Below are positions 1-64,000 of a DNA stretch of 64,000 bases, in pieces; within the stretch, counting starts at the first letter, position 1; each line of letters starts with the position of its first letter. Made by a program: the position numbers and the translations under genes. The notes beneath the pieces are model-generated. The model was not told the DNA's origin and searched no databases. It saw only the letters and a program-made list of their open reading frames with translations. Location of the stretch: positions 1 through 64,000 of the forward strand of contig JAFGXY010000025.1 of assembly GCA_016936395.1 (NCBI GenBank). The letters are read 5' to 3'. Origin of the DNA: Paracoccaceae bacterium (GTDB lineage Bacteria; Pseudomonadota; Alphaproteobacteria; Rhodobacterales; Rhodobacteraceae).

Positions 1-85
1 CAGCCAGTCTCCCGCAAACTCAGTTCCAGGATGGCATGCCCGAAGTCAGATCAGGCCGAAACCACGGGGCTGGCGCACCGCTTAC
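1..85 (-). mobile_element. Possible IS66-type element terminus interrupting urtE
   Basis: Read on the minus strand, urtE follows its family up to the 'GDLAII' region (base 86) and then continues into GTAAGCGG at 85-78 and unrelated sequence to the window edge. From memory, IS66-family inverted repeats begin GTAAGCG, so this looks like an insertion-sequence end sitting inside urtE. No transposase can be seen in these 85 bases, so the family assignment is tentative. A different rearrangement or contig artefact would look the same here. Confidence 0.45.
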
Positions 86-647
86 GAATGATCGCCAGAT
101 CGCCTTTGCTTTTCAGATATTCGATCACCCGGCCGATCTGCTGGATGATATTGGGCTGAATTCCCTCGGCCGGCTCATCCAGCAACAGCACGCGCGGCTG
201 CATGATCATCGCCCGTGCAATCGCCAATTGCTGTTGCTGGCCGCCCGACAGATCGCCGCCGCGCCGGTGCAGGAAGTCTTTCAGGATCGGGAACAGCTCG
301 AAAATCTCGTCCGGGATGCGGTGCTGCGACTTGGGCAGCAGGGCAAAGGCGGTTTCCATGTTCTCGCGCACCGTCAGCAGCGGAAAGATCATCCGACCCT
401 GCGGCACCACCGCCAACCCACGCTGCGCCATGGCCTGCGGCGGCACTACCGGCACCGGCTCGCCGCCAAGCCACAGCTTGCCGCCCGAGCGTGGATGCGT
501 GCCCGCCAGCGCCTTCAGAAGCGAGGTCTTGCCAACCCCGTTGGTGCCCATCACGCACGTGACCTCACCGGCCTTGGCCTGCATCGAAATGCCATGCAGG
601 ATCTGGCTGCCGCCGTAATGCAATGTCAGGTTTTCACATCGGATCAT
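51..647 (-). pseudogene. urtE: Urea ABC transporter ATPase UrtE, C-terminally truncated
   Basis: This would be the second ATPase subunit of the UrtABCDE urea importer. Walker A (GTNGVGKTS, about residues 34-42), the signature LSGGQQQQ (about 133-140) and Walker B (LLLDEP) are present, so the nucleotide-binding core is intact. After 'GDLAII' the family normally continues LVEQYF and about 35 more residues, including the H-loop-proximal tail. Here that part is replaced by 11 unrelated residues (RKRCASPVVSA) and a stop. The start overlaps the urtD stop by ATGA, which supports it. The break coincides with a GTAAGCG motif resembling an IS terminus. The product is probably non-functional, but the rest of the gene lies outside the window. 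Confidence 0.85.
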
Positions 648-1393
648 CGCTCGGACCGCCCCAGATAAACGTCGATCACCCGTTGGTCGCGGGTCACATG
701 GTCAAGGCTGCCCTCGGCCAGCACCGCGCCTTCGTGCAGCACGGTGACCTTGCAGTTCAGCCGCCGCACGAACTCCATGTCATGCTCGACCACCACCACG
801 GCGCGGGTTTTCGCCAGATCAACCAGCAGCCGCGTGGTGTGTTCGCGCTCGGCCAGCGTCATGCCCGCGGCCGGTTCATCGACCAGCAAAAGCTGCGGTT
901 CCTGCGCCAGCAGCATGCCGATTTCCAGCCATTGTTTCTGCCCGTGCGACAATTCCCCGGCCTTGCGCGGCAGGGCATCGGCCAAGCCCACCTCGGCGGC
1001 GAGGTCCGCCACGCGGGCCATGTCCACTGGCCGCGCCCGCCAGCCCAGCACCGCCCAAGGGCTGCGCGGGGCGCGCAAGGCCATGATCAGGTTGTCGGTG
1101 ACACTTTGGTCCTCGAACACCGTCGGGCGCTGGAACTTGCGCCCCACCCCGATGCGGGCAATCTGCGCCTCGGACAATTTCAGCAGCGACACCGACCGCT
1201 CGCCCCACAGAACATTGCCCGCATCGGGCCGGGTCTTGCCGGTGACGATATCCATGAAGGTGGTCTTGCCCGCGCCATTGGGACCGATGATCGCCCGCAG
1301 CTCGGCCGGACCGATGGAGAAGGACAGGTTGTTGATGGCGCGAAAGCCGTCAAAGGTGACCGAGATGCCCGAGACCTCCAGCAGCGCGGTCAT
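644..1393 (-). CDS. urtD: Urea ABC transporter ATPase UrtD
   Basis: UrtD is one of two cytoplasmic ATPases that energise uptake of urea through the UrtB/UrtC membrane pair. The 249-aa protein has Walker A (GPNGAGKTT, about residues 38-46), an LSHGQKQ signature (a normal variant in UrtD and LivG-type proteins), Walker B (LLLVDEPAAGM) and the switch histidine in VVEHDMEFV. Length is typical. Its ATG overlaps the restored urtC stop (tgATGA type, bases 1390-1393), and its own stop overlaps urtE, so the genes are translationally coupled. This is the only apparently intact ATPase gene of the operon. Confidence 0.93.
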   Translation of the reverse strand: MTALLEVSGISVTFDGFRAINNLSFSIGPAELRAIIGPNGAGKTTFMDIVTGKTRPDAGNVLWGERSVSLLKLSEAQIARIGVGRKFQRPTVFEDQSVTDNLIMALRAPRSPWAVLGWRARPVDMARVADLAAEVGLADALPRKAGELSHGQKQWLEIGMLLAQEPQLLLVDEPAAGMTLAEREHTTRLLVDLAKTRAVVVVEHDMEFVRRLNCKVTVLHEGAVLAEGSLDHVTRDQRVIDVYLGRSER

Positions 1394-2546
1394 TCCTGCG
1401 CCTCCCGCTCCATCAGCGCGCCATCATCGGGGCCAAGCGGTGCCCCCTTGCGGTCGGGCCGGCGCAGGCCCTGCACCAGATCGAACAGCCCGCCAATGCC
1501 CTTGGGCGCAAACAGCGTGACCGCCACAAACGACAGGCCCAGCAGAACCAGCCACCAATCCACCCAGTTGATGGTGTAAAACCCCAGCGGAATCGACGGC
1601 GCCCGCCGATGGCGACCCAGACCGCCAGATAGATGCTGGCGATCGGCGCCAGTTCCGCCGGGTTGATGATGCCCGCCTGCGGGTAATACAGCGCCCCGGC
1701 GATGGCGGCGATGATGGCGGTCAGGGTAAAGACAAACAGTTTGTAGCCTTCGACCAAATAGCCCAGGAACCGCACCCGCGCCTCGTCATCGCGGATCGCA
1801 CGGATCACCGAGCCGAATTTGCCCGACACCACCCAAGCCAGCGTCAGATAGGCAAGGCCAAGGGCCACTGCCGAGGCCCAGAGAAACCAAACCGACACCG
1901 CCGCCTGCGACACGCCGTCCAGCCCGGGAATGTTCTGCAAGCCTGACAAGCCGTTGTTGCCGCGCAGGCCCGAGTCGTTCTGGAACAGATACAGCGCCAG
2001 TGCCAGCGTCATGGCTTGCGTCAGGATCGACAGGTAAACCCCCGTCACCCGGCTGCGAAACGCCAGCCACCCGAACACCAGCGCCAGCACACCCGGCACC
2101 ACGACCACCAGCATCAGTTGCAGCGGCAGCGAATGGGCAAACAGCCAGACCGGCGGCAGTTCCGACGCGCCGACCACGCCGAAAATCTGTCCGGCAATGC
2201 CATTCTGAATCTCTTGCGCGGTGGCGGGAAGGGGCTCATTCGCCAGGGCCGCGACCACGATCTCTTCGGTCCGGGCATACATCAGCCACATGCCGATCAT
2301 GTAGCCGCCAAGGGCAAAGAACGCCATGTGCCCCAGCGACAGTATGCCGGCATAGCCCCAGATCAGGTCCATCGCGAGGGCCGCCAAACACAGGCACAGC
2401 GTCTTGCCCAGCGTCTTGACGAAGGAGGTGGAGATCAGCGCGGTGCCGTAAGCCTCGGACATCAGCGTCACGCCCAAGGTGAACAGCGCAAGGACGAGCA
2501 GAAAGACCAGCACCGACGGGTTGCGGAGAAAGAAACTTCTGCTCAT
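1390..2546 (-). pseudogene. urtC: Urea ABC transporter permease UrtC with internal deletion and frameshift
   Basis: This is a LivM-type permease of the urea importer. From the ATG at 2546 (MSRSFFLRNP) the frame is normal through the conserved 'YLAVWVAIGG', then turns into non-family sequence ending at 1413. In the other frame the true tail resumes as IPLGFYTINWVDWW, then TLFAPKGIGGLFDL, and ends at 1390-1392, overlapping the urtD ATG exactly as expected for this operon. About 20-25 family residues between these blocks (the segment starting GRLYGA in relatives, recalled from memory) are missing, so a deletion of roughly 70 bp near 1598-1608 plus loss of frame is the simplest reading. An upstream in-frame ATG at 2609 lies in GC-rich intergenic sequence and is less likely to be the start. 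Confidence 0.8.
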
Positions 2547-2568
2547 GCGGTGCCCTTTCGCGACCGGC

Positions 2569-2584
2569 GGGGGGCCAGCCCCCC
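2569..2584. repeat. GC-rich palindrome between urtB and urtC
   Basis: The urtB-urtC gap contains GGGGGGCCAGCCCCCC, followed by CACCCCCCGGGGTATTTTTGCC. Blocks of this kind ('CCCCGGGGTATTTTTGCCAA') recur in intergenic regions of Rhodobacteraceae genomes as I remember them. It can form a hairpin in the operon transcript. It occurs only once in this window, so the repeat status is from general knowledge, not from this sequence. Confidence 0.35.
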
Positions 2585-2631
2585 GCACCCCCCGGGGTAT
2601 TTTTGCCAAGAGGAACAGGCAACGGTCATGG

Positions 2632-4578
2632 TCAATCCCCCGCGGCGCGGCCCTTGAGGGCGATGATGCCCCTTGGCCGGAACTGGATGAACAGGATGAT
2701 GAAGAGGATCATGTAGGTCTGGGCGGCAAGCGTGTTGGACGGGTTCAGAAACTCGATCCCCTTTTGCAGGCCGCCGATCATCGCGGCCCCGGCCAGCGTG
2801 CCCCAGATGTTGCCGACGCCGCCCACCACCACGGTCATGAAGCTTTGCACGATGTAATCGCTGCCAAGCTCGGAGGTGACCTTGGCGAACAGGCCGATGG
2901 CGATGCCCGCGATGCCCGCGATGCCCGAGCCAAGCCCGAAGGTCAGCATGTTGATGCGGTCGGGGTTGATGCCCATACTGGCGGCCATCGAGGGGTTTTG
3001 CTGCACCGCGCGCACCTCCAGCCCGAGGCGGGTGCGTTTCATGATGAACAAGAAGACGGCAAGGAAGATCAGCGCCAGTACGAAGATCGCGATGCGGATA
3101 TAGCTGACCTGGACTACATCATTGACGCTGAGCGCGCCATCCAGCCAGGCGGGCGCGGTCAAGGGCCGGGCCTGGGTGCCGAAGACGGTCTTGGCCAATT
3201 GTTGCAGCGCGATCGAGATGCCGAAGGTGGCGAGCAAGGTTTCGAGCGGGCGCTTGTAGAGGTGACGGATCACCAGACGCTCCATCGCCACCCCTGCGGC
3301 GAAGGTGACGGCAAATGCCAGGGGCGGCGCCACGATCAGCGACAAGGTGTAGTTCGGGATGAACAGTTGCACTACATAGCCGGTATAGGCGCCCAGCATG
3401 ATGAATTCGCCATGCGCCATGTTGATCACTCGCATCACGCCAAAGGTGATGGCAAGGCCGATGGCGGCGAGAAAGTAGATCGAGGCCAGCGACAGCGCAT
3501 CAAGGCCCAGATCAGCGGCCTGCATCAGGGCAAGCTTGGTCTCGATCGCCTTGAGCGCGCGGGCAGCGGCGGTGGTCACCTTCGGGTCGGGTTCGGTGTA
3601 GACCTCGACAAAGCGGTGGCTGGCGCTGGCTTGCGTCACCTCTTCGTCGGTGGCGGCCAGGGGCACGATGCCCGCAGCCTCCAGCGCGGTATAGGCGGCG
3701 TTGCGGGCGGCTTGGGTGTTCAGGTCTGCCACCGGCGTGCCAGCAACGCGGCCATCGACGATATTGGCCACCAGGGCTGCCTTCAGGTCGGCCCGCGACA
3801 GCCGGGCGGGGGCGAGGTTGGCGGCAACCAGCAGGTCATAGGCCTCGACTTCGGTCAGATCATCGCCGGGGGTCAGGTCGCGGGCGATGTTGCCATCGAT
3901 GGGCGTGATCAGCGGCGCGGCCTTGCGCACCGTTGCCAGCAGCGGGTTCAGGGCAGCGCGCAGGTCCAGCCCCAGATCGCCGGAAAAGCTGTCGATGGCG
4001 GCGACGCGGGCCGCGCTGTCGGGGTCGAACCGCAGGGTCAACAGGCGGTTGAGCCGGTCTTTTTGTGCGGCCAGCGCGGGGTCTGCCTCATCGTCCAGCG
4101 AGGCGCGCAGGGGGGCCAGCAGTTCGGGGGCAGGGTCGCGGGCAATGGTGGCCAGCGCCTCGGCGCGGCGGGCGGGGTCGGGGTCGGTCAGGCGAAACTG
4201 CACCAGCGCGAGCGAGATCAGCCCGCGCACGCCAGAATTTGGGCGCAGTTCGGTGATCTCGGCTTTGGCCGCCGTGCCTGCGTCCGAGCCATCCAGAGCG
4301 GTCAGCGCATAGCCATCGGCGGTCGCGGCGATCAGGAAGAACGCGCCATCCGATTTGCGCAGGCCAAGCCCCTTGTTGGCCCAACCGGCCAGAATGTCGG
4401 CGGCACGGGCATCGCCGCTGGCGGCCAGTGCCGCAATCACCGGGCCGATGGTCTGGCGCGACGGCTTTTCCACCAGCGCGCGGTTTTCCAGCAGAATCTC
4501 GGCGGCGCTTTGGGCGCACAGGGCCGACGGAACCAGCATCAGGAAAGCCGCGACAAGGGCGGCAACAAGAGCGCGCAT
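2632..4578 (-). CDS. urtB: Urea ABC transporter permease UrtB
   Basis: UrtB is the LivH-type inner-membrane permease of the urea importer. The 648-aa protein starts with a Sec signal peptide (cleavage near SALCAQS, residue 23). A long extracytoplasmic N-terminal region of about 350 residues follows, then the permease proper with 'AITFGVMRVINMAHGEFIMLGAY' split around a membrane segment, further hydrophobic helices, and the typical 'VVVGGVGNIWGTLAGA' block near the C-terminus. The N-terminal extension is normal for UrtB. It is 63 nt downstream of urtA and separated from it by a hairpin. The reading frame is complete. Which substrate it carries is inferred from UrtA and the adjacent urease genes. 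Confidence 0.92.
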   Translation of the reverse strand: MRALVAALVAAFLMLVPSALCAQSAAEILLENRALVEKPSRQTIGPVIAALAASGDARAADILAGWANKGLGLRKSDGAFFLIAATADGYALTALDGSDAGTAAKAEITELRPNSGVRGLISLALVQFRLTDPDPARRAEALATIARDPAPELLAPLRASLDDEADPALAAQKDRLNRLLTLRFDPDSAARVAAIDSFSGDLGLDLRAALNPLLATVRKAAPLITPIDGNIARDLTPGDDLTEVEAYDLLVAANLAPARLSRADLKAALVANIVDGRVAGTPVADLNTQAARNAAYTALEAAGIVPLAATDEEVTQASASHRFVEVYTEPDPKVTTAAARALKAIETKLALMQAADLGLDALSLASIYFLAAIGLAITFGVMRVINMAHGEFIMLGAYTGYVVQLFIPNYTLSLIVAPPLAFAVTFAAGVAMERLVIRHLYKRPLETLLATFGISIALQQLAKTVFGTQARPLTAPAWLDGALSVNDVVQVSYIRIAIFVLALIFLAVFLFIMKRTRLGLEVRAVQQNPSMAASMGINPDRINMLTFGLGSGIAGIAGIAIGLFAKVTSELGSDYIVQSFMTVVVGGVGNIWGTLAGAAMIGGLQKGIEFLNPSNTLAAQTYMILFIILFIQFRPRGIIALKGRAAGD

Positions 4579-4608
4579 GGGGCGGAAACCTGTCTGGGAA
4601 AAGGCAAA

Positions 4609-4634
4609 GGCGGGGGACGCAGCGGCCCCCCGCC
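4609..4634 (-). terminator. Hairpin between urtA and urtB (attenuator-like)
   Basis: On the minus strand the urtA-urtB gap forms GGCGGGGG / CCCCCGCC, a perfect 8-bp stem with a 10-nt loop, followed by a T-containing stretch (TTTGCC). Such elements commonly allow more of the binding-protein mRNA than of the permease mRNA. The effect is inferred. Confidence 0.6.
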
Positions 4635-4641
4635 AAAGGGA

Positions 4642-5916
4642 TCAGTAGTTCGACTTCATCTGCACGCAGGTCTTGGTCTCGGTGTTGTACATGCCGCAGC
4701 CCAAGCCCGCCCAATCGGCCTCCAGCACCGCAGATTCGGGCAGGAAATCGGTCCAGGCGTCGCCCGGCACCGGTTCGGTCTGGCTGATGATGTCAAACTG
4801 GCCATCGGCACGGATCTCGCCGATCAGCACCGGCTTGGTCAGATGATGGTTCGGCAGCATCTCGGCCATCGACCCCGTCAGGTTCGGGGACTTCTGCCCG
4901 ATCATCGCCTTCGACACGGCGTCCACCTCGGTGGTGCCTGCCGCCGTCACCGCATTGACCCACATGTTGAAGCCGATGACATGCGCCTCCATCGGGTCAT
5001 TGGTCACGCGGGCCTCGCCCATCCGGGCCTTCCATTTGGCGATGAACTCGGCATTTTCCGGCACATCGGCCGATTGGAAGTAGTTCCACGCCGCCAGATG
5101 GCCGACAAGGTTCGAGGTGTCCAGACCCGACAACTCCTCTTCGCCGACCGAGAAGGCCACAACCGGAATGTCATCGGCCGACACGCCCGCTGCCGCCAGT
5201 TCCTTGTAAAAGCCGATGTTGGCATCGCCGTTGATGGTGGAAATCACGCCCACCTTCTTGCCGTCGGCCCCCAAGGCCACCACGTCGGCCACGATCTTGG
5301 ACCAGTCACTGCGCCCGAAGGGGGTGTAGTTCACGAAGATGTCTTCCTTGGCGATACCCTTCGAGATCAGGTAGCTCTCCAGAATGTTGTTCGTTGTGCG
5401 CGGATAGACATAGTCGGTGCCCAACAAGGCAAACTTCTGCACGCCGAGTTCCTCAAGGAAATAGTCGGTCGCCGGAATGGCTTGCTGGTTCGGGGCCGCG
5501 CCGGTGTAGAACACGTTTTTCGAGCTTTCCTCGCCCTCATATTGCACCGGATAGAACAGCAACCCGTTCAATTCCTCTATCACCGGCAGCACAGATTTGC
5601 GGCTGACGGATGTCCAGCAGCCGAACATCACATCGACCTTTGATACGGTCAGCAATTCACGCGCCTTCTCGGCGAACAGCGGCCAGTCGGATGCAGGGTC
5701 AACCACCACCGCTTCCAACTGCTTGCCCAAGAGGCCGCCCTTGGCGTTTTGCTCGTCGATCAGCATCAGCATGGTGTCTTTCAACGTGGTTTCCGAAATC
5801 GCCATCGTGCCCGACAGCGAATGCAGCACGCCCACCTTGATCGTTTCTTGTGCGATGGCCTGCCCTGCCGTGACGGCAAGGGCGGTGGCCAGCAACGCTC
5901 CCTGAATATGTCGCAT
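4642..5916 (-). CDS. urtA: Urea ABC transporter substrate-binding protein UrtA
   Basis: UrtA is the periplasmic urea-binding protein that delivers urea to UrtBC. The 424-aa precursor has a Sec signal peptide ending near GQAIAQ|ETIKVG (residue 23) and the conserved 'IKVGVLHSLSGTMAISE' start of the mature type-I binding-protein fold. Further conserved blocks are FGCWTSVSRKSVLPV, LLFYPVQYEGEE and a C-terminal 'PVPGDAWTDFLPES'. The start has a good Shine-Dalgarno (GAGGG about 8 nt upstream). It is the first gene of urtABCDE and follows a likely terminator after ureG. It looks intact, but two downstream transporter genes are damaged, so uptake is doubtful. Confidence 0.94.
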   Translation of the reverse strand: MRHIQGALLATALAVTAGQAIAQETIKVGVLHSLSGTMAISETTLKDTMLMLIDEQNAKGGLLGKQLEAVVVDPASDWPLFAEKARELLTVSKVDVMFGCWTSVSRKSVLPVIEELNGLLFYPVQYEGEESSKNVFYTGAAPNQQAIPATDYFLEELGVQKFALLGTDYVYPRTTNNILESYLISKGIAKEDIFVNYTPFGRSDWSKIVADVVALGADGKKVGVISTINGDANIGFYKELAAAGVSADDIPVVAFSVGEEELSGLDTSNLVGHLAAWNYFQSADVPENAEFIAKWKARMGEARVTNDPMEAHVIGFNMWVNAVTAAGTTEVDAVSKAMIGQKSPNLTGSMAEMLPNHHLTKPVLIGEIRADGQFDIISQTEPVPGDAWTDFLPESAVLEADWAGLGCGMYNTETKTCVQMKSNY

Positions 5917-6269
5917 GGTTTTCCCTCAAAAGGGCCGCAGCACACCGGTTGTTCGTCGTGGACGATCAGGCCAATGGTCGTGCGGCAACGTCTGTTGCAC
6001 CCCGTGCAGTGGGGCGGATTTTCCCATCCAACCCACCACCGCACATTGTTTTTCTTGTGCCGCCCACCGGGCAACCCTGTCACGGAACCGTCATAGCCGC
6101 GGCGCGGCAAGCAGGATGCGGGCCAGACCGGAAAGATGCAGTGCAAAGCCGAAGCAACGCTGAAAATATCCCCCATTGCGCGGGCATTTACCCAAGAGTT
6201 CAGCGGAAAATGGCGCGCAGGACCGGGTCGCAGCGATTTTTGATCATGATTTGATCTTTGAATATGTAT
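5917..6269. other. ureG-urtA intergenic region
   Basis: About 350 bases upstream of urtA with no convincing gene. It should contain the urtA promoter. I looked for a sigma-54 (GGCAC-N5-TTGC) or NtrC-type site, since urea genes are often nitrogen-regulated, and saw only a partial GGCAC without the TTGC half, which I do not call. Confidence 0.4.
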
Positions 6270-6295
6270 ACCCCGGCATCAGGCACGGCCGGGGT
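6270..6295 (-). terminator. Hairpin downstream of ureG
   Basis: ACCCCGGC and GCCGGGGT form a perfect 8-bp inverted repeat with a 10-nt loop, about 30 bases past the ureG stop. On the minus strand it is followed by an AT-rich stretch (ATACATATT) rather than a pure T-run. It likely ends the urease transcript before urtA. Confidence 0.55.
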
Positions 6296-6325
6296 GTCTT
6301 TGGGGTATCTTTGACTGACGCTGCG

Positions 6326-6949
6326 TCACTCCGGCCGCAGGGCAAGGCCGCCTTCGCGCTGCAAGAACGCCACCACCTCGGCCACGCCTTGGCCTTGGCG
6401 CAGGCGTGCCATGACATAGGGCCGGGTGCCGCGGGCGCGCTTGGTGTCGGCCTCCAGCAGCACCGGATCGACACCGACATGCGGCGCAAGGTCGGTCTTG
6501 TTGACAATCAGCAGGTCAGACCGCGTCAGCCCCGGCCCGCGTTTGCGTGGAATGTCCTGACCTGCGGCGGTGTCGATCACATAGATCGTCAGGTCGGCCA
6601 GTTCCGGGCTGTAGGTCGCAGCCAGATTGTCGCCGCCGGATTCGATCAGGATCAGGTCAAGGTCAGGGTGCAGGCTGCGCAGATCGGCCACGGCGGCAAG
6701 GTTGATGCTGGCATCCTCGCGGATCGCGGTATGCGGGCAACCGCCGGTTTCCACGCCGCGAATGCGGTCGGCTGGCAGCACCTGCGCCCGCAACAGGTAT
6801 TCGGCATCCTCGCGGGTGTAGATGTCATTGGTGATCACCGCCATCGAACAGCGCCCTGCCAGTGCCCGCGCCAGATGTTCGGTCAAGGTGGTCTTGCCCG
6901 CGCCCACCGGGCCGCCAATTCCCACCCGCAAAGGGCCAGTGTTGCTCAT
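6326..6949 (-). CDS. ureG: Urease accessory GTPase UreG
   Basis: UreG is a SIMIBI-class GTPase that delivers nickel for assembly of the urease active site, working with UreD/UreF and taking nickel from UreE. The 207-aa protein has the P-loop [11 protein letters not shown] (about residues 11-21), the metal-binding CPH motif in [15 protein letters not shown], the [13 protein letters not shown] block and the guanine-specificity NKTD. The start chosen is ATG 6949, which overlaps the ureF stop. A longer in-frame ATG at 7015 would run back into ureF. It is last in the urease run and is followed by a hairpin. Confidence 0.95.
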
Positions 6950-7581
6950 GTCCGAAAAATCCTTACGTCTTGTGTTTCGTGCTGCATCGCAGCCATATCC
7001 GCGCCCAAGGCGCAACTGCCCAGATCGTCCAGCGACAGATGCACCGCTTGGTCAGCCAGATCGGTGATCAGCGGATGCAACGCCGCCAGCACCCCCTGCC
7101 CTTCGGACTGCCCGAGCGGCATGAAGCGCATGGCAATCGAGACAAGGTTGCTGGCAAAGCCGTGCAGATACAGCGCCACCACCTGCGCCGGGGCAAGGTC
7201 CAGCACCGACGCCGCCTCGCCCAGCGCCACCGGCAGACAGCGCGGCGGCAGACAGCGCCCCGTCAGCCCCGCCACGGTGCGGGCGAATGCCGTGCCCTGC
7301 TCCAGCGTTTCCGACAGGCGTTCGGCACTGGGTTGCAGCGCGCGGGCCAGCGCATCCAGCGCGGCCACATCGGCATCAGGGCGCAGCGCCTGCACCAGCA
7401 AGATGGCATCCTGCCGCCCCGCACCATGCGCCAGCACATCGGCCAGCCAGCGCTGCAAGGCCACCCCATCCGCCACCGCGCCAACCGCGATCGCCACCTC
7501 CAGCCCATGCGAATAGGCAAAGCCACCGGTCGGAAACGCCGGAGACAGCCACTGCACCAGCGTCAGAAGATCGTGGCTCAT
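6946..7581 (-). CDS. ureF: Urease accessory protein UreF
   Basis: UreF is an all-helical chaperone subunit of the UreDFG complex on apo-urease. It regulates UreG's GTPase and gates nickel transfer. The 211-aa protein shows the family hallmarks '[21 protein letters not shown]' (split near the start, residues 7-27) and '[20 protein letters not shown]' toward the C-terminus. Both ends overlap neighbours by ATGA (ureE upstream, ureG downstream), so translation is coupled. Confidence 0.94.
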
Positions 7582-8123
7582 GCCTCGGCGGCAGGATCGG
7601 GTTCGTCCTCGTCATCGTCATGGCGGTGCGACGAGTGGAAATGCACATGTTTATGACCATGGCCCGCGTCCGGCCCGTGGTCATGCCCCATCGGACGGCC
7701 CATGCCGTAAGCCCCCACCTCGGGCGCAAAGGGTTCGGTCTTTGCCACCACCCCGGCCCCCAACTGGCGCAGCATCGCCTCCAGCACATGATCGGCGCGA
7801 ATGACCAGCCGCCCCGGTTCCACCTGACAGGGCGTGTGGCGGTTGCCGATGTGCCAGGCATAGCGCGCAAGGTCCGGCCCGGTGATTTCCAGCACCGGTT
7901 CCTCGGCGGCCAGCACCTGAATGCAGCGGCCATCCTCCAGCTCAAACCCCCAGACCGTGTCCAGATTGGTCACCTCTGGCAGATCAACCAGAAAACCCTC
8001 GTCATGCGCGGTCACCAGCCGTTTGCGCCGCACCAGACGGTCGTCATAGGTCAGCACGACTACGTCGTAACAGGTGGCAGGGGCCTGATGCAGCAGGCGG
8101 CGGGCGGCGGGAAGGTCGGTCAT
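7578..8123 (-). CDS. ureE: Urease accessory nickel metallochaperone UreE with His-rich tail
   Basis: UreE stores and hands over nickel to UreG. The 181-aa protein has the N-terminal UreE fold (YDVVVLTYDDRLVRRKRL), the central 'AWHIGNRHTPCQVEPG' metal-site block and 'GAGVVAKTEPFAPEVGAYG'. It ends in a histidine- and acid-rich tail (about residues 146-176, many H in DHGPDAGHGHKHVHFH and SSHRHDDD). The tail is typical of nickel-storing UreE. The stop overlaps ureF. Upstream, about 400 bases containing a short opposite-strand gene separate it from ureC. Confidence 0.94.
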   Translation of the reverse strand: MTDLPAARRLLHQAPATCYDVVVLTYDDRLVRRKRLVTAHDEGFLVDLPEVTNLDTVWGFELEDGRCIQVLAAEEPVLEITGPDLARYAWHIGNRHTPCQVEPGRLVIRADHVLEAMLRQLGAGVVAKTEPFAPEVGAYGMGRPMGHDHGPDAGHGHKHVHFHSSHRHDDDEDEPDPAAEA

Positions 8124-8316
8124 GGTCTTGCCTCACTGGGTGAAACGGTCACGCGCCATTTGCCACACTGTTGAAACTATAGGCCGCAAGGGCCTGAATG
8201 TGGAACTTATTTTGCAGGCGACATTCCAACGCAGGCCGGAAATCGGCGGGTGATCACGGGTCGTTAACCACTTCGGCGCAAAGATGGTGGGAACGGACCA
8301 AGAACCAGAGGCAACC

Positions 8317-8502
8317 ATGCAAAAGCAGACCCTTGTCGATGACCTTGCCGAAATCCGCGCGCAGATCGACCGGCTGCGCCAGCGGGCGGCCAGGATTGAA
8401 GCCGCGCTTGCCCGCGCCGAAGCGGCCGCCCCCGCCACGCCGCCGCGCCCCGGCTGGCCGATCCAGCGCATCCGCACGGGCACGGGCGCCTCGTTTCACT
8501 GA
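8317..8502 (+). CDS. Small hypothetical protein with a coiled-coil-like helix
   Basis: A 61-aa plus-strand frame (MQKQTLVDDLAEIRAQIDRL...) lies in the ureC-ureE gap, opposite to the urease genes. Residues 6-40 are a charged heptad-like helix, followed by a proline-rich tail (PATPPRPGWP). A purine-rich AGAGG sits just upstream of the ATG. I do not recognise a family. It could be a real small gene inserted in the operon or a chance frame in GC-rich DNA. Confidence 0.45.
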   Translation: MQKQTLVDDLAEIRAQIDRLRQRAARIEAALARAEAAAPATPPRPGWPIQRIRTGTGASFH

Positions 8503-8525
8503 TGCGCCTTCCCTGCACAAGGGCG

Positions 8526-10247
8526 TCAATACAGGAAATAGCGCTGCGCCAGCGGCAATTCTTCGGCGGGCTGGCAGGTCAGCAGCACACCATCGGCCCG
8601 CACCTCATAGGTTTCAGGGTCCACCTCGATGGTCGGCGTGGCAGAGTTCAGCTTCATGTCGGCCTTCTTCACCCCGCGGGTGCCCCGCACCGCCACAGTC
8701 TCTTTCGCCAGCCCCAGCCGGGCGCCGATGCCATCGCCTTGCGCCGCCTGCGACACGAACACCACTGCGTTGCGTTCCATGCTGCGGCCATAGGCCCCGA
8801 ACATCGGCCTTGTGTGCACCGGCTGCGGCGTCGGGATCGATGCATTGGGGTCGCCCATCTGCGCCACCATGATGCAGCCGCCCATCAGCACCATTTCCGG
8901 CTTGGCGCCAAAGAACGCCGGCGACCACAGCACCAGATCGGCGCGCTTGCCCACCTCGACGCTGCCGATATGCTCGGAAATCCCGTGCACAATTGCCGGG
9001 TTGATCGTGTATTTCGCGATATAGCGGCGCACCCGCAGATTGTCGTTCGCGCCCTGCTCGCCCTCCAGCCGCCCGCGTTGCAGCTTCATCTTGTGCGCCG
9101 TCTGCCATGTCCGGGTGATCACCTCGCCCACCCGGCCCATCGCCTGACTGTCGGACGACAGCACCGAAAACGCGCCCAGATCGTGCAAGATGTCTTCGGC
9201 GGCAATGGTTTCGCGGCGGATGCGGCTTTCGGCAAAGGCAACATCCTCGGGCACGCGGCGGTCCAGGTGGTGGCAGACCATCAGCATATCCAGATGCTCT
9301 TCGATGGTGTTGACGGTATAGGGCATTGTCGGGTTGGTGGAACTGGGCAGAATGTTCTGCGACGACACCACCTTGATGATATCGGGCGCATGCCCGCCGC
9401 CCGCGCCTTCGGTGTGGAACGCATGGATAGTGCGCCCGGCTATCGCCTTCAGCGTGTTTTCCACAAAGCCTGATTCGTTCAGCGTGTCGGTGTGGATCAT
9501 CACCTGCACGTCCATCGCCTCGGCCACCGTCAGGCAGCAATCAATCGCGGCGGGCGTGGTGCCCCAATCCTCATGCAGCTTCAGGCACGACGCCCCGGCC
9601 CGAGCCTGTTCCTCCAACGCGGCAGGCAGCGAGGCATTGCCCTTGCCCGCAAAGGCAAGGTTCATCGGGAACGCATCCGCCGCCTGCAACATCCGCCCCA
9701 GATGCCACGGCCCCGGCGTGCAGGTGGTGGCCAGCGTGCCATGCGCGGGGCCGGTGCCGCCGCCCAGCATGGTGGTCAGCCCGGAATGCAGCGCATCGTC
9801 AATCTGTTGCGGCGCAATGAAGTGGATATGCGCATCCATGCCGCCGGCGGTCAGGATCTTGCCCTCGCCGGCAATAATCTCGGTCCCCGGCCCGATGATC
9901 ACATCGACGCCTGTTTGCGTATCTGGGTTCCCGGCCTTGCCGATGCAGGCAATCCGCCCATCCCGCAGGCCCACGTCGGCTTTGAAAATGCCGGTGTAAT
10001 CCACGATCAGCGCATTGGTGATGACCGTATCCATCGCGCCTTGCGTGCGGGTAATTTGGCTTTGGCCCATGCCATCGCGAATGACCTTGCCACCGCCGAA
10101 CTTCACCTCGTCGCCATAGCCGCCGCGTTCGGCGATCAGGTCACGCTCGACCTCGATCACCAGATCCGTGTCCCCCAACCGCACGCGGTCGCCCACGGTG
10201 GGGCCATACATATCGGCATAGGCCGCGCGCGAAAGGACAAAGGGCAT
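8526..10247 (-). CDS. ureC: Urease alpha (catalytic) subunit UreC
   Basis: UreC catalyses hydrolysis of urea to ammonia and carbamate in the cytoplasm. The 573-aa protein carries the full di-nickel site: the two histidines of DAHIHF (about 137-139), the carbamylated lysine in CLKLHEDWG (about 220), the histidines of [10 protein letters not shown] and [12 protein letters not shown], and the ligand aspartate in SSDSQAMGR. The catalytic-flap motif is [16 protein letters not shown]. Length matches the family. It follows ureB with a small gene between. Nothing suggests damage, unlike the transporter downstream. Confidence 0.97.
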
Positions 10248-10263
10248 CGGCAGAACCTTTCTG

Positions 10264-10584
10264 TCAGAACTTGGTTTTTGGCCCGCTGCGGGTCAGCCTG
10301 CGGGCGTTGGCGGCGGTCGCCCGCTTGACCGGGGCAAGAGCCGCCTCGGCAATATCCGTGACCGACCCGCCCGCCAGCGCCGAGCGCTGCGCCGCCGCCC
10401 CGGCTTTCATCCCGGCGCGCATCTTTTCACTGACCATGCGGCTGTTTTCGCCGGGCGAGACTTTCCAGACCCCGGCCATCCCCATCATGCGCATGGCAAT
10501 CACGGTTTGCGCCTGCATCAGCATGGTGGCGGTGTTCATCGACAGGCGCATCAGATCAACGGGGGAAAACGGCGGCATCGGCAC
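10264..10584 (-). CDS. Hypothetical Met/Ala-rich protein between ureB and ureC
   Basis: This 106-aa frame sits in the urease run, 6 bases after ureB and 16 before ureC. It is rich in Met and Ala ([22 protein letters not shown], then [17 protein letters not shown]). It looks like one long amphipathic helix and resembles the phasin-like or 'antifreeze'-annotated frames found in Rhodobacteraceae urease operons as I remember them. Its function is unknown. The operon position suggests a role tied to urease, but no motif supports this. Confidence 0.7.
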
Positions 10585-10590
10585 AAGCTC

Positions 10591-10896
10591 CTACAAAGCG
10601 CCCATCACTTGGGCATTGAAGCCATAGACATGGCGCCTGCCTGTAAAAGGAACAAGGCGCACTTCGCGCATCTGGCCCGGTTCAAACCGCACCGCGGTGC
10701 CCGCCGGAATATCCAGCCGCTGCCCACGCGCAGCCTCGCGGTCAAACGACAGGCCGGGATTGGTTTCGGCAAAGTGGTAATGGCTGCCCACCTGCACCGG
10801 GCGGTCGCCGGTATTGGCCACCATCAGCACCGTGACGGGCGCGCCTGCGTTCAGCGTCAGGTCGCCCTCGGCGGGAAAAACCTCGCCGGGGATCAT
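10591..10896 (-). CDS. ureB: Urease beta subunit UreB
   Basis: UreB is a structural subunit of the (UreABC)3 urease trimer in bacteria with three separate subunits. The 101-aa protein contains '[19 protein letters not shown]' and '[24 protein letters not shown]', both diagnostic, and ends in the usual GFNAQVMG segment. The start overlaps the stop of the small membrane gene upstream. Length is standard. Confidence 0.96.
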
Positions 10897-11057
10897 TTCC
10901 GCCCCCTGACATAAGCCAGCACAAGGCCGCCGACCACACCACAGGCCGCCGCAATGATCCAGCCATATTCAATGCCATGCGGATGGTGGTGCAGGCCATC
11001 ATGGGCCAGCGCCGGGGTGGCGATCAGCAAAAGCGCGGGCGTCATCCTTTGAAACAT
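10893..11057 (-). CDS. Small histidine-rich membrane protein in the urease operon
   Basis: This is a 54-aa protein from ATG 11057. It has a signal-like N-terminus ([18 protein letters not shown]), a histidine cluster ([10 protein letters not shown]), one transmembrane helix ([18 protein letters not shown]) and a basic RGRK end. It overlaps ureB and lies 11 bases after ureA. A periplasm-facing His cluster in a nickel-enzyme operon suggests metal handling, but that is inference. It is far too short to be the HupE/UreJ permease. A longer frame to 11168 runs into ureA and is rejected. Confidence 0.75.
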
Positions 11058-11068
11058 GGGTTTCCCTT

Positions 11069-11371
11069 TCAGCGGATCGGGTGGTGAACGGTGACAAGCT
11101 TGGTGCCATCGGGAAACGTGGCCTCCACCTGCACAGAATGAATCATCTCGGGCACGCCGGGCATGCACTGATCCGCGCTGATCACATTTGCCCCCGCCTC
11201 CATCAGGTCGGCCACCCGGCGGCCGTCGCGCGCGCCTTCGACGACAAAATCGGTGATCAGTGCAATCGCCTCGGGGTGGTTCAGCTTGACGCCGCGTGCC
11301 AGCCGTCCGCGCGCCACCATGGCGGCAAGGCTGACCAGCAACTTGTCCTTTTCGCGGGGGGTCAGGGTCAT
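11069..11371 (-). CDS. ureA: Urease gamma subunit UreA
   Basis: UreA is the small structural subunit of urease. The 100-aa protein begins [20 protein letters not shown] and carries '[24 protein letters not shown]' (split here) and '[19 protein letters not shown]'-type C-terminal sequence. The ATG at 11371 gives the family-standard length. The longer frame to 11467 reads into ureD. It follows ureD by 10 bases. Confidence 0.96.
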
Positions 11372-11381
11372 GGTCTCTCCC

Positions 11382-12212
11382 TTACATCTGCCAGACGCGC
11401 GGCAGGGCAGCACCCCGGCGCAGCACGGCAAGGCAGCGCGTGATCTGGCGGCGCATCGGCCAGCCATCCGCCGCCATCAGGCGCAGCATCAGCCGCCCAT
11501 CGGGGGCCGAGGCCGCACCGACCACGCCCGGCTCGTCCAGCACCCGGCGCAAGGGCTCCAGCAGATCGGCCACGCCCTGCCCCAGCATCGCCACCGAAGC
11601 AAAAGCCCGCGCGCCCGCAAGCCCCGCCACCCCGGTCAACAGCGCGCCATCGGTCAGCCGCAACGGCTCCACCATCACCGGGCAACCGGCCACGCGAATC
11701 TCGCGCCAGTCGCGCAAAGACACCCGATCAAGCGTCTCGCCCATCGCCGCGCGCCCCAGCACCACGCTTTCCAGCATCCGGCAGCCCGCCCCGGGAGCAA
11801 GGTCGATGACCGTGCGCCGGTCCAGCCTGCAATCGTTGAACAGAATCGTCTCTTGCGGCAGCCAGTCGATCCAGCCCCCCGCGCCCACTTGCAAATCCAC
11901 CCGAACCCGCGCCGTATCGCCCGTGCTGCGATAGCTGCGCTCGGCAGTTTGCGTTGTCGCCACCGCCCGCGTCCCCGGCCCCAGAAAAACAGAGTAAGAC
12001 AGCGCATCGCCACCGGCCAAGCCACCGGATGTGTTCAGAAAAACCACCTCGGGCGCCCCATCGCGCCCGGCGGCACCATGGGGCAGAATGCACTTGGCCG
12101 ACCCTTGCTGCCGCAAGCCGGTGATCCGGTGTTGGCCGCCCAGGGCGCAAAGGGCCACCTCGGCCTCGCCCCGGCTGCGCTGCATCGCTTGTGGAACAGA
12201 GTGAACGACCAT
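11382..12212 (-). CDS. ureD: Urease accessory protein UreD (UreH)
   Basis: UreD forms the UreDFG activation complex and conducts nickel into apo-urease. From ATG 12212 the product is 276 aa ([21 protein letters not shown]), with '[39 protein letters not shown]' (two blocks) and '[14 protein letters not shown]', all typical of UreD. A GCGAGGG Shine-Dalgarno precedes this ATG. In-frame ATGs at 12332 and near 12275 would add a non-conserved leader. It is the first gene of the urease operon, so the promoter should lie between 12213 and 12389. Confidence 0.92.
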
Positions 12213-12389
12213 GGACCCTCGCTTTTCCGTCACGCTGATGCGGCGGCGGGACAGTCTCAATGCGCGGGTCAGCATAAAGGCGCCTTCGGCAAATGACTGC
12301 CCGCTGATCGGGCAAAATCCTGCCTCTTGCACAATTCGCAGTCACTTTTTTTAACGAAAGGTCCGGCGCGGCTGCAAACCGGGCCGACA

Positions 12390-13313
12390 TCAGCGATGGG
12401 CCAGAAATGCCTCGACCTCGGCCCGTGTCGGCATTGACGCCGCGGCCCCCTGTCCTGTGACCGAAATCCCGGCGACCGCGGTGCCAAAGCGCAAGGCGGT
12501 CTCCATGTCGACCCCTTCGGACAGGGCCGTCGCCAGCCCGCCGTTGAAGGCATCGCCCGCCCCGGTGGTATCCACCACCGGGCCCGAGGCGCGGGCGGGA
12601 ACGTGCAGGCTTTGCCCGCCCGCCCGATACAGCACGCCCTTTTCCCCAAGTGTCAGGATCGCCGCGCCGACGCCGCGCGCAATCAGCCGGTCCGCCGCCG
12701 CCTCGGCATCGGACAGCGAGGCCACGCTGACCCCGGTCAAGCCCTCGGCCTCGGACTCATTGGGGGTGATCAGGTCGCACAGCCCCAGCATATCATCGGT
12801 CAACTTTGCAGCCGGGGCCGGGTTCAGGATCGTGCGCACCCCCGCCGCGCGGGCAAGCCGCAAGCCCTGCGCGGCGGCGTCCAGCGGTTGCTCCAACTGG
12901 GTCACGAACAGGCCCGCCCGTTCGATCAGCGCCCTATGGCTTTCCACATCGGCAGGCGTGATCCGCGCCGCCGCACCGGGGGCGACGATGATGGCATTCT
13001 GCCCGGTCGCGGCCTCAAGGAAAATGAACGCCGACCCGGTATAGCTGCCCGCGTCTTCGATCACCTGCGCCTGCACCCCCGCCCCCGCCCACAGGTCGCG
13101 GGCCATGTCGGCAAAGGCATCGCGGCCAAGTCGGGTCAGGAACGCCACATCGCCGCCGGACCGCGCGGCCGCGACCGCCTGATTGGACCCTTTGCCCCCC
13201 GGCCCCAGCACAAAGTCCAGGCCCAGCACCGTCTCGCCCAGTCGCGGCATCCGCTCGGCGCGATAGGCGGCATCGGCGACGAAAATCCCCAGAATGACAA
13301 TCGGTTGGCGCAT
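12390..13313 (-). CDS. rbsK: Ribokinase-like PfkB-family sugar kinase
   Basis: This 307-aa PfkB carbohydrate kinase is most like ribokinase (D-ribose to ribose-5-phosphate with ATP). It has the N-terminal GG signature 'LGPGGKGSNQAVAAAR' (about 37-52), the NPAPA segment, 'ITPNESEAEGLTG', and the C-terminal catalytic signature 'VDTTGAGDAFNGGLA' (about 247-261) with the base aspartate in GAGD. No ribose transporter or rbsD is next to it, so the exact sugar is uncertain. The symbol reflects similarity only. Confidence 0.8.
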   Translation of the reverse strand: MRQPIVILGIFVADAAYRAERMPRLGETVLGLDFVLGPGGKGSNQAVAAARSGGDVAFLTRLGRDAFADMARDLWAGAGVQAQVIEDAGSYTGSAFIFLEAATGQNAIIVAPGAAARITPADVESHRALIERAGLFVTQLEQPLDAAAQGLRLARAAGVRTILNPAPAAKLTDDMLGLCDLITPNESEAEGLTGVSVASLSDAEAAADRLIARGVGAAILTLGEKGVLYRAGGQSLHVPARASGPVVDTTGAGDAFNGGLATALSEGVDMETALRFGTAVAGISVTGQGAAASMPTRAEVEAFLAHR

Positions 13314-13567
13314 GCTGCCTCCTTCGGTTCGGTCACAGCCCTGCGCGGCAGATGCGATGCGCCCCTGTTACCCGGGTTCTGATGGTGCCACCTCTTCATC
13401 CCGGTCGTCCAGTGCCTCATTGGCACCGCGCTGAAGGGCGCGGTCCCTGATCCGCCAGAATCATGCGCGGCACTGATCGCGGGGGTTGCCATCAGCGTTG
13501 CGTCGCGTCGCGTCTGAAATAACCGCGCCACAAGGCCGTCCAAAAGCCCCAAAGCGATCGGGGGCCT

Positions 13568-14584
13568 TCAGGCATCAGTCGTGAACACCACAGCCCGCGC
13601 CCGCCCCGCCCGCTTGGCCGCGTAGAGGGCATGGTCGGCATCTTGCAGCATCTGATCGGCCACGCAGCGGGGATAGCTGGTCGAAAGTGTCATGCCGACG
13701 CTGGCAGCAATCCGGCATACCTCACCCTCATAGGCGATGGGCTGCGACAGACCGGCAATGATCCGTTCGGCCACCTGCGACAGCTGGTCAGGGTCGGTCA
13801 CACCCGCCAGCAGGATCACGAATTCATCGCCACCGACCCGCGCCACGACATCGTCCGCCCGCATTTCGCGCGTCAGCACCTGTGCTACGTGGCGCAGCAC
13901 ATGATCGCCCGCCGCATGGCCAAGGCTGTCATTCACCGCCTTGAAGTAATCAAGATCCAGATGCATCAGCGCAAAGGCCCGGCGCCCGGCGCAGGCCGCG
14001 GCCAGTGCCGTATCCAGCGCGCGCCGATTGCGCAGCCCGGTCAGCGTGTCGGTCAGCGCCTGTTCTTCAGCCGCCGCCTTGGCGCCCTGCAAGGCCCGGT
14101 TCAGGCGCTGAAATTCTTCCAGGACCGCATGTTTGGCTTCCACCAGATACAGCATTTCCACCGCCAGATCGGTGGGCGCAAAGTCGGCGTCGGTCAGGGC
14201 ATGCTGGCGCACGGCATCCACCAGACCGATGCCGAAGGACAGGTTCAGCACCAGCCCCGCCGCTGCATCGGCCAGCGCCAGGCCGCGCAATCCGGCATCC
14301 GTCCGCCCCCGCAACGTCAGGTGCAGCCGCTGCCCCTGTCGGGCGAACAGATCCGCCGTTGACCCCATGCCGGCAGGGCTGCGCACATCAAACAGATCGA
14401 AGAATTGCCGCCCCGTCAGCCGCCCGGACCCCACGATCTTGCCCAGCGTCGGCCCATGCGCCAGAATCGTGCCATCCGCCGACAGGTGCAGATACATCGG
14501 CATCAGCCGGTCCAGCACCCCGGCGGGCAGCATCAGGCAGCGATCCGGCACAAGGGTCGGCAGGATTGAGGCTGCATCCATCAC
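13568..14584 (-). CDS. Diguanylate cyclase with H-NOX-associated (HNOBA) domain
   Basis: This 338-aa GGDEF enzyme makes cyclic-di-GMP from two GTP. Residues about 15-150 resemble the HNOBA domain (MPMYLHLSADGTILAHGPTL, GRQFFDLFDVRSPAG). A linking helix (LEEFQRLNRALQGAKAAAEEQ) leads to the GGDEF domain (TDTLTGLRNRRAL to the end). The active-site VGGDEFV is intact, with DLDYFKAVNDSLGH. I see no RxxD inhibitory site directly before GGDEF, where the sequence is ADDVVAR. Its start overlaps the H-NOX gene stop by ATGA, so the H-NOX protein is almost certainly its partner. Described H-NOX/DGC pairs couple nitric oxide to biofilm control. Confidence 0.9.
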   Translation of the reverse strand: MMDAASILPTLVPDRCLMLPAGVLDRLMPMYLHLSADGTILAHGPTLGKIVGSGRLTGRQFFDLFDVRSPAGMGSTADLFARQGQRLHLTLRGRTDAGLRGLALADAAAGLVLNLSFGIGLVDAVRQHALTDADFAPTDLAVEMLYLVEAKHAVLEEFQRLNRALQGAKAAAEEQALTDTLTGLRNRRALDTALAAACAGRRAFALMHLDLDYFKAVNDSLGHAAGDHVLRHVAQVLTREMRADDVVARVGGDEFVILLAGVTDPDQLSQVAERIIAGLSQPIAYEGEVCRIAASVGMTLSTSYPRCVADQMLQDADHALYAAKRAGRARAVVFTTDA

Positions 14585-15180
14585 CGTGTCCCCCCGGCCA
14601 CGCCCGCGGCAAGATCGAACGGCCGCCCTTCGGCATGGGCCGCATCCAGCAAAAGAATGCTGATCTCTTCGGTGTGGCCCGCCGTGGGGATCATGTCCAG
14701 CAAGACCAATGCGCCATAATCATCGGCCATCGCCCGCAACAGCCCCATCAGGATGCAGCCTGCCCCCGCAAAGGGCACCTCTGCATTCAGCCGGAACTCA
14801 CCGCCCTCCAGATCGGTCAGGCGCAGGCCGGGCAGCACAAGATCGGGCAAGGCCAGCCGGGCCCGCGCCGGCAGATCTTCCAGCGAGTAGAGGAAGTCGT
14901 GAAACGTCACCCCGCCAAAGCGTAACAACCGCCGCAACCTTTCGCCTGCGGGCAACGAAATCAGGGCGGTCCCCACATCCTCCAGAATGCTGTCGCGCGG
15001 GCGCTCCAACTCGCGGCACGCCGCGGCAATCACCGCCTCGGTCAAGGCGATGTCATAGGTCAGCAGCGGCTCGAAACTCTCGAACGGCAGGCCTGCACTG
15101 GCCGCGATGCGCTGCCATTGCACGGTCCCATGACGCTGGCGCAAGACGTTTTCCAACGCCCGGTTGATCAGCCCATGCAT
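14581..15180 (-). CDS. hnoX: H-NOX (heme NO-binding) domain protein
   Basis: This 199-aa protein starts MHGLINRALENVLRQRHG and has the H-NOX fold through 'VLLDMIPTAGHTEEISILLLDAAH'. H-NOX proteins bind NO through a heme held by a proximal histidine. Here the histidine in TFHDFLYSLEDLP fits that position. The YxSxR heme-propionate motif expected about 40 residues later is not visible, and the segment reads EFRLNAEVPFAGAG. The start was chosen at ATG 15180, with AAGGGA upstream, over the longer frame to 15216. It is coupled to the GGDEF gene. Heme binding may be altered. Confidence 0.85.
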   Translation of the reverse strand: MHGLINRALENVLRQRHGTVQWQRIAASAGLPFESFEPLLTYDIALTEAVIAAACRELERPRDSILEDVGTALISLPAGERLRRLLRFGGVTFHDFLYSLEDLPARARLALPDLVLPGLRLTDLEGGEFRLNAEVPFAGAGCILMGLLRAMADDYGALVLLDMIPTAGHTEEISILLLDAAHAEGRPFDLAAGVAGGTR

Positions 15181-15394
15181 CGTCCCGTTCCCTTGCCTGC
15201 CACCCGTGTTGCGCAAAAGACTAGCGCCCAGACCTTAACAAAGGCCTCTGCAGGATCAGACCCGGGCGCAAGGCATGCGGCCCCCCCCGGCGATGATGTC
15301 GGGGCGATGATGTCGGTCTGTCCCGCGTCAGGATTTCTGATGCGGTGGCAGAAAACCGCCCACAACCACGGCGGGAACCAGGGCCGGCAGCCTT

Positions 15395-15434
15395 GCGTCA
15401 TCAATATGTCATCAATTTTATGCACAAATGTCAT
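15395..15434 (+). promoter_or_regulatory. Pho box upstream of pstB-phoU-phoB
   Basis: Two adjacent 11-bp direct repeats, GCGTCATCAAT (15395-15405) and ATGTCATCAAT (15406-15416), match the PhoB-binding pattern (TGTCA every 11 bp with AT-rich spacers). A further ATGTCAT at 15428 is in the same 11-bp register, 22 bases on. It lies 80-120 bases before the pstB ATG, implying phosphate-starvation control and feedback by the PhoB encoded two genes downstream. PhoB binding is inferred from the motif. Confidence 0.8.
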
Positions 15435-15514
15435 CCGGCTCGGCTAACAGAAGTCGACAGAGTCGTGCAATCTGCCCGGAATGCACCGCTGGACAAAGGG
15501 AAAGCCACAGGCCC

Positions 15515-16312
15515 ATGAAAGATATTCAGATCGAAGAGCGGGTCGTGTCGGACCACATGCCCAAGATCACTGCCCGTGGGGTGCAGGTCTATTACGGCCA
15601 GAACCACGCGCTGAAGGATGTTGACGTTGATATTCTGGAAGGCACGGTCACCGCGTTCATCGGTCCGTCGGGTTGTGGCAAGTCAACCTTCCTGCGCTGC
15701 CTGAACCGGATGAATGACACCGTGTCCTCGGCCCGTGTCGAAGGCAAGATCTTGCTCGATGGCGAAGACATCTATGACCGCTCGGTCGATCCGGTGCAAT
15801 TGCGCGCCAAGGTGGGCATGGTGTTCCAAAAGCCGAACCCGTTCCCGAAATCGATCTACGACAACGTGGCCTATGGCCCCAAGATCCACGGCATGACCCG
15901 CAACAAAGGCGAACTTGACGAGATCGTCGAATCCTCCTTGCGCAAGGCCGCCTTGTGGACCGAGGTGAAGGATCGCCTGCAATCGCCCGGCACCGGCCTG
16001 TCGGGCGGTCAGCAACAGCGCCTGTGCATCGCCCGCGCCATCGCGACCAGCCCCGAAGTGCTGCTGATGGACGAACCCTGCTCGGCGCTTGACCCGATTG
16101 CCACAGCACAGGTCGAAGAGTTGATCGACGATATTCGCAGCCAGTTTTCCGTGGTGATCGTCACCCACTCGATGCAACAGGCGGCCCGCGTCAGCCAGCG
16201 CACCGCGTTCTTCCACATGGGCAGCCTGGTGGAATATGGCGAAACCGGACAGATATTCACCTCTCCCCAAGACCCGCGCACCGAAAGCTATATTTCCGGC
16301 CGGATTGGTTAA
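15515..16312 (+). CDS. pstB: Phosphate ABC transporter ATPase PstB
   Basis: PstB is the ATPase of the PstSCAB high-affinity phosphate importer. It also takes part with PhoU in signalling phosphate sufficiency to PhoR. The 265-aa product from ATG 15515 has Walker A (GPSGCGKST), '[10 protein letters not shown]', the Q-loop block '[18 protein letters not shown]', signature LSGGQQQR, Walker B ([12 protein letters not shown]) and [10 protein letters not shown], all PstB-specific. An earlier in-frame ATG at 15428 lies inside the Pho box, so it is rejected. pstS, pstC and pstA are not upstream. The next gene upstream is the divergent H-NOX gene. Confidence 0.94.
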
Positions 16313-16321
16313 GGATTAGAC

Positions 16322-17035
16322 ATGATGGAACCACATATCCGATCAGCCTTTGACAAAGACCTGGAAGGCGTTCAGGCCCTCGTGATGCGCATGGGCGGGC
16401 TTGTCGAGCACGCCCTGTTGCAGGCCGCCCACGCGCTTGAAACCCGCGATGACGCGCTGGCCGAAGACGTGCGCGCAGGTGACCGTGCCATTGACGAGCT
16501 GGAAGACCTGATCCAGACCGAATGTGCCCGCATCATCGCCACCCGTGCACCCAATACCAGCGACCTGCGCGTCATTCTCACCGTGATGCGGATCGTCGGC
16601 TCGCTGGAACGGTCGGGCGACTATGCCAAGAACCTGGCCAAACGGTCTTTGGTTCTGGCGCAAATGCGCCCGGTCAACGGGGCCGCAGGGTCGATTTCAC
16701 GCATGGCGCGCACCGTGGTCAGCCTGCTGAAAGACGCGCTTGACGCCTATATTGCCCGCGACGCGCATCTGGCCGAAGACGTCCGCCGCCGTGATGTTGA
16801 GGTCGACCAGATGTATAATTCGGTCTTCCGTGAGTTTCTGACCCATATGATGGAAGACCCGCGCAACATCACCGCCTGCATGCACCTGCATTTCATCGCC
16901 AAGAACATCGAGCGCGTGGGCGACCATGCCACCGGCATCGCCGAGCAGGTGTTGTATCTGGTGTCCGGCGAAATGCCGGTCGATGATCGGCCAAAGGCCG
17001 ATACCACCGCCGAAATGCCGCAGGTCCACGGCTAA
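16322..17035 (+). CDS. phoU: Phosphate signalling protein PhoU
   Basis: PhoU is a cytoplasmic all-helical regulator that links the Pst transporter to inhibition of the PhoR/PhoB system. The 237-aa protein contains the two repeated three-helix PhoU units, each with an ExxxD-type metal motif (AIDELEDLIQTECARIIA in the first, RRRDVEVDQMYNSVFREFL in the second), and 'NIERVGDHATGIAEQV' near the end. It starts 9 bases after pstB behind AAGGA. ATG 16325 is an alternative start. It is followed by phoB. Confidence 0.95.
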   Translation: MMEPHIRSAFDKDLEGVQALVMRMGGLVEHALLQAAHALETRDDALAEDVRAGDRAIDELEDLIQTECARIIATRAPNTSDLRVILTVMRIVGSLERSGDYAKNLAKRSLVLAQMRPVNGAAGSISRMARTVVSLLKDALDAYIARDAHLAEDVRRRDVEVDQMYNSVFREFLTHMMEDPRNITACMHLHFIAKNIERVGDHATGIAEQVLYLVSGEMPVDDRPKADTTAEMPQVHG

Positions 17036-17045
17036 GGAACCCAGA

Positions 17046-17738
17046 ATGGCACATTCTTCGCAGCCCATGGTCCTGCTGGTCGAGGACGAACCCGCACAAC
17101 GCGAGGTGCTTGCCTACAACCTCGAGGCCGAAGGCTTTAGGGTTTGTCAGGCTGGCAATGGCGAAGACGCCCTGATGCTGGTCGATGAAGACACGCCCGA
17201 TATCATCATCCTTGACTGGATGATGCCCGAACTTTCGGGAATCGAGGTCTGCCGCCGCCTGAAGATGCGTCCCGAAACCCGTGGCATTCCGATCATCATG
17301 TTGTCGGCCCGCGCCGAAGAGGTGGACCGCATCCGGGGCCTGGAAACCGGGGCCGACGACTATGTGATCAAGCCCTATTCGGTGCTGGAGCTGATGGCCC
17401 GCGCCCGCGTGCAGTTGCGCCGCGTGCGGCCTTCCACCATCGGCATGGTGCTGGAATGGTCCGACATCCGGCTGGACCCAGAAACCCACCGGGTTTACCG
17501 CGGCCAGAACGTGCTCAAGCTGGGCCCGACCGAGTTTCGTCTGCTGTCCACCTTCATGGAAAAGCCGGGCCGGGTCTGGTCGCGCGAACAACTGCTGGAC
17601 CGGGTCTGGGGCCGCGACATCTATGTCGACAGCCGCACGGTTGACGTGCACATCGGCCGCTTGCGCAAATCGCTGATGCAACACGGCGGCGAAGACCCGC
17701 TGCGCACCGTGCGGGGTGCAGGCTACGCCTTAGGCTAA
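17046..17738 (+). CDS. phoB: Phosphate regulon response regulator PhoB
   Basis: This is an OmpR-type response regulator that activates phosphate-starvation genes from Pho boxes. The 230-aa protein has a receiver domain (acidic ED near residues 13-14, phosphoacceptor D in IIILDWMMPELSG about residue 57, LSARAE, K in DDYVIKPYS) and a C-terminal winged helix (LGPTEFRLLSTFMEKPG, RTVDVHIGRLRKSL, RTVRGAGYALG). The ATG at 17046 gives the standard length. An overlapping longer frame starts inside phoU. The sensor kinase PhoR is not in the window. Confidence 0.95.
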   Translation: MAHSSQPMVLLVEDEPAQREVLAYNLEAEGFRVCQAGNGEDALMLVDEDTPDIIILDWMMPELSGIEVCRRLKMRPETRGIPIIMLSARAEEVDRIRGLETGADDYVIKPYSVLELMARARVQLRRVRPSTIGMVLEWSDIRLDPETHRVYRGQNVLKLGPTEFRLLSTFMEKPGRVWSREQLLDRVWGRDIYVDSRTVDVHIGRLRKSLMQHGGEDPLRTVRGAGYALG

Positions 17739-17912
17739 GGCCCCCACCCGCGACACGTGGTCTTTTGCGCCTTCCTCATCCCCTGCGGCTGGTGCCTTTC
17801 CCCAGCGGCTCGCGCGCCCCGCTCTGGGCGTTCAATCCTTGACGAAACGTAAAGGCGCGCCGGCAAGCCATTGATCTTGAACGCGCCGGGCAGTGTCTCA
17901 CAGTGGGCACTC

Positions 17913-20900
17913 TCAGGTCTTGAAGACCCGGTAGATCGCCGGAATCACCAGCACCGTCAGCAGGGTGGACGTGAACAGCCCGAAGAGCAGGCTGATCGCA
18001 AGGCCCTGAAAGATCGGGTCCGACAGGATTGTGACCGCCCCGATCATCGCCGCGATAGCTGTCAGAAGGATCGGCTTGAACCGGATCGCCCCCGCCTCGA
18101 TCAGCACCTCGACCGGCGATTTGCCGGGGTCGGCGTGGCGGATGAAATCGACCAGGAGGATCGAGTTTCTGACGATGATCCCCGCCAGCGCGATGAAGCC
18201 GATCATCGAGGTCGCCGAGAACGGCGCCGCGTAAAGCCAATGCCCGATCATGATGCCAAGGAAGGTCAGCGGCACCGGCGTCAGGATCACCAGCGGCAGG
18301 CGGAAGCTGCCAAATTGCGCGACCACTAGGATGTAAATCCCCAAGAGCGCCACACCAAACGCCGCCCCCATGTCGCGGAAGGTGACGTAAGTTACCTCCC
18401 ATTCGCCGTCCCATAGCAGGGTGGTTACGCTCTCATCCTCGGGCTGGCCATGCAGGCTGAGCACCGGCTTGGTGCCCTCGGGCCAGTCCATCGCGTCAAT
18501 CGCCTCGGCAACCGCCAGCATGCCGTAAAGCGGCGCCTCGAAGGTGCCCGCCAGCTCTGCCGTGACCATTTCGGCGGCGCGACCGTTGTGGCGAAAGATC
18601 GGGAAGCTGGCCCGTTCTTCCCGCAGGCTGATCACGTCGCCCAACTCCACCACGCCCCGCGCACCGGGGATCACGTTGGCCGGGATCGGGGTGGACAAAA
18701 AGCGTTCATCCATCACCCGGTCGCCCTTGTCGCGGGCGATTTGCAGCGGGATCGGGTGGCGGCCATCTTCGCGGTGCGAATAGCCGACGATCTGGTCACC
18801 GTTCAGCAGGGAAATGGTGTCGAACACATCCTGTTCCTGCACCGCGAAGAAATCCAGATCGTCGCTGTTGATCGTGGCCCGCAACCGGCGCGGCTCGATC
18901 CCGAAGCTGTCATCCACGTCCACAATGAACGGCACCGATTCAAACGCCTGCCGGATTTTCGTCGCGGCCTCGCGGCGCGCATCAGGGGTGGGGCCGTAGA
19001 CCTCGGCCAGCAATGTGGCAATCACCGGCGGGCCGGGTGGCGGTTCCACCACCTTCAGGCTGGTGCCTGCGGGCATGTCGACGCCCCTGATCAGTTCGCG
19101 GATTTCCAGCGCGATGTCGTGGCTTTCGCGGTCGCGGTGGTCTTTTGCGGCAAGGTTGATCGAGACCTCACCCAGTTCCGGCAGATTGCGCAGGAAACTG
19201 TGCCGCACCAGACCATTGAAGTTGAATGGCGCTGCCGCCCCGGCATGGGTCTGCACCGCCAGAACCTCGGGCAGGCCCATCACGATGCGGGCCACATCCT
19301 GCGCCACCCGATCCGTCGCCTCGACCGATGACCCTTCGGGCAGGTCGATCATCACGCTGAGTTCAGACTTGTTGTCGAAGGGCAGCAGCTTGACCGTCAC
19401 ATCGCGGGTATAAAGTGCTGCCAGCGAGCCAAAGGACAGCACCACGGTCAGGAACAAGAACACCCCGGCACGCAGTTTGGTTTTCAGCAAGGGCCTTGCG
19501 ACAAAGGCAAAGATCGCGCCCAGCTTGCCGCCTGCATGGCCGGGGCCATCATCATGCCCGTGCGAGATATCGGCCTTGCCCGCGACCTTGACCATCAGCC
19601 AAGGCGTGATGATCACGGCGACAAAAAAGGAAAAGATCATCGCAGCCGAGGCGTTGGCGGGAATGGGCGACATATAGGGGCCCATCAGCCCCGACACGAA
19701 GAGCATCGGCAACAGCGCCGCCACCACGGTCAGCGTTGCCACAATGGTCGGGTTGCCCACCTCGGCCACCGCATCGACGGCCGCCTGCGCGCGCGGGCGG
19801 CCATCCTTCATGCCCCAGTGCCGGGCGATGTTTTCGATCACGACAATGGCGTCATCGACCAGAATCCCGATGGAAAAGATCAGCGCGAACAAGGACACCC
19901 GGTTCAGCGTGTAGCCCATGATCCACGACGCAAACAACGTCAGCAGGATCGTCACCGGAATGACGATGGCCACCACGATGCTTTCCCGCCAGCCGATGGC
20001 AAACAGCACCAGCGCGATGATCGAGATGGTGGCAAGGCCAAGGTGAAACAGCAGCTCATTGGCCTTTTCATTCGCGGTCTCGCCATAGTCGCGGGTCACG
20101 GTCAGGCTGATGCCTTCGGGGATCAGACGGCCCTCGGCGGCTTCGATCCGATGCAGCACGTCTTCGGCCACCACCACGGCATTGGCCCCGGCGCGCTTGG
20201 CCACGGCCAGCGTGACCGCGGGCGCGCGGTGCAGGGTGCCATCTTCGGCGCGGGTGATCTGGCTGACGATGCGGTCGGAACTGTCGGGCACAAAGGACAC
20301 ATCGGCCACGTCCGAGACATAGACCGGGCGGCCATCGCGCGTGGTCATCAACAGACCCGCCACCTGCGCTGGTGCGGTCAGGGTTTCGCCCACCACCAGA
20401 TTGACCTGTTCGCCCTTGTCGCGCAGCTTGCCGGTGTCCAGCGACCGATTGGCCTGCTGCACCTTGCCCACCAACTGCTGCAAGGTCACGCCATACAGCG
20501 CCAGCCGTTCCGGGTCGGGCGCGATGCGGATCACCTCTTGCGCATCGCCGATGAGGTAAGTCAGGCCGACCTCGTCGGTCTTGGCAGCTTCGGCCTGCAA
20601 TTCGCGGGCGATGCGGGTCAGGTCGTTGGCCGATGCCTCATGCCCCGGTTCGGGTGACAGGGTGACGGTGACAATCGCCACATCATCAATGCCGCGCCCA
20701 ATGACCATGGGTTCGGGGATGCCCAGCGGAATCCGGTCCATATTGGCGCGCAGCTTGTCATGCACGCGCAAAATGGCGTCTTCCGACTTGGTGCCGACCA
20801 GAAACCGCGCCGTGACCATGGCGCTGTCGTCGCGGGTCTGGGAATAGACGTGTTCCACCCCGTTGATGCCTTTGACAATGACTTCAAGCGGTTCGGTGAC

Positions 20901-21122
20901 CAGCTTCACACCGTCTTCGGCACGCAGACCGGGGGCCTGCACATGGATATCGACCAAGGGAACCGAGATTTGCGGCTCTTCCTCACGCGGCAGGCTGATC
21001 AGCGCGACCAGTCCCATGGCGAGGGCCGCAAGGATGAACAGGGGCGTCAGCGCGCTGTCGATAAAGCTGCGCGTCAGACCGCCGGCAATGCCAAGGCCTT
21101 TCTTCGGGGCAGAGGCGGTCAT
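17913..21122 (-). CDS. RND-family efflux transporter permease (AcrB-like)
   Basis: This 1069-aa inner-membrane RND pump exports small molecules by proton exchange as a trimer. The N-terminal helix (LTPLFILAALAMGLVALISLPREEEPQI) is followed by two periplasmic loops and two sets of membrane helices. The helix-4 proton-relay region is seen in 'FSIGILVDDAIVVIENIARHW', and a matching GIIVRNSILLVDFIRH is in the second half. It is in the subfamily of RND pumps with PREEEPQI motifs, often of unknown substrate. Its start overlaps the adaptor gene stop by ATGA. No outer-membrane channel gene is nearby. The 174 bases separating it from convergent phoB show no clear gene. Confidence 0.92.
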   Translation of the reverse strand: MTASAPKKGLGIAGGLTRSFIDSALTPLFILAALAMGLVALISLPREEEPQISVPLVDIHVQAPGLRAEDGVKLVTEPLEVIVKGINGVEHVYSQTRDDSAMVTARFLVGTKSEDAILRVHDKLRANMDRIPLGIPEPMVIGRGIDDVAIVTVTLSPEPGHEASANDLTRIARELQAEAAKTDEVGLTYLIGDAQEVIRIAPDPERLALYGVTLQQLVGKVQQANRSLDTGKLRDKGEQVNLVVGETLTAPAQVAGLLMTTRDGRPVYVSDVADVSFVPDSSDRIVSQITRAEDGTLHRAPAVTLAVAKRAGANAVVVAEDVLHRIEAAEGRLIPEGISLTVTRDYGETANEKANELLFHLGLATISIIALVLFAIGWRESIVVAIVIPVTILLTLFASWIMGYTLNRVSLFALIFSIGILVDDAIVVIENIARHWGMKDGRPRAQAAVDAVAEVGNPTIVATLTVVAALLPMLFVSGLMGPYMSPIPANASAAMIFSFFVAVIITPWLMVKVAGKADISHGHDDGPGHAGGKLGAIFAFVARPLLKTKLRAGVFLFLTVVLSFGSLAALYTRDVTVKLLPFDNKSELSVMIDLPEGSSVEATDRVAQDVARIVMGLPEVLAVQTHAGAAAPFNFNGLVRHSFLRNLPELGEVSINLAAKDHRDRESHDIALEIRELIRGVDMPAGTSLKVVEPPPGPPVIATLLAEVYGPTPDARREAATKIRQAFESVPFIVDVDDSFGIEPRRLRATINSDDLDFFAVQEQDVFDTISLLNGDQIVGYSHREDGRHPIPLQIARDKGDRVMDERFLSTPIPANVIPGARGVVELGDVISLREERASFPIFRHNGRAAEMVTAELAGTFEAPLYGMLAVAEAIDAMDWPEGTKPVLSLHGQPEDESVTTLLWDGEWEVTYVTFRDMGAAFGVALLGIYILVVAQFGSFRLPLVILTPVPLTFLGIMIGHWLYAAPFSATSMIGFIALAGIIVRNSILLVDFIRHADPGKSPVEVLIEAGAIRFKPILLTAIAAMIGAVTILSDPIFQGLAISLLFGLFTSTLLTVLVIPAIYRVFKT

Positions 21123-22078
21123 TCCGGCGCCCCCACAGCGGTCAGCACATCGCCCGCGTGCAGGCCGGACAGGATCTCGATCATGGTCGCACCCGCCACT
21201 TCATGCCGCTGGCCCGGCACCACCGCGCGCAGGCCCGCTTCGGTGGCGACAAAATCAAGGCCTTGCCGGGTTTGCACCGCCGCCTCGGGCACCAGAAGCG
21301 CCATCCGCTCGCCCACCGGCAGCCGCACCAGCACGCGGGCATCGACAAAGCGGTCGGACAGATCGGGCACCTCGACATCGGCCACAACGCGGCCGTTTTC
21401 GATCAGCGGATAGACGCGGGCCAAGGTGCCCCTGGTTTCACCCGCAGCGCCTTCGATGATGATTTCATCGCCTGCTTCAAGGGCGGAGGCATGACGTTCG
21501 GGCACCGCCAGCCGCAGAAAGAAGCCACCGCCGCCAATGGTTGCCACAGCCTCACCGGGCAAGACCACCGCGCCGCGCGACACCGGCACGTCCAGCACCC
21601 GTCCCGCTGCCGGGGCAAGCACCGCGCCTTCGGCGGCCTGCTGTTCGATCACCTGCTGCTGCGCCCGGATCGCGGCGATCTGGCCGTCCAGCACATCCAC
21701 CTGCGTGCGCAGCGCGTCCAGCCGTTGCACCGTGGTCACGCCGCGCGCCAGCAGATCTTCGCCGCGCGCCAACTCGGTCTTGGCATTGTCCAGCTGCGCC
21801 ACCAGCGAGGCCGTCTGCGCCTGCACAGCGCGCAGTTGCAGCGCAAGCTTTTCATCAACGATCTGCCCCAGCACCTGCCCCGCCGTCACCTCGTCGCCCT
21901 CGGCCACCGCCAGTTCAACCAGCGTGCCGCCAAGGCGCGCCCGCGCCGGCACCCGGTCTTTCGCCTCGATCCGGCCAAAGACCGATTTCCATTCCGTCAC
22001 CGCAACCGGCGCCAAAGGCTCGGCTTTTGCCTGCAACGGCAGGATGAGGGCAAGAAGGGTCAGCATACGCAAGATCAT
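21119..22078 (-). CDS. RND efflux periplasmic adaptor (HlyD/MFP family)
   Basis: This 319-aa membrane-fusion protein would couple the RND pump to an outer-membrane channel. It has a signal peptide (MILRMLTLLALILPLQAKA), a first lipoyl half (GTLVELAVAEGDEVTAGQVLG), a coiled-coil hairpin (residues about 80-150, rich in Gln/Ala/Leu), a second lipoyl half (VLAPAAGRVLDVPVSRGAVV) and beta-barrel domains. It precedes the pump gene with an ATGA overlap. The region upstream contains an inverted repeat that may be its operator. Confidence 0.9.
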   Translation of the reverse strand: MILRMLTLLALILPLQAKAEPLAPVAVTEWKSVFGRIEAKDRVPARARLGGTLVELAVAEGDEVTAGQVLGQIVDEKLALQLRAVQAQTASLVAQLDNAKTELARGEDLLARGVTTVQRLDALRTQVDVLDGQIAAIRAQQQVIEQQAAEGAVLAPAAGRVLDVPVSRGAVVLPGEAVATIGGGGFFLRLAVPERHASALEAGDEIIIEGAAGETRGTLARVYPLIENGRVVADVEVPDLSDRFVDARVLVRLPVGERMALLVPEAAVQTRQGLDFVATEAGLRAVVPGQRHEVAGATMIEILSGLHAGDVLTAVGAPE

Positions 22079-22144
22079 GGGGGCAGCCTTTCAAAACAAA
22101 GGACAGATCAGAGCGGAGGCGACCCCCCGTTGGCGCGGCAATGT

Positions 22145-22160
22145 ATTCACTTTTTTGAAT
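22145..22160. promoter_or_regulatory. Inverted repeat ATTCA-N6-TGAAT upstream of the efflux operon
   Basis: ATTCACTTTTTTGAAT, an exact 5-bp inverted repeat with an AT-rich centre, lies about 70 bases upstream of the adaptor start and just past the corA stop. Its symmetry and position suit a dimeric repressor site (TetR- or ArsR-type). No regulator gene is adjacent, so the protein that would bind is unknown. Confidence 0.45.
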
Positions 22161-22186
22161 GTGATGTCCAGACCGACGCCTGCCGA

Positions 22187-23152
22187 TTATAACCACCCCT
22201 TCCGCTTGAAGAAAAGATAGGGCAGCACTGCCGAGAACAGCATACCCACCAAGGCCAGAGGATAACCATAAGCGACGCCCAGTTCCGGCATCACCTCAAA
22301 GTTCATGCCGTAGATCGATGCCACCAGCGTCGGCGGCAAGAACACTCCCGACACCACCGACAGCAGCTTGATGATGGCGTTCTGCTCGATCCCGATCAGG
22401 CCCAGCGTCGCCTCCATCAGAAAGCTGACCTTTTGCGACATGAAGCCCGAGTGGTCGGCCAGACCGCGCAGGTCACTTTCGGCATCCTTCAGGCGGGCCC
22501 GCAACTCTTTGGTGTCCCTTTCATCGCGCAGGCGTTGGCCGTAGAACACCGCCAACCGTTCCAGCGTGCCAAGACTGTCGCGGATGTTCGAGATCAGGTC
22601 GCCCTTGCGGCCGATCTCTTCCAGAACGCTGCGCCAGCCTGACTCGCTCCCGGACTTCACGGGCTGGCGTGCAAACACCCGCCGCGACAAGGCCTCGACA
22701 TCGCGCCCGACCCGTTCCAGCACATCGGCCAGGCGGTCGATGATGACATCGACGATCGACAACAGCACCTCTTCGGCATTTGTGCAGGCGATGGTGCCAC
22801 GCACCGCCCGCTGGATGAACATGTCGATCGCCCGTGGCGTATCATAGCGAACCGTGATCACCTGATTGCCGGCCAGAACAAATGTCACCGGCACCATCAC
22901 CGGGCTGTCGGTTTCACTTTGCGCCAGAATCAGCGCCGTCATGAACAAGGCGCCATCTTCGGCATAAAGCCGCGACGATTGCTCGATCTCTTCCATGTCT
23001 TCGCGGGTCGGCAGGTTGATGCCAAGCCGCTGTTCCAATGCGGCTTCCTCGCCCCGTTCCGGGCTTAGAAGGTCCAGCCAGACCACATCCGCCCCTTCGG
23101 CTGGCACCCCCGCCACCAGCCGCCCCTCAAGCGATGAATATGCCCTTATCAT
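22187..23152 (-). CDS. corA: CorA-family magnesium/divalent-cation channel
   Basis: CorA is a pentameric inner-membrane Mg2+ channel. The 321-aa protein has a large cytoplasmic N-terminal domain (residues 1-260) and two C-terminal membrane helices. The first (IKLLSVVSGVFLPPTLVASI) ends in the selectivity motif YGMN, then the periplasmic loop FEVMPELG, the second helix, and a basic tail (FKRKGWL). Length and the GMN motif fit the family well. It is transcribed away from tRNA-Cys. Confidence 0.93.
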   Translation of the reverse strand: MIRAYSSLEGRLVAGVPAEGADVVWLDLLSPERGEEAALEQRLGINLPTREDMEEIEQSSRLYAEDGALFMTALILAQSETDSPVMVPVTFVLAGNQVITVRYDTPRAIDMFIQRAVRGTIACTNAEEVLLSIVDVIIDRLADVLERVGRDVEALSRRVFARQPVKSGSESGWRSVLEEIGRKGDLISNIRDSLGTLERLAVFYGQRLRDERDTKELRARLKDAESDLRGLADHSGFMSQKVSFLMEATLGLIGIEQNAIIKLLSVVSGVFLPPTLVASIYGMNFEVMPELGVAYGYPLALVGMLFSAVLPYLFFKRKGWL

Positions 23153-23306
23153 GCCTTGCCCTGCCCCACGTTGGATGATGCTTGCCCGCGTTATTCCGGC
23201 ACTGGCCTAGCATGCCACCGGCGGCGCTGACCAGCCAGCCAGACCGCAGGCCGGACGGAAAGGCTTGCATGCCCCGTAAAGCTGTATTATCCACCCCAGA
23301 CCTATG

Positions 23307-23380
23307 GGCGGGTGGGCAGGCAGGCTATGCGCTGGATTGCAAATCCATGTAGATCGGTTCGATTCCGATACCCGCCTCCA
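23307..23380 (+). tRNA. tRNA-Cys (GCA anticodon), integration target of the first island
   Basis: The acceptor stem GGCGGGT/ACCCGCC is perfect, with T-arm GGTTCGATTCC, anticodon loop TTGCAAA (GCA) and encoded CCA at 23378-23380. It totals 74 nt, normal for tRNA-Cys. The anticodon stem shows one non-paired position at its top. The last 15 bases are repeated at 35885-35899, marking the boundary of an integrated element. Confidence 0.93.
23366..23380 (+). repeat. attL of island 1 (15-bp direct repeat)
   Basis: CGATACCCGCCTCCA at the tRNA-Cys 3' end is repeated exactly at 35885-35899 in the same orientation. The element lies between the two copies, with the integrase gene next to this one. This is the usual signature of tyrosine-recombinase integration into a tRNA gene. 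Confidence 0.9.
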
Positions 23381-23403
23381 ATTCCCCATTTTCGCTAGAT
23401 TGC

Positions 23404-23549
23404 AGTCTATCTTCGCAAACTGCGACCGTTGTTTTCATTGAGAAAATTGACTGTGACGCATCTTCTGCGGGAAGATAGACTGTGGGCACCCAACTTGTGT
23501 GGGTATCGAAAGCGGGTATTCCTGAAAAGGCAGATACCCACATACCCGC
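23404..23549. promoter_or_regulatory. Left arm-type integrase sites of island 1
   Basis: Two repeated motifs flank attL. AGTCTATCTT is at 23404-23413 and, inverted, at 23472-23481. GTGGGTAT/GCGGGTATT is at 23498-23505 and 23512-23520, and inverted at 23534-23541 and 23542-23549. Both motifs reappear by attR (35751-35760; 35825-35833 and 35837-35843). Shared motifs at both ends suit arm-type binding by the integrase and a possible excisionase. The inverted GGGTAT sites also lie right before the integrase ATG, so autoregulation is possible. Confidence 0.6.
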
Positions 23550-23562
23550 AGGACCGATTCCG

Positions 23563-24762
23563 ATGCCCCTAACAGATGCAGCCTGCCGCGGCGCAAAGCC
23601 TGATCCTTCTGGAAAACCTCGCAAAATTCCCGATGGTGGCGGGCTTCTCTTGTTCGTGTCGCCTTCGGGCGGGAAGCTGTGGCGAATGCGCTACCGCTTT
23701 GACGGCAAGGAAAAGCTGCTGTCATTCGGGGCATACCCGGAAATCAAGCTGGCAGACGCGCGGGCCTTGCGGGACAAAGCCAAGCGGGCCTTGGCCGAAG
23801 GACGTGATCCGGGCGCGAACGCGAAGGCAGCCTTGACCGCCCCAGCCGGTGACACCTTTGAAGCCGTCGCGCGCGAGTGGATCAAGGCGCAGGCTGCAAC
23901 GTGGACTCCCGCCCATAGCGCCCGCATCCTGTCCCGGTTTGAACGCGACGTGTTCCCGGCCATAGGGGCAACGGCGGTTGCCGAAGTCACCGCGCCCCAG
24001 ATACTCGCCATGCTGCGCCCCGTGGAAGATCGTGCCCCCGATGTTGCGGGCCGCGTCCGAATGACCACAGGGGCAATCATGCGCTATGCTATTGCCACCG
24101 GCAGGGCATCGCGTGACCCCGCCGCAGACCTTCGCGGCGCACTGAAACCGACACCCCGCGTCAAGCACATGGCACGGATAGAGGCGGGCGAACTGTCGGG
24201 CTTCCTGCAAAAGCTGGCGCGCTATGACGGCGAACCGCAGACCCGCTACGCTATTGAATTCGTCATGCACACCTTTGTTCGCACCAATGAAGTGCGGTTC
24301 GGCAAGTGGTCAGAGATTGACGGGGACGTGTGGCGCATACCCGGCAGCCGCATGAAGATGGGCCGTGACCATATCGTTCCCCTGACACGCCAAAGCCTTG
24401 CCCTTCTGGCACGGTTGAAGGGCTTTGCGGAGGACTCCGAATGGATCGTGCCGGGCGGGCGCACCGGCAAGCCTATCAGCGAAAACACCATGCTTTATGG
24501 CATGTATCGCCTTGGCTACCACGGGCGGGCAACGATCCACGGCTTCCGGGGCTTGGCGTCGACGGTCTTGAACGAAAGCGGCCTGTGGTCAGTCGACGCG
24601 ATTGAAAAGCAACTCGCCCATGAACCGAAGGACAAGGTGCGGCGGGCGTATAACGCGGCGCAGCTTCTGCCTGAGCGGCGGAAAATGCTGGAATGGTGGA
24701 GCGATTATATCGAGACGGCTGCTAAAAAGTCAGACACTGATTTAACCGATCTGCTTTCGTGA
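23563..24762 (+). CDS. int: Tyrosine recombinase (P4-type integrase), island 1
   Basis: This 399-aa integrase would insert and excise the island at tRNA-Cys. The N-terminal DUF4102-like domain (MPLTDAACRGAKPDPSGKPR, GLLLFVSPSGGKLWRMRYRF) is followed by the SAM-like core-binding region and the catalytic domain. The catalytic domain has Arg in TFVRTNEVRFGKW, HGFR in TIHGFRGLAS, His in QLAHEPKDK and nucleophile Tyr in RRAYNAAQLLP. The start at ATG 23563 gives the usual N-terminus. The longer frame from 23482 crosses the arm-site region. A terminator follows. Confidence 0.93.
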   Translation: MPLTDAACRGAKPDPSGKPRKIPDGGGLLLFVSPSGGKLWRMRYRFDGKEKLLSFGAYPEIKLADARALRDKAKRALAEGRDPGANAKAALTAPAGDTFEAVAREWIKAQAATWTPAHSARILSRFERDVFPAIGATAVAEVTAPQILAMLRPVEDRAPDVAGRVRMTTGAIMRYAIATGRASRDPAADLRGALKPTPRVKHMARIEAGELSGFLQKLARYDGEPQTRYAIEFVMHTFVRTNEVRFGKWSEIDGDVWRIPGSRMKMGRDHIVPLTRQSLALLARLKGFAEDSEWIVPGGRTGKPISENTMLYGMYRLGYHGRATIHGFRGLASTVLNESGLWSVDAIEKQLAHEPKDKVRRAYNAAQLLPERRKMLEWWSDYIETAAKKSDTDLTDLLS

Positions 24763-24790
24763 GACGAATAGAGACGCATTGGAACGCATG

Positions 24791-24815
24791 GGCCGCGCTT
24801 AATTGTGCGGCCTTT
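24791..24815 (+). terminator. Terminator after island 1 integrase
   Basis: GGCCGC and GCGGCC flank a 10-nt AT-rich loop and are followed by TTTCTC, starting 28 bases after the integrase stop. It is a plausible Rho-independent terminator. Confidence 0.65.
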
Positions 24816-24884
24816 CTCATTTAATGTGAAATTCGGATTCCGCTTCCCTGAAAATATCCGGGCCTGTAAAATGCAGGAATGAAG

Positions 24885-24917
24885 AAAGCCCCGCAGCGGC
24901 AAAACTGGCGGGGCTTT
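24885..24917. terminator. Bidirectional-type hairpin before the primase gene
   Basis: AAAGCCCCGC pairs perfectly with GCGGGGCTTT across a 13-nt loop. A-run and T-run on either side let it work in both directions. It insulates the integrase unit from the primase unit. Confidence 0.7.
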
Positions 24918-24942
24918 CAATGAGAAGCGGAAGTGAGTTGAT

Positions 24943-27186
24943 ATGCAGGAATATACCGAAACGCGCCCAATGGCGCAAGCCCATTTCAATATCAGTGCAA
25001 CCGATCTTAGCGCCCTTCTGGGACGCACTGAGACGCATGGGGATTTATCGGCAGGGGATATTAACCGCGCGACGGCGGATAATTGCGGCTGCGATCTGAC
25101 CCTTGCCGTCTCGATGTTCGCAGACGTGAAGGCGCAGCGGATCGAACCGAATCACCTGAGCCTTCGGCAACTGCAAGACCGGCTGAACACCACCACGGCG
25201 CGCGACAAGGCAGCCCTGCCCCTGGTCAAGCTGGGAACCTTCGGGGATGCCAGAACCGACAAGGGCAGTTTGCGCCATGATGCCAACCTGTTGCGCGTGT
25301 CGGGCGTGGAAGGCGACTATGACGCGGGCGCAGTATCGCCCCAAGACGCGGCCGAACGGCTGCGCCAGGCTGGCATAGCAGCCCTGATCTACACCACGCC
25401 AAGCCACAAGGCAGAAGCGCCCCGCTGGCGTGTCCTTGCGCCCTTGGCAGGGGAAGTTGCACCGGCCGAACGGGAAGCCCTGTGCGCCCGCTTGAATGGC
25501 GCGCTTGGGGGCATCCTTGCAACCGAGTCCTTCACCCCGTCGCAGTCCTATTACTTCGGCGCGGTGACCGGCCGTCCGGTGGAATCCGTCCTTGTGGAAG
25601 GGCAACCGCTTGACCGCGTGTCGGGCGTTGCCTCGATCGGGCCGCAGCCCAAGCCGGTGAAGTCGACCACCGATCTTTCGGACCTGTTCCGGGCACCGGC
25701 AGACCGGGCCGAAGTGCGGCGCGCTTTGGCGCTTATCACCGAATCCGATGATCGGGACCAATGGCTTAAAATCGGCATGGCGCTTCATGCTGAATTCGCG
25801 GGCAGCGATGAAGGCTTTGACCTGTGGTCGCATTGGTCGCGCCAGTCCCTGAAATTCGATGAACGCGACCAACGCCAGAAATGGAAATCCTTCCGGCGCA
25901 GCGGAGTCGGTATCGGGACGCTTTTTGAAATCGCCAAGGGTTACGGGTATGAGCGGCCTTCTTACTTTTCTGAATCTGATTTTGACGATCTGCCTGCACT
26001 TCCTGCGGAATCGAAACAAGCGAAGATCGGAATAATCACCGCCAAGAATGGGGAAATGAAACCGACGCTGCACAATGCCATTCTGGTTTTGCGAAAGGTG
26101 AACCGGGATCAAGGCTATTCGATCCGCAAGAACGATATGACCGGGCAAGACGAATGGCGCGCCGGGCCGATCAATGATGCCGATCTGGGCTTGATCCGCG
26201 TGGCGATTGAACAGGCGGGAATGCACAACGTAGGGGCAGACCTGACCGCGGGCGCGGTTCGGGCGGTTGCCGAGTTGAACCGCTATCACCCGGTTAAGGA
26301 TTGGCTGGAGTCGCTGCACCATGACGGCAAGCCGCGCGTTGATACATGGCTGACCCGATACCTTGGCGTCGACGCTTCCCCCTATTCCCGCGCCGTGGGG
26401 CGCGCCTTCCTGGTGGCGATGGTGGCGCGCGTCATGCGGCCGGGCTGCAAGCACGATCATGTTCTTGTGCTGGGCGGGGCGCAGGGCATCGGCAAGTCCA
26501 CCGCCTGCCGCATTCTGGGCGGTGACTGGGCGGGCGATAACATGCCCTCGATCCGCGATGGCGCGCGGGAAGCCGGGCTATACCTTCGCGGGCATTGGCT
26601 GGTGGAACTGGCGGAACTCGCCCCGTCTCGCAAGGCTGAGGCGGAAGATTTGAAAGCCTTCCTGACTCGGGCAACCGATGAAATCCGCGCCCCCTACGCG
26701 CGCCGGGCTGACATTGTGCCCCGCCAGTGCGTCTTTGTGGGCACCACGAATGAAACCGCCTTTCTGCGGGATGCCAGCGGCGGGCGGCGCTTCTGGCCTG
26801 TGACCTGCGGCGCGAAGATCGAGACTGAGGCGCTTGCCACGGATCGGGAACAGCTATTCGCTGAGGCAGTCGCAGCCTTCCGGGCTGGTGAAGCGTGGCA
26901 CTTGCCGCCCGATCTTGAACGGCAGGCAGCGATTGAGCAAGAGGCAGCCCGCGAAGAACACCCTTGGGAACAGCCTATCCGGCGCATCCTGGACGGCTTG
27001 ACCGAAGGTGACGGCTTTGACCGGCAACCGAAGGACAGCGTGACAGTGGGCGAGTTGCTTACGCTTCTGGGCATCCCTGTTGAAAGGCACCCCGGCAAGC
27101 CCTCTCGGGACGCGGCAGGCATCCTTCGCATGTTCGGCTGGGTGAAGCGCCGCAAGAATGACGGCATTGAATGGTGGCGGGCATGA
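24943..27186 (+). CDS. AEP primase - VirE-type helicase replication protein, island 1
   Basis: This 747-aa replication protein is of the kind used by satellites and PICIs. Residues about 90-250 form an archaeo-eukaryotic primase-like domain with the catalytic acidic pair in VEGDYDAG (about 125-127) and YTTPSHKAEAPRWR. Residues about 260-350 match a PriCT-2 region (LALITESDDRDQWLKIGMAL, WKSFRRSGVGIGTLFEIAKG). The C-terminal half is a VirE/DUF3987-like P-loop ATPase with Walker A GGAQGIGKST (about 511-520), VELAELAP as the acidic motif and FVGTTNETAFLRDASGGRRFWP. It is followed directly by iteron repeats. It probably starts element replication after induction. Confidence 0.88.
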   Translation: MQEYTETRPMAQAHFNISATDLSALLGRTETHGDLSAGDINRATADNCGCDLTLAVSMFADVKAQRIEPNHLSLRQLQDRLNTTTARDKAALPLVKLGTFGDARTDKGSLRHDANLLRVSGVEGDYDAGAVSPQDAAERLRQAGIAALIYTTPSHKAEAPRWRVLAPLAGEVAPAEREALCARLNGALGGILATESFTPSQSYYFGAVTGRPVESVLVEGQPLDRVSGVASIGPQPKPVKSTTDLSDLFRAPADRAEVRRALALITESDDRDQWLKIGMALHAEFAGSDEGFDLWSHWSRQSLKFDERDQRQKWKSFRRSGVGIGTLFEIAKGYGYERPSYFSESDFDDLPALPAESKQAKIGIITAKNGEMKPTLHNAILVLRKVNRDQGYSIRKNDMTGQDEWRAGPINDADLGLIRVAIEQAGMHNVGADLTAGAVRAVAELNRYHPVKDWLESLHHDGKPRVDTWLTRYLGVDASPYSRAVGRAFLVAMVARVMRPGCKHDHVLVLGGAQGIGKSTACRILGGDWAGDNMPSIRDGAREAGLYLRGHWLVELAELAPSRKAEAEDLKAFLTRATDEIRAPYARRADIVPRQCVFVGTTNETAFLRDASGGRRFWPVTCGAKIETEALATDREQLFAEAVAAFRAGEAWHLPPDLERQAAIEQEAAREEHPWEQPIRRILDGLTEGDGFDRQPKDSVTVGELLTLLGIPVERHPGKPSRDAAGILRMFGWVKRRKNDGIEWWRA

Positions 27187-27614
27187 TGCGGCAGGATCAA
27201 TCATCGCCTGTAACCGATCATCGCCTTAGCCGGATCATCGGTTGCAGCGCATTTGCACCGCGAAAAGGTGAACCCAGTGAACCCAGCGTGAACCCACAGA
27301 AAGGCGCATGGGTTCACCGTTTTCCTTCGCCTTTTCAATGCTTTGCGCCATTAGTGAACCCAGTGAACCCACATACCCCTAACAAAACCCTTGGCGATGA
27401 CACAGTGGCGGCAGGGCAGCGACGGGGCAGCATGGGCGGGCTGCACGTCTCAGGCGGTAATATAGGAAAAGTGGGTTCACTGGGTTCACCATCGAGCACA
27501 AGCGATCATCGGCCCCATTCGATCATGGGTCCTTCCCTATGGGGCCGGGCCGCGGGGACACAGACCCCCGAAAAAACAGCCTTTGCAAAAATTTTCGCAT
27601 CGTAGAGCCTAGAT
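27187..27614. other. Non-coding region holding island 1 iterons
   Basis: These 428 bases between primase and terS have no convincing gene. The only long frame (ending 27605) is repeat-derived and low in family-like features. The region holds eight GTGAACCCA repeats and, just before terS, an A/T-rich stretch with AAAAATTTTCG. Origin function is inferred from iterons plus an AT-rich segment beside an initiator gene. Confidence 0.65.
27268..27489. repeat. Iteron cluster GTGAACCCA (8 copies), candidate replication origin
   Basis: The 9-bp GTGAACCCA occurs at 27268, 27277, 27288, 27354 and 27363, and inverted (TGGGTTCAC) at 27309, 27472 and 27481. Most are arranged as back-to-back pairs, AGTGAACCCAGTGAACCCA. 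This density, directly behind the primase-helicase gene, fits initiator-binding iterons as in P4-like satellites. Confidence 0.75.
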
Positions 27615-27627
27615 ATGTTACAACATA
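27614..27627. promoter_or_regulatory. Inverted repeat over the terS start codon
   Basis: TATGTT-AC-AACATA is a 6-bp inverted repeat with a 2-nt spacer that includes the terS ATG (27615). It could be an operator or an RNA structure limiting translation of the packaging operon. Which of these is unknown. Confidence 0.35.
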
Positions 27628-28193
27628 ACACCGATCTGAGCGACCTTCTGGGGCCTGAAACGCCTGCCCCCGCCCCGGCTACCCCTGCCGCCCAAACCCG
27701 CCGAAACCCTGCCAGCGATCAAATGACAATCGCTGAGGCTATACCGGCAACCATGACCGAGGTGGAAATTGCCGCTTTCCTGGGCATCGCCACGAGTCAG
27801 GTGCGCACCAAGACCAAGGACGGGATTCTTGTGAAGGGTGGCCGCGCGCGCTGGGATGTTCGGGCGTCCTTGCATGGCTACCTTTCGCAGTTGCGGGATG
27901 GGGCTATCCGTGGCGGCGGGCAGGTTCCCGACGAATTGAAAGCCGAAAAGCTGCGGTTGGCGCGGGAACAGGCTGACAAGCTGGAAATCGCCAATGCGGC
28001 GGCGCGCGGCGATATGGTCAAGGCGGCAGACGTGGAACGGGAATGGGCGAACGTCTTGCGCGATGTTCGGTCGACCATGCTTGCCGTGCCGTCGCGCGTG
28101 GGATCGAAACTTGCGCACCTGAGCGCCCATGACGTTGCCGAGATCGACTCCGAGATCAAGGCAGCCCTGGAAGGACTCGCCAATGGGAATTGA
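27615..28193 (+). CDS. terS: Terminase small subunit (Nu1-like), island 1
   Basis: This 192-aa protein would recognise the packaging site on island DNA. Residues about 45-75 form a winged-helix-like segment (TEVEIAAFLGIATSQVRTKTKDGILVKGG), as in Nu1-type small terminases, followed by a long charged helix (LKAEKLRLAREQADKLEIANAAARGDMV) for oligomerisation. The 'ANAAARGDMVKAADVEREWANVL' arrangement is common in this family. Its end overlaps terL by 11 bases. As in PICIs, a private small terminase would direct packaging to the island. Confidence 0.8.
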   Translation: MLQHNTDLSDLLGPETPAPAPATPAAQTRRNPASDQMTIAEAIPATMTEVEIAAFLGIATSQVRTKTKDGILVKGGRARWDVRASLHGYLSQLRDGAIRGGGQVPDELKAEKLRLAREQADKLEIANAAARGDMVKAADVEREWANVLRDVRSTMLAVPSRVGSKLAHLSAHDVAEIDSEIKAALEGLANGN

Positions 28194-29940
28194 CCTGATC
28201 CGCAGCCGGGCACTGCAAGCCCTGCGACCCCCTGCCGATCTGCCGCTTGCCGAGTGGATCGAACGCAACATTTTCCTGCCCCAGACGGCAAGCGCGCTTC
28301 CCGGCAAGATGAAACTCTGGGCCTATCAGCGCGGAATCTGCGATGCCCTCGATGATCCGGGCATTGAACGGGTAACCGTGCTGAAATCGGCGCGCATCGG
28401 CTATACTGCCCTTCTGTCTGGCATCATCGCCAGTCACGTTGCTAACGCCCCCGCGCCGATCTTGGCTGTTCAACCGACTGCCGATGATGCACGCGACTAT
28501 GCCGTCGACTTGGAACAGGTGTTTGAAGCATCCCCCGCCTTGCGCGGGCTTCTGTCGGATGAAGCCGATGAAACCGGCCGGTCGACCATGCTGAACCGGC
28601 GCTTTCCGGGCGGCAGTCTGAAATTCTTGGCCGCGAAAAGCCCGCGGAACCTGCGCCGCCATACCGCGAAAATCCTGATCTTGGATGAAATCGACGGGTT
28701 TGAAGTGTCGCAGGAAGGCGACCCTATCGAACTGGCGACCATGCGCACCATGACCTTCCGGGACCGGAAGATTATTGCCGGTTCAACGCCGGTTTTCGAC
28801 TATGGCCCGGCAACCCGGCTTTATGACAAGTCTGACAAGCGGATTTATGAGTGCCTTTGCCCGTCCTGTGGTGAATTCTCGGAAATCAAATGGGCCGATA
28901 TTCACTGGCGCGAAGGTGACCCGGATTCCGCGCATTGGACCTGCCCGAATAACGGTTGCATCGTGGAAGAACGGCACAAGCCCGCGATGGTCGCAGCGGG
29001 GCGCTGGCGCGCAACCGCGCCAGATGTGAAGGGCCATGCCGGTTTCAAGGTGAATGCCCTTATCAGCCCGCATTTCAACGCGCGCTGGGGCAAGCTGGCA
29101 GCCGAATTTCTGGAAGCCAAGAAAAGCCCGGAAACCTTGCAGACCTTCACCAACCTTGTGCTGGGGGAACCGTGGCGCACAGAAGGCGACGATCTGGACG
29201 AACACGAATTGTTCGGGCGGCGCGAACCGTTCCGCCTTGATGCCCTGCCCGATGACGTGCTGTTCCTGACTGTGGGCGTCGACTGCCAAGATGACCGGCT
29301 TGAATGCGTCATCATGGGGCACGGGCGCAGCGACATTTTCGCCCTCGATCACCGGATTTTCTGGGGACCGATTGACGGGGAAGCCGTCTGGCAAGACCTC
29401 GACTCCCTTCTGAAAGAGACGTGGCAGCACCCGAACGGCGGCACGATCCGCATTGACGCGGCTTGCATCGATTCCGGCGACGGCGGGCATACGGAAATCG
29501 TGAACAGCTACACCCGGCCGCGCTACGGGCGGCGCGTGGTGGCGATCAAGGGCGTTCCGGGCTTCTCACGGCAATTCTTGCAGAAGTCGGGCACCAAGGG
29601 GCAACTGCTTTGGCTTGTCGGTTCGGACGCGGTGAAATCGCAGTTGTTCACGCGGCTGGCACGGGGCGCGGGCGTCCGGTTCGGGGAAGCCCTGGAACCG
29701 ATCTTCTTTGAACAACTGACCTCTGAGCGGCGAGTTGTCCGGTATGCGCGCGGCGTTCCCCAAGCGCGCTTTGAACGGATCAAGGGCAAGCGGGCCGAAA
29801 CCCTAGACGCGACGGTCTACGCATGGGCGGCGCGGCAGTTGATCGGGGTAAATCTTGACAGGCGGGCCGAAGAACTATCGAGTGAGGCAGCGCCGAAGAA
29901 ACAGCCGCAAGTTGTTCGTTCGGCATGGTTGAACAGATAG
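28183..29940 (+). CDS. terL: Terminase large subunit (GpA family), island 1
   Basis: This 585-aa ATPase-nuclease drives DNA packaging into proheads. The N-terminal ATPase has the GpA-type Walker A variant VLKSARIGYTALL (about residues 66-78) and Walker B KILILDEIDG. Cysteine pairs (CLCPSCGE, CPNNGC) may bind zinc. The C-terminal nuclease region begins LTVGVDCQDDRLEC, with further acidic motifs (ACIDSGDGGHT). The start is ATG 28183, inside the terS end. The frame upstream to 28129 is only overlap. It is apparently complete. Confidence 0.92.
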   Translation: MGIDLIRSRALQALRPPADLPLAEWIERNIFLPQTASALPGKMKLWAYQRGICDALDDPGIERVTVLKSARIGYTALLSGIIASHVANAPAPILAVQPTADDARDYAVDLEQVFEASPALRGLLSDEADETGRSTMLNRRFPGGSLKFLAAKSPRNLRRHTAKILILDEIDGFEVSQEGDPIELATMRTMTFRDRKIIAGSTPVFDYGPATRLYDKSDKRIYECLCPSCGEFSEIKWADIHWREGDPDSAHWTCPNNGCIVEERHKPAMVAAGRWRATAPDVKGHAGFKVNALISPHFNARWGKLAAEFLEAKKSPETLQTFTNLVLGEPWRTEGDDLDEHELFGRREPFRLDALPDDVLFLTVGVDCQDDRLECVIMGHGRSDIFALDHRIFWGPIDGEAVWQDLDSLLKETWQHPNGGTIRIDAACIDSGDGGHTEIVNSYTRPRYGRRVVAIKGVPGFSRQFLQKSGTKGQLLWLVGSDAVKSQLFTRLARGAGVRFGEALEPIFFEQLTSERRVVRYARGVPQARFERIKGKRAETLDATVYAWAARQLIGVNLDRRAEELSSEAAPKKQPQVVRSAWLNR

Positions 29941-29952
29941 AACGGGGAAAGC

Positions 29953-30300
29953 ATGATCTTTCTTTTTATTGGCATGATTGCGAGCGGCATTTCTGCCCGC
30001 GTGACCCTTTTGAGTCACCGCGGGGGCTGGTTTCTGGAAGATCAAGCAAGGAAATCGCCCGGAATGGTCGTTTTCGATCTAATCGGCACCGTTGCGGGAA
30101 TTGCCGCTTTCATCGTCAGCTTTTTGCTGTTCGATTGGTGGTGGCCGCTTGTCGCGCTTGCCATTGGATACTGGTTCGTTGCGCCTTTCGCAGTTACCAG
30201 AACTAGCTTTGCTTTCTGGTATCAGACCCAGTCTGTCACGGCATTGGTGGCGCTGGGATGCTCACTTGCGATCTGCAATCAATACTTCAAAGTATTCTGA
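29953..30300 (+). CDS. Small membrane protein, island 1
   Basis: This 115-aa protein has three or four predicted membrane segments (MIFLFIGMIASGISA; FDLIGTVAGIAAFIVSFLLF; WWPLVALAIGYWFVAPF; VTALVALGCSLAICN). It is 12 bases after terL in the same direction. I do not recognise a family. Holin, superinfection-exclusion or host-interference roles are possible, but nothing in the sequence decides between them. Base composition is less GC-rich than its neighbours. Confidence 0.6.
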   Translation: MIFLFIGMIASGISARVTLLSHRGGWFLEDQARKSPGMVVFDLIGTVAGIAAFIVSFLLFDWWWPLVALAIGYWFVAPFAVTRTSFAFWYQTQSVTALVALGCSLAICNQYFKVF

Positions 30301-30303
30301 TCG

Positions 30304-30519
30304 TCAGCGCCGACCGAGTCCCTTTAGAATCTCATTCACGGTATCAGCTTTCAGCGCAAGGGGATCAATGGCGACGGAGAGAACCGAAGAACAGTAGGGG
30401 CAGTTGTAGGAAACCGCCTTCCAACTTCTTGGACCGTCCTTGGCGTCAATGGCATCGACGTTCACATAAGACAGCGTTTTCTCACACTTCGGGCACTTTC
30501 CGTGCATGGTCCACCCCAT
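30304..30519 (-). CDS. Zinc-ribbon small protein, island 1 minus strand
   Basis: This 71-aa minus-strand frame has two CxxC knuckles (GKCPKCEKT and NCPYCSS), separated by about 29 residues, typical of a zinc ribbon. ATG 30507 (MHGKCPKC) is an alternative start. Function is unknown. Its 3' end faces the membrane-protein gene. With the next two genes it makes a small opposite-strand cluster inside the head operon. Confidence 0.6.
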   Translation of the reverse strand: MGWTMHGKCPKCEKTLSYVNVDAIDAKDGPRSWKAVSYNCPYCSSVLSVAIDPLALKADTVNEILKGLGRR

Positions 30520-30584
30520 GATTATTAGAACATGAGGTGAACACTACCCGGCCGCGCTGTCAAGGGCATCTTGCGCCCTTCCGA

Positions 30585-30767
30585 TCATTCCCCGCTTGGC
30601 GTCGACCCCAGATAGGCGCGCAACAGGAAGTCAGCCAAAAATTCATCATCGTTTTCGGCTGCGGCGCGCTTGATCCGGGCAAGGGCTTCCGGGAAGCGCG
30701 GATTGGAAATGAAGTCGACCATGAGGCGGTCAGCTTCCATGCTTCCGGTGGATTGTTGCAGGTGCAT
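30585..30767 (-). CDS. Small hypothetical protein, island 1 minus strand
   Basis: This 60-aa acidic, helical protein (MHLQQSTGSMEADRLMVDFI, RIKRAAAENDDEFLADFLLR) is preceded by a strong AAGGAG 9 bases before the ATG. No family is recognised. The good Shine-Dalgarno and its clustering with two similar-sized genes support it being real. Confidence 0.6.
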   Translation of the reverse strand: MHLQQSTGSMEADRLMVDFISNPRFPEALARIKRAAAENDDEFLADFLLRAYLGSTPSGE

Positions 30768-30865
30768 AAGGCGACTCCTTTTCGGGTTGAACGAATCGAC
30801 TTATGAATGAGCGGGGATTTTATGTCTACGGCTCATTCATTGTGCATTTCACGGCAGAAGTGCTT

Positions 30866-31036
30866 TTAATTCCGAACCTGGAAAACCTGTTCCAGATTGG
30901 AAATCGAAAATGCGCCAAGATATTTCAACCGCATTCCGACAATATAGGCGGTTCCCTCATAAGACAGCCCGCTTTCCGTGAGAATGTTTGCCAGCATCCG
31001 AACGCTGCGCAATTCACCTTTGGTCAGTTTTCGCAT
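30866..31036 (-). CDS. Small hypothetical protein, first of the island 1 minus-strand cluster
   Basis: This 56-aa product from ATG 31036 (MRKLTKGELRSVRMLANILT) has a strong AAGGAG Shine-Dalgarno (AGAAGGAGTCTCACATG). The frame extends upstream to 31108 only through a hairpin leader, so the short start is preferred. Helical and basic at its N-terminus; it could be a small regulator. No family is recognised. Confidence 0.6.
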   Translation of the reverse strand: MRKLTKGELRSVRMLANILTESGLSYEGTAYIVGMRLKYLGAFSISNLEQVFQVRN

Positions 31037-31060
31037 GTGAGACTCCTTCTGAAATAAGGG

Positions 31061-31088
31061 AAGGGCGGCACCCGCCAGCGCCGCCCTT
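31061..31088. promoter_or_regulatory. Strong hairpin in the leader of the minus-strand cluster
   Basis: AAGGGCGGC (31061-31069) and GCCGCCCTT (31080-31088) form a perfect 9-bp stem with a 10-nt loop, about 25 bases upstream of the first minus-strand small gene. On the minus strand TCCCTTATT follows. It may attenuate that cluster, or stop transcription coming from either side. Confidence 0.5.
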
Positions 31089-31312
31089 GAACCGGGGGAA
31101 GGAGTCAACCCGGACCCTCTTTCGCGTTGCGAAGAAACGATGCTGGAAACACCGCAGCGCGAAATCTTGCTTTCGTGTGAACCGGGGCAGTCACCCGCCC
31201 CGATTCTGCCTTGTAACCTCTGAACACCCTTTTGGTAGCATAGTAGATTTTGACTTGCAACTATCTAGTTGACGTGTTACACCATACGACAACAAGACTT
31301 GGAGTCCGGCCC

Positions 31313-31825
31313 ATGCGCCTTTCTGAAATCGCTGATCGGCTGGCAGCCCTGGAAGGCCGGGACGCGGATGAAATCCATATCCGCCTGCGCAACCCCCTGT
31401 TCAAAGGGCTGTTGCAGGGCGAAAGCGGCCGTTCCCGCAACTCGCCTGCCGACTATCCCGCCCTGGAACTGATCCGGGCGCGGCTTCTCATGGCGATGTT
31501 TGACTGTGGGCTGTCGACGGCCGAACTGGCACTCGTCAGCGACATGCTGAACAGCCGGTATGAGCGGGGCACCGCGCTTCAAATGATGGCCGAAGGCACC
31601 GCAGCCGGGGAAAGCTGGATTATCCTGATCCGCTTTGTTCGCGGGATGCAGGGCGAACGGATCGTGTCGCCTTCTTTCATCAAAGACGGTTCGGACCCGC
31701 TGGGGGAATGCAGCGTCCGGGAACTGGTTTCGGATGGCCGCTGGTCGACGCAATTCAGCGGAACTCACATGATGACTTCGGTTGTTCCGGCGTCCGATCT
31801 GATCCGCCCGCTTCTGGAGTCCTGA
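31313..31825 (+). CDS. Hypothetical regulator-like protein, island 1
   Basis: This 170-aa protein sits 3 bases before the portal gene. The N-terminus (MRLSEIADRLAALEGRDADE) and 'ELIRARLLMAMFDCGLSTAELALVSDML' look like helix-turn-helix segments of MerR-like phage regulators, but this is weak. ATG 31313, preceded by TTGGAG, is chosen over a TTG at 31250. Position directly ahead of the head genes would suit a switch for the morphogenesis operon. Function unknown. Confidence 0.6.
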   Translation: MRLSEIADRLAALEGRDADEIHIRLRNPLFKGLLQGESGRSRNSPADYPALELIRARLLMAMFDCGLSTAELALVSDMLNSRYERGTALQMMAEGTAAGESWIILIRFVRGMQGERIVSPSFIKDGSDPLGECSVRELVSDGRWSTQFSGTHMMTSVVPASDLIRPLLES

Positions 31826-31828
31826 TAC

Positions 31829-33235
31829 ATGGGCATTCTCGATCTGTTCAAACGGAACCCCGCCCCGCTGCAAACCCGGCGCTTTGACGGCGCGGCAGGC
31901 GGGCGGCGCTGGTCATCTGCGCCTTCCTTCGGTCGCACCGGGCCGGAAACGCTGGCAGCTTCTGCCCCGATCCGCAGCCGGGCGCGCTACTTTGTGGCGA
32001 ACAACCCTTGGGCCGCGAATGGCGTTTCTGCGCTGGTTTCCGGGCTGGTGGGCTTTGGCATCAAACCCGCCTCGCAGCATCCCGACGCGGGCAGCCGTGC
32101 CAGCATCGGCGCGGCCGTCGGTATATGGGCCAAGCGGGCCGATGCGGAACAGCGAACCGATCTTTTCGGGATTCAGGCTGCGGCTGTCCGGGCAATGATC
32201 GTCGACGGGGAAGCCTTCCTGCACATGGAAACCCGCGCCAATGGGTTGCGGCTGCGGCTTCTGCCCGCTGAAATGGTGGACGAGTCCGACACGCGCGACC
32301 TGCCGGGCGGCGGTTACGTTGTGGCGGGGATCGAATTCAACGCGGCCGGGCAGCGCGTGGCCTATCACGTCCTGAAAGCCCGCCCGACTGAGGTTTTCGC
32401 CTCGACTTATGGCACGATCCGCATTCGTGCCGAAGATATGCTGCACCTCATGCACCCGCTTGGGGCTGGGCAGGTTCGGGGCGTGTCTTGGCTTGCGCCG
32501 GTTCTTCTGCGCCTCTCGGAACTCGATCAACTGGAAGATGCCCTTGCGGTTGGCGTCAAGACTGCCGCCATGTTCGCGGGCTTCCTTGTCGACCAAAACG
32601 GCACGGGCGAACCGTTCGATGCCAGCGACGAGTCGGGCATCCTGACCCGTGGCCTTGAACCGGGCGTCTTGCAGCGCCTGCCTTCCGGTTTCGACATTCG
32701 CTTTTCAACCCCGCAACAGGCGCAGCAAACCGCCGAATTCGTGGCGCATCAAATCCGCGCTATTGCGGCGGGCTTGGGTGTTCCGGCGCATCTGGTCAGC
32801 GGCGATCTGCGGGAAGCGAACTATGGCAGCTTGCGCGCGGGCATGGTGGCATTCCGGCAAAAGCTGGAAGGCATCCAGTTTGCCACGATCATTCCGCAGC
32901 TTTGCGGGCCGATCTGGGAACGGGCGGTTTCCGCCCTGATCTTGCGCGGCGATCTGCCCGCAGCCGATTTTGAGGCCGCCGCGCCCCTCTGGCTTGCCGC
33001 TGAACACTATCCCCCGCCGATGCCGTGGATTGACCCGGCCAAGGACGTTGCGGCGATCCGCGATGCCTTGGAAGCCGGGCTTATGTCGCGCCGCCAGGCG
33101 GTTGCCGAACGCGGTTTCGACATTGAAACCCTTGATGCCGAGATTGCCGCAGATCGGGAACGCGAAGCCCGGCTGCAACTGAACTTCACCCCCCGCGCCG
33201 CCACGCCCGAACCGAAGGACACTGGCGACGAATGA
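31829..33235 (+). CDS. Phage portal protein (lambda/GpB family), island 1
   Basis: The portal forms the dodecameric DNA gate at one prohead vertex. The 468-aa protein has hallmarks of lambda-type portals: SRARYFVANNPWAANGVSALVSGLVG, the core 'MLHLMHPLGAGQVRGVSWLAPVLLRLSELDQLEDA' (two blocks), 'GEPFDASD', 'QQTAEFVAHQIRAIAAGLGVPAHLVSGDLREANYGSLRAG' (several blocks) and a C-terminal coiled region. Length is typical. It overlaps a 51-aa frame at its stop. The C-terminal PRAATPEP...GDE tail is partly repeated in that frame. Confidence 0.93.
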   Translation: MGILDLFKRNPAPLQTRRFDGAAGGRRWSSAPSFGRTGPETLAASAPIRSRARYFVANNPWAANGVSALVSGLVGFGIKPASQHPDAGSRASIGAAVGIWAKRADAEQRTDLFGIQAAAVRAMIVDGEAFLHMETRANGLRLRLLPAEMVDESDTRDLPGGGYVVAGIEFNAAGQRVAYHVLKARPTEVFASTYGTIRIRAEDMLHLMHPLGAGQVRGVSWLAPVLLRLSELDQLEDALAVGVKTAAMFAGFLVDQNGTGEPFDASDESGILTRGLEPGVLQRLPSGFDIRFSTPQQAQQTAEFVAHQIRAIAAGLGVPAHLVSGDLREANYGSLRAGMVAFRQKLEGIQFATIIPQLCGPIWERAVSALILRGDLPAADFEAAAPLWLAAEHYPPPMPWIDPAKDVAAIRDALEAGLMSRRQAVAERGFDIETLDAEIAADREREARLQLNFTPRAATPEPKDTGDE

Positions 33236-33387
33236 ACGTCACCCCGAAAACCCAATGGCGCAAAGGCTGGTCCCGTGCCCTGTCGAATGAATCTGACAGG
33301 CCGGTGACCCTGCACCCCGCCCCTTGGGAAACCCCCAACCCCCGCGCCGCCACGCCCCAACCGCAGAAGGAAGCTGGCGACGAATGA
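33232..33387 (+). CDS. Short frame between portal and protease-capsid gene
   Basis: This 51-aa frame (MNVTPKTQWRKGWSRALSNE...) overlaps the portal stop (ATGA) and the next start (ATGA). Its last 15 residues (PRAATPQPQKEAGDE) copy the portal's end (PRAATPEPKDTGDE), so it seems to have arisen by a short local duplication. The double overlap would keep ribosomes moving from portal to capsid. A separate function is uncertain. Confidence 0.45.
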   Translation: MNVTPKTQWRKGWSRALSNESDRPVTLHPAPWETPNPRAATPQPQKEAGDE

Positions 33388-35126
33388 CCATCCTTGAAAC
33401 GCGGGCTGCGACCATCGCACCCGCCACGCTGAACCGCGATGACGGCACCGTCGACGTGGTCCTAAGCACTGGCGCGCCTGTCAAGCGCGCGGGCTATGTC
33501 GAACGCCTTTCGATTGCCCCCGCAGCCGTGACCATCGCGCCGCGCCTGCCGGTTCTCGACTCGCATCGGCAAGCCTCAATCCAAGACGTGAAGGGCCGCG
33601 TGGAGAATGTCCGGTTTGAAGCTGGGCAGATCGTGGCGACCCTTCGCATCAGCGACCCCGCAGCCCTTGCCGCAATCGAACGCGGCGACGTGACCGGAGT
33701 CAGCATCGGTTATCGCGTGACCAAGTGGCAGGACTCTTCCGATGCCACCGGGCAGCGCGTCCGAACCGCCACCGCCTGGGAACTGGTGGAAGCCTCGCTT
33801 GTCGCCATTCCCGCAGACCCCCAAGCCCTTATCAGGAGTGCTACCTTGCCCCAAGATGTGACCACCGCGCCCGACGCGGCAACCCTCGAAACCCGCGCCG
33901 CAATCCGCAGCATCGCCACCACGGCGGGCCTGGACTCGGCCTGGGCAGATTCCCAGATCGACTCCGGCGCGGATGTGACCGCAGCCCGCAGCGCGGCCTT
34001 TGAAGCGATGGCGCAGCGTTCGGCCGCACCGATCCGCACCGCCACCGTGGGCGCTTCCGGCGATGACCCGGCCGCGATCCAAGCCCGGCAGGTGGAAGCC
34101 CTTTCCGCCCGGATGATGGGCACCGCCCCGACCGACGCGGCGCGCCCCTTCATGCAGATGGGCCTTGCCGACTATGCCCGCGATGCCCTGTCCCGCAGCG
34201 GCACCGTGGGCGTGGCGATGATGGGCCGCGAAGAACTGCTGCAACGCGCCATGCACACGGTTTCCGACTTCCCGGAACTGCTGACCGGCGCGGGCAATCG
34301 CGTCTTGGCCGATGCCTACCGGCGCGCCGAAAGCCCGGTGAAGCAACTGGCGCGGCAGCGCACGGCTGCGGACTTCCGGCCGCTGTCCACGCTCAAGGTG
34401 GGCAACTTCACCAAATTGGAAAAAGTGACGGAAGCGGGCGAGATCAAGGCGCTTTCCACGGCCGAAGCCAAGGAAGGTTACAGCCTCGAAACCTTCGGCG
34501 GCATTTTCAGCCTGTCGCGCAAGGCGATCATCAATGACGATCTGGGGGCTTTTGCCCGCTGGGGCGAAATGATGGGCCAGGCAGCGGCGGAAACCGAAGC
34601 CGGGCAGCTTCTGGCGCTGTTGACCGCGAACGCGGGCGCGGGCGTCACGATGGGCGACGGCAAGGCGCTGTTCCATGCCGATCACGGCAACCTTGCCGCA
34701 GCCGGTTCGCTTCTGGACGTGCTGTCCCTGGATACGGCGCGCCAAGCCATGCGCACCCAGAAAATGCAGGACGGCAAGACCCCGGTGAACGTGGTTCCGC
34801 GCTTCCTGCTGATCAGCCCGGCGCTGGAAACCGCAGCCGAAAAGCTGCTGACCTCGATCCAAGCCAACACCACGGCAGAGGTGAACCCCTTCGGCGGCAA
34901 GCTGTCGCTGCTGGTGGAACCGCGCCTGACCGGCAACGGCTGGTATCTGTTCGGTGACCCGTCCACCGCCCCCGTGCTGGAATATGCCTATCTGTCCAGC
35001 GCGCAAGGGCCGCAACTGTCCAGCCGCGACGGCTGGGAAGTGCTGGGCCGGGAATTCCGCGTCACCCTCGACTTCGGCGCGGGTGCGACGGATCACCGGG
35101 GCGCATACCGGAACGCGGGGGCGTAA
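33384..35126 (+). CDS. Prohead protease - major capsid protein fusion, island 1
   Basis: This 580-aa protein is of the known 'prohead protease/major capsid fusion' type. The N-terminal 150 residues are a U35/HK97-type serine protease with catalytic His in LDSHRQAS (about 59) and Ser in TGVSIGYRV (about 112), ending AIPADPQALIRS. A linker/scaffold-like region (about 160-270) follows. The capsid domain runs from about 300 to the end (QRTAADFRPLSTLKVGNF, KLEKVTEAGEIK, FSLSRKAIINDDLGAFARWGEMMG, LLVEPRLTGNGWYLFGDP). ATG 33384 overlaps the upstream stop. The protease would free capsid subunits during assembly. Confidence 0.92.
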   Translation: MTILETRAATIAPATLNRDDGTVDVVLSTGAPVKRAGYVERLSIAPAAVTIAPRLPVLDSHRQASIQDVKGRVENVRFEAGQIVATLRISDPAALAAIERGDVTGVSIGYRVTKWQDSSDATGQRVRTATAWELVEASLVAIPADPQALIRSATLPQDVTTAPDAATLETRAAIRSIATTAGLDSAWADSQIDSGADVTAARSAAFEAMAQRSAAPIRTATVGASGDDPAAIQARQVEALSARMMGTAPTDAARPFMQMGLADYARDALSRSGTVGVAMMGREELLQRAMHTVSDFPELLTGAGNRVLADAYRRAESPVKQLARQRTAADFRPLSTLKVGNFTKLEKVTEAGEIKALSTAEAKEGYSLETFGGIFSLSRKAIINDDLGAFARWGEMMGQAAAETEAGQLLALLTANAGAGVTMGDGKALFHADHGNLAAAGSLLDVLSLDTARQAMRTQKMQDGKTPVNVVPRFLLISPALETAAEKLLTSIQANTTAEVNPFGGKLSLLVEPRLTGNGWYLFGDPSTAPVLEYAYLSSAQGPQLSSRDGWEVLGREFRVTLDFGAGATDHRGAYRNAGA

Positions 35127-35344
35127 TGGCAACCCTCGCCCAACTCCAAGAGTGGCGCGAACGCCTGATGGACGCCAAGTTTTCCGGCGTCCTGATGGTG
35201 ACGGACTCCAGCGGCGAGTCCGTCCGGTATCGCAGTCATGCCGAACTGGCAGCCGCGCTTTCCTCTCTCGACACCGAAATTCGGCGGGCGGGCGGCAACA
35301 GCCCTTCCACCTCGATCACCTTCAACACCTCGAAAGGTCTCTGA
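35126..35344 (+). CDS. gpW-like head-tail joining protein, island 1
   Basis: This 72-aa protein (MATLAQLQEWRERLMDAKFS...) has the gpW pattern: an N-terminal helix, a short two-stranded hairpin (SGVLMVTDSSGESVRYRS) and a second helix (AELAALSSLDTEIRR region). In lambda, gpW completes the head so the tail can join. In a tail-less satellite it would form the docking point for a helper's tail. It overlaps the capsid stop by one base (TAATG). The call rests on size, layout and position. Confidence 0.65.
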   Translation: MATLAQLQEWRERLMDAKFSGVLMVTDSSGESVRYRSHAELAAALSSLDTEIRRAGGNSPSTSITFNTSKGL

Positions 35345-35345
35345 C

Positions 35346-35675
35346 ATGGCGAAGAACTTCATTCAGGCGGGCGACACCGTGACCATCCCCGCCCCCGCGG
35401 CGATTGCATCGGGCAGCGTGGTCATCGCGGGCGCGATCATCGGCATTGCCCAAGGTGACGCGGCTTCCGGCGCATCGGTCGACGTGAAAACGTCTGGTGT
35501 CTGGGAACTGCCCAAGGTTGGCGCGGATGTTGCCACCCTGGGCGTGGCGATCTACTGGAACAGCACGTCCAAGCTGGCAACCGTCACCGCGTCCGGGAAT
35601 ACCAAGATCGGCGTTGCCGTGGAAGCGGCCGGGGCCGGTGTGGCCTCGATCAAGGTTCGCCTGTCGGGCTTCTGA
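35346..35675 (+). CDS. DUF2190-type capsid decoration protein, island 1
   Basis: This 109-aa beta-rich protein (MAKNFIQAGDTVTIPAPAAI, ASGSVVIAGAIIGIAQGDAA, VDVKTSGVWELPKVGAD, IKVRLSGF) is typical of DUF2190 'capsid cement' proteins that stabilise expanded heads. It is the last gene of the head operon and is followed by a strong terminator. Its presence completes a head-building set. Confidence 0.85.
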   Translation: MAKNFIQAGDTVTIPAPAAIASGSVVIAGAIIGIAQGDAASGASVDVKTSGVWELPKVGADVATLGVAIYWNSTSKLATVTASGNTKIGVAVEAAGAGVASIKVRLSGF

Positions 35676-35693
35676 GATCGGCTTGAACAGCGC

Positions 35694-35731
35694 AACGGCC
35701 GCAGGGCATCTTCGCACCTGCGGCCGTTTGC
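35694..35731 (+). terminator. Terminator of the island 1 head operon
   Basis: AACGGCCGCAGG pairs perfectly (12 bp) with CCTGCGGCCGTT across an 11-nt loop, followed by TTTGC, 18 bases after the DUF2190 stop. A clear strong terminator. Confidence 0.85.
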
Positions 35732-35750
35732 ATTTCAGAAGATGGGCTGT

Positions 35751-35843
35751 AGTCTATCTTGGCAGCACCAAACCTGTTGCGACGCGGCAACAAAGCCGAA
35801 AATAGCGCACAATCCATCTGCGGCGCGGGTATTTCCGCGGGTA
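35751..35843. promoter_or_regulatory. Right arm-type integrase sites of island 1
   Basis: AGTCTATCTT at 35751-35760 and GCGGGTATT/GCGGGTA at 35825-35833 and 35837-35843 match motifs found beside attL. An AT-rich stretch (ATATTTTTTCGTTATTTTTC) lies between them and attR, suited to bending by IHF/HU. Function inferred. Confidence 0.6.
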
Positions 35844-35884
35844 GTTTTCATATTTTTTCGTTATTTTTCAATACCATGCGGTAG

Positions 35885-35899
35885 CGATACCCGCCTCCA
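35885..35899 (+). repeat. attR of island 1 (15-bp direct repeat)
   Basis: This is an exact copy of the tRNA-Cys 3' end CGATACCCGCCTCCA. It marks the far boundary of the island. Beyond it lies another integrase fragment, suggesting more than one element has used this site. Confidence 0.9.
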
Positions 35900-35966
35900 T
35901 ATTCTTCTAAATCAATAACTTAGCTTTATGGCTCTCGGGTGTGACACATAGTGGAACACACCAACC

Positions 35967-36090
35967 ATGAAACTGTCTGCATATCTAAGTCTTTCTCGCC
36001 ACGGCATTTTCTACTTCCGGTGGCCCCTACATCGCAGCGACAAGGACTGCCGCCCCTATGTCAGGGTTTCGTTGCGCACGCGCTGCCCAG
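35967..36090 (+). pseudogene. Integrase N-terminal remnant next to attR
   Basis: The frame MKLSAYLSLSRHGIFYFRWPL followed by VRVSLRTRCP matches the N-terminal domain of phage tyrosine recombinases (the 'RHGIFYFR' motif). After about 40 residues it turns into sequence that is the opposite strand of the next gene, so the rest has been lost. It is oriented like island 1's integrase and sits just past attR, as expected if another element once occupied tRNA-Cys in tandem. Confidence 0.6.
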
Positions 36091-36446
36091 TTAGGATGCC
36101 TAGCCCGGTGTATCGAGGCCAGCACCTCATTGTCACCCCGCGCGAAAGCGTCTGCGATAACGCGTTCCCGCGCCTCTGGCGTCATCTGGCGTAGCGCCGC
36201 GCGGATTTCCTGCGCACTCCTAGGAATCAATGACAGGCCAGCTTTGTGATGCGCCGCCGCGTTGGCCTCATTGGCGAAGGTATCCAACAGCGCCGCCGCC
36301 GTTGTGGTCAGATCATGCGCTTTCTTAATCGCGCTTTTGTGCGCCTTTTCAAAACGTATTGCCCGCGCCTCGCGCGTTTCATGAGGCGAAACGGCAGCGG
36401 AATGCGCCTGCAAGGCGTCATACATCTCTGACAGGCGATCTATCAC
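36027..36446 (-). CDS. Hypothetical phage-like protein, probably truncated
   Basis: This 139-aa minus-strand frame (MIDRLSEMYDALQAHSAAVS...) has a helical body (RAIRFEKAHKSAIKKAHDLT, RSAQEIRAALRQMTPEARER). Its last 30 residues (from about HRARHPNWAARAQ) overlap the integrase fragment on the other strand, so its natural C-terminus has probably been replaced at a deletion join near 36095. No family is recognised. It is flanked by an IS3 remnant and is likely debris of an older element. Confidence 0.45.
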   Translation of the reverse strand: MIDRLSEMYDALQAHSAAVSPHETREARAIRFEKAHKSAIKKAHDLTTTAAALLDTFANEANAAAHHKAGLSLIPRSAQEIRAALRQMTPEARERVIADAFARGDNEVLASIHRARHPNWAARAQRNPDIGAAVLVAAM

Positions 36447-36475
36447 AGTGACCGCGTGGCCGATTGCCGAGTGAT

Positions 36476-36826
36476 TTACGGCGTCATCATGGCTTTTGGC
36501 CCGCGAAGAACAGGGTGGCTTTTTTTATAGGTGTCCCTCACCTCCTTGATGATACGGTTCTCGCGCCGAAGCCGTTCGTTCTCCCGCGAAAGCTCGCGAT
36601 CCTCGGGCGATACCACATCCGTATCGCGCTGCGCGATCACCCACTTGTTCAACGTCGAAAGCCCAACGCCTAAATCATCCGCAACTTGTCGCCGTGTCAG
36701 CCCGCTGGTCAGCGCAATTCGAACTGCATCCTTGCGGAATTCATCGGTTTTTCTCGTGCCGATGGTTCCTCTCCTTTGCTGCACATTATCCTATCAAAGG
36801 AGCGGCACCAAACCGCGACAGGTCCA
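36476..36826 (-). mobile_element. IS3-family remnant: left end plus damaged orfA
   Basis: The element end TGGACCTGTCGCGGTTTGGT begins at 36826 on the minus strand, followed by an orfA-like frame (36784-36476, 102 aa). That frame has the IS3 helix-turn-helix 'FRKDAVRIALTSGLTRRQVADDLGVGLSTLNKW' (two blocks) and the leucine-zipper-like 'ELSRENERLRRENRIIKE'. Past the A7 run the normal tail KKATLFFA is in another frame. That could be the usual IS3 slippage site, but here it appears one base out and orfB is absent. So only the left part of the IS survives. Confidence 0.75.
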
Positions 36827-36915
36827 CTACTGGAACCCCCACATGAATAGACAGACGACAGGCGAGGACATCGAGAGCACGATCTTCGAGTAATGTTGCA
36901 GCCTTCCCGCTGGTG

Positions 36916-37476
36916 TCAGTAAAATCCGACCTCGCGCACGTCGATCCGGGCGTCGTGGTCGCGGCCATAGGCGACCACGGCCACCGATGTCAGGCCCGCC
37001 GGGCGCGGCACGGTGCGCAACAGCGCGCCCGAGGCGGCAAAGGCGGTGAACGGCAGCCGCACCTCGGCCCAGTCGGGCGTGACGTCAAAGCCCGCCTGAT
37101 AATACTGCCACGGCAACAGCGTGCCCTTCGCCCGCAGATGCACGAAATAGCGCTGCGAATTGCCACGCACCACCAGCCGCACGCCGGTTGTGCCCTCGGG
37201 CGGCGGGCTGGAAAGGTCCAACCGCATCTGGATAAAGCCGCCCCGGTTGGCGGTGCTGACGCGGCCAGTCATGCGGCCAAAGCTGGCCCCGTCCTCGGTC
37301 AGGAAAACCACCTGACCCGATGAGACGCCGCCCATCACCGAATCCGTAAAGAATCGCCAGCCGGTTTCGGGCTGCATGGTGAAATCCTTTATCATGGGCC
37401 TGTCTGCCAGTGCTGGCTGCCAGATCATGCCATAAAGACCGATCAAAAGCACAAATCGGATCAGAGCGCGCATCAA
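36916..37476 (-). CDS. CIA30-family protein
   Basis: This 186-aa protein has a signal-peptide-like N-terminus (MMRALIRFVLLIGLYGMIWQPALA) and a CIA30 beta-sandwich domain (WRFFTDSVMGGVSSGQVVF, RVSTANRGGFIQMRLDL, DVTPDWAEVRLPFTAF, SVAVVAYGRDHDARIDVREV). CIA30 proteins are named for complex I assembly in mitochondria. Bacterial members are secreted or periplasmic with unknown roles, so no function is claimed. It is the first host gene after the element debris. Confidence 0.85.
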   Translation of the reverse strand: MMRALIRFVLLIGLYGMIWQPALADRPMIKDFTMQPETGWRFFTDSVMGGVSSGQVVFLTEDGASFGRMTGRVSTANRGGFIQMRLDLSSPPPEGTTGVRLVVRGNSQRYFVHLRAKGTLLPWQYYQAGFDVTPDWAEVRLPFTAFAASGALLRTVPRPAGLTSVAVVAYGRDHDARIDVREVGFY

Positions 37477-37529
37477 AACTTCATCTCCTGTGATCCCTGC
37501 CCCACCCCATGCGGCGGCGCGGGGCTTTG

Positions 37530-38003
37530 TTACCAGTGTCGCGTGCCGGGGGCACCCTTGATCTGACCGTCCAGATTGAGCGTCACCCAGCCGCCATAGA
37601 AATCACCCGGCTGCGGCACCACGCGCAGATCACCGACCCAAGCCTCGTCCATCCGCCCGGCATAAAATGCAATGTGACCCGCCAAAGCGGCAAAGCGTGG
37701 TGTCGGCTGGTCATAGGCCCAGGCTGCACGGCGGGCTGTGGTCCCGCCTGCCAGCACATCGAAGTAGCGCGCAACGCCCTTCCATTCGCAAAAGCTGCTG
37801 CCCGGCACCGGGTGCAGGATGGCGGCCACGTCCTGCGGCGGCAGATAGTAGGTCGGCGCATGGTGGGTTTCCAGCACCCGCAGCGCGCGGGTCGTCTCGG
37901 CCACCAGCACACCGCCATGCCGGATCACGATGCGCTGTGCCACAGGTTCCAGCGCAGGCGGGCGAGGGTAGGACTGGACATTTTCGCGCGGCAGATCGGT
38001 CAT
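37530..38003 (-). CDS. DUF427 domain protein
   Basis: This 157-aa protein has DUF427 landmarks: 'IRHGGVLVAETTRALRVLETHHAPTYYLPPQDV' (two blocks), 'SSFCEWKGVARYFDV' and the closing 'GDFYGGWVTLNLDGQIKG'. Members are small beta-barrel proteins of unknown biochemical role, common beside methyltransferases and photolyase-like genes in this group. Its ATG overlaps the methyltransferase stop (ATGA). Confidence 0.9.
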   Translation of the reverse strand: MTDLPRENVQSYPRPPALEPVAQRIVIRHGGVLVAETTRALRVLETHHAPTYYLPPQDVAAILHPVPGSSFCEWKGVARYFDVLAGGTTARRAAWAYDQPTPRFAALAGHIAFYAGRMDEAWVGDLRVVPQPGDFYGGWVTLNLDGQIKGAPGTRHW

Positions 38004-38749
38004 GGCTCGCCTGCTCCCTCGGCCGGCCCTATCGTCGCATCGGCGGGGGAAAGCTGCGGCTTGCGTGCCAGACCCATGAACAGAACCGCCGTCAGCGGCA
38101 AAGGGCCGAAGGTCAGGTCGAACCGCCGGTTCACCCCGCGCGGCCCCAGCCCGGTGATCGGACCGGGCACCAGCCCTGCGCCTTGCAGTGCGCGCTGCAA
38201 CTCGGCCGGTCGGATGAACATCGCCGGATCATGCGTGCCGCGCGGCAACAGGCGCAGCAGGTCTTCGGCAATCGTGATGGTGGCCAGCCGGGCCAGCGGA
38301 TTGCGGTTGATCGTGTCATACAAGAACAGCCCGCCGGGGCGCAGCACCCGCGCCACCTCGGCCAGCACCTTGTGCAGGTCGGTGACATGCTCCAGCACAT
38401 CGACGCAGACCACAGCGTCAAAGCCCGCGGCGTCATAGGGCAGCGCCTCGCCCACCCCGACATCATAGCCGATGCGCAAGCCTTGGCTGCGGGCGTGGCT
38501 GCGCGCCGCCGCAATGGCCTCGGCCGCCGGGTCGATGCCGGTGACATTGGCACCGCGCGCCGCCATCGCCTCGGCCATGAACCCGCCGGCACAGCCCAGA
38601 TCCAGCACCGCCTTGCCCTGCCAGTCGATCTGCCGGTCGAACCAGCGCATCCGCCCGGGCACAAGGTTTTTCAAGGTGCGCACCCAGCGAATGTCATCCG
38701 ACCACCACCTGTCTGCGGCCTTGTCATAGATCGTCAGGTCATTGCGCAT
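38000..38749 (-). CDS. UbiG-like SAM-dependent methyltransferase
   Basis: This 249-aa class I methyltransferase has motif I VLDLGCAGGFMAEAMA, acidic motif GIDPAAEAI, motif II 'FDAVVCVDVLEHV' and motif III LRPGGLFLYDTINR. The pattern and length are close to UbiG (O-methylation in ubiquinone biosynthesis), but the N-terminus lacks the usual WWD block, reading DKAADRWWSDDIRWVRT. Another substrate is therefore possible. The start at ATG 38749 is taken, overlapping the gene upstream. The longer frame to 38839 is overlap only. Confidence 0.8.
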   Translation of the reverse strand: MRNDLTIYDKAADRWWSDDIRWVRTLKNLVPGRMRWFDRQIDWQGKAVLDLGCAGGFMAEAMAARGANVTGIDPAAEAIAAARSHARSQGLRIGYDVGVGEALPYDAAGFDAVVCVDVLEHVTDLHKVLAEVARVLRPGGLFLYDTINRNPLARLATITIAEDLLRLLPRGTHDPAMFIRPAELQRALQGAGLVPGPITGLGPRGVNRRFDLTFGPLPLTAVLFMGLARKPQLSPADATIGPAEGAGEP

Positions 38750-39563
38750 TGGGGTGGTCCTTTGGCGGCAAAAGGCGGGGCACGGCATAGGGCACCCGGT
38801 CACGATAGCGTTGGAACCGCGCGCCATAGCGCGCGGCAAACCGGCGCTCCTTGAAGCGCGGCGCCAACAGGCAATAGGCGGTGTAGCTAACCGCCAGTGC
38901 GAGTTGATCGGGGGTCCAGACCGGCACTGTCCACAGCGTCAGCGCAAAGGCCACGTAGATCGGCTGGCGGATCAGCCGGAACAGCCCTTGCGTCGGCATG
39001 TCGGGAAACACCGGCCGGATGCGCGCCATCAACGACATCCAGCCAAGCGCCCCTGACTGCACCTCAGCCCCGGCATCAAAGCTGGCCTTGATCAGCAGCA
39101 GCCAGCTTGCGCCGTAGGCAGCGCTGATCGCCCAGAACACCGCCCCTTCTGCCCTCCACCAGACAATCCCCGACGGCGTCCACAGCGCAAACAGCGCCAG
39201 CAGTTGCGCCGAGGCGATGAGGGCATAGGTGGTGCTGGCCAAGGTCGCACCATGCGGGCCGGGGATCAGGCGGGCAAGGGCGCGGCCCCCCGGCCCGGTC
39301 AACAGCAACGAATGCAGCAGCGGAAATTGCACGATCAGCGCCGCATTGGCAAAGGCCGCCCAAGGCCAAGGCACGCGGCCAAGGCTTTCGGACAGGCCAA
39401 AGAACATCGCCACGATCATCGCCAGCACCCCGGCGGCAAACATCGCATGGGTCAGCGCGCCCATCGTCAGCGCAAGCGCAATGCGCCCTGTTCCCGGCGG
39501 GGGCCGCAGTGCTGCGCCGATCAGGCCGATCAGCCGGGCGATGCGCGGATCAGACAGGTTCAT
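38739..39563 (-). CDS. ICMT/NnrU-like membrane methyltransferase family protein
   Basis: This 274-aa integral membrane protein has about six to seven helices and a C-terminal ICMT-type motif (FRLIRQPIYVAFALTLWTV, then FKERRFAARYGARFQRYRDR). Relatives include isoprenylcysteine-type and methanethiol S-methyltransferases, so it probably methylates a small thiol or lipid using SAM. The substrate cannot be told. It overlaps the photolyase-like gene by ATGA upstream and the UbiG-like gene downstream, forming one operon. Confidence 0.75.
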   Translation of the reverse strand: MNLSDPRIARLIGLIGAALRPPPGTGRIALALTMGALTHAMFAAGVLAMIVAMFFGLSESLGRVPWPWAAFANAALIVQFPLLHSLLLTGPGGRALARLIPGPHGATLASTTYALIASAQLLALFALWTPSGIVWWRAEGAVFWAISAAYGASWLLLIKASFDAGAEVQSGALGWMSLMARIRPVFPDMPTQGLFRLIRQPIYVAFALTLWTVPVWTPDQLALAVSYTAYCLLAPRFKERRFAARYGARFQRYRDRVPYAVPRLLPPKDHPNAQ

Positions 39564-40780
39564 GCCGGCACCATCTGGTCAAGGATACGCGGGATCTGTT
39601 GCTTGACCTTGAAGAACCCGGCAGTGGCATGCGGCCAGATCGCAAGGTCCCAATCGCGCCGCCATTCGGTCAGGGTGATGCCTTTGGCGGTCAGATACGG
39701 GGTGGCCTCTGCCAGCCAGTCTTGCAGCGGGCCGCGCGTGATATAGGGCGTCGCGATCTGCGTGGCCCCGGCGGCTGTGGCCCATTTGGCCAGCACCTCG
39801 GGGTGTTCGGCCTGCAACGGCTCCGGCGCCGCGCCCGCGCGCAGGGCGGCGTCGGTCAGGGCGGCCGCCTCGAAGCGCACAACCGCCTCGGCCACCGGCA
39901 AGGGCGAGCGCAAAGGGCTGGCGGCAAGCGTCGCCACGGTTCGGATGTCCAGCGCAGCCGGATCGAAATCCTCTACGCAGCAATCTTCGTCGGTAATCAG
40001 CAGCGCAGTGCGCTGGCCCGGTCGGGGCGCCGTGATCGTGCGCAACGGCATCACAGGGGGCAATCCGTCAGGCTCGGTCGCCTCAAGCCCTTGCGTCACC
40101 TCGGCCAGATCGCCGGGGCGTGGGGCAAAGCGGCCGCCGGTAAAGGTGGTGATGTTGTCGGCCCGCGCCGGATAGGGCTTGCCGCGCGTGTGCAGCCCCG
40201 CCGCCCAACGCCACCCCAGCGTGTTGGAGGCCGCATCGCCATCCAGCAGATGACGGTAAAAGAAATCCGCCCCCAGCCGCCATGGCAGTTCCAGCGTGAA
40301 AATCCAGATCGAGGCAAACCACATTCGGGCATGGTTGTGCAGATAGCCGGTTTCGACCAGTTCCGCGGCCCAGGCGTCAAAGCAGGCCAGCCCGGTCTGG
40401 CCATCCATTGCGCGGCCCACATCGCGGCGCAGGCGGCGGTCGCGGTCAAGCGCCGCCAGATCGGCCTGCAAACCTTGGGTATAGCCGGTCCAGACCTGCG
40501 GGCGGCGTTCCAGCCAGCCCTTGAAATAACCGCGCCAGATCACCTCTTCGATGAACTTCTCGGCCCCGTCAGGGCCATGCGCCGCCAGGGCCGCCGCAAC
40601 CACCTCTTGCTCGGTCACCAACCTGCGGCGGATATAGGGCGACAGCAGCGACACCGCCTTGTGACGGCCGGGTCCGTGGTCATGGTTGCGGCCATTCGCA
40701 TAACGTCGGCCCATGGCAGGGACAAAGGCCTGCAGTGCGGCCAGGCCTTGCGCGCGGGTGGCGGTGAAGATCTGTGTCAT
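39560..40780 (-). CDS. Photolyase/cryptochrome-like FAD protein with permuted domain order
   Basis: This 406-aa protein begins with a photolyase-type FAD-binding helical domain (RRRLVTEQEVVAAALAAHGP, FIEEVIWRGYFKGW, ARMWFASIWIF, TLGWRWAAGLHTRGKPYPA, NITTFTGGRF). It then has a C-terminal alpha/beta region (TALLITDEDCCVEDFD, LAKWATAAGATQIATPYITR, ATAGFFKVKQQIPRIL) like the photolyase antenna domain. In ordinary photolyases the alpha/beta domain is first. The start is ATG 40780 with AAGGCG upstream. DNA repair or light sensing is possible, and flavin binding is likely. It heads a four-gene operon. Confidence 0.8.
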   Translation of the reverse strand: MTQIFTATRAQGLAALQAFVPAMGRRYANGRNHDHGPGRHKAVSLLSPYIRRRLVTEQEVVAAALAAHGPDGAEKFIEEVIWRGYFKGWLERRPQVWTGYTQGLQADLAALDRDRRLRRDVGRAMDGQTGLACFDAWAAELVETGYLHNHARMWFASIWIFTLELPWRLGADFFYRHLLDGDAASNTLGWRWAAGLHTRGKPYPARADNITTFTGGRFAPRPGDLAEVTQGLEATEPDGLPPVMPLRTITAPRPGQRTALLITDEDCCVEDFDPAALDIRTVATLAASPLRSPLPVAEAVVRFEAAALTDAALRAGAAPEPLQAEHPEVLAKWATAAGATQIATPYITRGPLQDWLAEATPYLTAKGITLTEWRRDWDLAIWPHATAGFFKVKQQIPRILDQMVPA

Positions 40781-40968
40781 GGGCGCCTTGTTCTGCTGCA
40801 ACCAGCTAAAGCTGTTCCAAGCCGCAGCAAAATCAACCGATCACGGGTCTAAACCGGCATTCGGGGTGGCACAATTGCGCGACTGGTCCACAGGGCCAGC
40901 ACCAAGGGTCAGAACACGGCGTCTCGTGGCCAGTGGGCGGCATGCCCACCGGCCACGATGAAGCGCTA

Positions 40969-43333
40969 TTACTGGCGCGCCATGGCAACGCGGATCGCGT
41001 CTTCCGGCGACACCAGATGTCCTTCGAAGTTCGGGTCGACAGACAATTGGACACCCTTGATGCGCCCGTTGAACTCATTGCCTCTGGACTCGTACTCCTC
41101 CGAGACGGGTGCGCCACCGTCCAGGCCGACGTCCATGCCGTCATCGGCGGAGAAGACCATACCCAGCGTTGCGCGCACGCGGCCTTCGCCGACCGGCTTG
41201 CCATCAAGAAAGAGCGCGACGTTGCCGCCCTTGCCAATGCCACCGCCGTCATAGGTGAACTCCATCCGGACCTGATGTTCGCCGGGCGGGATGGGGGACG
41301 TCGATTCCACATAGAAATGCTCGAACCCGCCGAAGTTGTAGCAATACTTCAGCTTGCCATCCTTGAAATACAGGCTCCAGCCACCGGTGTTGGCCCCTTG
41401 CGAGATGACCACACCAGAGGCCCCCCCCTCGGGCACCACGACTTCTGCCGTCACCGCATGCGACTTGTTCTTCAGGTTCAGCACGGTGTTCTCGGACAAT
41501 CGGCCCATTCCGGGGAACAGAAGCTGGGTATTGCCCTTGATCAGCACCGGCCGCCCGGCCAGCACGGGGTTGAACTTCTCAAGCGTCCGGTCGTCGATCG
41601 GCAGCACCTTGTAACGCGCCGCCTCGATCAGCCACAGGCGCTGCAACTCATGCAGCTTCTCCGGCATCTCCTTGGACAGATCACGTGCCTGGCTCCAGTC
41701 CTTGGTGGTGTCGTAAAGCTCCCAGACGTCATCGTCCAAGGCGGGCATCGGTGCCTTGACCCAGGGGATCGAGTGCTTGGTCACCGCGGTCCAGCCCTTG
41801 TGATAGATGCCGCGGTTGCCGAACATCTCGAAATACTGCGTTTCATGCCGTTCGGGCGCGGTGGCGTCGTTGAAGGCATAGGCCATTGACACGCCTTCGA
41901 TCGGGTCCTGCTGGATGCCGTTCACCGAGACCGGCTGCGGCAGCCCGGCCGCCTCGAGGATCGTGGGCGCCACGTCGATCACATGCGTGAATTGGCTGCG
42001 CACTTCGCCCTTCGCGGCAATGCCCTTGGGCCAATGAACGACGGTACCGTTCCGGGTGCCACCGAAATGCGAGGCGACCTGCTTGGTCCACTGATAGGGC
42101 GTATTCAGCGCATGTGCCCAGCCGACCGAATAATGGTTGTAGGAGTCCGGGCCGCCCAGTTCATCCAGCCGCGACATCAGGTATTCGGGCGTCTCGAGAT
42201 GCAGGATGTCATTGAAATAACTCCCCTCGTTGAAGCAACCGTTTATCGACCCTTCGGGCGAGGCCCCGTTGTCGCCGATGATGTAGTAGATCAGCGTGTC
42301 ATCCATCAGGCCCAGCTTTTCGATCGCCTCGATGATGCGCCCAACGTGATAGTCGGTGTGTTCCATGAACCCGGCATACACCTCCATCTGGCGGCTTAGC
42401 ACGGGCTTGAAATCTTCAGGCATGTCGTCGAAGGCGGGGATCTCGGCCGGCCGGGGGGTCAGTACGCAATCGGCGGGGATCACGCCCAGCTTCTTCTGGC
42501 GCTCGAAGATCTCCTCGCGCAGCTTGTCCCAGCCGCCGTCGAACTTGCCCTTGTACTTGTCGGCCCATTCCTTTGGAACGTGATGTGGGGCATGGGTCGC
42601 GCCGGGCGCGAAATAGACGAAGAACGGCTTGTCGCCGGCCAGCGATTTCTGCTGTCCGATCCACTGAATCGCCTTGTCGGCCATGTCCTCGGTCAGGTGA
42701 TAGCCTTCCTCCGGGGTCCGGGTGATCTCGACCGGCCGGGTGCCTTCATAGAGCGAGGGATACCATTGGTTGGCCTCACCGCCGATGAAGCCGTAGAAAT
42801 ACTCGAACCCGCCACCGCCGGTCGGCCAGGCGTCGAACGGGCCAGCCGAACTGGATTGCCAGACCGGCACCTCATGGCACTTGCCGAACTGCGCGGTGGA
42901 ATAGCCGTTCAGTTTCAGCGTCATCGCCAACGGTGCCATCGAATTGGGCAGGACCGAGCAATAGCCCGGCGCGCCCGTTGCCAGTTCGGTGATCGAACCC
43001 ATCCCGGCAGAATGGTGGTTGCGCCCGGTCAGCAACGCCTGCCGGGTCGGCGCGCACAAGGCGGCGGTATGGAACCGGTTGAATTTCAAACCCCGCGCCG
43101 CCAGCTTTTCGGCATTCGGGGTCTGGCAGGGCCCACCGAACGGGCTGGCAGCGCCAAAGCCCGCATCGTCCAGCAGCACGACCAGGACGTTGGGCGCACC
43201 CTCTGGCGGGCGCAGCATCTCGATGGGCGCAAAGCTGGTGTCGGGATCCTTCGCATCATAGGTGATAAGCCCCTTGCCGCACGCCGTTCGGCATCGGCAA
43301 ATGCGTTCGGGATTTGTTGTCTTTTGCGTTCAT
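40969..43333 (-). pseudogene. Cys-type sulfatase, N-terminal frameshift
   Basis: This large arylsulfatase-family enzyme (about 785 aa when joined) hydrolyses sulfate esters. It has the modifiable site CAPTRQALLTGR (Cys becomes formylglycine), metal-ligand LLDDAGFG, and DNGASPEG. The long frame starts only at 43218 (MLRPPEGAPN). In-frame family-like sequence KGLITYDAKDPDTSFAPIE lies upstream of that without a start. A proper start with AGGAGAG Shine-Dalgarno is at 43333 (MNAKDNKSRTHLPMPN) in a different frame. A single-base change near 43283-43292 would join them. It is either a real mutation, a base-call error, or a shortened protein from 43218. The maturase gene is next upstream. Confidence 0.82.
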
Positions 43334-43597
43334 CAGATCTCTCCTGTAGGTCGAAGGCGCTCGCCGATGTTGGCCTTGCAAGCGCGGTCGCACAAACAAA
43401 CACGGGTAACTTACATGAGGCGACAAACCGGGTTGACGTCAATCAATCTGTACACGGGTGAAACCGACGCAGGCCCGCGGTCGTTTGCCGCCAATCCATC
43501 GACTGCGCGCTGGAAAAAATGAAGATCGTCCAGCGGCGTCGGCCTTTCAGCCCGCGCATCCCGGCGATGGCGCCGCTGCCGATACAAACCGGACCCG

Positions 43598-44869
43598 TCA
43601 GACCCCTGACCCAGCCGAAGGCGACACGGTGTCGATCGTCATGATCTCGTCCGCATAGCGCCCTTCGCGCAGAAGGTTTGCCATCGCCTCCATCTTGGGC
43701 CCGATATGGGTGAAGAACGCCTTGTAGCCGGCACACAGCCAGTTCAGGCCGGGTTCACCATCGGGCGTGTCGATAAAGCGGTTGCGCGGGCATTCGCCGT
43801 AACAGGCGAACAGCACCGGGCATTCCCGGCAGTATTTCGGCAGCGCCTCAAACTTGGCCTCGCCAAAGCGGCGCTGCTGTTCGGACTCGATCAAAACCCG
43901 CAGCGGCGCGCTGTCGATGTTGCCCAGAAGGTAGGCCGGTTCGACAAAGTGGTCGCAGGAATAGACGTCGCCGTTGTGTTCCAGCGCCAGCGACCGCCCG
44001 CAGGTGGGCGCGACGATGCAGGCATTGTGCTGGCCCAGCCAACTGCCCAAGGCAATGTCGAAGGTGGTCACATAGACCTGCCCCACGTCACGGACGACCC
44101 ATTCATCGAATATCGCGTTCAGAAAGGCCCCGAAGGCTTCGGCGGTGACGGTGCGCCGGGTCACAAGGCTGCCCGCCTGCGTGTAAAGCGGCCGGTCCCG
44201 GCCATGCTGACCACCCCACCCAAGATTTGCGATCTCGATCGTCTCGGCCGTGGCCCGTTCGACGATGGGGATCAACTGGATGAACCTTGCCCCCAGCACA
44301 TCGCGGAAGAACCGGTAAACCTCGAGCGGCTGCCCGGCGTTTGCCGCGTTGATCGTGCACAGGATGTTCACGTCGACATCGTGCCTGCGCAGCGTCTCCC
44401 AGCCACGAATGACATCGTCAAAACTGCCTGCGCCCTTCTTGGTCACCCGAAAGGCGTCATGCATGGGGCGCGGGCCATCGATGCTGATGCCGACAAGAAA
44501 ATTGTTCGCTTTCAGAAAAGCGGCCCAAGCGTCGTCAATCAGCGTTCCGTTGGTCTGCACGGTGTGCAGCACGCGCTGACCCGGCTTGCGGTACCGCTCT
44601 GCCAGTTCGACCGACCGCTTGAAGAAATCCAACCCCCGCAGCGTCGGCTCGCCGCCCTGCCAAGCGATCTGCACCTCTTCACCGGGGGACGATTCCAAGA
44701 GCTGCCTGATGTAGCTTTCCTGCATCTCGGGCGTCATCAAATAGCTTTCGTCCGGGTACAGGTTCTCCTTCGACAGGAAGAAACAATAATCGCAGCCCAG
44801 ATTGCACGCAGCCCCCGCAGGTTTGGCGAGGAGGTGATAAGGCGCCGCGGTTTGCTGCATTGGGGTCAT
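43598..44869 (-). CDS. Anaerobic sulfatase-maturating enzyme (radical SAM, SPASM)
   Basis: This 423-aa radical-SAM enzyme oxidises the active-site Cys of sulfatases to formylglycine. The [4Fe-4S]/SAM motif is CNLGCDYCFF (about residues 20-29), followed by AWQGGEPTLRGLDFF and 'VQTNGTLIDDAW'. C-terminal SPASM cysteines include CGRSLALEHNGDVYSCDHFV and CRECPVLFACYGECPRNRF. The start at ATG 44869 or 44860 fits the family. The frame to 45223 extends through IS and tRNA sequence and is rejected. It pairs with the Cys-type sulfatase downstream on the same strand. Confidence 0.92.
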   Translation of the reverse strand: MTPMQQTAAPYHLLAKPAGAACNLGCDYCFFLSKENLYPDESYLMTPEMQESYIRQLLESSPGEEVQIAWQGGEPTLRGLDFFKRSVELAERYRKPGQRVLHTVQTNGTLIDDAWAAFLKANNFLVGISIDGPRPMHDAFRVTKKGAGSFDDVIRGWETLRRHDVDVNILCTINAANAGQPLEVYRFFRDVLGARFIQLIPIVERATAETIEIANLGWGGQHGRDRPLYTQAGSLVTRRTVTAEAFGAFLNAIFDEWVVRDVGQVYVTTFDIALGSWLGQHNACIVAPTCGRSLALEHNGDVYSCDHFVEPAYLLGNIDSAPLRVLIESEQQRRFGEAKFEALPKYCRECPVLFACYGECPRNRFIDTPDGEPGLNWLCAGYKAFFTHIGPKMEAMANLLREGRYADEIMTIDTVSPSAGSGV

Positions 44870-45190
44870 CCTGACTGATCCGGGGGCACCCAATCGTGCC
44901 GCCTTGGTCGCTGGATTACATACATCGATAGCGCGGTTGCTGCGGTCAATCCCCTTTGGCCACAAATCGCCGACAGGCCGCGCTGCATTGCGGTGCCCCA
45001 AGTGGACCTGTCCCGGTTTGGTTCCGGTCAGGGGCTCATGTCGCGCAGCCCATTTTTCGAAATCCACCCGGCGCTGATCATCGGCAGAACCCTGCCAGCC
45101 GTCACCCACCCCGCTTGTCACATCATTTGCAACAATGGAACGAAAAAATGCCTTCTTCACAAAGGCTTTTCTTGTTTTCCTAAGGTTGGG
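44870..45190. other. Non-coding gap with a lone IS3-type end
   Basis: These 321 bases between the maturase gene and tRNA-Val(UAC) hold no gene I can support. They should contain the maturase promoter. At 45003 an IS3-type terminus is present without its transposase. Confidence 0.5.
45003..45040 (+). mobile_element. Solitary IS3-type terminal sequence
   Basis: TGGACCTGTCCCGGTTTGGT (45003-45022) matches the IS end at 36826 (minus strand) in 19 of 20 positions. No orfA or orfB follows, so it is a relic left by deletion, in inverted orientation relative to the other copy. Confidence 0.6.
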
Positions 45191-45266
45191 TGGTGGGTGA
45201 TGAGAGACTCGAACTCCCGACATCCTCGGTGTAAACGAGGCGCTCTACCAACTGAGCTAATCACCC
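45191..45266 (-). tRNA. tRNA-Val (UAC anticodon)
   Basis: The acceptor stem GGGTGAT/ATCACCC, D-arm AGCTCAGTTGGTAGAGC, anticodon stem CCTCG/CGAGG with loop TTTACAC (TAC), T-arm GGGAGTTCGAGTCTC and encoded CCA are all present. It is 76 nt. It lies just outside the left end of island 2 and originally stood close to tRNA-Val(CAC). Confidence 0.95.
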
Positions 45267-45317
45267 TCAATGCGCCGTCTAAAGGCTTCGTCCTGCCCTG
45301 ACAAGGGGAGAAAACTG

Positions 45318-45348
45318 AAAAAGACGCGCCCGAAGGCAGCGTCTTTTT
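45318..45348 (-). terminator. Terminator beside the island 2 attL
   Basis: AAAAAGACGC and GCGTCTTTTT form a perfect 10-bp stem with an 11-nt loop and built-in A/T runs. It is on the chromosomal side of attL, so before insertion it would have been the terminator just downstream of tRNA-Val(CAC). The island has separated the two by 15.7 kb. Confidence 0.75.
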
Positions 45349-45354
45349 GAGTGA

Positions 45355-45375
45355 TGGTGGGCGATAACGGATTTG
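45355..45375 (+). repeat. attL of island 2 (21-bp direct repeat)
   Basis: The 21 bases starting TGGTGGGCGATAACGG are repeated exactly at 61070-61090, where they form the 3' end of tRNA-Val(CAC). They bracket a 15.7 kb element whose integrase is beside this copy. Confidence 0.92.
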
Positions 45376-45450
45376 TATCACTTTCCTACTGACCGGGGCC
45401 TTGTTTTCCTTAGCTTTTGTTGATTTTCCTTGCGTTTCTGGCACTTTCCC

Positions 45451-45490
45451 ACCATACAAACCTCAATTTCCCACCATACAAACACCATAC
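45451..45490 (+). promoter_or_regulatory. Left arm-type integrase sites of island 2 (ACCATAC)
   Basis: ACCATAC occurs at 45451, 45473 and 45484, the first two as CCACCATACAAA. The same word occurs at 60970, 60981 and 61003 (direct), and inverted at 61064 beside attR. Clustering near both att sites suits integrase arm sites. They lie inside the first 25 codons of the longest integrase frame, favouring a later start codon. Confidence 0.65.
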
Positions 45491-45503
45491 ACGAGTCCCC
45501 CAA

Positions 45504-47036
45504 GTGCCCCCGAAAAGCGCCAAGAACAGCGACCTTCCGCCGTACGTCACCAAGACTCCAACTGGTTCGTACAAGTATCAACGCCGCGTCCCGAAGGACC
45601 TGCAAGAGACCTTCGGGCGGAAGATGTGGGATTACTCACTGGGCAGCAATCCCGCCCACGCGTACCGCATGGCGGAAACCTACCGCACCACGCATGACGG
45701 GTGGATTGCGACCCAAGCGGACCCCGAACAGAAGGCCAAGGAAGAGTCAGTGTGGGCCATGGCCCACCGCGTGCAGGACCTGCAAGACCTCCCCGACCCG
45801 TGGCGGCAGACGCCGGAAGAAATGAAGGCGGCGCGCGCCCTGCCCCCGGCACAGGAATTCAATCGACTGGCAGCCTTCGCCACCGTCGCCTTCGGCGCAG
45901 CCGCCCACGTGGCGCGGGGGTCCGATACGCGGATCACTGTTGAATCGCGCAGCGTCCCGCGCCCCACTGACCCGACCGACGTCCTACTGTATGACGCGTA
46001 CAAGGCCGCGCTGGACGCGCGCCTAGCGCAAATCTCCCCGACAGAGTCCACCGACCCCATGCGCCTGACGGCGCTACTGCCCAAGTACTTCAACGCCCAA
46101 GCCGTCCGCCCGAATACTGCCAGCGGGTACAGCCGCAAGGTGGCCCGACTGGTGAACTTCGCCGGGGATCATGGCTTGCAGCAATATGACGAAGCCACTT
46201 TCCGCGCGTACCGGGATTACCTGATAGCAGGTGACCCAGACGCCAAGCCCAAGCCGTTTGATCCGGTCAAAGCCGCCACGGTTCACCAGTACTTCGCGCC
46301 CCTCAAGGCCTTGTGGAAATGGGCTTCCGACGAATACCCGGAACACAAGGAACTGAGCTTCCCCCGCGTCCGCCTGCCCAAGGACGGGGAAACCGTGGAA
46401 GAAACGCGCTGGCAGGCGTTCGATGATCACCAGATCAAGCGAGTCTGGCAGCTTCTGAATGAGGCATGGGGCGAGAAAGGCGACAGCCGCCTGTCACCGT
46501 CGCGCCGCGCCGCCTTCCTAATGGCGGTCCGGGTGCTTCTTTACACGGGCATGAGGCCTTCCGAAGTCTTCCGCCTGACGGCGGGCGACGTGAAAGACGG
46601 CGGACTCAACATCAGGTACACGAAGACCAAGCAGCCCCGGCGCATTCCCCTTGCCGCCGCCCTGTCCGACTTCCCCGACTTTCTGGCAGCGGGGGGTTTT
46701 GCCGCCGAACTGGAAGCGGGCAGGACCGCCGTTAGGCGGGGTGAGGTGTACGGCAAACCCACCACGCCGGAGTCATTGGCCGGGACCCTGCGCGACCAAT
46801 TCCGGGACGTGATCCGGGCGGGCGGACTGACGAACGATAGGCACGTTCTGTACAGCCTCAAGGACACACTGATTGACCGCCTACAGCGGCAAGGCGCATC
46901 CGATGACGTCATGCGCGGCATCATCGGGCACGTGGGCGGACAGGGCAAACTGAGGCACTACAAGACGCCATTCGGGCAGTCGCCCCATGGTATGGGGCAG
47001 ATGCGCAAGGCGCTGGACGCGATAAGGTACTGGTGA
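45504..47036 (+). CDS. int: Tyrosine recombinase (integrase), island 2
   Basis: This is a 510-aa phage-type integrase, taking GTG 45504 as start. A longer ATG frame from 45417 runs through the arm sites and adds a non-conserved leader. The N-terminal SLRT-like region (GSYKYQRRVPKDLQETFGRK) is followed by a core-binding domain and a catalytic domain. The catalytic domain has Arg in YTGMRPSEVFRL, Lys in RYTKTKQPRRIPL, the box-C segment YSLKDTLIDRL (usually YSFRHT, here Lys-Asp in place of Arg-His), GHVGG, and nucleophile Tyr in LRHYKTPFG. Lys for the second Arg is unusual but known in some phage integrases, as I recall. Confidence 0.88.
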   Translation: MPPKSAKNSDLPPYVTKTPTGSYKYQRRVPKDLQETFGRKMWDYSLGSNPAHAYRMAETYRTTHDGWIATQADPEQKAKEESVWAMAHRVQDLQDLPDPWRQTPEEMKAARALPPAQEFNRLAAFATVAFGAAAHVARGSDTRITVESRSVPRPTDPTDVLLYDAYKAALDARLAQISPTESTDPMRLTALLPKYFNAQAVRPNTASGYSRKVARLVNFAGDHGLQQYDEATFRAYRDYLIAGDPDAKPKPFDPVKAATVHQYFAPLKALWKWASDEYPEHKELSFPRVRLPKDGETVEETRWQAFDDHQIKRVWQLLNEAWGEKGDSRLSPSRRAAFLMAVRVLLYTGMRPSEVFRLTAGDVKDGGLNIRYTKTKQPRRIPLAAALSDFPDFLAAGGFAAELEAGRTAVRRGEVYGKPTTPESLAGTLRDQFRDVIRAGGLTNDRHVLYSLKDTLIDRLQRQGASDDVMRGIIGHVGGQGKLRHYKTPFGQSPHGMGQMRKALDAIRYW

Positions 47037-47136
47037 CGCGCCCGCCGCATAGGCGGACACTGCGCGACAGATAGACGGCTCGCAGACATTCGCCCGCAAG
47101 GACGGATGCGGGCTTGCCCGGTTCGGAATTGGTCAA

Positions 47137-47156
47137 GGCCCCGTTAGGGGCCTTTT
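47137..47156 (+). terminator. Terminator after island 2 integrase (GTTA-loop hairpin)
   Basis: GGCCCC-GTTA-GGGGCC followed by TTTTCC, about 100 bases after the integrase stop. It is a Rho-independent terminator and a member of the GTTA/GTCA/GTGA-loop hairpin family found throughout this island. Confidence 0.8.
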
Positions 47157-47277
47157 CCATTTCTGCGGATGCGCCCGACCACCCGCAAGAATCGCGAACC
47201 GAATCGGCGGCTTTCTTGAATCATCAGCATGGATATGGCACCATGTCAATAACAAAAAACAGAGAACCGCAAGATTT

Positions 47278-47811
47278 ATGCTTACCGTCAGACAGCAAGA
47301 CTTCCTCGAAGCTACCGGCCTGAAAAGCCGTTCCGTCACCCTCAAGTTTAACGGGCTGCCCGCGACGTACGCCGGGCGATTCAAGACCTATGAGCTTGGC
47401 TCTGTGCTGCCCTTGCTGGGGCGCAAGCACGCCGGGGCAGCCGTGGCCCTTCTGGACCGCGCCCGCGACTCCGGCAACAGCTTCGTGGGCGGTGACGAAG
47501 TGCTTGGTTCCTGCGCCCGTCTTGAAGACTGGGTCCGAACGAATGTTCCGGGCGGCGAACTGCGACTCCACCAAGTGCGCACTTCGTTCTTCGATGGGCT
47601 GGCCCGTGGCGTTCGCACCAATGGCTTGACCGCCGATGTAGAGCGACTCCGCCTTCTTGTGATCCGCACGCCGGGCGCGCTGCGCTACATCCTGACGGGT
47701 GACGCGGCGGGCCTGCCCTCCGACTGGCCCACTTGGGCGCGCCACTTCGCGTTGCTGCATTCGGCCCGGTCCAACCTGACCAGTGAACTTGTGCAGGGGG
47801 AAGCGGCATGA
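47278..47811 (+). CDS. Hypothetical protein, first of the island 2 early operon
   Basis: This 177-aa protein's N-terminus (LTVRQQDFLEATGLKSRSVT) could form a helix-turn-helix, followed by an alpha-helical body (VLPLLGRKHAGAAVALLDRA). First gene after the integrase terminator, with its own leader of AT-rich sequence. It starts a run of five genes linked by overlaps. A regulatory role is a guess from position. No family is recognised. Confidence 0.65.
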   Translation: MLTVRQQDFLEATGLKSRSVTLKFNGLPATYAGRFKTYELGSVLPLLGRKHAGAAVALLDRARDSGNSFVGGDEVLGSCARLEDWVRTNVPGGELRLHQVRTSFFDGLARGVRTNGLTADVERLRLLVIRTPGALRYILTGDAAGLPSDWPTWARHFALLHSARSNLTSELVQGEAA

Positions 47812-48074
47812 ACGAACTGTCCGCCCTTCGCAGACTCGCCCTTTCGTCTTCGCGGGCCTGCGCGCGCCTGCATCGGATGGCGGGCGGCACCGACGCCGGA
47901 ATCCTTGCGGCGCTGGAAGACAAGAACGCGCTGACGGCTGCCATTGCAGCCGCCCACCGGATCGCCGCCCGCGACGTCGCCCGGCTCACTGACCCGCTGG
48001 TGACGTCCGACGAACCCGCCACCCCCACGCTTGCGGACGTTGAACACGTGCGCTTCATGAACCTTCACGGATGA
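47808..48074 (+). CDS. Hypothetical protein, island 2
   Basis: This 88-aa Ala/Arg-rich helical protein (MNELSALRRLALSSSRACAR, ALTAAIAAAHRIAARDVARL) overlaps both neighbours by ATGA, so it is translated as part of the operon. No family is recognised. Confidence 0.6.
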   Translation: MNELSALRRLALSSSRACARLHRMAGGTDAGILAALEDKNALTAAIAAAHRIAARDVARLTDPLVTSDEPATPTLADVEHVRFMNLHG

Positions 48075-48559
48075 CCCCCAAAATGAGCTTTGAATATCCC
48101 CTGACCGCGCGCGAACAGGCGCGCCTTGACGCAGTAACGGACAAGATTGCTTCCGACCTCGCCGCCGAAGGGCTGAGCGTGGATCGCGCTGACCTCCTGA
48201 AATTGCCCAGCGTCCGCCTCTTTATTCTGAGCGAGGGCGCTGGCCTGCCCAATAACTATCTTGATGAGGTGAAGCGGTCCGCGCCGTCTGTGGCGGAACA
48301 GATGCACAAGCGTGAGCTTGCCCGGCAGCTTGAGAACACCGAGTCCGACCTCCACAAGACCCTCGCACAGATGAACAGCTATCAGCGCATGGCCTATGGC
48401 CGCGAACTGGAAGCCATTCAGAAGGCGCAGAAAGCCGCCGAAGGCGCGGGCAAGCCCGCAATGTCCATCGAAGACGAAGCCACGGTTATCAACCTCATTC
48501 GCCGCACTGCGGACCCCGCCACCAAGATCAACATCGCGCGCGCGGCGGGGCTGATCTAA
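48071..48559 (+). CDS. Hypothetical protein with coiled-coil region, island 2
   Basis: This 162-aa product (MTPKMSFEYPLTAREQARLD...) has a charged helical middle (KRELARQLENTESDLHKTLA) likely to form a coiled coil. It overlaps the gene before (ATGA) and the one after (TAATG). No family is recognised. ATG 48083 (MSFEYP) is an alternative start. Confidence 0.6.
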   Translation: MTPKMSFEYPLTAREQARLDAVTDKIASDLAAEGLSVDRADLLKLPSVRLFILSEGAGLPNNYLDEVKRSAPSVAEQMHKRELARQLENTESDLHKTLAQMNSYQRMAYGRELEAIQKAQKAAEGAGKPAMSIEDEATVINLIRRTADPATKINIARAAGLI

Positions 48560-48960
48560 TGCGGGGCGGGGTGATTCACTTGGACGACCTTCACGCGGAC
48601 GTGCTTGCAACGCCCGGCGCGTGCCTCTTGCTTGTCGCGCGGGCGCGGCTTTCGGCTGAAAAGCACAATCGCCCCTTGGACGCCATGCTGGCGGACTACC
48701 TGTCGCAGACGGCGAAACTGCGCGGCGCGCTGTACGAAGCCCGTGGGCGGAGCCTTCGCACGGTCCTTGAAATCGTGGACGACGAACGAAACGACTTCTA
48801 CCGCGCGCGGATGCGTGAAGCCGCCGAAAAGGAAGCCGCTGCCCAGACCCTGCACGACTTCGCGCGGCAGGTGACCCACACGGCGGAAGGTATCGTCCCC
48901 GGCGTCTTGGAGAACGAAGACCCGCACCCGGCGGAGTCGGAAATGGCGGTGGCGGCATGA
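48559..48960 (+). CDS. Hypothetical protein, island 2
   Basis: This 133-aa helical protein (LLLVARARLSAEKHNRPLDA, VDDERNDFYRARMREAAEKE) is coupled to its neighbours by start-stop overlaps. No family is recognised. Confidence 0.6.
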   Translation: MRGGVIHLDDLHADVLATPGACLLLVARARLSAEKHNRPLDAMLADYLSQTAKLRGALYEARGRSLRTVLEIVDDERNDFYRARMREAAEKEAAAQTLHDFARQVTHTAEGIVPGVLENEDPHPAESEMAVAA

Positions 48961-49193
48961 TCACCCCCCGCGCGCGCGAAGTAATCGACTACATCCGCCG
49001 CCATGGCCTTAGCGTTCACGCGTCTTTTGGCCCCCTGCGCCGTGGAACTGTCCGCCCCTTTGTGGGTGGCGGGACCGTTACCGAAGCAGAGTACCGCGCC
49101 ATTCTGGCCGAACTCTATGTCCCCGCCCAGAACGTGGACGGCGCAGAAATCGCCCACGCGCGCGCCCGTGGTGCGGCTGCCCGGTGGAATTGA
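48957..49193 (+). CDS. Small hypothetical protein, island 2
   Basis: This 78-aa protein (MITPRAREVIDYIRRHGLSV...) could be a small winged-helix or DNA-binding protein judging from the helix at residues 4-15 and basic end, but this is weak. It is last in the coupled run, followed by hairpins. Confidence 0.55.
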   Translation: MITPRAREVIDYIRRHGLSVHASFGPLRRGTVRPFVGGGTVTEAEYRAILAELYVPAQNVDGAEIAHARARGAAARWN

Positions 49194-49205
49194 TCTAAGT
49201 TAGCC

Positions 49206-49262
49206 CGGCGACCGCGTCAGCGGTCACGGATGGACGGGTGACGGGGTCACCCTGTCGCGGCT
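49206..49262. terminator. Two hairpins after the early operon of island 2
   Basis: GACCGC-GTCA-GCGGTC (49208-49223), a member of the island's GTNA-loop hairpin family, is followed by GGGTGAC-GGG-GTCACCC (about 49237-49253). Neither has a long T-run, so termination or processing is inferred. Confidence 0.45.
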
Positions 49263-49339
49263 GCCAGCGCAGCCATTGCCCACGGCAGACGGGCCAAGTC
49301 CTGCCAACCCCTCCCCATTCCCTACTGAAAGAATCGGAA

Positions 49340-49732
49340 ATGGCTATCGCAGCCCGTGACCTCCCCCCTGCCGTCCGCGCGGAAATGACCGGACGCACCG
49401 AAGATCAGCTTCTGGAACAGTACACCGCAATTCTGGCCGGGGTGCTCAACAAGCACTATTCCAGCCCGCCCGCGACCTTCTACATCGACGCTGACGAACT
49501 GATTGAACTCATGGGGCGCAAGTACGCCTTCATGGCCGCAACGCGCTTGAAATTTGAACTCTGGGATTCCGGCCTGTGGTGCCGGGCGATTGGCCCCGTG
49601 GAAGGTGAGGTGGACATTCACCCCCGCAAGCTCTTCGGGCAGGTTCTGGCGGCGCGGTCCTACATTGACCCGCTGGGGCTTCTGGATGAATTCCATATCG
49701 GCGCATCGCCGGAACTGCGCGGCGGGGCGTAA
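49340..49732 (+). CDS. Hypothetical protein, island 2
   Basis: This 130-aa product from ATG 49340 (MAIAARDLPPAVRAEMTGRT...) contains a mixed alpha/beta middle (PPATFYIDADELIELMGRKY). The frame extends upstream to 49238 through the hairpin region, so the shorter start is chosen. It is followed one base later by the next ATG. No family is recognised. Confidence 0.55.
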   Translation: MAIAARDLPPAVRAEMTGRTEDQLLEQYTAILAGVLNKHYSSPPATFYIDADELIELMGRKYAFMAATRLKFELWDSGLWCRAIGPVEGEVDIHPRKLFGQVLAARSYIDPLGLLDEFHIGASPELRGGA

Positions 49733-49733
49733 A

Positions 49734-50015
49734 ATGGGTGAACCCTTCGTCCTCGACTCTTGCCCGGTCCGCCGCCGGAACCGGGCAGACCGCCGCCTTC
49801 GATTTGCCGCCGCCGCAGCAGCCCGCGAAGGGTGGACGCAGGAACAGCTTGAAGCCGAAGCCGAAGCCTTGGCGGCAGAGATCGAGAGGCGCGTAGCGGC
49901 TGGGGAAATCACCCGCTGCAAGCCGACCCCGCCGCCTTCGTCCAAGGCCGGGCGTGGGCTTGAAGCCGAAGTGTCGGGTTTGCTGCGTAGCTGGACGCTG
50001 CCCGACGCCGCATGA
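49734..50015 (+). CDS. Hypothetical Arg/Ala/Glu-rich protein overlapping iteron-like sequence
   Basis: This 93-aa frame (MGEPFVLDSCPVRRRNRADR...) has a Glu/Ala helix (QEQLEAEAEALAAEIERRVA). The DNA coding LEAE (CTTGAAGCCGAA) at about 49849 and 49959 matches the iteron core found just downstream, so part of this gene may be shaped by, or have given rise to, those repeats. No family is recognised. Confidence 0.5.
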   Translation: MGEPFVLDSCPVRRRNRADRRLRFAAAAAAREGWTQEQLEAEAEALAAEIERRVAAGEITRCKPTPPPSSKAGRGLEAEVSGLLRSWTLPDAA

Positions 50016-50021
50016 AGGACG

Positions 50022-50198
50022 CGGCTTAAAATCTGAGGCCGCGACATTAAAGCAACACCCGCCCAAAAGCCCCCGAAACAATCGAAGCCTTAAATTCGGC
50101 TTCAAGCTCAATTCTGAAAATGGAAATCAGCTTTAAGCCGAACTTGGAATTTAGCTTGAAGCCGAATTCCGGGCTTAAATTAGGCTTGAAGCCGAATT
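50022..50198. repeat. Iteron cluster AGCTTGAAGCCGAATT upstream of the primase-helicase, candidate origin
   Basis: The 16-bp unit is seen at 50153-50168 (exact), 50183-50198 (GGCTTGAAGCCGAATT), 50129-50144 (AGCTTTAAGCCGAACT), and inverted at 50093-50108. Related palindromes GGCTTAAA and GAAGCCTTAAAT lie between them. The core GGCTTNAAGCC is itself an inverted repeat. The stretch is AT-richer than its surroundings and contains no gene. It probably binds the replication protein encoded from 50528. Confidence 0.7.
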
Positions 50199-50346
50199 AG
50201 TAAATCGCGCGCGCCTTAAAATCGGAAAAAGTGCAAATCCGGCGAAAACAGACCCGCTGGAAAAATGCGCGCCACCCGCGCCAAACCCTTCTTTCTAGGC
50301 CAGAATCGGGCATATTAACCCCAGATCGCACCAAAAGGAGGACCGA

Positions 50347-50514
50347 ATGCCTGTTATCCAATTCCCCAATGCAGACACCGAAACCCAGATCATCCTTGTA
50401 TCGGATTTGCTGGCCCGGACTGCACAGAAACCCATGACGCCCGGAAATCTCGAAAGGGTGAACAACCTCGCCCGCCGCGTCATGGAGCTGACCCAAACTA
50501 ACCCCACCCACTGA
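50347..50514 (+). CDS. Small hypothetical protein before the primase gene
   Basis: This 55-aa frame (MPVIQFPNADTETQIILVSD...LTQTNPTH) has the best Shine-Dalgarno in the island (AAAGGAGGACCGAATG). It ends 13 bases before the primase ATG. Predicted helical with a conserved-looking 'NLERVNNLARRVMEL'. The strong ribosome site and spacing support a real gene, perhaps a partner or regulator of replication. No family is recognised. Confidence 0.65.
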   Translation: MPVIQFPNADTETQIILVSDLLARTAQKPMTPGNLERVNNLARRVMELTQTNPTH

Positions 50515-50527
50515 GAACGAAAGCCCA

Positions 50528-53500
50528 ATGGAAGCCTCTCACAACTTCGACACCGCCGAACCCGCCCCGGTTACGCCCGGCGAACCCGTCTACACGAATG
50601 ACGCGGTCATGCTGGGCGTTGAAACCGACGCTTACAACGCCATGCTTGAACAGCCCGCCACCTTCCTGACGGGCGAGCTTTGGGGCGCGAAGGATCGCCG
50701 CAACACGCAGGACGAGGAATGGAACCCCGTCACCCTGACTTGGGCGCAGTGGATTGCAGGCGGACCCGGTGACAAGAACACCGCGCCTTGGGGCTTCTCG
50801 CGCCACCCTGTGAACAAGAGCAAGGCCGGGGCCTGTATCGTGCTGGGATCGTCCATCGGACGCGCCCGGAAGGCCAAGGCCATGGATATGATGTACGCCA
50901 TGGGCATCGACGTCGACGCCGGGTTCCCGCTCGACCTGATGCTGGATCGGCTCGAAGAGCTTGGCCTGTTCTGCATTGTATATACTAGCCACAGTCACGG
51001 TCGATCCGGGATGCAGCTCAAGCATGACGAGGTCATCCGCAAGCTCAAGATCAAGCCTTCCGAGCTGGACCTTGCACAGGTGCAGCGCTACCTGCGCGAC
51101 CATGACAAGAACCGGTACGAAGAGTCGTTCATCGCGGCAGTTTCGATCAAGACCTTGAAGAAACAGGTCAAGGAAGGTGTGGTGATCGAACTCGATACGC
51201 CGCCCTTGGACAAGTACCGGCTGATTTTCCCGCTGGCAGCGCCGGTCAAGATCATTGACCTTGCCGACACCCACGCGGCGGCGCTGGAAGTCTGGGAAGA
51301 CAAGATTACCGGCCTTGCCCGCGAAATGCTGGGCGTGCACTTCGATACGTCCTGCACCGACCCTTCGCGCCTGTTCTTCACGGCCCGTCACGCCAAGGAA
51401 GCCGCAGACTGGTACTGCGCGATTGTGCAGGGTGACCCGCTGCGCTTTGAAGACGTGCCCACCGTCCGCAAGGCGGACTATGCACGGAACCGCGCGTCCA
51501 GTGCCATGAACCCCTTCGAACAGGCAGGCGGCGCAGCCGACACCGAACGCCCGCCGCAGTGCTTCACCCCTTCCGGCGCGTCCTTGAACGAATGGCACTA
51601 TCGGGCCAAGGACCGCTTCCAGATGGCGAACCTTCTGGAAGACCTGTGCGCAGATCGTATCCGGGTAGCGGGTGGCGAAGCGCAGGGGCAGGTCCATATC
51701 GAATGCCCGTTTGAGCATGAGCATTCCAGCGAAGGCGGGACCGCCTGCGATGCACGCAACGCGCTGGACAGCTCTTCCGGTTTCTGGACGTGGGGCTGCC
51801 TCCATGACGCATGTCAGGGGCGGCACAAGCTGGAATTCCTTGAAGAGGCGCTGCGGCAGGGCTGGTTTGACGAAGAACAGATCGCCTTTGAATCGGTCTA
51901 CATGCTGGAAGGAGGGGAGTATGACGACGAAGAGGAAGACGGCGAAGACGGCGAACCCGTAAGGGCAGAAGCCGGGGCACAGATCAGCGCAGCCGCCCTG
52001 CACAAGCGTTTCAAGAAGATCATTCGCACCGGATACGCAACGGGCGAAGACCTCGACGCTATCGCGCAGGGACAGAAGGATACCGGCTTGACGCAGGCCA
52101 AGGTGCAGAAGCTCTGGGATGCTGCGCGCAAGGAAGTTTTCGACGAACGGGCCGAAGCCACCCGCGAGAAGCGGCAGGCAGCGCCCCGCCCGGAATTCGT
52201 ACCGCTCGAACAGGCTACCGTCCGCAGCGTGGAACGCGCGGGAGAGAATGCCGCGTGGCTGCCTGACTTCGTCCAGTACCGTTCGGACGGCTGGTTCTAT
52301 GCCATTGACCCTGACAAGCCCAAGGAATGGGTCCGCGCCTGCCGGGCGTTTGAGGTTCCGTACATCGCTTTTGGTGAAGGCGAGGACGGCAAGCGCACGA
52401 ACGAAATCACGATCCGGTATCGCCACCGCTCGAAACAGCGCGGCATCGTGGAGTCGACGTATCGAATTGGCGACACCTACCGAGACACGGGGTCTTTCCT
52501 GTCGGCTCTGGTGGACGAAGGATTCGAGATTGACCCGCAGGTCAGCGCCGGGACGATTGTTCGCCTTCTGCGCGCCGTGGACACCTCGAATGAGGCGGTC
52601 TTGATCGAGAAGGCGGGGTGGCACGGCAACACCTATGTGTCGCCTTCCGGCGCTGTAGCGAACGCCGGGGATCAGCGGTTCATCCTGAGACCCGAGAAGC
52701 GTATCAGCGCCAAGACGCAGGGCACGCTTGCCGAACACCACGCCGCCGCGACCACCGCCCTGACGGGCGCGACCGGGAATATTCTCCTGCCGGGCTATCT
52801 GTCCGGTCTGGTAGGCTGCCTTGTCAACTTCATTGACCATGACCTGTCCCCGGTCATCTCGAACGAGGGCAAGGCCAAGCACGGCAAGACCTCTGTCGTT
52901 AAGATGAGCGCTGCCCACTTCGGCCCGCCCGACACGACCGGCCTTTTCGGCAAGGCAGACGCCACCGCCACCGCGATTGAAAACCTTGCGGAACGTGGAA
53001 ACGGCGCAGTTGTCGCGATGGACGAAGGCGGGGCGTCCAAGGCGGACTCGGCAGAATGGCAGCGCCTTATCTTGCAGTGGGCCGACAACATCGGGCGTGG
53101 ACGCGGCAAGCAGGACGGCGGCATTCAGCGCACCAAGACGTGGAAGACCTGTTTCCTTCTGTCGTCGGAAATCGGCACCGTTGCCGCGATGGAGTCCGCC
53201 GGTATCGACATTAAGACCGGCGCTGTCTCGCGGGTGTTCATCGTCAACTTTGACGGCGCGCCGCTCTTGGACAAGGCCGGGCCTGAGGTGGCGGCAATCC
53301 GCATCCTGTCGGGCGATGACAAGGAACGGGCTGTCTACGGGGTAAGCGGGATCGTCTTTGCCGAGAAGCTGGCACAGGTAGGCAGGGAAGCGGTCCGGGC
53401 GCGCGTTAGCGCGCTGGAAGCTGAATGGGCGGACCTTGCCAAGGGCGCGGGTGACCGGATCGTCGCCACGGCGGCAATCCTGACCGTTGCCGGGGAGATC

Positions 53501-54064
53501 GCGCAGGAAGCCGGTCTGTTCTGTGAGGCGGTCAAGGTCCGCGAGACCATGCGCGCGCTTCTGGTGGACACTCTGGAAGCTGGCAAGGCTCACCTCGATA
53601 CCGAAAAGCAGAGTATCGAGAAACTGCGCCGGGCCATTTTGCAGGGCGTTCGGACCGGTACCATTGTGACCGTCCATGAAGACCGCGACCCGTCGCGGGT
53701 GGACGTGCTGGGCTACTGGGGCCATTTCTCGGACAACGGTTCGCCTGACCATGGGGCGGAGGCGTGGTGGGGAAAGAAGATCAGGGAAGCGGTCAACAGC
53801 GGCAAGGACGTGGAACGGGTAGAGGCTGACGAACGCGCGGCTCGAACCTACATTTTGCCGCTGGACCGGCTGGGCAAGCTGGGCATCCTGACTGGTGAAA
53901 AGGCCCTGATTGATCGTCTCGACAAGGAAGGGGCGCTGGTGAAGCGCAAGAAGGGCGACCGGTTCCAGCGATGGCACGAATACCTGCCGGGCGAGGGTAA
54001 CAGGATCAAGAACCTTCGAGTGACCGGGGCCTTCGTACACGGCGAGGAAGAGGGGGACCGCTAA
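50528..54064 (+). CDS. Multidomain primase-helicase (AEP-like, zinc finger, DUF927 helicase), island 2
   Basis: This 1178-aa protein is the island's likely replication initiator. Residues about 80-270 look like an AEP primase with catalytic acids in MGIDVDAGFP and later YTSHSHGRSG and KYRLIFPL. Residues about 395-450 carry a possible zinc finger (ECPFEHEHSS, CDARNA, WGCLHDACQG). Residues about 590-1000 match a DUF927-type helicase: a beta-rich front part (GWHGNTYVSPSGAVANAGDQ), P-loop NEGKAKHGKTSVVKMS, Walker B GAVVAMDEGG and LLSSEIGTVAAM. It ends with a winged-helix-like region. A terminator overlaps its stop. Confidence 0.85.
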   Translation: MEASHNFDTAEPAPVTPGEPVYTNDAVMLGVETDAYNAMLEQPATFLTGELWGAKDRRNTQDEEWNPVTLTWAQWIAGGPGDKNTAPWGFSRHPVNKSKAGACIVLGSSIGRARKAKAMDMMYAMGIDVDAGFPLDLMLDRLEELGLFCIVYTSHSHGRSGMQLKHDEVIRKLKIKPSELDLAQVQRYLRDHDKNRYEESFIAAVSIKTLKKQVKEGVVIELDTPPLDKYRLIFPLAAPVKIIDLADTHAAALEVWEDKITGLAREMLGVHFDTSCTDPSRLFFTARHAKEAADWYCAIVQGDPLRFEDVPTVRKADYARNRASSAMNPFEQAGGAADTERPPQCFTPSGASLNEWHYRAKDRFQMANLLEDLCADRIRVAGGEAQGQVHIECPFEHEHSSEGGTACDARNALDSSSGFWTWGCLHDACQGRHKLEFLEEALRQGWFDEEQIAFESVYMLEGGEYDDEEEDGEDGEPVRAEAGAQISAAALHKRFKKIIRTGYATGEDLDAIAQGQKDTGLTQAKVQKLWDAARKEVFDERAEATREKRQAAPRPEFVPLEQATVRSVERAGENAAWLPDFVQYRSDGWFYAIDPDKPKEWVRACRAFEVPYIAFGEGEDGKRTNEITIRYRHRSKQRGIVESTYRIGDTYRDTGSFLSALVDEGFEIDPQVSAGTIVRLLRAVDTSNEAVLIEKAGWHGNTYVSPSGAVANAGDQRFILRPEKRISAKTQGTLAEHHAAATTALTGATGNILLPGYLSGLVGCLVNFIDHDLSPVISNEGKAKHGKTSVVKMSAAHFGPPDTTGLFGKADATATAIENLAERGNGAVVAMDEGGASKADSAEWQRLILQWADNIGRGRGKQDGGIQRTKTWKTCFLLSSEIGTVAAMESAGIDIKTGAVSRVFIVNFDGAPLLDKAGPEVAAIRILSGDDKERAVYGVSGIVFAEKLAQVGREAVRARVSALEAEWADLAKGAGDRIVATAAILTVAGEIAQEAGLFCEAVKVRETMRALLVDTLEAGKAHLDTEKQSIEKLRRAILQGVRTGTIVTVHEDRDPSRVDVLGYWGHFSDNGSPDHGAEAWWGKKIREAVNSGKDVERVEADERAARTYILPLDRLGKLGILTGEKALIDRLDKEGALVKRKKGDRFQRWHEYLPGEGNRIKNLRVTGAFVHGEEEGDR

Positions 54065-54078
54065 CGCGGTCCCTTTTC
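54054..54078 (+). terminator. Terminator overlapping the primase-helicase stop
   Basis: GGGACCGC-TAAC-GCGGTCCC followed by TTTTC. The stem begins within the last codons and includes the stop region. The loop TAAC is the complement of GTTA, so this is another member of the island's hairpin family. Confidence 0.8.
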
Positions 54079-54088
54079 ACATGGGCAG

Positions 54089-54484
54089 TTGTCCATCCGA
54101 AAAGGGCGCGGACAACAGACGGACGAACGATTTTCCAATACTTATCAATGCCTTAAGGAAAATCTCGTCCATTTGTCCACTTGTCCACGGCGCTGGACAG
54201 AGACAGACACAAACGCAGAAATCGACACAGCGACATGATGGCTTCGAAGACACTACGAAGGGGTGCCCCGCAGGGCTGACACTCTGAATTGCTGAAAGGG
54301 GTCTAGCTCTATCTATACGTACAAATGGACAAATAGGACAAACAAATGAAAAAGACCCAATAAAACAAGGGTTTTTCGGGGCCTTTTGGTTTGTCCAGCG
54401 TTTGTCCATTCGCGGCGGGTGGACAACAGGCCTGCGCCCACCCCGCCGGATTGCCGGGACCCCGCGTTAGCGGGGTGGTGGACA
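54089..54484. repeat. TTGTCCA/TGGACAA repeat cluster
   Basis: TTGTCCA is at 54089, 54173, 54181, 54391 and 54402. TGGACA(A) is at 54194, 54326, 54420 and 54479. Nine copies in about 400 non-coding bases, with pairs spaced 8-11 bases apart. It could be a second iteron set, a repressor-binding region, or a partition or packaging site. The function is unknown. Confidence 0.6.
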
Positions 54485-54507
54485 GTCTGCCCCCGCGTTA
54501 GCGGGGG
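54460..54507. repeat. Tandem GTTA-loop hairpins
   Basis: CCCCGC-GTTA-GCGGGG (54460-54475) and CCCCCGC-GTTA-GCGGGGG (54490-54507), separated by 14 bases. Both have perfect stems and neither is followed by a T-run, so they are not plain terminators. Confidence 0.7.
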
Positions 54508-54809
54508 AACCCCCCGAACGCCCCCCGCCCTGTGGGGACGTTTTTCTTATCTATATCAGATACTTGAACGATATCCCCCCGACCCCCGCGATTCCGGTGG
54601 GTGGTGGGGAATGGACGGGGGACACGCACACCCCCACAGACCTGCCCGCCGGTGTGTGTGTCCCCTCTCTTCCTTCTTTAACTTATCAAAAGTACTGGGG
54701 ATTGGGGGGGTAGGGCCAAAAGGCATTGAAATTAAAGGGAAATACCGCCCCCACACCATTGGGGGTTGGCGGGGGGCACGGGGGGCGACCCCCAGACCGG
54801 CCCGCTCGC

Positions 54810-55043
54810 CAAACGATTTTGGTGGTGGAAGGAAAGTCGGTCCGCTCTCGCCTGTTGGCACCCCGCGAAGCCGCTGACCTCATGGGCCTGCCAGCAAGCT
54901 ACACCCTGCCCCCCCGCTACAATGACGCGTACCACGTGGCAGGCGATGGAGTGGCCGTGCCTGTTGTGGCGCATTTGGCGCGACACATCTTTGAACCCGT
55001 GCTTGCCTTCGCAGACGGTCATCTGTCGGTCGCCGCCGAATGA
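54810..55043 (+). pseudogene. C-terminal remnant of a C5-cytosine DNA methyltransferase
   Basis: About 77 residues match the end of Dcm-type methyltransferases: RLLAPREAADLMGLPASY (motif IX region) and YNDAYHVAGDGVAVPVVAHL (motif X). The cofactor motif, the catalytic PCQ and the target-recognition domain are absent, and GC-rich low-complexity sequence stands in their place. So the enzyme cannot methylate. Its stop overlaps the DUF4928 start (ATGA), as in an intact restriction-modification operon. Confidence 0.8.
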
Positions 55044-55980
55044 CTGAGCTGCATACGGCCCTGAGCGACTTTGCCACCAGTCGACGTTTCAAGAGCAAAG
55101 GCCCGCTTTGCGTGGCGCTGGTGGTGACCGACCACGCCCGGAAGACCCTACCTCTGGACCCCGAAAAGCTACTGACTGCACAGGGCGGGCAGGTTCTGGG
55201 GCTGGGCAAGTCTGCGGTCCAGAAGATACTTGAGAAGCACGGCATAACCCGCCTTTTGGCGTCCGAAGGCGGGCGCACCAGCCGGGGCAGCATCGACAAT
55301 ATGCGGGCATATGTGGGCCTGTTGAACGGACTCCACGCCACCGGCACCGTGGACCTAGACGCGGTAGAAAAATTCTGGATCACACAGGTTGAAGCCTTCT
55401 TTGCCGGGAAGCCCTTCAAGCTCAGGCTGGACTCGTCCTTGGGCTTGCGTGCCGTGATCAGAAACTTGGTCGCGCAGGCAGAAGAACGGCAGAAGGCGTC
55501 AGCGGGTACGATGTACCATGGCACGATGATGCAACACCTTGTGGGCGCGAAACTGGACTTGGTGCTTGGCGTGGGCAACGTCACACACAACGGCGCGAAC
55601 ACCAGCGACCAGAAGCCCGACCGGACGGGGACTTCGACATTGGCGATGTGTCGATTCACGTGTCGACTTCACCGGGCGAAGCCTTGATCCGAAAATGTGC
55701 CGCGAACTTCGACGCAGGACGCCGCCCCATGATCGTGACCACCCGGAAGGGTGTGGTGATCGCAGAAGGCCTTGCCGAAAACATCGGCATAGGTGACCGG
55801 CTAGACGTGATCGAGTTTGAACAATTCGTCGCGACAAACCTGCATGAGCTTGGCAGGTTCGAAGCCGAACAGCGCCGCATCAAGGTTGGGGAACTGATCG
55901 CCCGATACAACGAAATCGTGGACGAATTCGAGACCGACCCAAGCCTTCAAATCGAAATTTCCTCTGGCAAGGCTTCCTGA
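55040..55980 (+). pseudogene. DUF4928 protein (methyltransferase-linked), frameshifted
   Basis: The first frame (55040-55687) reads MTELHTALSDFATSRRFKSK, then GLGKSAVQKILEKHGITRLL and MMQHLVGAKLDLVLG, the DUF4928 pattern, and goes off family after KPDRTG. The rest (DFDIGDVSIHVSTSPGEAL, IKVGELIARYNEIVDEF) is in another frame to 55980. One base lost near 55625-55633 explains it. DUF4928 genes commonly sit beside C5-methyltransferases, and a restriction-related role is suspected. With the methyltransferase gone, inactivation would be expected. Confidence 0.75.
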
Positions 55981-56155
55981 GCCGAACCCCGAAAACCCCC
56001 TTCCAGCCGCCGCGCGCCTCAGTTGCGAATCATTCTCAACTGGTGCACATTAACACGATCTAAAGAGTCGTGATTAAGCCCCCGCGCCACCCCCGGAAAA
56101 CCGATTGTTTCCGATTCAAGTCATTGATTTGACTCCACTTTTCAGCATGGGCCTG

Positions 56156-56193
56156 ATACAAACTAGCCTAATGGTCGTAGCGCCGGTTTGTAT
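56156..56193. promoter_or_regulatory. Inverted repeat ATACAAAC...GTTTGTAT before the serine recombinase
   Basis: ATACAAAC (56156-56163) and GTTTGTAT (56186-56193) are a perfect 8-bp inverted repeat with a 22-nt spacer, ending 15 bases before the recombinase ATG. It may be the recombinase's own binding or crossover site, or an operator. Confidence 0.5.
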
Positions 56194-56207
56194 TCGAAGG
56201 ATTCGCC

Positions 56208-56882
56208 ATGAAGATCGTCACCTATACCCGCGTCAGCACCGGCAAGCAGGGGCGCAGCGGACTCGGCCTTGAGGGGCAGGAAGCCGCGATTGCCGCCTAT
56301 GCCGCCGCTAACGCGGCCCATATCGTCGGGGCGTTCACCGAAGTGGAGTCGGGCCGGAACAATGCCCGCCCGCAACTGCAAGCTGCCCTCAAGCTGGCCC
56401 GCGTGACCGGCGCTAAGCTGGTGATTGCAAAGCTGGACCGACTGAGCCGGAATGCCGCTTTTCTCCTTAATTTACAGGAGTCTGGGGTGGACTTCGTGGC
56501 CTGCGACAACCCCACTGCCACCCCCCTGACCATTGGCATTCTCGCCCTTGTGGCACAGGACGAAGCCCGCGCTATCAGCGAACGGACCAAAGCCGCACTG
56601 AAAGCCGCTAAGGCCCGTGGGCAGGCCTTGGGCAACCCGAACGGGGCAGAAGCCCTGCGCCGGGCAGGCAAGGGGAATGGGGCTTCCTGTGAGGCACAGA
56701 AGGCAGCCGCGCTAACGCGCGCCCACGACCTCGCAGACACCATCGCAGACGTGGAAGCTCAGGGTCACACCACCCTTGCAGCTATCGCGGCGGAACTGAA
56801 TCGGCGCGGGATCAAGACAGCGCGCGGGGGGATGTGGCACGCTTCCAGCGTGGCGAATGTGCGGCGCAGGCTGGTGGCCTAG
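56208..56882 (+). CDS. Serine recombinase (resolvase/invertase family), island 2
   Basis: This 224-aa site-specific recombinase has the nucleophile Ser in YTRVSTGKQG (residue 10), followed by LGLEGQEAAI, the conserved Arg-rich KLDRLSRNAAFLL and the long E-helix (EARAISERTKAALKAAKARG). A C-terminal helix-turn-helix region (TTLAAIAAELNRRGIKTARG) is seen. It could resolve replication multimers or act in an inversion or a second integration pathway. It has its own promoter region with an inverted repeat and a terminator after it. Confidence 0.92.
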   Translation: MKIVTYTRVSTGKQGRSGLGLEGQEAAIAAYAAANAAHIVGAFTEVESGRNNARPQLQAALKLARVTGAKLVIAKLDRLSRNAAFLLNLQESGVDFVACDNPTATPLTIGILALVAQDEARAISERTKAALKAAKARGQALGNPNGAEALRRAGKGNGASCEAQKAAALTRAHDLADTIADVEAQGHTTLAAIAAELNRRGIKTARGGMWHASSVANVRRRLVA

Positions 56883-56883
56883 C

Positions 56884-56902
56884 CCCGCGTGAGCGGGCAT
56901 TT
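56884..56902 (+). terminator. GTGA-loop hairpin after the serine recombinase
   Basis: CCCGC-GTGA-GCGGG followed by CATTTTGCC, directly after the recombinase stop. It belongs to the island's hairpin family and is a likely terminator. Confidence 0.65.
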
Positions 56903-57377
56903 TGCCAAACCTCACATTGTCCCCACTGCCGCGACAGTCGGGCTGCGAACCGCCCCCAAAATATAGGTCCTAGGGTCCCTTGAGGGGGTATATATAGGGG
57001 GTCCCGAAGGCGGGCAGTACCCGTCAGCGAGTTGCAGAGCAACTTTTCAGTTTCCAAACTGGCGACAATGTCAGGTTTATGAATCCGGCGTTGCACCCCT
57101 GTTGACGCGTACAACTTCGCCCCCAAAAGTGCGGGCCAGAACTAAACAACTCCCCTAAATCGTTGCACAAAAGGTGAACCATTCGGGGCCAGTTGCTTTG
57201 TGGTGCGCCGCGCCTGTGGTATCATTCAGAAGTCGAGTGGAGAGCTGCGCGGGCGGGCGGTTCTGGGTCTTCGCCCGCCCGCGTCTTTCTCCCTGACCCC
57301 GACAAACTCCCTCCCTCCCCCCGCGCCTGTGCTGGACCCAGCACGCCCCGACAGGCAATAGCGCGAAAGCTCTTCCC
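56903..57377. other. Non-coding region before the tape-measure gene
   Basis: About 475 bases without a supported gene. It holds G-rich repeats around GTATATATAGGGGG (56988-57001), a palindromic GTGCTGGACCCAGCAC near 57329, and presumably the promoter of the tape-measure gene. No recognisable phage control site was found. Confidence 0.45.
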
Positions 57378-60300
57378 ATGACCGAAGCCGTACACAGCCT
57401 TCAACTTAAGATCGACGCCGCCGCCGCCGAAGCTGGCAGCAAGCGTTTCACTGCCGCCCTGTCCGCCGTCAAGAAAGCCGTCTCGGACCTTGACCGCGCG
57501 GCAGATGGCACCTTTGCCAAGCTCGCCAATCACAAGCCGCAGTTTGACGTTGCCCCGCTGACGCGGGCCACGACCGAAGCGAACCGCCTGTCCACCGCAC
57601 TTGCCGGAACTGGCAGCGCGTCTGACCGTGCCGCCGCCACCATCCAGCGCACGGCCCTTGCCAGCGCTTCCGCCGTCCGCATGGCGGAACAGGCGACCCA
57701 GCGCCTTGCCCTGCGCATGGGGGACCTTGGCGATACGCAGGGCGTAGCGTCCCTGAATTCTGCCCTCGCGCAGATGAAGGTCAGCCTTGTGAACGCGACG
57801 TCCACCTTGGACGTCCGCCGGGCAAAGTCGCAGTTTGACGACCTGCGGTCCGGTCTGTTGCAGGCGACCGTTGCGGCAGAGTACGCGCAGGGGGAACAGG
57901 CACAGCTCGCCCGTGAGCTGGAACAGACGGGCCGCGCAGCCCAGCAACAGGCCGAAGCCCTGTCCCGTCTTCGGGCAGCCCATGACCCCCTGTTCGCCGC
58001 TTCCCAGCGTTACGCCACTGCCTTGAGCGAGATCGACTCGCTTGTCGCGGCAAACATGGTTTCTGAGGCGCAGGCGTCCGCCATGCGGGAACGTGCCGCC
58101 GCCACGTATCTGGCAATGGGAAGCGCGGCTGACACCTTCGCCGGGCAGGCGCGCAACGGCGCGATGGCCGCGCAGCAAGTGGGCTTCCAGCTCAATGACA
58201 TTGGCGTCATGCTCGCGGGCGGTATGTCCCCCCTGTCGATTGCCGTCACGCAGGGGACCCAGCTTGCCCAGACCTTCCAAGGGTTGAAGGGTAGCACCTC
58301 TATTCTGTCGACGCTGGCAGGCGGTTTCGCCGCCATGTTCTCCCCGGTCTCGCTGGTGACCATTGGCGTGATCGCGCTGGGGGCGGCAATCGTCCAGTGG
58401 ATGACTTCCGGCAGTGACGCCACCAAGGACTTCGCCACGGCGCTGGCGGACGCGGATTCCGCTATCTCTTCCATGCGGCAGGCCACCGACACCCTTGCCG
58501 GGGCCACCCTTGGCAGCCTTGCCGAAGGCTATGGGCGGGTAAACGCGGAACTGCAAACGCACCTTGAGAAATTGCAGGAAATCAGCCGTATCGAAGCTAC
58601 CCGCGCCACCGCTGACGCCTTCACCGCTGTAGGCAGTGAATACCTTGGCGGATGGCTGACCACGGACGTGGACGATATGCGCATTGCATTCGAGACCACG
58701 AACGACCAAGCCCGCGTGCTTCTGCGTATGCTGGACCAGATCAAGGCCGCGCGGACCTTCGAAGAACAGTTTGCCGCCGTCCAGAAGATGCGCACCGAAG
58801 TTGAAAGCGTGACCGGCGGACTCAAGAATGCAGAAGGCGGCGCGCTGGCCTTCTTGATGCAGCTCATCAAGGCCGAAGACGCCGGAATCCGCTTGAAGGC
58901 TGCCACGGATGGCACCGCCGGGGCAGCGGACAACGCGTCTGGGGCTGCCTCTGGCCTTGCCTACACCATTGGCACCGCCGCCGATGAAGCCGCCCGCCTT
59001 CTCATGAACCTGAATTCGGTTCCGGGCGCGCTGGCAGTCATGGGCAAGAGCGTGGAAGGGCAGATTGCCAGCATCCGCGCGCAGAACCGGGCCTTGAGCC
59101 TTGAACTGTCGGAAGGCCTGTCCAGCGCCGCCGCTAACCGCCGGGTGCAGCTTGAAACCATGGTGACCACCGCGAACGAACGCGGGCAGCGGATTACGCC
59201 CGACGCTATCGCCGCCGAATGGATGAAGATTAACGAACTGGACGCAGCCGCGAAGGAAACGGAACAGCTGCGCAATCAGATCACCGAACGCAACCGCCCG
59301 GCACGTTCCGCCGGGGGTGGCGGAGGTGGCAGACGGACTGCCGCCCTCACCGAGGAACAGAAGGCCACCGAAGAGCTGAACACCACCCTGACTGAACGCC
59401 TTACCTCTCTCGAACAGGAACGGCTTGCCCTTGAACTGGTGGCGTCCGGGCAGTTTCAGACTGCGGAAGCCGCGCAGCTTTTCGCAGAAGCAATGACGGC
59501 GGGCGGGGGCGCAGTGGACGCGCAGACCGCCGCCATGATTGCCCAGATCGACGCCGCCGCGAAGCTGAATGAAGAACTCAAGAAGCTGGCAACGGACCCG
59601 GTCAAGGACTGGATGGATTCCGTTCCCAACTGGATCGAGGCCGGAAAGCAGATCGAAATGGGGGCTATCAACAGCCTGCGCGACTCCATCGCGGATATGA
59701 TCAAGACCGGCAAGCTGGACTTCGAGTCCCTTGGCGAAGCCATTCTGGGCGTCTTCGCGGACGTTGTGTCCGACAAGGCGGTCAAGGAACTCTTGACCCT
59801 CTTCGGACGCGGGGAAACCGGTTCGGGCGGGTGGCTTGGCGGTCTGTTTGGTGACCTCTTCGCCTCTCAGGGCGACTCGGACGTGGCGGGCATGGTGAAC
59901 GGCGGAACGCAGGCGGGCGCAGTGATCGGCAACAGCATGATTCAGGCCGGGCAGGTAGTTTCCCAGCAACTTGCCGCCGCGATGGCTCAGGGCGGTATGC
60001 AGGCCGGGGCGTCCGCGCAGTCTGGCCTTGCAGCGGGCAGCGTGAACGTCCGCACCGCCGCGCAGACCGGTCTTGCAGTCGGTTCCGCGAACATTCACAC
60101 CGCCGCCACCTCTAGCGCCCCTGTACTCGCGCAGGGCGTTGTCAGCGGGGCACAGCAAGGCGCGCCTATCCTTGGTCAGGGCGTAGCCATGGGCGCAGCC
60201 GGTGGCGGGGGGGCTTCCTGTCCAGCATCGGCGGAGTCGGCGGTCTTCTGACCATGGCCTTGGGCGCATTCTCGGAAGGTGGCGTGTCCACCTCGCCCGT

Positions 60301-60598
60301 GGGCTTCGCCGCCATGCCCGCTTCTGCATTCCGGCACGCCCCGCACTTCTCGCAGGGCACCCCGAACACCAGCGGCATTCCCGCCGTCCTGCATCCTAAT
60401 GAGGCGGTTATTCCCCTGTCGCGTGGACGGAAGATTCCGGTGGAAATGGGAGACAGCGCCGGGGGCGGAACGATCATCCACGCGCCCCAGACGATCAACA
60501 TTCAGACCCCGGACGCGGACAGCTTCCGGCGCAGCCAGAAACAGATTGCCGCCGATATGGCCCGCGCCGGGCAGCGGGCAGTCAGTCAGAACGGATAA
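57378..60598 (+). CDS. Tail tape-measure protein, expressed across a -1 frameshift at a G7 run
   Basis: Tape-measure proteins set tail length and help DNA exit in long-tailed phages. The first frame (57378-60251, 957 aa) has coiled-coil N-terminal repeats, the family hallmark VGFQLNDIGVMLAGGMSPLS (about 274-293), a hydrophobic stretch (SLVTIGVIALGAAIVQWM) and a Gly/Ala-rich end. The conserved C-terminus (FSEGGVS, PAVLHPNEAVIPLSRG, INIQTPDADSFRRSQKQIAA) is in the -1 frame to 60598. Backing up one base within GGGGGGG at 60207-60213 joins them as GGFLSSIGGVGGLLTM, giving about 1073 aa. It could be programmed slippage, a real mutation or a miscounted homopolymer. Confidence 0.85.
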
Positions 60599-60608
60599 GG
60601 AGTCCGAT

Positions 60609-60848
60609 ATGAGCGGTTATGTGTACGCGGGCGTGCCGTCGCCCTTGGGCATGTATGACGACCTCCACCACCAGCGGAAGACCGAACGCCTGCGCGCCCT
60701 GTTTGAAGCTGGCGTGCCTGTCATCGCATCGGGTGACGGCTTGACCGCCACGCCCGCGCCGAACTCTAGCCCGCGCCCGCCGCGCGACACGTGGAACGAC
60801 AGCGCGCCTGTAGATGGCGACGGGGAACTTGGCGCTGCGGAATGGTGA
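60609..60848 (+). CDS. Small hypothetical protein after the tape-measure gene
   Basis: This 79-aa protein (MSGYVYAGVPSPLGMYDDLH...DGELGAAEW) has a strong AAGGAG Shine-Dalgarno, 10 bases after the tape-measure stop. It is rich in Pro and acidic residues. No family is recognised. It is the last gene of the island and is followed by a terminator. Confidence 0.65.
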   Translation: MSGYVYAGVPSPLGMYDDLHHQRKTERLRALFEAGVPVIASGDGLTATPAPNSSPRPPRDTWNDSAPVDGDGELGAAEW

Positions 60849-60860
60849 CTGAGCTAGGAA

Positions 60861-60882
60861 GGGGCCAGCTAGGCCCCTTTTC
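60861..60882 (+). terminator. Terminator at the right end of island 2
   Basis: GGGGCC-AGCTA-GGCCCC followed by TTTTCC, 13 bases after the last gene. A clear Rho-independent terminator that shields the tRNA region. Confidence 0.85.
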
Positions 60883-60969
60883 CTTATCGGTGGCTTACCG
60901 GTGGCCCCCGCGTCAGCGGGCACCTAGCCCTGAATCGGCCCGAAAAGCCCTTATCGGGGACCGTCCGCT

Positions 60970-61070
60970 ACCATACACGCACCATACGAAAAGGCCCGCT
61001 CCACCATACACGGTGAGCGGGCCTTCTTTCTAAGTGCTTGATTTTCCTTCGGAAAATCTTGCGGTATGGT
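60970..61070. promoter_or_regulatory. Right arm-type integrase sites of island 2
   Basis: ACCATAC at 60970, 60981 and 61003, and inverted (GTATGGT) at 61064 touching attR, mirror the left-arm cluster. A GCCCGCTC...GAGCGGGC hairpin spans 60994-61023 within the same region. Confidence 0.65.
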
Positions 61071-61090
61071 GGTGGGCGATAACGGATTTG
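61070..61090 (+). repeat. attR of island 2
   Basis: This second copy of the 21-bp repeat coincides with the last 21 bases of tRNA-Val(CAC), including the CCA end (61070-61072). The tRNA is kept intact, as usual for tRNA-targeting integrases. Confidence 0.92.
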
Positions 61091-61144
61091 AACCGCTGAC
61101 ATCTTCGATGTGAACGAAGCGCTCTACCGCTGAGCTAATCGCCC
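61070..61144 (-). tRNA. tRNA-Val (CAC anticodon), integration target of island 2
   Basis: The acceptor GGGCGAT/ATCGCCC, D-arm AGCTCAGCGGTAGAGC, anticodon stem CTTCG/CGAAG with loop TTCACAT (CAC), T-arm GCGGTTCAAATCCGT and encoded CCA make 75 nt. It is downstream of the HU gene on the same strand. Confidence 0.95.
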
Positions 61145-61156
61145 GTCGGCGCTCTC

Positions 61157-61579
61157 TTAGACGGCTTCGTCGGCCTCTGCAAGGGCCTCTGTCGGCTCTT
61201 TCTTGCGCGCGGTGCCAACACCGCGCGCCTTCAGCGTCATCATTGAGCGGCCGTCCTTGTCGGCAGACCGGGCGACCCGCACCTTGCCCATGCCGGGCAG
61301 ATTAAGCTCTTCGCGCTTTTCGAGTGCCGCACCCAGCTGGGCCAAGGTCGCTTCAACGATTTCCTTCAGTCCCTTTTTCTTGCCGCCCGTGGCTTCTGCC
61401 ACACGGTTGACCAGTTCGCGCAGTTTCAAAGCGGTGCCCCGTTCGACAACCTGGGAAGCGTCCTCTGCCATTTCACCATCCGTCGGCGCCTCGCCCGGGG
61501 GAAGGACATCGGCGACGGCCGTGACTTTCGGTGCGGGTATACGCTTCGGGGCCGATTTGGTTGCTGGTTTGCTCGTCAT
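61157..61579 (-). CDS. HU-family DNA-binding protein with extended N-terminus
   Basis: This 140-aa protein has about 45 basic/proline-rich residues (MTSKPATKSAPKRIPAPKVT) before an HU/IHF-like core: KLRELVNRVAEATGGKKKGLK, EATLAQLGAALEKREELNLP, GMGKVRVARSADKDG. Core HU motifs for the beta-arms are present in reduced form. ATG 61579 with GGGAG upstream is preferred to the frame to 61612. It follows lon on the same strand, a common order in this group. It is likely a nucleoid-associated protein. Confidence 0.8.
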   Translation of the reverse strand: MTSKPATKSAPKRIPAPKVTAVADVLPPGEAPTDGEMAEDASQVVERGTALKLRELVNRVAEATGGKKKGLKEIVEATLAQLGAALEKREELNLPGMGKVRVARSADKDGRSMMTLKARGVGTARKKEPTEALAEADEAV

Positions 61580-61751
61580 GACACAACTCCCTGAAGACGG
61601 CGACAGCCGCACGTTTCATCCAGTTTATCCACAGCTTAGAAACAATGCCACAGGAAAAAGGCACACTGTCCGCTTGATCCCGGTGCACCATCAGAAAACC
61701 AAGGGGCGCCTCCAACTGGAAGCGACCCGTATCAGCCAGTGTGTTCAACCT

Positions 61752-64000
<2,249 letters not shown>

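Follow-up and report, generated by a model that had tools for sequence, protein, structure and literature searches.

A family of integrative elements with a hybrid tape-measure protein, putative satellites of large siphophages in Rhodobacterales

An island of 15.7 kb, delimited by 21 bp direct repeats, lies in the window (the whole stretch of 64,000 nucleotides analysed, from a Paracoccaceae bacterium). It belongs to a family of integrative elements whose tape-measure protein (TMP) is a hybrid: both ends resemble those of large siphophages and the middle is shorter and foreign. With a probability of about 0.7, these elements are satellites that parasitise siphophages of the RcXuper/DSS3P8 group and bring their own TMP, which would lead to shorter chimeric tails. 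The island, its family, the hybrid protein, the primase half and DNA elements shared with the phages and the purifying selection can be read directly in the sequences.

The island and its relatives

The attachment site is a tRNA-Val(CAC) gene (61070–61144, minus strand), the sole match of an Rfam scan. The left repeat, attL (45355–45375), has its exact copy in attR (61070–61090), which is the 3′ end of the tRNA, as reported in an earlier note made from the sequence alone. All protein-coding genes described here are on the plus strand. The first one encodes a tyrosine integrase (45504–47036; DUF6538 and Phage_integrase domains from Pfam/PHROG) that has relatives in 9 of the 22 genomes searched. 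It is followed by an operon of small genes that begins with the conserved cluster c4 (47278–47811; present in 13 of 22 regions), whose protein has no match in Pfam or PHROG. The operon continues with cluster c10 (47808–48074; 4/22 regions), a small conserved protein of cluster c2 (48071–48559; 16/22 regions, dN/dS of 0.12 against locus L102), clusters c13 and c19 (48559–49193; relatives in L102 and L112 for the former and in L102 for the latter) and two further small genes (49340–50015), with relatives of 49340–49732 in L100 and L102 and of 49734–50015 in L048, L054 and L059.

Downstream, motif matches reveal four copies of the element AATTNRGCTTGAAGCCGAATT (50093–50198), one of them exact in RcXuper. 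The iterons of the earlier note are borne out by this cluster of four sites, with 7 matches to the 21-mer over both strands (at most 3 mismatches) for 0.00 expected. A 55 aa ORF (cluster c7, 50347–50514; 5/22 regions) precedes the gene of a 1178 aa primase-helicase (50528–54064), whose N-terminal half is helper-like and whose own C-terminal half carries DUF927 (aa 602–869). The cargo (54822–55980), located between the primase and recombinase genes, is a damaged restriction-modification pair, i.e. the C-terminal end only of a C5 methylase and a DUF4928 restriction enzyme split over two ORFs. A small serine recombinase of cluster c3 (56208–56882; Resolvase domain) is encoded next. Domain matches agree with the integrase, primase-helicase and serine recombinase that had been proposed.

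The TMP was expected to be one long gene, placed last and with its own terminator. The protein is indeed present, but in two frames in the window: a first frame of 957 aa (57378–60251; TMP_2 and Tape_meas_lam_C domains, phrog_9807) and a C-terminal piece of 114 aa in another frame (60254–60598; phrog_9807, 81% identity to aa 1793–1899 of the RcXuper TMP). It is not the last gene, as a conserved 79 aa ORF (cluster c11, 60609–60848; the window and 3 of the 21 other regions) lies 3′ of it, and a scan of 60500–61150 detected no terminator by its criteria. The frame break is close to a G-run at about 60204–60251. Programmed frameshifting was rejected because the TMP of the relatives is encoded by a single open frame. 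Given the broken TMP frame and cargo genes, the window island may be inactive or its sequence may contain assembly errors.

Related islands occur elsewhere, with similar gene content in many genera. Intact ones are carried by laboratory strains such as Sinirhodobacter ferrireducens (two islands), Gemmobacter aquatilis and Roseivivax halotolerans. The comparison set consists of 22 regions including the window (21 from Rhodobacterales and one from Hyphomicrobiaceae), among which 20 encode the primase-helicase, 14 the serine recombinase and 14 an integrase of one of two types. Eight islands span 14.8–16.1 kb from att to att, and repeats were found at the att sites in 8 of 11 tRNA tests (one repeat of merely 15 bp). 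TMP matches were obtained in 30 of 394 genomes of the family. Beyond that of the window, the four best-scoring genomes were examined (G046, G047, G228 and G382), the first of which holds two islands; the matches in the other 25 genomes and weaker second matches in two of these four are probably ordinary prophage TMPs. Defence cargo of the islands includes ThsB, Old, AbiJ and restriction genes.

Like phage satellites, these elements have their own recombinase and an att site, and no genes for an autonomous virion were detected. Comparison of 36 RcXuper proteins with the 22 regions gave matches only to the TMP, gp133, TerS2, gp56 and an integrase, and no homolog of the portal, major capsid, TerL, tube, tail chaperone or minor tail proteins. 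Together with Pfam and PHROG, this comparison leaves the TMP as the sole recognised virion protein of the window island, as had been claimed. One additional tail-type gene is present in 3/22 regions; a small-terminase-like gene of helper type is also found in 3/22 (L106, L114 and L116) and is absent from the window.

These data bear on another explanation, namely that the island is a decayed prophage that retained integrase, primase and TMP. The broken frames of the window, a remnant with a TMP piece of 178 aa (L053) and a locus with only a primase fragment (L108) would fit such decay. However, gene content and length are similar across the 22 regions; apart from the tail-type and small-terminase-like genes noted above, homologs of the RcXuper terminase, portal, capsid, tube, chaperone and minor tail proteins, which by the earlier note would have marked decay, were sought in these relatives and not found; tail genes neighbour the TMP at only one of 26 genome loci (L063); and dN/dS values are near 0.1. 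Decay of a prophage is therefore very improbable.

A tape-measure protein with helper-like ends

The satellite TMPs have 854–1090 aa, versus 1815–1909 aa in phages of the RcXuper group. Their first ~50 and last ~280–420 residues resemble those of the helper, and their middle stays at background. For the window TMP, identity to RcXuper reaches 66% over aa 6–49 and 67% over aa 654–934. Among the 23 TMPs of at least 850 aa, 22 have a helper-like N-terminal end and all 23 a helper-like C-terminal end, the latter count being influenced by the use of this C-terminal end to find most of the loci; the middle (aa 130–600) is at background in 23/23. These comparisons rely on an ungapped window profile with reversed sequences as background, used instead of BLAST without composition correction, which produced long alignments of ~22% identity. 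The dN/dS of the TMP in three pairs is 0.09, 0.14 and 0.11, and that of the middle by itself is 0.086, 0.082 and 0.085; purifying selection acts on this foreign middle. The proposal that the TMP would reprogram the helper tail gains strong sequence support, since its ends are helper-like and its middle is shorter and foreign.

Alternatively, the TMP could act in interference, as a defence protein that competes with that of the helper for the tube and the tip and leads to stunted non-functional tails in which the island is not carried, to the benefit of the bacterial population. Helper-like ends would permit such competition, the islands hold defence cargo, and a protein of PLE satellites, Rta, is described as targeting the helper tape measure (PMC12987554). 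Nevertheless, a blocker should have no need for a long middle under the same constraint as the ends, or for the TMP_2 module that is found in the middle of 14/23 satellite TMPs, which makes pure interference quite unlikely.

The middle might instead matter for ejection: the exchange of the central module would alter the passage of DNA through the inner membrane and allow the satellite to enter hosts that are poor for the helper module. TMP_3 is found in the middle of two helper TMPs versus TMP_2 in most satellites, temperate phages such as Pkon1 have a counterpart to part of the middle (44% over aa 271–501), and the middle is strongly conserved. Alone, this explanation is rather doubtful, as it does not account for the about-half length of all 23 TMPs; a swap of ejection module and tail shortening are nonetheless compatible with each other.

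The probable helpers and a proposed cycle

The helpers are probably the siphophages of 146–150 kb exemplified by RcXuper, DSS3P8, MD18, RpAliso and MAL1. The window primase shares 69.5% identity (aa 19–564) with RcXuper gp133, and the DNA encoding its N-terminal half 79% over 1356 bp. The 21 bp element located 5′ of this gene has a 21/21 match in RcXuper. Furthermore, GCTTSAAGC is the most over-represented 9-mer of RcXuper (100–148 kb; 37 for 1.4 expected) and DSS3P8 (97–146 kb; 29 for 1.37 expected) and the seventh of RpAliso (99–149 kb; 16 for 1.15 expected). In satellites, it is 12 times denser in the 1.2 kb 5′ of the primase gene than in the rest (28 in 22.8 kb versus 23 in 230 kb), this cluster being present in 12/19 islands and absent from 7/19; without the window, where it was first noticed, the values are 23 in 21.6 kb versus 23 in 217 kb and 11/18 islands. 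Another motif, CCGCGTNAGCGG, has 8 of its 11 copies in the host assembly (3.07 Mb, 91.5% complete) inside the island, and 25 copies in RcXuper. It was rejected as an intrinsic terminator: its T-rich context is inconsistent, and it occurs in both orientations and also within genes.

A resident prophage was rejected as helper, the host assembly holding no other tape-measure match at E 0.001. Viral contigs yielded few traces of the satellites: the TMP led only to L031, and a search for close relatives of the primase N-terminal half led to none. Another phage with a short TMP may be the true helper of some satellites, because the C-terminal domain also occurs in viral contigs with shorter TMPs (1102–1168 aa in L086, L087 and L089, which have tail-gene neighbours, and 941 aa in L093). 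L074 resembles a phage rather than a fragment of a satellite, with a 919 aa frame near the contig start followed by apparent lambda-type tail-tip genes.

For satellites of the RcXuper group, the following cycle can be inferred, and with it the identity of the helper, the induction of the satellite, the incorporation of its TMP in tails, the length of these tails and the packaging. After infection of an island-bearing cell, a helper DNA-binding protein that uses GCTTSAAGC would act on the cluster 5′ of the satellite primase gene. The satellite would excise, replicate via its own primase-helicase, whose N-terminal half matches that of the helper, and produce its TMP. The N-terminal ~50 residues would dock to the helper tail terminator or connector and the C-terminal ~280–420 residues to the tail-tip initiator complex, and the shorter foreign middle would impose a shorter tail and contribute another central module, TMP_2 in most satellites where the helper has TMP_3. 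With tube, chaperone, tip and heads provided by the helper, chimeric particles with tails of ~170 nm versus ~300 nm would be assembled. The DSS3phi8 tail is reported to be ca. 300 nm (PMC4961962) and its TMP has 1825 aa. In TP901-1, both TMP ends are described as essential and deletions as shortening the tail linearly (PMC5099701). These deletions likewise retain the ends and remove part of the remainder, but they are laboratory-made, whereas the satellite TMP is a hybrid that occurs in nature and is encoded by an element distinct from the phage. No packaging signal of the satellite was identified.

Comparison with known satellites and meaning

PICIs redirect packaging with their own small terminase, P4-like satellites have a psu/sid/delta module, and cf-PICIs build their own heads from a capsid, portal and terminase module. 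Unlike cf-PICIs, the 22 regions have no homolog of the RcXuper portal, capsid or TerL. The PHROG families listed for 142 island proteins (25 of 58) include no psu/sid/delta and no tail chaperone, and only a small terminase represents the cf-PICI-type capsid, portal and terminase functions. Like the elements studied here, if these are satellites of tailed phages as proposed, cf-PICIs may carry a tmp, since putative tmp genes have been noted in them (PMC12987554). Satellites of E. coli likewise combine a putative TMP with a small number of tail genes, and also have major capsid, decoration and baseplate genes (PMC10448857), unlike the island regions, which have no homolog of the RcXuper capsid or decoration proteins.

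The closest likeness is with PLEs, satellites of the Vibrio cholerae phage ICP1, which parasitise a large phage, as proposed for the present elements, and likewise bring their own tape measure and carry defence genes (PMC12987554). The earlier note knew of no described class that brings only its own tape measure: the lone TMP stands, but PLEs bring a TMP together with a tail assembly chaperone, whose gene accompanies tmp and is described as conserved across PLEs, and sometimes a baseplate hub (PMC12987554), whereas no chaperone homolog was found in the 22 regions. The PLE11 TMP differs from that of ICP1 by 95 aa and shares 20% identity with it (PMC12987554), versus about half the length and closely helper-like ends here. 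The PLE helper is contractile (PMC12987554), whereas the probable helper here is non-contractile and infects other hosts. Shorter chimeric tails into which the satellite TMP is built are demonstrated for PLE (PMC12987554) and predicted here.

PLEs are described by their authors as the first family known with chimeric satellite tails, with a mechanism of selective incorporation that is unknown and benefits yet to be deciphered (PMC12987554). It can be proposed, though at somewhat short of even odds, that the elements studied here are an undescribed satellite family of Alphaproteobacteria whose hybrid TMP cuts the helper tail to ~55–60% and swaps the DNA-ejection module, giving them their own virion form and possibly their own host range. 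Evolution seemingly repeated a clean experiment, in which the docking ends of the helper TMP were kept, the ruler was replaced and the chaperone was omitted, and the hybrid points to probable docking surfaces. The predicted change in tail length is large (~125 nm) and easily measured, the probable helper group includes cultured phages, and Rhodobacter, Ruegeria and their kin are available as non-pathogenic hosts. If the prediction is true, the reasons why satellites change tails would become testable, whether to obtain cheaper and faster particles, to exclude the helper or to gain a new route of ejection.

The tape-measure island and related loci

The island in the window is delimited by a 21-bp repeat at 45355 that is identical to the 3' end of tRNA-Val(CAC) at 61070, and it is flanked by two tRNA-Val genes. 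All its genes lie on the + strand: first a tyrosine integrase and a series of small genes, then a primase-helicase of 1178 aa, followed by cargo in the form of a damaged restriction-modification system (type II pair remnants, 54822–55980), a small serine recombinase, a tape-measure protein (TMP) gene split over two frames and, last, an ORF of 79 aa. Both TMP pieces (57378–60251, 957 aa; 60254–60598, 114 aa) match the tape-measure family phrog_9807 (1972 positions). The frame break may be genuine or stem from misassembly; in the IMG/VR viral contig L031, which carries the TMP closest to that of the window, the gene is 94% identical and forms an uninterrupted single frame. This contig also carries a head-to-head pair of serine recombinases (1811–3225; 61% and 80% to that of the window), next to which lie two genes that by eye look HNH-like and structural. 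Another island of the window (23307–35700), at tRNA-Cys, encodes an integrase and a primase-like 747-aa protein together with terminase-, portal- and protease/capsid-looking genes, judged from gene calls alone; it may be a capsid-forming satellite sharing the genome with the tape-measure satellite.

Scanning an alignment of the TMP C-terminal region against genome contigs yielded 26 loci. According to our own gene calls, a primase relative of at least 800 aa lies inside the fetched stretch in 18 of them, L056 has only a fragment, and none is found in seven (five at a contig end, the remnant L053 and the phage L063). A tRNA on the opposite strand lies at most 3 kb downstream of the TMP gene in 16/26. 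Homologs of the tube, chaperone and minor tail proteins of the siphophage RcXuper occur in a single locus, L063 (Rhizobium, 1736-aa TMP).

Twenty-two longer regions were compared (L100–L117, L032, L033, L045 and the window), the Sinirhodobacter and Ruegeria sediminis genomes providing two each. The TMP is present in all, nearly all having been selected by it; a primase is found in 20, the small-operon proteins c2 and c4 in 16 and 13, and a serine recombinase and integrase clusters in 14 each. Gene order varies: the TMP gene precedes the primase gene in L117, the primase gene is on the opposite strand in L033 and the recombinase gene lies downstream of the TMP gene in L105. L108 is without a full primase, and the TMP of L116 has 508 aa. 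The exact att-to-att length of eight islands is 14.8–16.1 kb; in 11 tests for an att repeat at the tRNA, three gave none and one repeat is just 15 bp.

A further 142 island proteins of at least 60 aa were scanned for protein families. Among the families listed (the first 25 of 58, 32 and 91), defence genes are frequent as cargo (ThsB/TIR, Old-like, AbiJ, restriction and methylase), and a minor-tail protein (phrog_14) and a tail assembly protein (phrog_32) appear in L111 and L105, respectively. After the TMP gene, L107 encodes a neck/tail-completion protein (14430–14906) that is 62.6% identical to RcXuper gp56 and, from its sequence, would be a second component that this one satellite has acquired from the helper. 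L106, L114 and L116 encode a protein resembling the small terminase of the helper (29–35% identity).

Probable helper phages and common DNA elements

The TMP and primase matches in the phage collection converge on one group (RcXuper, DSS3P8, V10, MAL1, MD18 and RpAliso), with weaker matches to Caulobacter, Brevundimonas and other large phages. According to excerpts of the sources, DSS3phi8 is a lytic siphovirus related to CbK whose tail measures ca. 300 nm (PMC4961962), and MD18 is lytic as well (PMC7643831). As an 'immunity repressor' is annotated in RcXuper and RpAliso, and tyrosine integrases also in RcXuper, the strict lysis of these two phages is not certain. When 36 RcXuper proteins were compared to the 22 regions by tblastn, the TMP matched 22, the primase-like gp133 17, an integrase five, TerS2 three and gp56 one; the others had no match in these regions. 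The viral contig L074 (78–9907) carries the same TMP C-terminal domain in a 919-aa frame, followed by lambda-type tail-tip-looking genes; some satellites may use a phage of this type, since L105 and L111 have lone genes of that kind.

Upstream of the window primase gene (50093–50198), a 21-bp near-palindrome is present in four copies. RcXuper 137252–137272 matches one of them exactly, and the GCTTSAAGC core of the element is concentrated upstream of satellite primase genes. The 13-mer GCTTGAAGCCGAA occurs eight times in RcXuper 100–148 kb versus 0.00 expected, six copies being 79–88 bp upstream of an annotated gene start. Helper phages and satellites also have in common CCGCGTNAGCGG, a hairpin whose arms vary yet remain complementary. 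It has eight copies in the island (49212, 54058, 54462, 54493, 56305, 56885, 57555 and 60908) and none in the rest of the window and the next 20 kb; the host assembly holds 11 including these eight, versus four in all for the pattern read backward. RcXuper has 25 copies, 20 of the 21 other regions at least one (flanks counted), and in 7 of the 20 primase-bearing regions a copy lies at most 30 bp from the primase 3' end. Between the integrase gene and the small-gene operon, 33 bp (47077–47109) are 94% identical to RcXuper 400–432 (other strand), a possible candidate for a packaging or regulatory site.

Hybrid tape measure, constraint and predicted tail length

The 23 satellite TMPs with 850 aa or more were compared with the five helper TMPs in 36-aa windows, each scored by its highest ungapped identity; L105 (627 aa as called), L116, L043, L053 and L060, short or cut, were left out. 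Identity reaches at least 50% at the N-end in 22/23 (exception L117) and at the C-end in 23/23, the latter being expected as the C-end found most loci. The middle (aa 130–600) remains at or below 45% in all 23, with medians (28–33%) equal to the reversed-sequence background (mean 31%, 95th percentile 36%, maximum 44%, n=244). Outside this range, many show a weak bump of 41–50% around aa 85–130, and L117 reaches 61–63% around aa 109–157. For comparison, the TMP of the temperate phage Pkon1 peaks at 38%, and that of RcXuper is highly similar to the other four along much of its length, with low values around aa 890–1200. Pfam detects TMP_3 in the middle of the RcXuper and DSS3P8 TMPs; among satellite TMPs, it detects TMP_2 in 14/23, TMP_3 in 1/23 and Tape_meas_lam_C in 16/23. 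Satellite TMPs have 854–1090 aa (median 1027) versus 1815–1909 in the five phages.

For the TMP, dN/dS is 0.09 between the first frame of the window copy and L031, 0.14 between L102 and L045, and 0.11 between L041 and L100. It is 0.12–0.18 for small operon proteins, 0.22 for both the 114-aa TMP piece of the window and the integrase, and 0.33 for the serine recombinase. Within the TMP, the foreign middle (0.086, 0.082 and 0.085) ranks first or close to first in constraint (C-part 0.08–0.20; first 50 codons 0.13–0.24). Values of this kind would not be expected of a relic.

According to excerpts of PMC5099701, assembly of TP901-1 requires both TMP ends, and its tails shorten linearly with deletions. 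By arithmetic, 300 nm per 1825 aa (~0.16 nm per residue) predicts ~170–177 nm for 1030–1080 aa. TMPs of viral contigs with the same C-terminal domain and tail-gene neighbours range from 1102 (L086) to 2218 aa (L071), and that of the viral contig L093 has 941 aa. These lengths speak against a simple length story; the short TMPs among them somewhat weaken the length argument, the strong constraint on the TMP middle strengthens it, and together they did not change the overall odds.

Relation to known satellites

No description of this family was found among the titles and abstracts listed as matches in the open-access literature. In the excerpts consulted, PLE is the demonstrated case of a satellite with its own tape measure (PMC12987554), and putative tmp genes are reported in E. 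coli elements (PMC10448857) and in cf-PICIs, named in the PLE paper (PMC12987554). Satellites with a tape-measure gene of their own are already a known kind, to which the present family would belong.
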